A stretch of 32,879 bases of DNA, from positions 1-32,879 of the forward strand of contig JAULBX010027916.1 of NCBI GenBank assembly GCA_032358255.1, read 5' to 3'. Position 1 is the stretch's first letter; each line of letters opens with the position of its first letter. A model generated the notes under the pieces. That model searched no databases. It was not told the origin of the DNA and saw only the letters and a program-made list of their open reading frames with translations. This document shows positions 1-32,879 of this stretch, in pieces. The position numbers and the translations under genes were made by a program. Source of the DNA: Heterotrichella gracilis. Taxonomy: Eukaryota; Sar; Xanthophyceae; Tribonematales; Xanthonemataceae.

Positions 1-255
1 GGGTGGGGAGGGGGGCGAGGGGGAGGGGGGAGGGGGGGAGGGGGAAGGGGGGGCTGCGGGGTGGCAGGGGAGGAAAGGGGTGGGTCAGTGGGATGTGGAG
101 GGTGTTGAGTACCAATTTTTGTTTGCTGTCTGTGGCACGCATCATCAGGCATCAGGCAGAATTTAGGGTTTAGGGTTTAACGCTTTAGGGTTTGGTGTCG
201 CAGCAGCAGGCACACAAGTACGGCGGTCGCACAGGTGAACAGCGGTGGGTGTTTC
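1..255. repeat. G-rich tract and telomere-like motifs downstream of the first gene
   Basis: The first 60 bases are almost pure G with a few A, T and C, a low-complexity purine tract on this strand. From about 163 to 198 there are several GGGTTTA/TTTAGGG motifs. The block lies 3' of the minus-strand secreted-protein gene that ends at 256 and would hold its 3' UTR. I see no coding sequence here. A true telomere is unlikely because the motifs are few and interrupted. Confidence 0.6.
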
Positions 256-1618
256 TCAAAAACAATCCTGGCAAGGGTCTTCCCACTTCTTGCCACTCCC
301 TGGGTGGTGGCAGTAGGTCATGCACTGTAAAAAATTAGGGTTTTGTAGGGCTTCCCCCTTACATGGTGGCGGCGCGCAGTTGCGGTGCGAGGTGTCCCCC
401 AACCCTATGCGGTCATATAGGTCACAGGTGCGGCATGTTTAGGATTTAAGGCTTAGGGTTTAATAGGGTTTCCCCTCACCTGGTGGCGGCGCGCAGTTGC
501 GGTGCGAGGTGTCCCCCGACCCGATGCGGTCAAAGGTGTTGCAGTTCTTGAGGGAGGAACCCGCCGGGCAGTTGACGCGGTAGGCGCAGTTGGAGTCGGA
601 GGCGCACACGTTGAAGCACTCGCAGTTGGATGTGGTCACCACTGAATAGTAGTCTGACGTGGCGTCATTGAAGAGCAGGCAGCGGTCGCCTGGACGGTGG
701 GGATATTAGGGTTTCAAAGGGGGTGAGAGGGTGGGGGGGCAGTGGGGGCGGGGCAGGGGACAACGATGCACCTCGAGCTCAACCAGGTCGGACGGTGTTT
801 GTGTAAATTGGCAGATTGTGTGCAAGCAGGGTCACAGGAACTCTGGTGTAAATAGGTATACTGGAAGCATATAAAGCAAAGCATGCGTTCCCTAAAACCT
901 AAACCCTAAGTATCCTAAGCTACACCCTCCTTGGCACTTACTGGTTGAGATAGATAGGAAGGGCGGGGGAGGGGTGGCGGGAGGCGGGGAGGCGGCGTCT
1001 GCAAACAGCTCAAACACGAACAGGACGGTGGGGTCGGTGAGGGAGCTGCAGGTGGCGGTGGGGAAGTCGACTGTAAAGCAGGTGGCTGACTCGCACATGG
1101 CTGCGTCGGCGGCCAGGGGCGCGGAGGGGACGAGGGTGGCCCCACCGTAGTTGCAGGTGATGACGCCGGTGTCGTAGCTGAGGGCAAAGTAGCTGCAAGC
1201 GCGGAGGGAAGAGTGTTGTGAGCATATGCATGCATTGGACATTGGGGTGGGTGGAGGGTCAATTAACACAGCTGCGGACTGGTTGTTTGGAGGGCATGAC
1301 TGGAGTTTGAAAAACGCCAGGGAAAAGGAGTTTTTTTTGGGGTTTCAGTCTCGGTTTGCCCTCAGCAAGCGCAGGTTCACAACGGCAGTGCACGCATATG
1401 CATGCACAAGTGAGTACTCACGGGAGGGAGACGGACGCCAGTGCGTAGCATTCCTCCTGAGAAGTGACGGTGGCCTGAGACAGGGTGCCGGTCATAACCT
1501 CGGTGGCGTCCACAGCCACGTCGTAGCAGCCCACGGCATCAAAGTAACTGGCCGCTGCACACACATAGACAACTGTCAGGACTAATAAGCAGCGAGGTAG
1601 AACCGCTTGACTGAGCAA
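256..1618 (-). CDS. Small secreted cysteine-rich protein (WSC-like N-terminal part)
   Basis: I assemble four exons: 1618-1422, 1192-942, 689-480 and 299-256. They have GT-AG borders and matching phases (2, 1, 1) and sum to 234 codons, so 233 aa. The ATG at 1618 opens a signal peptide with a hydrophobic core LLVLTVVYVC and an AAAS cleavage site near residue 23. Residues about 30-100 resemble a WSC/PAN-type Cys module (GCYD, EECYALA, YFALSY, TCNYGG), but the Cys spacing is not canonical, so the family is an inference. A Pro-rich linker (SPPPATPPPP) follows. The third exon encodes a dense second Cys block with ECFNVC and NCPAGSS. The last exon ends DPCQDCF-stop. The likely location is the cell surface or wall. 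I do not recognise the C-terminal Cys block. The last junction is the least certain, because a degenerate copy of the exon 3 edge lies in that intron. Confidence 0.62.
363..430 (-). repeat. Degenerate copy of the 3' edge of exon 3 of the secreted-protein gene
   Basis: This stretch repeats bases 480-550 with few changes. Read on the minus strand it gives YDRIGLGDTSHRNCAPPP, against FDRIGSGDTSHRNCAPPP in the real exon. It has a possible donor (GTAAGG) but no convincing acceptor on its upstream side, so it is probably not a separate exon. It lies downstream of the intact exon in the gene's own direction. Confidence 0.75.
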
Positions 1619-3576
1619 GTACGAGTAAACCCCAGTTTTTCACCCTTCACAGAGTGCAGCCAGTGGTGGCAATCAAGGGTAGCTTTCAGTGTTGTTTGCG
1701 GGATGTTGGGGCCGGTATTGGGTGGCAGTACTAGTTTGTGACTTCGGTGCTAGCTACTGTCTCAGATCAAGTGTCGTGGTGTGTATATGCATGCAAGCTA
1801 CGAATTGGCAACACATAAACTCACAGCGGTGTGCTCCTAGTATCACTTTATAACTGAGGTGGGTATGCGGACAGTGCGTACGTCTGTGGGTGCGCATTGC
1901 AATTGCCGCCCGAACACCCTATCCCAAACTATTTGCAATTGCAATCCCAGTCAAAGCACTCACCAGCGAGCTGTGCGCCCAGGACCAACGCAATACAGGC
2001 CAATACAGCTCGGCCTTGATGCCACTTATGAGTCGCCATGGCGCTCTCTTTGCCAGTGTGCTTGCAATTGCAGGTTGTGTTGTCACTAAACTCCCGCGTT
2101 GCCGATGTGCTCTACCGAAGTTGAATGCGACGGTGCACAACGTACCAAGAAAGTACAGCGCGGTGTTGTTCGTACAAAAGAGTGTAGAACTGAGCAAAGC
2201 AGTCTGGTTTGTGTTGGTTTGGCGAAGCGTGGCTCCCTTTGTATCGAGCAGAAGCATGCGCGGCCAGCCGCGTGTGTGCCATCTAAAACCCTAACCCCGA
2301 GCCTCGAAGCCTAGGGCCGCGCATACCATGTGGTCCCATGTGACAGGTGACATTGCAAATTCGATAATACGCTGAGTAACCCTATGGCGTGGCAACGCCC
2401 GCAGCAAGAGCCACCAGATTGTACCATCGGGATCCAAGCAACGGTCGTCGCCACATAGGCAAGCCCCAATTGTGCCCCCAAAACTGTATGCATGTGGCTC
2501 ATGTGGGCCGGTCCATGTGCATCTGCTGAGGAGGCGGTGACTCGGTTGAGGTGAGACCCTATTACCCTATTGCCTGCCTACCTAGCTTCTTCCTGTGCTT
2601 CTGTTTGTTGTCTTCTCCTTGCATTTTCTCTCCTGTGCTTCTGTTTATTGTTTAAAATTGCTTTTGCCTATCATAGTACGCCTTTGTAGCCTAGGGCCCT
2701 CTATTTGCCTAGGGGTTTGACAGGCGTAGACAACGCGTGTACTGGTACATGGGTTTGCCCAAGAGGGTGCACTATGAAAATATGTAGAGTTTATCCTCCC
2801 AAGTAGTAGATATCTGCCTCTGCAAAATTGGGGTTCATGGCGGTGCAGTTTTGTTGGCGGTGCAGGCTGTAGCTATTTCAGAGTTAGACTCAGTAGACTA
2901 AGGCTGCAGGGATGCCCCGCTAGCCCTGCTGGCATGCCCTAGCTGCAGATACTGCACAGATGACCTGCTAGCCCTGCAGATTGGCAAACTCAATTAGCAT
3001 AGGCATGGGGGTGATCATCCCTGAGGGTATTCTGGAGATCTTGAAAGTAATTTGGACAGATAAGTAGGGTCTCTAGGGTATTTGTACTGATGCGCCACCC
3101 CTGGGTGCGTGGAGGTGCATGTGGGTAATGTGGGCGACCACCAAGTAGGCGCAGGGGAGCTGGCAGGGTCACTGACTATGGAAACACTGGTCAGTTCCCA
3201 CAGGCCGGCCAACTCCCTCGGGTGCATCCGTACGCCCTATATGGCCCACATGGGCCACCAACTTGGCAGGTGGGTGTGGGGGAGGGGTTGGCAGGTTCAG
3301 CTGTATTTTATGTATTTTAATAAAGCTAAAAGCTACATATTAACAGCGGTCAAAGGTGACGGGGTCCTCTCCTGTGCCAAGTACCCGCTGGATGCGCAGT
3401 GGATGCGTGAAGGGTAAGCGGCTGGTGGTTTAGGGTTTAGGGCGTTGGTGACAGGCTGCGTAGTCATGTACTTGTTTACCTTGTTCATTTGTTTGTGCAT
3501 GTATCCGTTTAAGCAGCTGGTGCATGTTGCAAGGGGTGGTGTACACCGAGGGTGACAATGTCGCATATCGTATGGC

Positions 3577-3609
3577 ACCCTAAACCCCAAACCCTAAACC
3601 CTAAACCCC
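3577..3609. repeat. Interstitial telomere-like CCCTAAA tract
   Basis: This is a run of CCCTAAA/CCCCAAA units about 33 bp long. Similar short tracts occur at 163-198, 3429-3441, 12264-12285 (TTTAGGG on this strand) and 14531-14551 (CCCTAA), and single motifs are common in the introns of the ABCG, SDR and LON genes. The motif matches the plant-type telomere repeat. Its interspersed arrangement shows this is not a chromosome end. Confidence 0.8.
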
Positions 3610-5398
3610 ATAACAAATTCCGAGGTAGTATGCAACTATAGCTCTTTGTCGCAGGGACATGGCCCCTGCAAGTGGCCGCATGGTGTGGGAGTAAAAACCC
3701 TGCAACTTAAACCCTAAGGTTGTGGCACGTGTGAGCCTCAAGGCAGTGCCTGACCCAGAGCCATGGGGCAAGATGACACAAATGAACAAACAATTTGAGA
3801 AAAGTGTAATAAACTGGGCAGCCTGTCCGTGAACAGACGCAGAGCCATGGGAGCCTTGCAAGCATGTAAGGAAATAATCAATGAAAAAGCTGCGCTGCCT
3901 CATGAATTGAGAGATGAGGCAGCCTCACCCTAGGCAGGCGCAGAATTCCCATGTATGGTACCCATGTATGATACCCATGGGTGGTATGTCCAGGGTAGGC
4001 ACCACCCATTTATGCGCAGTTGTTTACCAATGGAACGATCTGTGCATGATATGCCCCATTACCCTGCGTGCGCTAGCTATTGACCTACTGGGGGCTGGAG
4101 GGATGCTTGTGCGCACCACATCGGGGGGGGGGTGTATGCCAGTTCCTAGTAATACAGTACTCGCCTAGCTGTAGGCTGTAGGCTGCCTGGCGCAGTAAGC
4201 GCAATAACCATTGCTTTGATGTGCAATAGCCTAGCAGCCCTGACCCAGTGCACTGATCTGAGGTGCAGACTTTGTCGCATATTTGCGCTGACGCAGCCTG
4301 GAGATGATCCTACAACTTGTATGCATGATATGCTCTGTTCAATTTGAGAAGACTCTTCATTATGAGGGGGCTTGGAGGGACAGGGCACCTGCCTGGGGCA
4401 ACACCCTTGCGAGGTTTTACTCGCCCTTCACAAGCCCTTGGGGAGGGATTGGAAGGACTTGCCCTAGGGGAGGGATTCATTCCCATGGGGGCCCATGCAG
4501 GTGCATATCAGAGCGGCAACCAAACGGGCAGGGAGGGGCCAGGCCAAACCCCAACCGGCACATGCATAGCACCGGACACCTACTTTGAAAGCCATGCATG
4601 GTCACATGGCAGTGGAATCCAACCGTGAGGCTGCTGCTTTGAGGCAGGAAGGAGGGGCCTAGTCATGCAGAGAGAGGGTCCAAAAGTTGAACCCCCTTGT
4701 CAGAAAGGTGAGGGATTTCAGGCAGTAGGCGAATCCGAGGGCAGAAACACGTTTTGACCGTTTCGGTAAGGTCGATCAGGAGTCATGAAGGATACATAAT
4801 GAAGATCTGCTATTGTCTACCGCAGGATTAGGTTTTACACGCAACAACACCCGGGGTACCCCCATGAAGTGTTGAAGACAATCTACTCGAGGTTTATCCA
4901 CCAAGTACCGGGTGCTTGGAGTGGAGTCACTGTGCCTCTGAGCCAATTTGAGAGCCATCATCTTCATGCGAGTGCTTTTAACAAACGAACTGTTGTGACT
5001 GGCCACGCCATAATGGTTTGGCGTCACCTAGACCTGTTCTACTAGGGTGAGTGGCTACTGGCCGCTTGAGCCCTTCCTAAGCTGAGCATTGCCAGAGCAG
5101 TATTTGCTTTCGGCCTGCACCCGTTGTACGGGTCCCCGACTCAGCAGTACGCTGGACACTTGCAAACCACTTCAAGGTACGTATAAGAGGAAGGGATTAG
5201 CTCAGTGCTTGCCCTGCTGTGTGCTGTGTCACGAGGACCCTCAGCATGCTGTGCCTCACCATGCCACGTCTTTCGAGGTCACTCCGTTACGGTAGCCTAC
5301 TCAATGATTGAGCCCAAGAGCTCGTGTGCTGCCAGCGTTGGCAATCCTGCATGCCGGTGCGGAAGGCGGGTGCAGTAACATGGTTGGGTTTGCTTCCT

Positions 5399-5531
5399 GT
5401 GAGTGCGTTCACTACAGGGTGCAACCACAAGGGCACAGGTCCCCCACCCCCCCTTCCTTTGATGAAGAAGGAAGGGGGGGTGGCACCCATGCACTGGGTG
5501 GTTCCAGCCTGCAATGGATGCATTCACAGGG
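5399..5531. mobile_element. Imperfect foldback element, MITE-like
   Basis: The two halves of this block are roughly reverse complements. The centre is a strong hairpin at about 5449-5480 (CCCCCCTTCCTT, a short loop, then AAGGAAGGGGGG). The outer arms pair more loosely: GTGAGTGCGTTCACTACAGG on the left corresponds to the complement of the GCAATGGATGCATTCAC region on the right. There is no coding capacity. A clear target-site duplication was not found. Confidence 0.5.
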
Positions 5532-6162
5532 AGCAGGCTTTATACTGTACGCGCCCCCAGGGTAAGGACCCTACTTCAGTGCACCCCCCCTAGGCCTCCC
5601 AACCCCCTTCAGGCATGCACGCTCGCACCTCAGAACCAATTTTCTAACATGGCTTAAAAGTACCCCTTCCTAAACCCTAGCCCTTAAACACAAGCTACCC
5701 CAGACTCCTAGATGCCAGTACAGTGACTGCAATATGGCATGCACGCTAGCAGTGCCTCCTGCACCCCCATGCCACAATTTGGTCCAACATGTGTGTGGAG
5801 CTCGCGCAGGGCGAGACACTACTTGAGAACCCTAACATAATTACCCTAGACCAACATCCTACACCACATTGGGCAGTGTCTGGTGTAGAACCACACATGA
5901 TTACCGTGCATGCTGGTAGGCGAGACCCTGAATCAAACCCCTTAATCCTAACCCTGAGCCCTGCCGGCCAGTACCCTACACCCCATGCCTCGTTGTGATC
6001 CAACGTGTGTGCCTGCGCAGGGTGAGACCCTACACAGTATCCCTACACCCTCCGCAAGGGACTCATGACCACTCCTTGTGTGGCATGGCCCATGCGCCAC
6101 AGTGACAAGCCTCCATCAGTGAAGCAAACCATCGAATCCTTTTTGAGCTGCAATCCAGCGCC

Positions 6163-9100
6163 ATGGCTAACATCCCCGGGATGATGCCGCCACATGCAAA
6201 TCCCGAGACACATGCCACCGCACCTGCTGGGGGTACGGGGATGGGATCTCTGCACATTTCTGGCGCACCCGCCCCCCTCCCGCCCCCTGGGGCATCCCGA
6301 AGCAGCGGGGATAGCAGCAGTGGGGATAGCAGGAACGGAAGCAAGGTGGGTTAAGAAAAACAACACTTGAAATACGGCTCGGTGTGCTAAGTAGTGCTAG
6401 TGCCAGGTTTATGAGGTGTGTTAGGATGTGAGGAGTAGCCCACCTGTTTGTGACATGGCGGAGTACAGCTAGTTCCAGTGATCTGTCACATAGCAAATGC
6501 TGTAGCCCTTACTAAGTGAGTAGGTTTAACGGTATTACAGTACTGGTGATGTCGTATGCCCTCAGGGTACACCTTTACCCCTTGTGTGCACCTGCAGCCA
6601 CTGGACTCCTGTGCTGACGTGGCCATCCCTGTCAAGCCAGACCTCGACTCCCCCATTCCCCCGCAGATGCTTCCATTTACCCCCTGGCAGGCAATCCGGT
6701 GCTGCCCAGCCTCACATGGATGAACGTCACTGTGGTGGGTGTGCAACCATATCTTGCCGCTTACGTGCTCATGTACGTGCTGATCATGTGCTGGTCATGT
6801 ACCAATCTGGTGCTACCCAAACTCATATTGATGAGGAACCTTGTCGTGCTGGGCGCGCATTCCACACTTAATCATGTATGCCAGTCACATACTCATTACA
6901 TTCTGAAATGATTGCAAAACCGGAATGACTATTCCCAAAGTGAGCTAGCTACGCAGTGACCATCCTGAGGTGACCAAGCCAGGTAGCGCCAATGCGGGGC
7001 TACCTATTTTGCTCTCTTTCAGGATGGTCACTGCGTAGCTAGCTCACTTTGGGAATGGCCACCTCTGATGGGGTGCGCATTCATTGAATACTTATCAACA
7101 ACTAGCTGTCAAGAGGTTCTGAACAGGTGCCCACCCTTTGGTGACAAGTTGCAAACCCTAAACCCTATCCCAAACAGTGCCCTGGTGGGTGCGCCTGCAA
7201 ACCCTACATGCTGCAAACCCAAAATTCTTGACGCTGCAAACCCTGAACATAAAAAACCTGAATGGTGGCCTTGAAGGGGCGCCTCTCCCCATCTTTCTAT
7301 TGTTATGCTCCCCCTGTCACCGTCCTCCCCTTTCACATTCTATTGTCAGCCTATAAGAGTTTGTGGTCAAGTCAACCCCCATTCCCCTGCCATATACGCA
7401 GCGTGTGACTGATGGCAAGGGGAGGAGCAAGAACATCCTGGACGGGGTGGATGGATTTATAGACCCTGGGTAGGTTCCTCTCTTTCAACACCCTTTTTCT
7501 GCCCATGCTGATCAATTGATTACGCATTAATGCCTAATCGCCTGCTTACTACATATGATGTACATATCGATCAGGTAGTTGCCACTGGGAGTAGCTGCCA
7601 CTGTACTTGTTGACCCCTTGCTATCTATCGATAACCACCGACTTGGTTCTTGTCACACACCTGATTACCTGTTGATCGCACTTATGACGTACCGATCCCA
7701 CACCGATCACTTTTGTGCAGGCGCATGCTTGCCATCATTGGCCTTAGCAGGATAGCGTCACATGCTGATCACTCACTGATCATCTGCTGATTACATACTG
7801 ATCACATGTCGATCAACTGTGTGCAGGCGCATGCTTGCCATCATGGGCCCCAGCGGGTGCGGCAAGACCACGCTGCTGGATGCGCTTGCTGGCAGACTCA
7901 CGCGCAGGGCAACGCTGACGGGGCAGGTGGGTGGCCAGGGGTCAAATGCCTAGAATCCTGATAATCTAAAGTTCTAAAACCCTAAAACACTGATGATAAC
8001 CCTCCCTGGCAACGCTGGCAGGGCAGTTGGGGGGGTTGGGGTTGAGTGCACAAAACCATATAACTTTAAAATCCTGAAGCCATAGAAGATGACCCTCCCT
8101 GGCAACGCTGACGAGGCAGGTGGCGGGGTGGAGGTTGAGAGCCTAAACCTTCTATGTGGTTAAGTCCTAAAACCCTTAAAACCCTGGTAATGACCCTCCC
8201 TGGCAAGGCTGACGGGGCAGGGGGGTGGTCTCAGCCTGTTAAGCTGCACCTGTGGTGGTGACCCTAGCGTTTCTCCTGGCAGCGCGCCTGGTAGTTAGAT
8301 GACGAGGGCAGGCATTTTACCTATGTGCTATGGAGATCAAGCTGAATGCTCATGAAGTTTTTTTCCCACCTCAGGTGCATCCAGCTTGAGGGATTGCCCT
8401 GACTTGAAGTCCATGAGTGTTAACCTGCAGGCTGCAATGTGTTGGAGTTGGTTTTAGTTGCCTGACCATGTACCCTTGACACACCACTTTGATGTCTGTA
8501 AGCCCTTTGTCAAATCTCAGAGGTTGGCAAAGTGTTTTCGGACCTCAAAGCAAAGTTGCAAGGGTGTAGGGGCAGGGATTGATAACAAATGGCAAGACAT
8601 CGCAGCATGCGGTGCAATAGTCATGGACTTTGAGGAGTCCACCCGGGATTTGTGTCAGACTGATTGACTGATTGATCAGTAATTGCTTTGCCAAGTTCTT
8701 CAAGCATGTGATGGGCATACTTGATGTAGGCATGCAGCTTGTGTTCAAACTAGATTCAGCCTGGTTTGCTCATTTGCTGTAAATGAGGATAAGGTGCAAT
8801 GATTATCATGGCGGCCCTCGCCAACACCATGACGGTGGCTGACTGCGAGCACTGTCCCATGCTTCCCAGTTGTTTGCCCAGTACAATGCTGTGAGATGCC
8901 AGTCACTGAACTTCAGCGGCTTGTACTCTCCAATGTCCAAACCAACACAATTTGTAAACAGCAGCACGAGATGCTGCTAATTGGTACACTTGAGTTTACC
9001 TTTGTTGCAACAATGCCAAAACCCTGTCAAGGGGGTTCATTGCACCCTACCTATTGAAGGGGATTTTGCACACCCCGCCACAGGTCTTTAGAAGGAGACC

Positions 9101-11858
9101 CTGTCAAAACCCTCAATACGCTGACCAAAACCATGCCCTGCAGGTGGATGGCCACCCGTGCTGCGGCAACGCAGCGTATGTCACCCCAACCTGACCCCAA
9201 AGTGAAACCCTACCAGACCCCTACCAAGTGCTTGCCAAAATCCCACCACAGGACACACACTGCTTTAGCTCCTGGTGACTTTTGCAACTTCTTTTACCAT
9301 TTCGGACTCCGTTTCCCTCCCTTCATCTGCACGTTTCTCAGACGACAAACATGGCAGGTGGTGTATCTTATTATGTATAATTGTTTGGTCAATTCCAGGC
9401 CACTAAGCCGTTAAACTTAGCTACACAACGTGTCATCAACGGCTTAGTGGCCTGGAAAAGACGACACATTTTGCCATAAGAAGATACATCATCTGCCATT
9501 TTTGGCCAGTAACAGCTCACAGATATTGCTTGCAGTGCATGCTTCCAGCCCAGATAGCCACCATTAGGTATGGCATGGTTCGGTTAATCTTCTTCCTCAG
9601 AAGCGACCGACCAACACGCCCGTTCAAGGACAGCATGCTTAGATAATCACATGGTATATATTATGCCATGATACTCTTGAAGCAATGTTTGACGTACAGC
9701 TTCCGAATTTAGGACCCTAAACCCCGACCCTCTCCCCACCCCACCCCACTCAGCAGGTGCGCGCAAATTGCTACCCAAACCCTGAAGCCTCTTTACCCCT
9801 AAAAACCCTATGTATCGTCCTGCACGTGCGCTCGAAAGGCCACTGCGCCCACTTGTGCTACGTCACCCAGGATATAATACTACATACATGCTGAATGAAA
9901 ACGCCTCCCACGGTCAACTGAACCCCCGAAGCAACCGCCTACTAAACCCTAACCCAGGACTCACAGGAGGGGGTTGAGTGACTAATGACGCAAACTCCCT
10001 GGCAAAACCCCTCCCGCAGGTGCGCATGACCGGCCACCACGCGCACCTGTGCTATGGCAGCGCCGCCCACATCACGCAGGACGAAACCCTTCCAAATCCT
10101 TAAAACCCTACGCAAAAGGAGCCCCTCAATAACAACAACCCCGATGATACTCTTTCAAAACCCTAAAACCCTAACAAAAACCCCTCCCGCAGGTGCGCGT
10201 GACCGGCCACCGCGCGCACCTGTGCTATGGCAGCGCGGCCTACATCACTCAGGAACCCTGCAAAACCTTGAAACCCTACGCATAGGAACCCTAAATAAAA
10301 TCAACCCCAATGATACTCTTTCCAATCCCTCAAAAACACTGACAACCCTGACAACCATCTTCAGATGCGCGTGAAAACCCCCACCGTGGGCACCTGTGCT
10401 ACGGCAGCGCGGCCTGCGTCACCCAGGACAAAATCCTACCAATAAACTCTTCAATCCTGCGCAAAAGAAACCATTCAACAAAGGCAACCCCACCATGTAC
10501 CCTTTTAAATCCTAAGGTAATCCCCTTTTTGCAGGTGCGCGTGAACGGCCACCGCGCCCACCTGTGCTACGGTAGCGCCGCCTACGTCACCCAGGACATA
10601 ACCCTGCCAAACCCTACCAAAAGACCTTGAAGCCTTGCGTCAAAGGAACCCTTCATTAACAACCCCGATGATATTCTTCCAAAACCCTAAAATACCTAAC
10701 AAAAACCTCCATTCCGCAGGTGCGCATGAATGGCCACCGCGCCCACCTGTGCTACGCCAGCGCCGCCTACGTCACCCAGGAGGAGACTATGTCTGGCGTG
10801 CTGACTGTGCGCGATTTCATCATGTTCTCGGCGCTCCTCAGGCTGCCACCTGGCAGCGGCCTCAAGGGGGCGAATCAAGCTGCAGAGGAGGTGATGCGGG
10901 ACCTGGGGCTGGAGGAGTGTGCGCACACCTACATAGGCAACTGGCATGTCAGGTAGGGAAATAAAGGGAAGTATAGGGGATGAAAGAGCTAGGTAGCATG
11001 GTGGAAGTGGGGAAGCGTGCATGGGATGAGGGCCTTGTTGAGGGTGGGTCAAGGGCTGAGGTTGTAGGGTTTGTATGGGGTTCCAGGTGGCAAATTGTGC
11101 TGCAGAGGAGGTGATGTGGGACCTGGGCCTGGAGGAATGCGCGCACACATACATAGGCAACTGGCACGTCAGGTAGGGAATTCAAAGGAAGGATAGGGGA
11201 TGAAAGAGCTAGGTCGCATGGTGGAAGCGGGGAAGCGTGCATGGGATGAGGACCTTGTTGAGGGTGGGTCTAGGGCTAAGGGTGTAGGGTTTGTATGGGG
11301 CTCCAGGGCGCCAATCAAGCGGCAGAGGAGGTGGTGCGGGACCTGGGGCTGGAGGAGTGCGCTCACCTACGTAGGCAACTGGCACGTCAGGTGGGCACAT
11401 GGTTTGAGAAACAATGCCAACAACTACTTTTGGAAACAATCTCTTAGAATTACTTGAAAACGATGATAAATATTGATTTTAAAATAGCTTGGTCCTCTTC
11501 CAGCGCGCGCCTGTTGAAGGAAAGACTGCATAGTCATTGTTTGTATATTTAATCATTTCCCCACATGGCACAGGGGTATTCCTGGAGGCAAGTGCCGCCG
11601 CCGCATGTCCATTGGCTGTGAGCTGGTCGCCATTATTACCACAAAACCCTTATTTAGGGTGTTCACTAACCACAACCGAAACCCTACACAGCAGTATTGT
11701 GGCCATCATACCTTGAAACCCTTCGTTAGGGCTGTCAAACCGACCCATTGCCAAAACCCTTCCCAGGGGTATCTCCGGAGGCCAGCGCCGCCGCGTGTCC
11801 ATTGGGTGTGAGCTGGTCACCCAACCTCGCGTCATGTTCCTGGATGAGCCAACATCAG
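6163..11858 (+). CDS. ABCG-type ABC transporter ATP-binding domain, 3'-truncated
   Basis: Supported exons are 6667-6734, 7402-7469, 7827-7926, 10720-10952 and 11767-11858, all phase-compatible. A candidate first exon is 6163-6232 (start [10 protein letters not shown], Ser/Gly/Pro-rich); its donor is uncertain because the frame stays open to 6354. The chain encodes the start of an ABCG/White nucleotide-binding domain in order: [25 protein letters not shown], Walker [10 protein letters not shown], the Q-loop region [16 protein letters not shown], the signature [13 protein letters not shown], then Walker [11 protein letters not shown]. These proteins use ATP to move lipids, sterols or other hydrophobic compounds across membranes. 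The chain stops in phase 1 just after the D-loop start. No exon for the H-loop, the rest of the domain or any membrane segment was found before the opposite-strand F-box and SDR genes. The locus is therefore probably a truncated gene or pseudogene, or its 3' half is too diverged to see. Confidence 0.75.
6803..6858 (+). repeat. Copy of the 3' edge of the [11 protein letters not shown] exon
   Basis: Bases 6803-6858 repeat 6693-6755 (GGTGCTGCCCAGCCTCACAT against GGTGCTACCCAAACTCATAT, then GATGA in both). Several mismatches are present and the donor GTGGGT has become CTGGGC. It lies downstream of the intact exon within the ABCG intron. Confidence 0.75.
6931..7056. mobile_element. Foldback element with perfect 36-bp terminal inverted repeats
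   Basis: The left arm 6931-6966 and the right arm 7021-7056 are exact reverse complements over 36 bp (left arm begins ATTCCCAAAGTGAGC). A 54-bp centre separates them. Size and structure fit a non-autonomous MITE, and the perfect arms suggest recent insertion or gene conversion. It sits inside an ABCG intron and carries no reading frame of its own. Flanking target duplications are not obvious. Confidence 0.85.
7713..7760 (+). repeat. Copy of the acceptor and 5' edge of the Walker A exon
   Basis: GTGCAGGCGCATGCTTGCCA followed by TCAT occurs here and again at 7821, where the intact Walker A exon starts (7827). After about 25 identical bases the copy drifts (GCCTTAGCAGGATAGCG against GCCCCAGCGGGTGCGGC), losing the codons for GPSGCGKT. 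It lies upstream of the intact exon. The surrounding 7500-7820 is also peppered with TGATCA/CGATCA motifs. Confidence 0.75.
7903..8230 (+). repeat. Tandem copies of the 3' edge of the Walker A exon, about 98-bp period
   Basis: The intact exon ends GGCAACGCTGACGGGGCAG followed by the donor GTGGGT at 7927. Three diverged copies of this edge plus the following intron lie downstream at about 7999-8034, 8091-8130 and 8191-8222, each preceded by CCCTCCCTGGCAA. The intron parts also match and contain AAAACCCT motifs. The donor is kept only in the second copy (GGCAGGTGGC) and is damaged in the others. Confidence 0.8.
8231..9143. other. Remainder of the large ABCG intron
   Basis: No exon-like sequence with matching phase was recognised. 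The only open frames are short (69 codons plus, 67 minus) and have no motif. The stretch belongs to the 2.8-kb intron between the Walker A exon and the exon at 10720. Confidence 0.5.
9144..10600 (+). repeat. Array of partial copies of the 5' edge of the ABCG exon at 10720
   Basis: The intact exon begins at 10720 after CCGCAG with GTGCGCATGAATGGCCACCG. Diverged copies of its first 60 or so bases, each with acceptor and upstream intron, start at 10020, 10193, 10365 and 10535. Spacings are 173, 172, 170 and 185 bp. Two more decayed copies lie at about 9824-9872 and 9144-9187. The intron part of each unit carries AAAACCCT/AACCCTA motifs and the phrase CCCCGATGATA or similar. In each copy the coding similarity stops after the codons for (V/I)TQ(D/E), with no donor at that point, so they do not look like complete cassette exons. 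Confidence 0.88.
9351..9499. mobile_element. Foldback/MITE-like element with long terminal inverted repeats
   Basis: The element begins ATGGCAGGTGGTGTATCTTA and ends with the imperfect complement (AAGATACATCATCTGCCAT). The inner arms 9394-9412 and 9438-9456 (TCCAGGCCACTAAGCCGTT) are perfect complements over 19 bp around a 25-base loop. The outer arms pair imperfectly over another 40 or so bases. It has no coding capacity and lies inside the large ABCG intron. Its ends do not match the element at 6931-7056, so it is a different family. Confidence 0.75.
11083..11390 (+). repeat. Two tandem copies of the 3' edge of the ABCG exon, about 219-bp period
   Basis: The intact exon ends at 10952 (CTGGCATGTCAG, donor GTAGGG). 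Copies of its last 90 or so bases plus following intron end at 11172 and 11390, spacings 220 and 218 bp. The first copy keeps the reading frame and donor GTAGGG. The second has a 2-base loss in GCTCACCTAC that shifts the frame and ends with donor GTGGGC. The intron parts (GAAAGAGCTAGGT, GGGAAGCGTGCATGGGATGA) are closely similar. Confidence 0.88.
11574..11632 (+). repeat. Upstream copy of the ABC signature exon
   Basis: After a CACAG acceptor this copy reads [18 protein letters not shown], against [17 protein letters not shown] in the exon at 11767. It keeps the right phase to follow the 10952 donor. It then runs into unrelated sequence with AAAACCCTTATTTAGGG and lacks Walker B. The signature Ser is replaced by Pro, which is unlikely to work. 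Confidence 0.8.
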
Positions 11859-11911
11859 GTGGGTAATCAGTGTTTAATGCTAGTGTGATCATGGTGTAAT
11901 CATTCCTGATA

Positions 11912-12019
11912 ATTGGCTGTGAGCTGGTCACCCAACCGCGCTTCATGTTCCTGGATGAGACGACATCAGGTGGGTGATCAGTGTTTAATGGTAGTGTGAT
12001 CATGGTGTAATCATCCCTG
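11912..12019 (+). repeat. Downstream copy of the Walker B exon edge
   Basis: Bases 11912-12019 repeat about 11800-11908, offset 111 bp: the ATTGGCTGTGAGCTGGTCAC edge, Walker B, the donor GTGGGT and about 45 bases of intron (CAGTGTTTAATG, GTGTGATCATGGTGTAATCA). The encoded Walker B region is MFLDETTSG instead of MFLDEPTSG. Sequence between copies is highly similar, so the duplication is fairly recent. Confidence 0.85.
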
Positions 12020-12056
12020 ATCACATTGTACTCAGGAATAACCCTAAACCCTACAA

Positions 12057-12618
12057 CCCATCCAGATCGTGATAGTTGTGCTTTTCCAAGGGAAGCAGGC
12101 CTGGGTACTGTGGGTCAAAATGCCCACAAAATCCTCCATTGTGCACCCATGCCTCTGCTGTAAGAGGCAAGGCCATGATGGAGAATGGTGTTGTCATTGA
12201 CCCAGGGTAGTCGGGCCTGCATCCTCCGGGGAGGGCACAGCTACCACGACCTGGATGGTGCACGGTTTAGGGTTTAGGGTTTAGGCTCGTTGGAGGCTCC
12301 TCAGTTCGGGTTTAAGGCTACGGTTTTTGAGGCTCCTGGGTTTAGGGTTTGGGTCCTTTGAGGCTGCCCTGGCCACACGACTGTGACCCATTGCCTCCTG
12401 CGCAGCTGTTTAGGGTTTATGGTGAAGGCGTGCACCCTAAAACCCCGTGTGTCCTCATACTTGAAGGTGTGCACCATCCAGATCATAATAGGTGTGCTTT
12501 TCCAAGGGGTAGCGGGGCCGAGGCTGTGGGTGGATGGCAAATCCATTCTCCATAGTGCAACCATGACTCTGCTATAAGAGGCAAGGTCATGATGGAGAAC
12601 GGTGTTGTCATTCCGAGT
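12057..12618. repeat. Diverged direct repeat pair of about 145 bp
   Basis: Bases 12057-12206 and 12474-12618 are similar along their length (both contain CCATCCAGATC, TGTGCTTTTCCAAGGG, AAGAGGCAAGG and CATGATGGAGAA). A short inverted fragment of the same sequence lies at about 12240-12262. Between them is a TTTAGGG-rich stretch (12264-12360). On the minus strand both repeats can be read as a peptide with LHH-LASYS. The first copy has a stop in that frame and I cannot assign it to a gene. Confidence 0.7.
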
Positions 12619-12740
12619 TTTAAACAGGTTGTCCACACATGGGAATGTTACAGTCAGAGTAACAGGCCGTCTACACCTGCTGACTTGTCTGTAATTAAAC
12701 ATCAACTATAAATGGAAACACTGAAATCACGCAGGAAAAT

Positions 12741-13031
12741 TCAATCTAAACTGTGTACATGGTAGGCGCTAATTCCGACTGCCCATACCTCCTGCGAGCC
12801 CACAAGGGCCTTGCGCCAGCGCTTGCACACCACCTGCAGCTGCACTTTGTTGCAAAATTGGAACATTTTTCCTGCTCCCTCGGTGCTGGCTGCAGTTCCA
12901 ACCCCGAAGCTGTCAACCTCCCATTGGAAGGGCAGTTTCTGAAGGATGTACAGCAGCTGGTCGTCTGGGAGGGAGTGTATGGGGCACCCGTTGCATTGCT
13001 GGTCGAGCGCTGCTGGGCTGTTGCTGGCCAT
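12741..13031 (-). CDS. F-box protein, short or truncated
   Basis: The ATG at 13031 has a good context (GCCATGG). The 96-aa frame has an F-box core: HSLPDDQLLYILQKLP at about residues 18-33 and VCKRWRKAL near residue 70. F-box motifs bind SKP1 and bring substrates to SCF ubiquitin ligases. The spacing is longer than usual because of a Gly/Ala/Ser/Thr-rich insert (EVDSFGVGTAASTEGAGK). After GSQE at 12789 there is a good donor (GAG|GTATGG), so the frame to the stop at 12741 may be intron. No downstream exon with a substrate-binding domain (LRR, Kelch, WD) was found between 12740 and the ABCG gene. It is either a fragment or a gene with unrecognised later exons. Confidence 0.6.
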   Translation of the reverse strand: MASNSPAALDQQCNGCPIHSLPDDQLLYILQKLPFQWEVDSFGVGTAASTEGAGKMFQFCNKVQLQVVCKRWRKALVGSQEVWAVGISAYHVHSLD

Positions 13032-13453
13032 GGCACCGACTGTTCAATTGGCTGAAGTGGGAGGTGTGGATCTGCATGGGAAGTGGGAGAGTAGTGGCAA
13101 ATGCAGTGCATTTGAAACCATATTTTGGTTGGTCAAACACTGTGTGTTGCAACTGGTACTAGGCATGGCCGTCAGGTGATTTGCTACCTGTGGCTGCAAT
13201 GCAGACCTGAGGTGCTGTAGATATGCATGGGCAGTGGGAGAGTATATTTGAACCCAGTCGATCAGCCCATACGCCATGCTACTTACTGCAGCTGCTAGTA
13301 ACCAAAGGAGCAACTTGAAGGGTTTGAATATGAAGCACTGTAGTGTAGGCAGACATGGGTGCGTCACGCTGAGTGGAAGACAGGTGTATCCTATAGGGCG
13401 CCTGTACTTATTATCAAGGTTAATGTTCAGGTTGAGTTCTTGACTGTCAGGCG

Positions 13454-13490
13454 TGTCCTGGGCAAACATGCACTGAATTTGCCCAGGACA
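13454..13490. repeat. Perfect short inverted repeat (hairpin)
   Basis: TGTCCTGGGCAAA at 13454-13466 and TTTGCCCAGGACA at 13478-13490 are exact complements, 13-bp arms with an 11-base loop. No U-run follows and the context is eukaryotic, so a bacterial-type terminator is not implied. Confidence 0.7.
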
Positions 13491-13711
13491 TGCCAAGAAC
13501 CTATGCACAACTGGGCGACGTTGAAGGGTTGCTTGAGCATTTGTGTGTAAGAGCACACTAAATCGACACTGCTGCCGACACTATCGGTGAAAACCAATAC
13601 CGAAAGGCACGTCTGTCTGCAACCATACATGCCCCACGGGCTCAGAAAAGGTACCCCGCAGTGCGTATAAATGTATGCATGCATATGTGTGTCTATGAGT
13701 TTGACACCCAC

Positions 13712-13789
13712 CTGCTGACCTGCAACTGGGTTCTGCTCCGCCACTTTGCAGGCCCTCACTTCAAAGTACTCTATCACGGAGTTGATGAA
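13712..13789 (-). other. Isolated exon-like segment
   Basis: On the minus strand a TTTTCCGCAG acceptor precedes 26 complete codons (FINSVIEYFEVRACKVAEQ...) and a GTGGGT donor follows directly. Phase is 0 at both ends. The composition looks coding, but no neighbouring exon or family was recognised. It might be an upstream exon of the F-box gene or a relic of another gene. Confidence 0.35.
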
Positions 13790-14869
13790 CTGCGGAAAAC
13801 GCTTCCTAACACGCACATGCAACCAGGCACGTCGAGCAGTGGACTTTGATGGAGGTTGGCGGTAGTAGGGTGAGTATCAGAGCGACATTAGGGTTTCCAA
13901 ATAGGCTATTGGATTATGTACTGACTTCCATCGTGTGTGGAATGCGAGATTCCTCAATGGCAGTCTCGATATCTTTTCTGTATGCGGGCCCTGCATATTG
14001 ACAAACTGCACTTTAGGGGTGTGGCGTCAACGGGTTTTGAAACGTGTTATAATCCGCCTGCATCTTCTAGGCCTTATGAATGGCATGCTTGGGAGCGCAA
14101 ACTGAAGCCATGGCAGGTTAACCCTAGCCACCCAGTGCAGTGAAGCTGTGACTTTGCGGTGCCCTGGTGCGAGCCAGTTGCCCCCTGAATCCGCCTCTGC
14201 GCGTCCCCTGTCTTTCCAAGTTCCAAGAGTGGTTGGATGGGTTCACGTCACAACGGACCATTGTCGGAGGTCCTTGGAAACAATGTTTTAGGATAGCAAC
14301 AGGAATAGGAACCCAGGCTCAAAGTCTCAGAACAAAGAGCGTGGCTCCTGACAACCATGGGGTGCAGGGAAATCCTGATTAGGACATATCCCTACCTTAG
14401 CATAGGCTAGCACCGCCAATGGCATGCAATGATGATAAAAATGCCACCTTTACTCAAAGTCTCAATATGCTACTGTAACAATTGCAATTGCCATTATTAA
14501 AACCCAAGTGGTTGCAAGCGAGGGTATGATTTACCCTAACCCTAACCCTAATTCACCCATCACTGCAGGTGCTGGTCCCAAATGAATTATCACCACCACC
14601 GCCTCAGGCTGTTGATTGCACTTATCAATTGTCTAAGCTGTGTAAGCGGATTGGCAGTGACGATTACGATGTGCCCTTGCAATAATATTCTGTGCCACCA
14701 AGCTCTGCCTGGCAAGCTCGCACAATGGCCAGTATAATAACAAAGGATGAACCCAGCAGCCATGTGTACATGTCATCATTCGTGTGTCAAGCCCAACCAA
14801 ACACCCAACCACCCCTCCCCCTGCCTCCACCTCACACACGCTGCAGACCACCTCTTCCTTGAAGGATTA

Positions 14870-17599
14870 TCACCAGGGAATCTCCTGCCCGTCCCACGCG
14901 TAGAACTTTCCGCTTTTGGCTGTGGTGGCTCCGTCAATGATCCCCAGCATCTGCTGCACTGAGTACTCCCGAGTGAACAGCTTGCCAGCTGGCACGTTCT
15001 GCAACGCACAAGGGAGAAAAGGTCAGGAAAGCATTGGAGTAGGTGTGTGCAAAGAGCTCACTAAACCCTAAAGGTGAACCAGCCATTTGGAATGGCTTTG
15101 ATGGGTCAGTGTCACGTGTACTGGGGTGCGGCAGCAGGCACACCACCTTGTACTGCCTGCGCGCCAGCTCCACTCCGCCATGGTTGCAACCCTAAACCCT
15201 GTATGCAACATCCACAACCCTAGACATGCCCGCAATTCTACACACACAGGCCAGGGCCCAGCTTGACCCTACACCCAAAACCCTTCACCCAAGTGCCCAC
15301 CTTTTGGAATGGCTTAGACAGGTCAGTATCACACGTCCCAGGGTGCAGCAGCAGGCAGGCAATCTTGTACCGCCTGCGGGCCAGCTCCACCGCCATGGTA
15401 GTGGTCAGCTGGTTGAGTGCGGTCTTGGAGGCGCGGTAGGAGTACCAGCCGCCCGTGCCATTGTCAGAGATGCTGCCCACGCGCGCGCTCACGCTGGCCA
15501 CCACCGCAGGCCGCTCGCTGCGGGGAAGATGGAGGATCACAAATAAAAACGCGTAAAAGATCTATTGGAGTTTTTGATGTCTTTTGTGGGGGGATTTTTA
15601 GACACTGTATTTGGTCTTTTTTATGCTTGAATTCTGCTACCCGTGCGGTTGTCAGAGATACAATAATCGCTGATCACGGTAAGATGCTGCTCACGCTGGC
15701 CACCACCGCAGGCCGCTCGCTGCAGGGAAAATGCGAGGTCATTAATACAGCGTAAACATCATTTGAGTTTGTTAGGTAATGTTTGGGGCAATTTGGGACA
15801 CTATATCCAGTCTTTTCTATGTTTTGAATTTTGGCTACCCGTGTCGTTGTCAGAGATGCTGCCAACGCGTGCCACCACGCTGGGAACCACCGCAGGCCGC
15901 TTGCTGAGGGTGGAGGAGGGGGGTTCAAGACAGCACGTGTGGTGTGGGTGGATGTGCCGGGGCATGGTGTGGGGGCAGTTGAGTGCGGGTGCATGGCATG
16001 GCATGGCGTGCGCGGTGATAGGGGCTGCGGTTGGCAGCGTTGCGGGTGCAATGGATTGCTTACTCTGTAGCGCCGTTGACCGCCGCAGCTTTGACCAACA
16101 AGGGGGAAAACTCCTGCAGCAAACAGCATGGGTGTGTGACATAAGAAGGCCAGGGTAAGGAGTTCTGCAGCAAAAGCATGTTCAACCACCAACTTGTGTG
16201 CGCCGTCTGATGTGACCAAGCAGGATCTCGCAAGGGCCAAAGTGTTTGCAGCCCCAAGTGCAAGACAGACTCCCAACCTGGCTGCACTGCTGAAGTGCAT
16301 GTAGCAAGCAACATATATCATCTCACCTTGGCCACCGGCATGGGCCACCAATATGGCCCATGACATTCGTGATAAATTCAACAATAATATAAGAATAAAT
16401 TCAATTAAAATATACCATAGTTCCTATGTTTCCCCCCAAGACAAAACATTTCTTTACCTTGGCCACCAATATGGGCCCCATGGCGTTGGTTGTGAAGCAG
16501 CGCATGAGGTTAGCGGCCTCAACTCGTGCCAGGGCGGTTTCTGGTGACATGACCCCCGGGATGTGCAGAATCCCCGCCACGTTCAGCACCAAATCCAGGT
16601 GGGCGTGGGAGTCGGACACAGCCGCCGCAGCAGACTACAGAGGTGGGGGAGGGGTAGCGTGAGTGTATGAGTTGCACGACTATCTAGTATGGTCAGGATC
16701 GTGGAGAGACCCTTGCCGACATCTAGGGTGTCCTCAGGGTTCCTTCCCTCAGGGTGCACCTCACAACACACTCCAGCCTAGGGACTGTCAGTGTGATTAT
16801 CTTCATCGACCCTTCGTCAGTGATGCCACCAGCTGCAGCGCCTGCCAGTGATGTGCACACCCTAGCCTAGCCAGGATTTGTTCCCTGGGAATGCATTACC
16901 CTACCCAGGGTGTCGTCAGGGTGTCTGCCCTACACTCTACAAACCCTAGCCTAGGGTATTGCCGGTGTCTGTACCTTGATCGACCCCTCGTCAGTGACGT
17001 CCATGGCCACCACCTGCAGCGCTTGGGGGTGGTGCTGCAGTAGCTCGTGGAGGTGGGTGGCCTCTGCGGGGGTGCGACAGGCGGCAACCACACTGCAGGG
17101 AGGGAGGGGGGAGAAGGGATGAGTGAGCTAGTGGGATGTACCGACATTCGGTCATGAATGATGGTAGTACAATTCTTTTCTCCATTTGTTATCCTAATTT
17201 GACCTAGGGGAGGGAGGTGTGGGAGTGGTGGCTATTGCGGTTGCAGGGGCCAGGGCAATGCACAGTGTGGCGTGGTGGGTGGGTGGGGTCACCCGTTGCC
17301 AAAGGCTTTGGCTAGAGTGTGGCGTTATGTAGTGAGTGTACCTATATGGCGTTGGATATTGGGTGCTAGTTGTCGGATGGTGGGCGGGGGCAGGTGGTGG
17401 GTGGTGTGGGTGGTGGGAAGCGTTAATTAAAGGGTACTAGCTGCTAGTAGTGTGGGTGGCGGGTGGCAGGTGGGGGGTGGAGGGGGGTGCGTGGGAGGGA
17501 GTTTCACCTCTGCCCTGGCCGCTGCAGCAGCTGCCGCACAAACTCCAGCCCCAACCCACGTGACGCCCCCGTCACCAGGGCAACTCGAGACTGAGCCAT
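14870..17599 (-). CDS. Short-chain dehydrogenase/reductase, C-factor (CsgA)-like
   Basis: Six exons, 17599-17508, 17092-16975, 16634-16458, 16113-16064, 15517-15301 and 14998-14870, give 260 aa with every phase matching. This is the usual size for a classical SDR. The cofactor motif TGASRGLG is at residues 10-17, NVAG at 88-91, the catalytic Ser lies in SVSARVGS (about 154-161), and Tyr173/Lys177 form YRASK. The end, GKFYAWDGQEIPW, is characteristic of the plant and algal C-factor-like group. These enzymes are NAD(P)-dependent oxidoreductases; the substrate is unknown. No transit peptide is evident because the Rossmann motif begins at residue 8. The start has no in-frame competitor that keeps the fold. 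At least four of its exon edges have degenerate copies in the adjacent introns, but the intact chain needs none of them. Confidence 0.92.
15077..15185 (-). repeat. Copy of the 3' edge of SDR exon 5
   Basis: This stretch repeats 15303-15402. On the minus strand it encodes ELARRQYKVVCLLPHP, against ELARRRYKIACLLLHP in the exon, then continues past the position of the real donor. Substitutions such as T-C-D-T to T-R-D-T and a changed donor show decay. It lies in the intron between exons 5 and 6, downstream of exon 5. Confidence 0.85.
15535..15910 (-). repeat. Two copies of the 5' edge of SDR exon 5, about 190-bp period
   Basis: Read on the plus strand, GCTACCCGTG...GTTGTCAGAGAT followed by CACGCTGG...CCACCGCAGGCCGC occurs at about 15637-15726 and 15833-15908. 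It matches the exon 5 start region (about 15448-15523). The intron parts also match between the two copies (GACACTGTATTTGGTCTTTT against GACACTATATCCAGTCTTTT). Both lie upstream of the intact exon on the minus strand. The coding parts are frame-broken. Confidence 0.85.
16130..16190 (-). repeat. Copy of the acceptor edge of SDR exon 4
   Basis: Around 16160-16180 the plus strand reads GTTCTGCAGCAAAAGCATG, resembling ACTCCTGCAGCAAACAGCAT at the exon 4 acceptor (16111-16130). The similarity is short. It is upstream of the exon on the minus strand, in keeping with the other 5'-edge copies. Confidence 0.5.
16324..16362 (-). repeat. Copy of the 3' edge of SDR exon 3
   Basis: The plus strand ACCTTGGCCACC...ATGGGCCACCAATATGGCCC resembles the exon 3 end at 16456-16490 (ACCTTGGCCACCAATATGGG). 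It lies downstream of exon 3 on the minus strand, separated by an AT-rich stretch (16363-16430). Confidence 0.6.
16716..16855 (-). repeat. Copy of the 3' edge of SDR exon 2 and flanking intron
   Basis: Plus-strand TCGACCCTTCGTCAGTGATG then CCACCAGCTGCAGCGC at about 16806-16841 repeats TCGACCCCTCGTCAGTGACG...CCACCACCTGCAGCGC at about 16980-17020. The flanking intron repeats too (AGGGTGTC, CAGGGT, AGCCTAGGG, GTCAGTGTGATTATCTT against GCCGGTGTCTGTACCTT). It lies downstream of exon 2 on the minus strand. Confidence 0.78.
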
Positions 17600-18542
17600 T
17601 GCACGGATTGGGCTACGCCTGGTGGATCGAGCTGAGTCCCTGCGTGGGTTCCTGGGGAGGGCTGTTGTTTGTGTGGTGGGTGGGTGGGTTCTAGGTTGTG
17701 GGGCGGTGTGGGAGGAACGGTGGGGCATCAGCCACGGGGGGGTAGGAGGCAGGTGATTGGCGTCTAGAGGTAGGATAATATGTGTGCGAGCGGATGGAGA
17801 GGAGTATGTCTGTGCTTGGGTTGTCCGGGTCAATGCTACGGAATGTGCATGCCTGGACGATGGGTTTCACATAGATACGATTCCTCTTAAACGCAGGACA
17901 GAAGGTTGCCAACAGGATATGTGGTAAGCACACACAGTAGCTCGCAGGTTTGCGAGGAAGAAGAAGTATGAAGCATGCTGTTTGACGTCAACACCACAGA
18001 GTGCCCCAGCTGACGTGGCGGTGCCTCGGCTAGTCTCTACTGACAGCTGCCAAGAGCTGGGCCCTAGGCTGCAATTTACAGCGCAAAGAGAGCAGGCGTC
18101 GACAGCCACAGCAGGCTAGTTGTACTGGTGTGCCACTGACTGTAGCAGCGTCAGTCTGCGAGGGCTGCAACCATTCTGGCATGCCGTGCTGCACATGCAT
18201 GCATATGGTCAAGTGCAGCAAAACCCCGCTCAATGCTGAACAACGCCACGTTCCTTGCCCCTAATCTGTACATTGCATCTGATAGTACGCACGTCTCTAG
18301 TGCCTGAGTCGCCCCAGTTGGTGAGGGCGAGCTTTGCTGCAATTTCCTTGCGCCACATGCATGCATATGTTAACAGTATCACCTTGAGCAAGCAGTGACG
18401 CCTACTGACTGACCAGCGCAGATAGCCTTAGCTCTACAACTCAAGCCTATTGCATCTGAGGGCAACACACAGCCCAAGTGCGGTTTAACCTCCCCCATCT
18501 CCCCTCATCAGCACCCGTGGAAGGCACACAACAGTCCCCACC
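17600..18542. promoter_or_regulatory. Divergent intergenic region between the SDR and LON-domain genes
   Basis: The SDR start (17599, minus) and the LON-domain gene start (18543, plus) face away from each other across 943 bp, so both promoters should lie here. Two copies of CATGCATGCATATG (about 18194-18207 and 18357-18370) are the only notable motif. Related ATATGCATGCA strings recur near 1205, 1395, 1787 and 13675. No TATA box can be assigned with confidence. Confidence 0.4.
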
Positions 18543-21500
18543 ATGACCTCTCTGCGCCCCCAACCCCGCACCATGCGCCCTACCCCAACATCCACCACTT
18601 CCTTATCTACTGGAGGCCTCAAACTTGGCCAAGCCATGAGCAAACAAGCAGCTTTCCAGCCACCTAGGCGCAGTACCAGGCGCGGGGTCCAGCCAGTGTG
18701 TGCCTCGCCTAGCCCAGACGATGGGGGCCTGGCTGATGCCAAGAAGCAGCTAGAAAAGCTTTTCTTCTCCACCGCAACCACGGGTGGGTACAAACAGCAC
18801 GTGCACCGCTGTCATATACACCCTTGCGCACTGTGCATAATCCTACCAAGCCCCACCACCATGGGAGTGGTGGGGCACCATGACCACAACGGGTGGGTGC
18901 CACAGCAATGGCACATCTGTAATCATCCCTCTTGCTTTACTCCCTGCAGAGGCGCCACCCGAGGAGGTAGGGGGTGAAGTGGCACAGCCCTCGAGCACCC
19001 CTTCCTCCCCTCTCTACATCCGTGACCTCCCCTTGTGGAGGGTGCAGTGGGCAGTGCTACCCGGATGGCAGGTGAGGAAACCTCAACTCCAAACCCTACC
19101 AAACCTGTGTTCTGCTTATGCACTGCTTGACTATTGGCCACGCCGGATTTGGACTAATCGGTTTGGACTAATCGGATTTGGACTAATTGGTTTGCAGCCA
19201 GCGGTGCTGCCCAGTGTGGTTGGTGAAAACCCTAATGCATGGCTGGTGAAGAACCCTAGTGCATGGGTCCCGCTCCTCTCATTCCCACACCTCACACCCC
19301 ACCCCCACTACTGCCACATGTTCCACTTCATTCGCTACCCCTCCACCCACCACCACCACCACCACCACCCGCCTCACCACCCCTTTCCACCCACCCCACC
19401 CACCCCACCCCCGCAGGAGCTGCTGCTGGTGCACGTGCCCCACTACTGCCACATGTTCCAATCAATCATGGCGAGTCCCCCCCCCTGGAGATTTGGACAC
19501 ATGTACCTGCCAGGGGGGTCAGCCAACCTGCAGGATCCCCCATATGCACTCGCCCCGGGGTCGCGTGCCCCCCTGGTGGGGGTGCTCATGCAGGTGAGAT
19601 AAAGGGGTGTGTGGGCGGGGGCAAGGATTGGAGGAAATGGGACGAAGTGGGGTGCTACGCAACATCTGTTCTTTTCTATGGAGTTTGAATTCGAGCTTTT
19701 GGGTACATTTTCACAATTTGGAAGATCCGCTCAGGTCAAAGGGTTCACATTTTGCCTCACATGTACCTCCTATGCCTCCATCCCCTGGTGGCCCCCTCCC
19801 CACCCCCAATTCACATGCAGTGGTCAATTCCTCCCGTCCCCTTGTCCCACTCCCCCGAATATCCCGCACCCCCTACCCACAGGTGACCCACTCTGTTCAG
19901 CTGCCTGACGGGCGGTTGCTGGTGCTGGCGGCGGGGGTGGGCAGGATAAAGGTGGGTGGCTGGGTGGGGTGGGTGGGAGGGGGCAGTGAGTTGGGGCCTG
20001 GGGATGGGCGTGACTCACTATCGATGGCGGCGTTTTTAGGAAAATATGATCAGGGACATCTCCTCTACATGTGATACCTTCCCCTGGGTTGCCCCTGAAC
20101 CCCGTCACCCCTGACATGGGCCCCACACATTGCTGTGCATTGGACGCGCATTTGGCCCCCTCAAATCCCCTTGGTATTTGGCAAAGTCCGCCCCTCACCC
20201 CCATCATGCTCCCCACCACCTCCCCATGCTTGTTATAATATGAATGAAAAAAGCAAATAATAGTAATGATAATAATATTAATAATACTAGGACCCCCCGT
20301 GTGAACCATCCCCCCTTGCAGGCTGATAATAATACCACTAGGATCCTCCATGTGAAGCATACTATTAATATTAATAATAAATGCTAATAATAATACCAGT
20401 AGGATCCTCCATGTGAAGCATCCCCCCCTGCAGGCTGTGCACGTGACCTCCCAGGTGCCCTACACGCGTGCTGACGTGGCGCTGTGGCCAGACTGCGAGC
20501 AGGTGCAGGAGCAAGAACAGCTGGCAATGGAGGTATGATGTTGTGGGGTTGCTGGGGTATGATATTGTGGGGTTGTGACCCAGGAGGGGATGGCAGTTGC
20601 TGTAAAGATGATATTGTGTGAGTGGCTTGAGGGCATGGAGGTGGTGGCACGAGGTTTGTCCCTGCACACCATATAACCACCCATGTGGTTGGTCCCTCCC
20701 TTATGAGTATTTCCCCGTGTCTGATGTTTGCTCCCTATGTCTTGATACCTTCCCATGTAATGTCCTCCCACCCGTGCATCCCCACCATCTTCCCCAACAG
20801 TCCCCACCCCACCTATCACACTTCCCCCATCAACTCCCCCACCCACGCCACCCCACCCCACCCTCCTGCGCAGGTGGTCGCTGCTGCCCACCCCCACTCC
20901 CCCACCCAGCATGTGGTCCAGGTGGCAAGGCACACAGCAGCCACATGCGCAGCCGCAGCAGCACAGGTGGGGGGTGGTGATGCTTGTGCGTGTGGGGGGA
21001 TGGGGGGTGGGAAGATGCCAATCCTGACAAAATGATAGCGCTGATCTGAAACCCCAGCCCCATTTAGTGCTATTATTTTGTTGTGAGTGATGCCTGTGTA
21101 GTTGGCCCATCCTTTACGCGGCGGCCTGTACCAGTAGGGAAAGTAATTTTGCCCTTAACTAACTCCAATTACTACTGAATCAAATCCCATATCGCCCTCC
21201 CAAATTAAGCTCTACCCTGCCTACGACTGCAGTCGTGGTCTTCGTTTGAACTGGATTGGCTGCGATCCCCCTCCAACCTGGAAGCCCTCACCCGCGCCAT
21301 GATGCTGGGTGACATTGACCACGTGCTGCCGCTACCACCCGCAGCGGTGGGGGATGGGGGGGGAGAGGAGGTGGAGGAGGCTGTGCGGGGTGCTGCGGCT
21401 GCTGCGGCTGCGGCTGCGGTGTCGGTGGGGGGCGTGTGCGGGGGGGACGATGGGGTGGCGCAAGGGGTGGGTGCTGCTGGGGTGTGCGGATGGTGTGTAT

Positions 21501-23394
21501 GGTGGGGCAGACTGTGCATAGACGGTGTTCTGTGCGAAGACAAGTGTCTCAGCATGTTGCAGAGGGTTTTGCAGTCATTAGGACTTGCACTGTCACGTGG
21601 AAATACTATGTGCAAGCCTGAAATAAGGATTGAACCCAGGGCCTCTTCTGCACATCAAGTCCCTGCCTTAAATGCCACCTCAGACCCTTCCTATTGCACC
21701 CACAGGCGCCAGTCCCAGAACACCCTAGGGTATGACCCCCTTATCTGATAAGTTATATCAAAACCAGACCTCAGTCCCTGCCAGTAACCCAACACCTACC
21801 CCTTTCCCCCCGCCTTAACAGGATGGGCAGGCTTTGGGGGCGCCACTGCCCAAAACCCTAGGGTTTGACACCGTGCCCATCAACAGCACCACGGACCGAG
21901 GCATACCATACACAGGACCAGATGAGGACTTGCTATCAGGTGGGGATCATATCCTTAGCACTGCTGTATATCCTTGCCACTTTATATCCTTTGCGCACTA
22001 CTGTATATCCTTGCCACTTTATATCCTTTGCGCACTATGTCTTTGCCACACGTGTCTTGACACGATGACATGAGTATGACATGATCATGACTTACAAGTG
22101 TGGTGGGGGAGCAAGGGAGGAGGAGTGTATCTGTCCTGAAATGCACTGCAATAAAAAATATTGACAGTGTATCGCCACATTGGCATTTGTTCAACAATGA
22201 TAGCATTAGGTTTGCTGAGCTTCTGGGGATTTGCTTCCAGGTGGGGACGGAGCTGGCAGCAGCGGGGATGAGGTTTCTCAGCTGGAGTCCCTGGCGTGGG
22301 TGGAGCTGGACACCATTTGTGCCCTGGCGGCGAAATTGCGGCAAATACCCAGGCCCCTGCCCCAGGGGTTGTTATGTTTACGGCCCCCTGCCAGAGGACC
22401 AGGTACGGAGGTTGGTGGTGAAATCCTGCATGCCAAGATCCTAAATAGTTGGGTGAAGATGAACTCAGCATGAGGATGTATGCACTCCATTTTGGTTGGC
22501 ACTGCACAGGTCATTTGCACGGTAATTTTTGTGTTAAAAATAAGTAAATAAATAAATAAATAAAATACTTGGGTAGATACTTGCATACGTACGCACACGC
22601 TTTTCAGCAGGTTGATATTGCTAGGTATGCCTGCTAAGGTGGTCGCATGCACTGCCAGGTATGTATGCCTGATGTAAGACTGTATGGCCTCTTTGCAGGG
22701 AGCGTGGGTGGCCCCTTTGGGGATTCAGAATCAGCAGCGGAAGGGGAGCCGCAGCCAGGTATGTTGTCACCAAATCGGCACTTTTGACATTAGACAAAAC
22801 CCTTGTGTATCCCTACCAAAACCCTCTGCACTGGTGGTATTAACCCCAGCACAGCCCGGCCTTGTGCCCAATGCTCTGGAATGTCCCGAGCCAGTTGACA
22901 GCCAATGCCCCATCACTGCCACTAGAAGAGACACACACACTGCCCTGTGGGCTGGCACAAAACCCCTTGTTAGGGTTTCCACCTCACATCACCCCTTGTG
23001 TGCAATCTCTCTCCCTGGAACCCCTGAATAGCCTTTTCACATGCAGTGCAACCCCATCTCCCCGCCACCCCACTGGGCACCCCATGTGACATAACCCCCT
23101 GCCTCCTCTCCCACAGGCGACGATCCCCTCCCCACCATCACCCCCTACCCCCCCCTCCGCCGCGCCCAGCGCCTGTCATTCATCCTCCCAGCCGTAGTAC
23201 CCGATGTGTCGGTGGGGGAGGGGCGCCAGGCCCTGCTGGAGGCGGGTGGGGTGGGGGCTCGGCTGCGGTTGGTGGTGAGTGCCCTGCGGCGTCACCGGAG
23301 GGTGCTGGCGGCTGTGGCGGCTGTGCGCAGCCTGGAGGAGGGGGGGGAGGAGGGGGAAGGGGGGCTGGACGGGCCCCCGGCGGGGTCCTTGTGA
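18543..23394 (+). CDS. LON substrate-binding (LON-N/PUA-like) domain protein, probably plastid-targeted
   Basis: Eleven exons: 18543-18783, 18950-19071, 19417-19593, 19883-19951, 20434-20532, 20874-20966, 21233-21424 (or 21418), 21822-21939, 22241-22402, 22699-22758 and 23117-23394. They total about 536 aa with all phases matching. The N-terminus is rich in Ser, Thr, Arg and Pro with few acids, and VCAS near residue 52 fits a transit-peptide cleavage site. From about residue 98 the LON N-domain fold is visible: YIRDLPLWRVQWAVLPGWQ, LLLVHVPHYCHMFQSIM, FGHMYLPGG, PLVGVLMQVTHSVQLPDGRL, LVLAAGVGRIKAV. The middle is low-complexity (Ala- and Glu-rich). The C-terminal RRAQRLSFILPAVV followed by ARLRLVVSALRRH matches the helical end of the domain. 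No AAA ATPase or Ser-Lys protease domain is present, so it is not Lon protease. Related plant proteins are stand-alone LON-N proteins whose role is poorly defined. Confidence 0.83.
19142..19195 (+). repeat. Short tandem repeat in LON-gene intron 2
   Basis: The unit (G)GATTTGGACTAATCGG, 16-17 bp, occurs three times in a row with one or two changes. The CTAAT core resembles a branch-point sequence, but the acceptor used is 220 bp further on. A minor simple repeat. Confidence 0.8.
19302..19324 (+). repeat. Partial copy of LON-gene exon 3
   Basis: CCCACTACTGCCACATGTTCCA at 19302-19324 is identical over about 22 bases to the stretch at 19438-19460 that codes for PHYCHMF. It lies upstream of the intact exon in intron 2. 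Confidence 0.75.
20281..20436 (+). repeat. Acceptor-region copies before LON-gene exon 5
   Basis: The real acceptor region (20401-20436: AGGATCCTCCATGTGAAGCA, then TCCCCCCCTGCAGGCT) is preceded by a copy at 20288-20324 (AGGACCCCCCGTGTGAACCA, then TCCCCCCTTGCAGGCT). A half copy lies at 20340-20360. Stretches of AATAATA separate them. The first copy keeps a usable-looking TTGCAG acceptor but runs straight into AATAATA sequence. Confidence 0.8.
21964..22037 (+). repeat. Perfect 37-bp tandem duplication
   Basis: The unit CTGTATATCCTTGCCACTTT... at 21964-22000 is repeated exactly at 22001-22037, inside LON-gene intron 8. Exact identity implies a very recent duplication or conversion. Confidence 0.92.
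22539..22567. repeat. AAAT simple repeat
   Basis: Tandem AAATAAATAAAT units lie in LON-gene intron 9. An ordinary microsatellite. Confidence 0.9.
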
Positions 23395-24191
23395 TGGCGG
23401 AGGGGGACAGATCGCCCTGGATTAGGGATTTGGATTCAGGAAGGGAAGGGGAGGGTGGAATGGCTTTTGGCGGGGTAGCCGTGAATGGTGGAGGGAGAAA
23501 ACGAAATGAGGGAGCCAGCCATGGTGGTCATTTGGGGTTTGATATAGGGTAATCGTATATTATTAATGTCATGTGCAAAGAAATTACAGTTGCAGCAGTA
23601 CCCTGAGATTGGCTCCTCAAGAGACTCTGGCCCAGGGGTGTCATTTTACACCCAAAGTTTTGCCAGTCTGACTGCATAGATCTTGCGCTCTTTCATCCAG
23701 AGCTCAGATTATATTGATCACGTGGTGCAAAGTGATCTGTTGACGTACCGGATTTCTGTTTTGCAATTTCATGGGGACATCTCGGAGAGAGATCACATGC
23801 ATGCATGGACAAAGGCCGCTTGATGTTACAAAGGCCTGCTGCGTTGAACTTCATAAAATATATAATCTGGACAGCTCAGGTCAACAGTGTGCACTGTAAC
23901 ATGCCCGGCATTGCGCATTTGTATGATAACAATTATTTGACACTGCATGACAAAGGCACATTGTCAAGCCGGTGCTCGGGTTGGAAGCCTTGCCTCTCAA
24001 CTGGAAATGTACTTGACCAGGATAACCATTGTACACACGCCTATGCGCCCAACCCGCGCGTTCATGCCATAGCTGGCAATGGATGCCACATCAAGAACAA
24101 CAACCCTTGAATCCAACAACAACCAGGACCCACTGGCTTGACCACCCCTCCTTCCGTAGAAAAATATTACAATTGTAAAATAATCCCCTGC
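23395..24191. other. Convergent 3' region between the LON-domain and C-T-F-x-P genes
   Basis: The two genes end tail to tail here, so this 797-bp stretch should hold both 3' UTRs and polyadenylation sites. A TGTAA motif, the usual poly(A) signal in many green algae, is present in both orientations (for example about 23896 plus, and TTACA at 24166-24170 for the minus strand). No open frame with a recognisable product was seen; the 101-codon frame at 23805-24110 has no motif. Confidence 0.5.
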
Positions 24192-27100
24192 TCACGCGGT
24201 GACCCTCCCCTCCTTTGCCCCCTGCCCCTCACCCCCCTCGCTTCCCCCCCTGCCCACCACCCGGGCCAGCAGCGCCCCCCTCTTGGCCTGGTTGGTGTGG
24301 GGGGCGAAGGTGCACTCGCGCAGCGCAGCTGCAGCCAGCTCCTCAGCCAACGCGGCGCGCCTGGCTTCTGAACGGGCCTGTGCGGGGGTGGGGGGAGGTC
24401 GTTGTGGGTGGGGCATTAGTTGGTGTGCGGTGTGGGGATGTGTGCGGTGTGGGGATGTACTTGCGCAGGCTGCTGCAGCCAGCTCCTGGGCAAGCGGTAC
24501 AATACAGGCATGTACATTACTTACCATTTGATTACTCAAATTTTTATTTTTATATACCGGTACTTAATTCACATAGGAAACATTATACATTGGGGCAAAT
24601 AAAGGCGCCTGGCGTGCGCTCGAATTTGTGCTGGTGGGGATCGAGGGTTAGGGTTGTATGCTGGTAGAGAGGGTTTGCTTCAAGGTGCTGGGCAGCGGTG
24701 CTTGCTGTCAACAGCCCCTGGGGCCCTACCCTCACCTTCTTCGCCCCGTCATGCAGTATGATATGTGACTGCGCAACATGTGCTACAGGCCCGTATCTCC
24801 CCTCTCCCTCCACCCATCCACCACCACCACCACCCACCTTGTTGGCCCCCTCGTGCAGCTTGAAGGGCTGCGGCACGGTGTGGGAGGTGGCCCGCGCGCG
24901 CGGCTCCAGCACAAACGCCTTAGCTTTCCGCTGGCGCTGCTCCTCAGCCAGGCGCTGGGCAGCAGCGGCCTTCTCAAGGTGGCGGTCAAGGCCGCGCACG
25001 GGGGGAGGGGGCTGCGGAAAAGGGGGCGTGGGGATGGGTGGGTCATAGTAAGATAATAATACCAAAACCCACCCTAGGGCCTGTAATTATCAAATTACCC
25101 TTGGTGGGTGGAGAAGGCAAGCCACTGATGGCCATGGTTTTTGCGGTGGGAAGGGGGAGTACCCCATGGGTGCATGTTGCAGCCTATATGCGTGGCGTGG
25201 CACCATGGGGAGGCATTTGAGCAGCTGGTGCACCTGCCCATCTACTCCCCACCCCTTTTGGGACACCTGCATGGGCGGCGGTGGCCCCCTGACCTGGAGT
25301 GTGCACTCATGCAGCTCTAGGCCCTCTTTCAGGTTGTGCAATATGTTCATGGGTGACACACCGCCCCGCACCCAGCACGTGCCCTGCACCCACCTGGTCT
25401 GCCTGCGTGGGCGGCGGCGGCCCCGTGACCTGTGGCGTGAATGTGCATTCTTGGAGCTCCTGGTACTCCTTCAGGTTGCGCGCCAGCTGCACCCGCAGGT
25501 CGCGCTCCCGCTGGTGCTGGTCAATGCGCCGCATGAGGGAGGCGGGGTCCTGGGGGGGAGGAGGGTAGGAGGGTGGTGTTGGTGGGTGACTGTGGATGGG
25601 GGGCAGGTGTGGTTCCACACTGGCTGATGTAATGCAGGTAGGGAGGTCTGGGTGGGGCAGGAGGTGGGTGGTAAAGTGTGCATGAAATCATGCACCTGCA
25701 CCCTACACGCAGCACATTGACCCAGCCACCGGTTCCACAATGATGCACCCCCATCCCACAACACCCACCTGGTCTGCGATCATGAACCTAGCCGCGGGGC
25801 TGACCCCCGCAGAGGCGGGGGTGGCCCCCTTGATGACTGGCTTGGCGGTGTTAGGCCGGAAGGTGCACTCGCGCGCCCGCACCTCCTCCATCGCCCGCAG
25901 CGCCTCCTCGCGTCGGGCCCGCACCCCATCGTTGCTGGCCATCTCCTCAATGCTGCGGGGCTACGGGGGTTGGGGGGCGGCGGGGCGTGAGGCGGGGGTG
26001 TTTTGGGGCATGGGGTGTTTGGGAAGAGGGGGCATGTGTTATGTTAGGCAATAAACAAGCAATACCCGTACCCACCGCAAAACCCGAGTAGCAGAGTGAA
26101 AAATAAACAACAAAGATATTCTTTTTACAGATGTTGAGCAAAAAAATGGCATTTACGTGGGGGGTAGTGCAGTGTGTGGATGTGCGGCCCCTTCCATGCA
26201 ACAGTGACCGCCCAGCCCCCTGGCCCCCCCAATCCACCCCTCGACCTCTCCACCAGCAGCACCTGCCCCACCGTCCTACCACCACCACCACCCACCTTGG
26301 CCATCCTCAGGCTCTTGGCGCTCAGCTGCGGCCGGAAAGAAAACTGGGAGTAGTAGCTTTCCGCCGCAGCTGCGCGCGCCGCCTCCTGCTGCGCCGCATC
26401 ATGGCAGGCCAGCCGCTCCGCCCTCTCCGCGTGGCTCTCCCCCAGGTGCGCCCAGTGGTCTGAGGATGCGGCTAGGACGGCCACCGCCATGCCGGTGTGC
26501 GGGTTGAAGGTGCACTGCTTGTCCTCCTGTGGGGTTGGGGATGGGGTTGGGGGTGGTTTGGGGGGGTTGTCCCTTCACTATGATTGCCACTATAACCAGC
26601 TCCCTCTCAAACATGTCCAACAATCAGTACAATCCACTTTCAAACCCAGAAAAAAAATCACATTGTGCATTGTAAGTATCAAACAATATTGGAAATGTTT
26701 TTTTTTGGAAATGGTGGACATGCCTGTTTGGGATATTATTATTAATTGTGACAAAAAGGTACAAACGAAAAACATAAATATTTTTGTGCCCTGCCGGCCT
26801 TGGCCCCCGCACCATGTCCTGCATCACCGCCAGCTGCCTCTCCCTGCGCTGCTGCTGGAAGAACTTCTGGCGGTCCATGAAGCCGGAGGGCACACGCGCG
26901 CTGGACTCCATCAGGCGCTGGGAGGCGGGGCACAACGCGGGGCTGAAGGTGCAGTCGGGCTCGGGGGCAGGACCACCTGCATGGGGGAAGTAGGGTTTCA
27001 GGATTCAAGGTTTTAGGGTTTTGAGGATGGGCAGAGTGCGCGGGGAGGGGAGGCAGGTTGGTGAGGGAGGTTAGGGAATCAAATTTGGGGTTTCGGGGTT

Positions 27101-29165
27101 TAGGAAGGGGCCAGCGCGGGGCTAAATGACCTAGGTGGGGAGGTCATGTTGGCTGGAGGGTCATGTTGGGTTGGAGGCCCCAGACTCATGCCGGGATCAC
27201 TTCATACCACCCATATCCCTTCCCACCCACTAATGCACCCACCTGCCTCGCTCCGCGCCCGCCAGGTCCCGCCAGCCGCCAGCCGCTCCGCAGGCGGGAG
27301 CTCATCCCGTGCCTCCCGCACCTCCTTGGCGATGGCCAGCCTCACCGAACGCCCGTTGATTGCCGGCTGGAAGGTCATGTCGGGGTCGGCGCAGTAGCGC
27401 GCGGCCAGTGCGGTGGCCAGCTTCTCATTCTTGCTGCGCATGAGTTCGCCTGGGTGTGGGGCGAGGATTTTGGTGAGGGTTTACGGATTGGTTGGTGGAA
27501 GGGGCACAGCCTTTGAGGTTGTTGCGCACTCCTTCTGGGTTGAGTGTTTATGCACTCCTCCACATTATGCAGGGAGTGGAGGGAAGGGCTGGTATGGGGG
27601 CTGCTGTGCATTGCATGAGTGATTCATCCCAAGACCCGGGATCAGTGTGCCAAGAGAGGATGGCGGTAAGGTTTAGCATGCTCCTCAAAAACCCATTGTA
27701 AAGTATTGCCATAAGATATCTTCCCACGCACCCACTCGCTCCTGGATGGGGCGGTAGTTGTCCGGCACGCGCTGCGCCGCCACCATCTGGGGTGCAAAGG
27801 TGCACTTGCCCAGCTCCTCCTTCTCCTTCTCAAGCTTGGCTCGCTCCCACTCCGACTGCCTGTCCGCCTTGCTGGCAGCAAACAGACGCTCGCCCACGGT
27901 GCCGTAGGTGGTGCGGTGGGTGAGCTGGGTCGCGTTCACCTTCAGGGAAATGAAATGAATTTCGGTAAAGATTAGCCTGAATTGCAAGAAAAATCCCTCG
28001 TGATGTGGGCACGCCGGCAGTGCAGAAGCAAGTCCCCTGCCATGTTTGGGCGGGTACACTCCTACATGGTGCTCACCAGGAGGTGCAGGGGTACTCGTAT
28101 AGGGTTAGCAAGCCCCTCTTCCTTAACGTGATCTCATTGTTGCAACCCAATCTAAAACCCTCAACCCTAAATCCCTGTGCTCACCTTTGGGGCGAAGGAG
28201 CACTCCTTGAGCGCCTCCATGTCCTGGTCCAGCTTGATCCGCGCATACTTCTCCCACAGGGCGGTTTTGGGCTGGGCGAGGCGGCGCAGGCGGGCTTGAG
28301 GCGGGGTGTTGGAGGTGGGGGGGTTATACCCACATGCACTCTGCACCTGCCGGTAGTGGGGCGCCAGGGTGGCGCTGGGTTTGGCTGATGGCGTGGCGGT
28401 TTTCGGGCGCTCCCGTGGGGCGCTGGCTGGCCGCAGGGCTCGTTGCTTTGCGGTGGGTTGGCTGGGACCCTGGGTTGGATGGCCTGGCCGGTATGCTGGG
28501 ATGGTGGTGTGGTCGTCAGGGTCAAAGTGGAGCTGCCGGGGTATGCTGGCGTGGCTGGCATGGAGGTCTTGGCTGCTCCGGCTGGTGGTGGACGACACTG
28601 GGCTGTACAGGAAGGTGGTGTCGATCTCCACTGCTACTGCTGACTGGGACTGGGACCCTGCGCTGGGAGGGTCTGCGCTGTTGCGGACGCTGGCGTTGCT
28701 GCCTGCGGGGCTGGTGGCGGCATACTGGGCTGCTGCTGTGTGGTCCACTGGTGTGTCAGGGTCGGTGGATCTGGTGCTCTCTGGTGTCAGCAGGTTGCGC
28801 TGTGTTTCCCATGGGTTCACTTCTGCAACAGTCACCCAATGTGTCAGTTTATGGGCCTTGCTTTTCTGGGCCTTGCATTTGCTATGCCTTGCTATGCAAA
28901 CCATTGCAGTGCAGGAGTCAGAAGGTTCCTTACCTGCTTTCCTGTTGCTCAGCAGGGTTAGCACCCTCTCCCTCTTGTGCTGCAGCTCGTCAGGTGTGCT
29001 CTGCGAGGACAGCTGGCCACTCAGGATCCTCGCTTCCCGCTCAGCAAACAGCCTGTCGATTATCTGCTTCCGTTGCTGGTCTGTGAGGGCAGATGACTTT
29101 GGAATGCTCCCTGAGGGATCGTGCTGAGGGGTCCCCAGCTCCCTCGGAGGGGTCTGGAAGTCCAT
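24192..29165 (-). CDS. Modular C-T-F-x-P repeat protein of unknown function, possibly ciliary
   Basis: Ten exons: 29165-28934, 28822-28185, 27939-27732, 27449-27243, 26976-26813, 26526-26296, 25960-25769, 25549-25394, 25011-24838 and 24377-24192. They give 795 aa with every phase matching. The N-terminal 280 residues are polar and low-complexity after a short charged helix (QQRKQIIDRLFAEREARI). From residue 284 a motif recurs about once per exon: ECSFAPK (284), KCTFAPQ (335), DMTFQP (383), DCTFSP (436), QCTFNP (487), FSFRP (545), ECTFRP (591), ECTFTP (658), ECTFAP (755). Each is usually preceded by an Arg/Glu-rich helix. Exons 6-9 are symmetric phase 0. No enzyme motif, signal peptide or membrane segment is visible. 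Helix plus Phe-x-Pro repeats suggest a cytoskeletal or axonemal structural protein, and the head-to-head ZMYND10 gene supports a ciliary role, but both are inferences. The ATG at 29165 is the first in a frame with no upstream acceptor needed. Confidence 0.8.
24455..24505 (-). repeat. Copy of part of the last exon of the C-T-F-x-P gene
   Basis: On the minus strand this reads AQELAAAACAS, resembling AEELAAAALRE in the last exon (about 24315-24350). The shared DNA includes GAGCTGGCTGCAGC. It lies upstream of the last exon, in its intron. Confidence 0.7.
24736..24768 (-). repeat. Copy of the exon 9 end of the C-T-F-x-P gene, or an 11-codon microexon
   Basis: After a TTGCGCAG acceptor this stretch gives SHIILHDGAKK and then a GTGAGG donor; exon 9 ends FKLHEGANK with donor GTGGGT. 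It is in phase 0 at both ends, so it could be spliced in without breaking the frame. Its likeness to the adjacent exon edge and its downstream position fit the partial-copy pattern of this window. I left it out of the main chain. Confidence 0.6.
25240..25345 (-). repeat. Degenerate copy of exon 8 of the C-T-F-x-P gene
   Basis: On the minus strand it reads NLKEGLELHECTLQVRGPPPP, against NLKEYQELQECTFTPQVTGP in exon 8 (about 25394-25475). It has lost two codons, so the F-x-P core is gone, and the donor position is changed (CAAAAGG in place of CAGGTGGG). It lies downstream of exon 8 within the following intron. Confidence 0.85.
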
Positions 29166-29961
29166 CTTCGTTTTGTATTGGCCTGGGCTAGAAGCTTAGT
29201 TGTGACCCAGACTATGCATCTTGAAACATACTGTTTTGAGAAGGAAGCTGAGCACACCCAGTCTGCAACGCTTGTACCTGGTTATAGGCAAAATAGCTGG
29301 ACAACTTTTGGGTTGTTACACGTAAAGCTGGGTTACTGCCTGCAAGGTCCTGCTGCCAAGGTCAAAGGTGAAAGTTGCGCTGACCAGGCAGATGTGTCAA
29401 AGGTGCTCAGGCCAACAACCGAGATAGGGCTGTCATAATGTCAACAGTTAGGCCGTCAGTGTTGACTGGGACACAGCCAGGTCCTTCGCTGCTTTGTAAC
29501 GCGCAGTAACTCTTTGACTCAGGTTCAAAGATGGAACGTTTCACGCCCAGAAAGCATTCGTGGTCAGCCACTCGTTAACATAGCTCTTCACACCGCTTTT
29601 TCTGAGTTTGCAGAAGGGCTACCTGTGTCCGTTGCCGTTATTAATTTATCTGACGCCTTTTCTTGCCCTTGAGATTGCTGCAATGCATGCCTTAACAAGG
29701 GGAGGAATCCAGCATTGATTGAATGGGGAGTAAGGCACATCCATGGATCCATATGCACCACACTGGCTCCACACTCTACTGAAACGGAGACAACAGTTTG
29801 TTTATCCGTCGCGCACAGCATTGCAATAAAACACATCCATACTCCTCAACAGCTCCGGAATATGTCGCCAGCCATCTTGTAATCTTGGAAACCAGCTGCT
29901 CATTCAGGACCTGATAAACACCGTGCACTGCTCCCAAAAAGCGCACGGGAGTGCAGCTAGT
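29166..29961. promoter_or_regulatory. Shared divergent promoter region of the C-T-F-x-P and ZMYND10 genes
   Basis: The two start codons (29165 minus and 29962 plus) are 796 bp apart and point away from each other. No open frame with a recognisable product lies between them; the 105-codon frame at 29121-29438 and the 82-codon frame at 29588-29836 have no motif. It is therefore the likely site of both promoters and 5' UTRs. I could not pick out a specific ciliary-gene element by eye. Confidence 0.5.
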
Positions 29962-32879
29962 ATGGGGTCGGTTTTACAGGATCTTCTGGCCTGTGGCAGG
30001 AAGGACACCACCTCGGGCCCTGAGGTGGGTGCGGGTACCAATCCACATCACGACATGCCGGTGCTGCTGCCCCCACAATCAAACTCAACACGGTGACTGT
30101 GTTCAGGACAAGGTGACGGAGTATGAGGCAGAGGTTTTGGTGAAGTCCATTCAAGCATTCGGACTCGATCAGGTACCCATACATTTGCACAACGGTTGAT
30201 TGGGCCATGCATGCAACTGGGAAACTTTATCGGCAGGCAGGTTGACACTGGGCGATAGCTGAGCAGTGCTGTATGCCATGCTTGCCAAGAACAATCCGTT
30301 AGGCTTATATATTTGTAAAAAACTCACTCACAACTCGCAGATTGGCTCCTCCAAGTGGCAGACGCAGTGCAGCAACATCATGAAGCTCACCTACCAGGTA
30401 CCCAGTTTTCACTGGCCATCACTTCCTTATATGAAGTGCTTCACCCATGTCTTGTTGGTGATGGTGTTATGCATGTTGTTGGTGATTGGACGTGCAGGCT
30501 ACCTACAACGCCCAGACACACTCAAACGAGTTTGTGAAGGAGTTGATGGTGCAATATGAGAAAGTGAGCGATGTGGTTCAAGAGCTGTTGGCCATAGAGG
30601 TGAGGAGCAGGTCCTTTGCATTTGTATCCTAATGTTGGAGCCATTCACTGTTGCTTACATCTCAATTTTCAACAGATATGGAAGGAGGAGGTGTACCCTT
30701 TGCTGGAGGAGCACCTGGCCACCAATGTGGACTCTGTCACTTCCTACTTTCTGCTGTTCTATGAGGCTTGTCTGGCAAACTTTTTGCAGGTAAGGAGTAA
30801 ATATTGTCTTGAAATATTTCTTACAGATACTTTGAACGTTGTTACATGTAGTGTTGCGCACCTGGTTGCAGACGGTGTTGTTCCATGAAGATGGGTGTGA
30901 AAGCATGGGCGAGGATGCCTTGGTGGAACTCTGTGACTGGTGCTACAGGAAGCTGATTTACTGCAACAATGAAGGGCTGGAATATGCAAAGATGGAAGGT
31001 ATGAATTCTTCATTACTTCCCTTATTGCAAGTAAGCTGTCCTTTACGTGACCACGTGAATCACAGTGATTTGTTGCAGAACCCACCAAGGACGAGGTTCT
31101 GAACATGGACAACACAACCAACCTGGGAAGGAGCAAGGACAAGCACGACTTTGACACAGCCTTGTGTGCAGTGGCGATTGTCAGGTGGGAACCTTTCAGT
31201 AGCGTGTGCAGTGGTACAAATTATGGGTGCAGTACTGTTATGCTCTGCCGCACTATTTAACACATACATTTCTTTGTAAACTTGGACTTATGCATTGATG
31301 GGTACCCCTCTGCACTCCCACTCCAGGTACCTCACTGACTATGTTAACACTCTGCCTCTGGGCGTTCTTTCGCGCCTTGTGAGCTCCAATGACACCATCA
31401 TTGCCCTAGCTGCCCTCTTGGAGAACCCTCCATGGAAGCGGAAACGCACATGCGTTGAGAAATATGCTGATGGGCAGTGGCAGAAGGCATCAGGGGCAGA
31501 TGTACTGCAAATAACGCAGCATGAAGCTCAGGTAGGTGGCGGCATCCTCTTGCAGTATTTTAATTGACATAAACAGATAAACATTGACTGCGTATTGTCT
31601 TGCTCACCATCACCTCTGCATTGAATTCTACTGTGTTGGCTGCAGCCACGTGCTGGCAAGTCTTGGATAAAATGCCATGGTTTGCAAACACAGCCACGTA
31701 CCATTACATGCATGAAATTTCAACCTGCTTTTTATAAGGTCAGCATCATGTTGGCTCGCTTTCAGGTCTGGCTGGCCCTCAACAACCTCCTGGTGGACCC
31801 CAAATGCCGCTCCAAGTACGAGTTCAACGACCACCAGAAGAACGCCCTGCTCTGCCTGAGGAGGTACCTGAACGAGATTCTGTTTGACCAAATCCCTGTC
31901 CTCAAGGACCTGCAGCGGGTGCTGGAGGAGATGGCCCTCGGGGTTGCACAGAGCACTGGGAAGGAAACCATGCGGAGCCGCCTCATCCTGGAACAGGTGA
32001 GTGTGTGTCCTGGCGCAGGATTCAGAGGATTCACATATTTGTGTTGATCAGCACACAATGTATGGACACTTCTCGAATCATTCGAGACATTGTAGTATAC
32101 ATGGCGCATTTGGTGGCTTATCACTGCTTGAAAATGCAGGTACCTGTGCTGCGCACTGCCATGCGGGAAGGGCGCAACTGGAAGGAGCTGGCTGAGCAGC
32201 AAAAACACACTGTGTTTGGTGCTGAAGGCAAAAGGCTGAGCATGCAACGAGCGCAGGAGTTTGCCAAGGCGTTTGACATTCTTTGTGACTTGGAGGGTGG
32301 CAAGGAGAACAACGAGGTAAATTGCTGCACATTAATGTACATATTATTAATGTGTCCCTTTCCCCACGGCAACATCAGCAGCAAAAAAGTTACAGACCTC
32401 ATTCTGAAACGGTGTCCCCTGCCCTCAGGCCTTCATCAACGGCGCCACTCCCAAGGGGCGTGAGATCAAGATAACGCTGAGGAGGGAGCTGGCCAAGGAT
32501 GTGTGGGAGGAGTGGTGTGCATATGAAGCTGACCTAGACACAAGCAAACCTCCCGAGGAAATACTGTCGGCCCCAGGTACCGTGCCGCATACAGGGTAGC
32601 GGCAATGTGCGCGTTGCTGTTGGCCGATTTGGCATGTGCATGGAAGGCGCATGCTCCTACTCGCCAATGATTCTCTTGCCAGCGAGTGTTTTTTATTTCA
32701 CTTACTTCCTTGCAGTATCAAAGTATCCCTGTTACATATTAATTTGTTGTTTCATTTTTAATGAAATATATAATGAAATATAGCGTCTAATGAAATATAG
32801 TTAGTTAGGTAGTTACATGCATTCCAGCAATACAGCCAGATTAGCAGTCGGTCTTGCATATGCGGCGCCACGCAGCTCT
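29962..32879 (+). CDS. ZMYND10: ZMYND10, axonemal dynein-arm assembly factor (3' end outside window)
   Basis: Eleven exons: 29962-30024, 30107-30172, 30341-30397, 30498-30599, 30676-30789, 30872-30998, 31079-31184, 31327-31531, 31766-31996, 32140-32316 and 32429-32576. They give 465 codons plus one base, with all phases matching. Residues align along the whole length with ZMYND10/BLU: YEAEVLVKSIQAF at the start, IWKEEVYPLLEEHL, ETVFFH-like TVLFHEDGCES, VRYLTDYVNTLPL, ALLENPPWKRKR, QVWLALNNLLVDP, LLCLRRYLNEILFDQIPVL and LILEQVPVLRTA. ZMYND10 acts in the cytoplasm with other DNAAF proteins and chaperones to assemble outer and inner dynein arms before transport into cilia. The last exon ends at a GTACCG donor in phase 1. 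The C-terminal MYND zinc finger is not in the remaining 303 bp, so the gene runs on beyond the window. Exon 1 has no family match and is the least certain. This gene has no partial exon copies or CCCTAAA motifs in its introns. Confidence 0.93.

Follow-up and report, generated by a model that had tools for sequence, protein, structure and literature searches.

Partial copies of exon edges in an algal genome and their probable origin by small tandem duplication

Exon-edge copies and their distribution

Partial copies of exon edges are a real feature of this algal genome and are not peculiar to the stretch in which they were first noticed. That stretch, of 32,879 nucleotides (C539:1-32879 in an assembly of 68.5 Mb) and hereafter the window, was analysed with nine further regions of 20 kb, so that the sample consists of ten algal regions and 213 kb. 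In these, 67 of 580 splice edges of the models built by a self-trained gene finder, i.e., about one exon end in ten, have a partial copy. Small tandem duplication of an ordinary kind, occurring at exon edges with unusual frequency, is probably the best explanation of these copies.

Repeats were detected by self-comparison with blastn (at least 40 bits), and the control was the same sequence reversed but not complemented. The edge counts rest on called exons; of 156 edge records, the 66 whose aligned segment spans an entire called exon were dropped, and when several pairs fell on one edge the best-scoring pair alone was retained. A strict set of 42 edges, with the copy inside a called intron, excludes copies overlapping a called exon, as happens at 16 of 58 edges; the third-position signal described below is weaker in this set, which is the preferred one. 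The assembly includes at least one bacterial-looking contig, C145, and the one protein that was searched had its best matches, of 54-60%, to named chlorophytes.

The window contains 24 direct pairs, all less than 1 kb apart and none farther, and eight inverted pairs, while its reversed control gave none. Over the ten regions, 119 direct pairs were found within 1 kb, versus three at 1-4 kb, two at more than 4 kb, and 14 inverted pairs within 1 kb; the reversed control gave three pairs. It had been proposed that such copies are a genome-wide habit. They exceed chance: 121 pairs of at least 34 bits are spaced by 30-300 bp in the ten regions, versus 2.7 expected from the rate at 300-3000 bp. The nine other regions show the same kind of repeats, although unevenly, from 1 to 22 pairs per region.

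The preliminary description also stated that copies occur at more than a dozen exon borders of five genes, those of a 5' edge upstream of the intact exon and those of a 3' edge downstream. The number of borders is 13, made up of ten intact edges in the secreted-protein, ABCG and SDR genes and three parent blocks in the LON-domain and C-T-F-x-P genes; an eleventh listed edge, that of the called exon 10535-10585, is a copy itself. None of the edges in the window breaks the directional rule, and overall it is followed at 60 of 67 edges. Five of the seven exceptions are cases where the copy was called as a short exon or where both segments lie within one called exon, and the other two, in one gene, are repeats separated by 802 and 942 bp. 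The rule adds little independent support, because the geometry of a tandem duplication largely forces it.

Copies in the genes of the window

In the secreted-protein gene (minus strand), the intact exon at 480..689 is followed downstream by a copy of its donor edge at 335..415, which is 90% identical to the parent segment 453-532 over 81 columns, at an offset of 118. Without the copy, the gene model has an open frame of 223 amino acids, formed by 480-689, 942-1192, 1422-1554 and a first exon picked by eye.

In the ABCG gene (plus strand), the modelled Walker-A exon, 7827..7926, is intact and contributes to a joined product that matches ABC_tran with 3.8e-26; upstream of it, 7681..7751 is a copy of the acceptor edge (79% over 71 columns, parent 7787-7857, offset 106), and downstream a three-copy array at 8008..8228, with starts at 8008, 8101 and 8202, repeats its 3' edge and intron in units of approximately 100 bp. 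A second array, at 9822..10615, is formed by copies starting at 9822 (partial), 10001, 10174, 10348 and 10516, which carry the 5' edge of exon 10720-10952 and its intron in units of 168-185 bp; for their exon portions, copies 1, 2 and 4 give ungapped 60-nt alignments with the parent, whereas copy 3 is gapped. The intact exon, 10720..10952, which by our reading encodes the Q-loop region, joins 7926 in an open frame in the gene model when the array is omitted. Its 3' edge is repeated twice at 11082..11395 (starts 11082 and 11298, unit of 220 bp, 87-88% identity), and part of the second copy (11307-11390) was called as an exon by the gene finder. A further intact exon of the gene model, 11767..11858, contains the signature and Walker B by our reading; a copy of its 5' edge lies at 11571..11631 (84% over 61 columns, offset 193), and its 3' edge and intron recur as a clean tandem copy at 11912..12021, with a unit of 111 bp and 93% identity over 110 columns.

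In the SDR gene (minus strand), the intact exon 15301..15517, whose joined product matches adh_short with 4.7e-31, has a copy of its 3' edge downstream at 15083..15184 (99 exon bases and one intron base, 81%, offset 217) and two copies of its 5' edge upstream at 15689..15927, in units of approximately 200 bp; parts of both of these (15707-15719 and 15839-15903) were called as exons. Exon 16975-17092 of this gene has an old copy of its 3' edge downstream, at 16725..16844 (minus strand, 69%, offset 182). In the LON-domain gene (plus strand), the acceptor region and first four bases of exon 20434-20532 are repeated upstream at 20258..20325 (79% identity, offset 108, parent 20366-20437). The C-T-F-x-P gene (minus strand) has a partial copy at 24440..24487, upstream of exon 24192-24377 (80%, offset 145), whose parent block 24295-24343 ends 34 bases inside the exon, and a copy of the 3' end of exon 25394-25549 downstream at 25266..25339 (76%, offset 136), whose parent block, 25402-25481, starts 8 bases into the exon. 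When the copies are omitted, four of the genes in the window read open.

The copies had been said to include the flanking intron and to range from nearly identical to barely visible. The first claim holds for the pairs 11801/11912 and 10862/11082 and for the array at 10004-10787; elsewhere, homology ends a few bases past the splice site, i.e., after three intron bases in 11571/11764 and after one in 15083/15300. As for the second, identity among the window's edge copies peaks at 93%, short of nearly identical.

Unit sizes, placement and age

Two properties are new here. One is that the units have two preferred sizes, of 101 bp (sd 21) and 199 bp (sd 23), with a BIC of 927 for the two-component fit versus 956. 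The second is a six-fold enrichment at exon edges over simulated random placement: edge and non-coding families stand at 62:13, versus 870:1096 in a simulation of random tandem duplication and neutral decay with assumed rates (odds ratio 6.0, p=2e-11). Near full-length events are likewise rich in edges (23:4 versus 698:910 simulated). This enrichment is not explained by plain duplication followed by neutral decay.

From the highest to the lowest class of best-pair identity, the families number 2 (at least 98%), 4 (95-98%), 10, 15, 15, 22 (75-80%), 9 and 3 (below 70%), and only 1 of 119 pairs is 100% identical. The suggestion that the process is ongoing has weak support: 6 of 80 families are at least 95% identical, and this scarcity of young events argues against a steady ongoing process. 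Near-contiguous tandems, with 1-10 bases between the aligned copies, were found in the window (11801/11912) and in three other regions (R05 8227/8430, R11 18901/19119 and R03 7218/7390).

In 24 of 58 edges (offset below 300), the alignment also takes in 60% or more of the expected intron half, whereas 20 alignments are flush at the splice site and 14 fall in between. Of 37 spacers tested, 12 retain residual homology (z>3) to the outer intron flank and 4 to the exon-side flank, against a background of 5.5% in other events, the shuffles preserving base composition only. A substitution rate was also sought from these spacer-to-flank alignments, but it is unusable since shuffled sequences give an identical mismatch fraction.

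Differential preservation of the exon half

Plain duplication and neutral decay also fail to explain an excess of short-aligned edge families, of which 21 of 62 are aligned over less than 50% of the unit versus 8.9% in the simulation, and ten edges whose exon half is far better kept than the intron half. In these ten, all at least 84% identical, mismatches amount to 13/324 at exon positions 1 and 2 and 28/162 at the third, and most of the intron half is left unaligned by blastn. Base composition does not account for the third-position excess, as it predicts equal mismatch at all three positions.

One account of these observations, which we regard as rather doubtful, is that the exon half is refreshed, either by gene conversion with the intact exon as donor or by renewed templated copying of exon ends, and so stays young as the intron halves drift apart. 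It agrees with exon halves of 84-98% identity adjoining unaligned intron halves, with the absence of frame maintenance in the copies, and with 21 short edge-crossing events that end near the splice site, after a mean of 13.4 intron bases where a random split gives 28.3 (sd 3.8), a count that leaves out blocks lying entirely within the exon. However, the polypyrimidine tracts of several copies differ from those of the parent and yet are strong, contrary to what overwriting predicts; moreover, neutral decay fits most events, and in the strict set of 42 edges the share of mismatches at the third position is 0.54 (0.48-0.61).

The same coding-like differences in the best-preserved class could be allelic. 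In heterotype false duplication, diverged haplotypes or strains are laid end to end, and the "copy" would be the other allele of the exon end with its own intron. Such errors yield false exon gains in vertebrate assemblies, according to PMC9516828, and this origin would also suit introns that are diverged yet partly retain homology, copy acceptors that match real ones in strength, the paucity of pairs near 100% identity and the presence of C145. In addition, outer copies 1 and 3 of the 220-bp ABCG array are closer to each other (8/89) than neighbours are (12/91 and 13/89), in disagreement with stepwise growth. On the other hand, in the ABCG acceptor array, of up to six copies, neighbours are the closest (5/60 for copies 1-2, 4/60 for copy 4 and the parent), and at least three pairs occur in 5 of 80 families. 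Clean tandems of old age (69-81% identity) and the two-peaked unit sizes also speak against it, as does the fact that, unlike in functional alleles, 23 of 28 exon-part indels break the frame. The window and the sampled regions contain no N, hence no assembly gap between copies, and two loci searched against the assembly gave self-matches only (2/2), in a search that scores only the best candidates. An assembly artefact is an unlikely source of the copies.

Splice sites in the copies

It may also be considered that the copies are functional, and that selection retains them as alternative or decoy exons. The acceptor AG is retained in 21 of 22 copies and the donor GT in 28 of 35 aligned ones (one more is unaligned); the median tract score is 2.7 in copies, 2.5 in real acceptors and -2.2 at random CAG, donors score 5.5 (27 copies with GT) versus 6.4, and some of the copies that overlap called exons are in frame. 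Yet by our own arithmetic this retention is near the expectation at 8-9% neutral divergence (18/22 and 29/35), most indels in the exon parts of the copies (23 of 28) break the frame, and the four genes mentioned above read open without the copies. A cassette or decoy exon needs both splice sites, and for the copies as a class the partner site is not above background: the best donor near the 22 acceptor-side copies scores 1.7 versus 2.3, and the best acceptor near the 36 donor-side copies 2.6 versus 2.0 (p=0.16). Selection for function is very improbable. Duplications internal to exons have offsets of 63, 90, 96, 171 and 216, every one a multiple of 3; this was discarded as evidence of selection because the gene finder calls such exons only if the frame is kept.

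Two other readings were rejected. AGGT intron gain or recursive splicing is not supported, as edges with an upstream copy show no excess of exons that begin with GT (3/22 versus 56/267); furthermore, AGGT gain places the new intron between the copies, while in the strict set the copy is inside a called intron. A mobile element with a long target-site duplication was also dismissed: one spacer region and the ABCG array match only themselves in the assembly, and at other sampled loci the spacers of pairs at least 84% identical find nothing but short matches of 18-52 bp, several of them telomere-like.

A possible course of events

Duplication with one breakpoint in the exon and the other in the intron, as originally suggested, remains the best fit for most events, the overpreserved exon half of some being the exception. 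Small tandem duplications of about 63-245 bp, with favoured sizes near 100 and 200 bp, would be common in this genome, and all the events would belong to this class. When the two breakpoints fall in an exon and in the intron next to it, the far exon copy would stay whole, and the near copy would become a half exon embedded in the intron, with one splice site. Such duplications would be tolerated because the gene can still be read. The extra copy would then decay like intron sequence, its intron half the quickest, and some units would multiply into arrays. The duplications may originate from fill-in and end joining of staggered breaks, by analogy with the Pol alpha-primase/CST and NHEJ route of mammalian cells.

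A more specific proposal, which we put forward tentatively, is that in this lineage the duplication process prefers the ends of exons and works in units of roughly 100 and 200 bp (chromatin- or Okazaki-sized). Introns would then grow by acquiring half-copies of the exons they adjoin, and exons would keep an intronic reservoir of these; the size classes and the edge bias would point to nucleosome positioning or to transcription at the borders of exons. Should the edge bias be mutational, small duplications in this alga would have their hot spots at exon borders and would steadily supply cryptic splice sites, new exons and additional intron length, and a link of chromatin, transcription or splicing to tandem duplication would become directly testable. 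Should it stem from the assembly, the finding would serve as a caution, because exon ends would be falsely duplicated every few kilobases. In either case, the counts provide a concrete null to beat.

Comparison with known systems

In PMC8355091, which lists Vaughn and Bennetzen (2014), on insertions in rice, among its references, small tandem duplications are introduced as the commonest short insertions (<100 bp) in human and are attributed to CST/Pol alpha-primase filling in 3' overhangs, together with NHEJ. Like these, the duplications described here are local and head-to-tail and involve no mobile element; they differ in their two sizes (101 and 199 bp) and in their enrichment at exon edges, a preference not described in the portions of that report considered here. 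Heterotype false duplications, as outlined in PMC9516828, similarly leave additional diverged exon copies close to the true exon, but with gaps between copies and affecting whole exons or genes, in contrast with the half exons and arrays, free of N, found in this alga. The intragenic duplications cited in PMC4974935 also include introns and parts of exons; as cited there, those propagate or create introns, whereas here the half exon remains within an existing one. Likewise, in the AGGT intron gain of Rogers and Hellsten and in the potato RdRp case, both taken from the account in PMC4974935, a tandem duplication adds splice sites to a gene; in those cases a new intron is spliced out, while the copies in this alga show no preference for exons that start with GT.

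Sample and gene models

The window, positions 1–32879 of contig C539, belongs to an assembly of 68.5 Mb in 903 contigs. Beyond the window, nine 20-kb regions were taken at fixed coordinates, namely R03 (contig C5), R05 (C25), R07 (C45), R09 (C65), R11 (C85), R13 (C105), R15 (C125), R19 (C165) and R21 (C185), which together with the window amount to 213 kb, or 0.3% of the assembly. The best matches of the single sampled-region protein that was searched were to named chlorophytes (54–60%), with no close relative among the matches. A tenth region, R17 (C145:20001–40000, pieces L017–L018), was left out because its ORFs are of bacterial type by inspection; it has 35% GC versus 50–56% in the remaining sample, self-blastn detected no near direct repeats in it, and its sequence suggests a contaminant or associate organism.

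Genes were modelled from genomic sequence only, by a home-made two-strand hidden Markov gene finder trained on these sequences, which returned 34 genes, 324 exons and 58.5 kb of coding sequence in the window and nine regions, and learned a CAG/GTRAG donor and a pyrimidine-rich GCAG/G acceptor. Six of eight joined products scanned contain Pfam domains (ABC_tran, adh_short, LON_substr_bdg, Methyltransf_16, Methyltransf_21 and 2Fe-2S_thioredx); none was found in the secreted protein or in the product of the nine-exon gene at 29962–32599, which we take to resemble the ciliary protein ZMYND10. A minus-strand ORF at 12741–13043 of the window has weak matches of F-box type, scoring under the curated cut-off.

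Exon-edge copies are confirmed in the sequence and enriched over a simulation

The preliminary description held that exon ends of five window genes (363–25345) have diverged partial copies in the adjoining introns. This is borne out: blastn of each sequence against itself (at least 40 bits) gave 119 direct pairs separated by less than 1 kb in the 213 kb, versus 3 pairs in reversed controls, with 3 more direct pairs at 1–4 kb, 2 at more than 4 kb, and 14 inverted pairs under 1 kb. At 34 bits or more, 121 pairs are spaced 30–300 bp, versus 2.7 expected from the 300–3000 bp rate. The counts per region (window 24, R03 13, R05 22, R07 5, R09 1, R11 15, R13 13, R15 17, R19 2, R21 7) indicate a widespread but uneven pattern. 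Five of the eight inverted repeats of the window have arms close together (5391–5535, 6931–7056, 8407–8630, 9346–9504 and 12040–12274; 68–83% over 127–242 columns) and are possible fold-back elements. Short telomere-like CCCTAAA/TTTAGGG tracts occur within the window contig (162–193, 3577–3608 and 12264–12285), and similar bits in some spacers between copies.

When pairs with an offset (distance from parent to copy) below 300 bp were grouped, 80 families were obtained: 62 at exon edges, 10 in introns, 3 intergenic and 5 exon-internal. As a null model, 3,000 tandem duplications of the observed unit sizes were placed randomly in the same sequences, decayed (neutrally, with divergence of at most 0.22 per lineage and 0.2 indels for every substitution, parent exon constrained) and detected with identical blastn settings. 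Under these assumed rates, edge to non-coding families stand at 62:13 observed versus 870:1,096 simulated, the 870 including whole-exon detections (odds ratio 6.0, p = 2.4e-11); copies at edges are thus commoner than this simulation predicts. For families aligned over at least 70% of the unit, the ratio is 23:4 versus 698:910 (odds ratio 7.5), and 12 edge and 2 non-coding families reach at least 90% identity. Exon-derived sequence decaying more slowly than simulated would reduce the enrichment.

Position of the copies

After removal of 66 of 156 edge records, in which the aligned segment spanned a whole called exon, 67 of 580 splice edges had a partial copy. The proposed rule, by which acceptor-side copies lie upstream of the intact exon and donor-side copies downstream, is obeyed at 60 of them (23 and 37, respectively). 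At two of the seven exceptions the called exon is the copy itself (R19 1107–1142, R15 17763–17804); at three, both segments lie inside a single called exon (R03 6332–6637, R05 19086–19455, R15 9871–10203); and the last two involve repeats within one R07 gene, spaced 802 and 942 bp. Since a tandem duplication across a 5' edge must place the partial copy upstream, the rule mainly restates tandem geometry.

Exon and intron halves

Among 58 edge events (offset below 300), the alignment covers 60% or more of the expected intron half in 24 and ends no more than 20 bp from the splice site in 20; the other 14 are in between. Homology of the spacer to the outer intron flank, scored against shuffles that preserve composition only, exceeded z = 3 in 12 of 37 events (exon-side flank 4/37; background 5.5%), suggesting that part of the flush events, whose homology ends at or near the splice site, were formerly full tandem units. 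In other flush events, the 98% and 97% pairs among them (z 0.6 and 2.0), this homology was not significant. The best-preserved flush class may consist of refreshed copies or of copies of a diverged allele, real or produced by assembly.

Exon mismatches at first, second and third codon positions are 8/161, 5/163 and 28/162 in the 10 flush events at least 84% identical, and 101, 82 and 240 in all 58 events. With 16 of the 58 removed, whose copies touch called exons, they are 70, 50 and 142; the third-position share of 0.54 (bootstrap 0.48–0.61) is close to that of a copy drifting neutrally next to an exon that evolves at synonymous sites, for which our own arithmetic gives up to about 0.5. Of 28 indels in exon parts, 23 disrupt the reading frame, which argues against coding use. 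Copies contain 4 stops in 1,068 codons.

The AG is retained in 21 of 22 aligned copies and the GT in 28 of 35, pyrimidine tracts and donors are near real-site strength, and as a class the copies have no partner splice site above background. Since most are half exons carrying a single good splice site, they are potential decoys rather than cassettes. Without copies, four window genes have open frames: ABCG (164 aa; 4 of 10 called exons joined), SDR (260 aa; 6 of 8), LON-domain (465 aa; 10 of 10) and the secreted protein (223 aa; first exon picked by eye). Nevertheless, models in which the gene finder called copies as exons (ABCG 9754–9756, 10535–10585 and 11307–11390; SDR 15707–15719 and 15839–15903) are also open, and an open frame is therefore not by itself proof that the copies are excluded. 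Some edge copies, at R15 17621–17804 (L015/L016), R05 5371–9722 (L005) and R13 19489–19725 (L014), carry both splice sites and maintain the frame, so that the gene finder included them as repeated peptides; these are possible new exons arising from exon-edge duplication.

Unit sizes and arrays

In 88 families (at least 34 bits, 30–300 bp searched) no unit is below 60 bp or above 255 bp and one falls at 150–165; a mixture of two Gaussians, with means 101 (sd 21) and 199 (sd 23), fits better than a single one (BIC 926.8 vs 956.4). Dimers that lost their middle copy could account for part of the second mode. At least three pairs are present in 5 of 80 families. In the ABCG acceptor array (unit 168–185 bp), copies 1, 2 and 4 are gapless over 60 exon-derived nt, copy 3 is gapped, and the intron parts of copies 1, 2 and 4 align to one another with 7–11 gaps per ~105 bp; the closest pairs are neighbours (copies 1–2, 5/60; copy 4–parent, 4/60). 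The 220-bp donor array differs: there the fewest mismatches separate copies 1 and 3 (8/89 vs 12/91 and 13/89). Erroneous joining of two haplotypes during assembly is another source from which copies could come; the arrays favour genuine tandem growth over it, though not decisively.

Comparison with known duplications

The preliminary description proposed tandem duplication, and ordinary small tandem duplication fits most of the pattern. Three features merit follow-up: the enrichment at exon edges, the two classes of unit size, and the good preservation of some exon halves. An assembly effect is a less likely rival explanation. Exon-edge copies as a genome habit were not described among the matches listed, which comprise titles and abstract openings, subscription papers being mostly outside their scope. 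The nearest among them concern intron gain by tandem duplication (PMC4974935), small tandem duplications through Pol alpha-primase fill-in (PMC8355091) and false duplications (PMC9516828).
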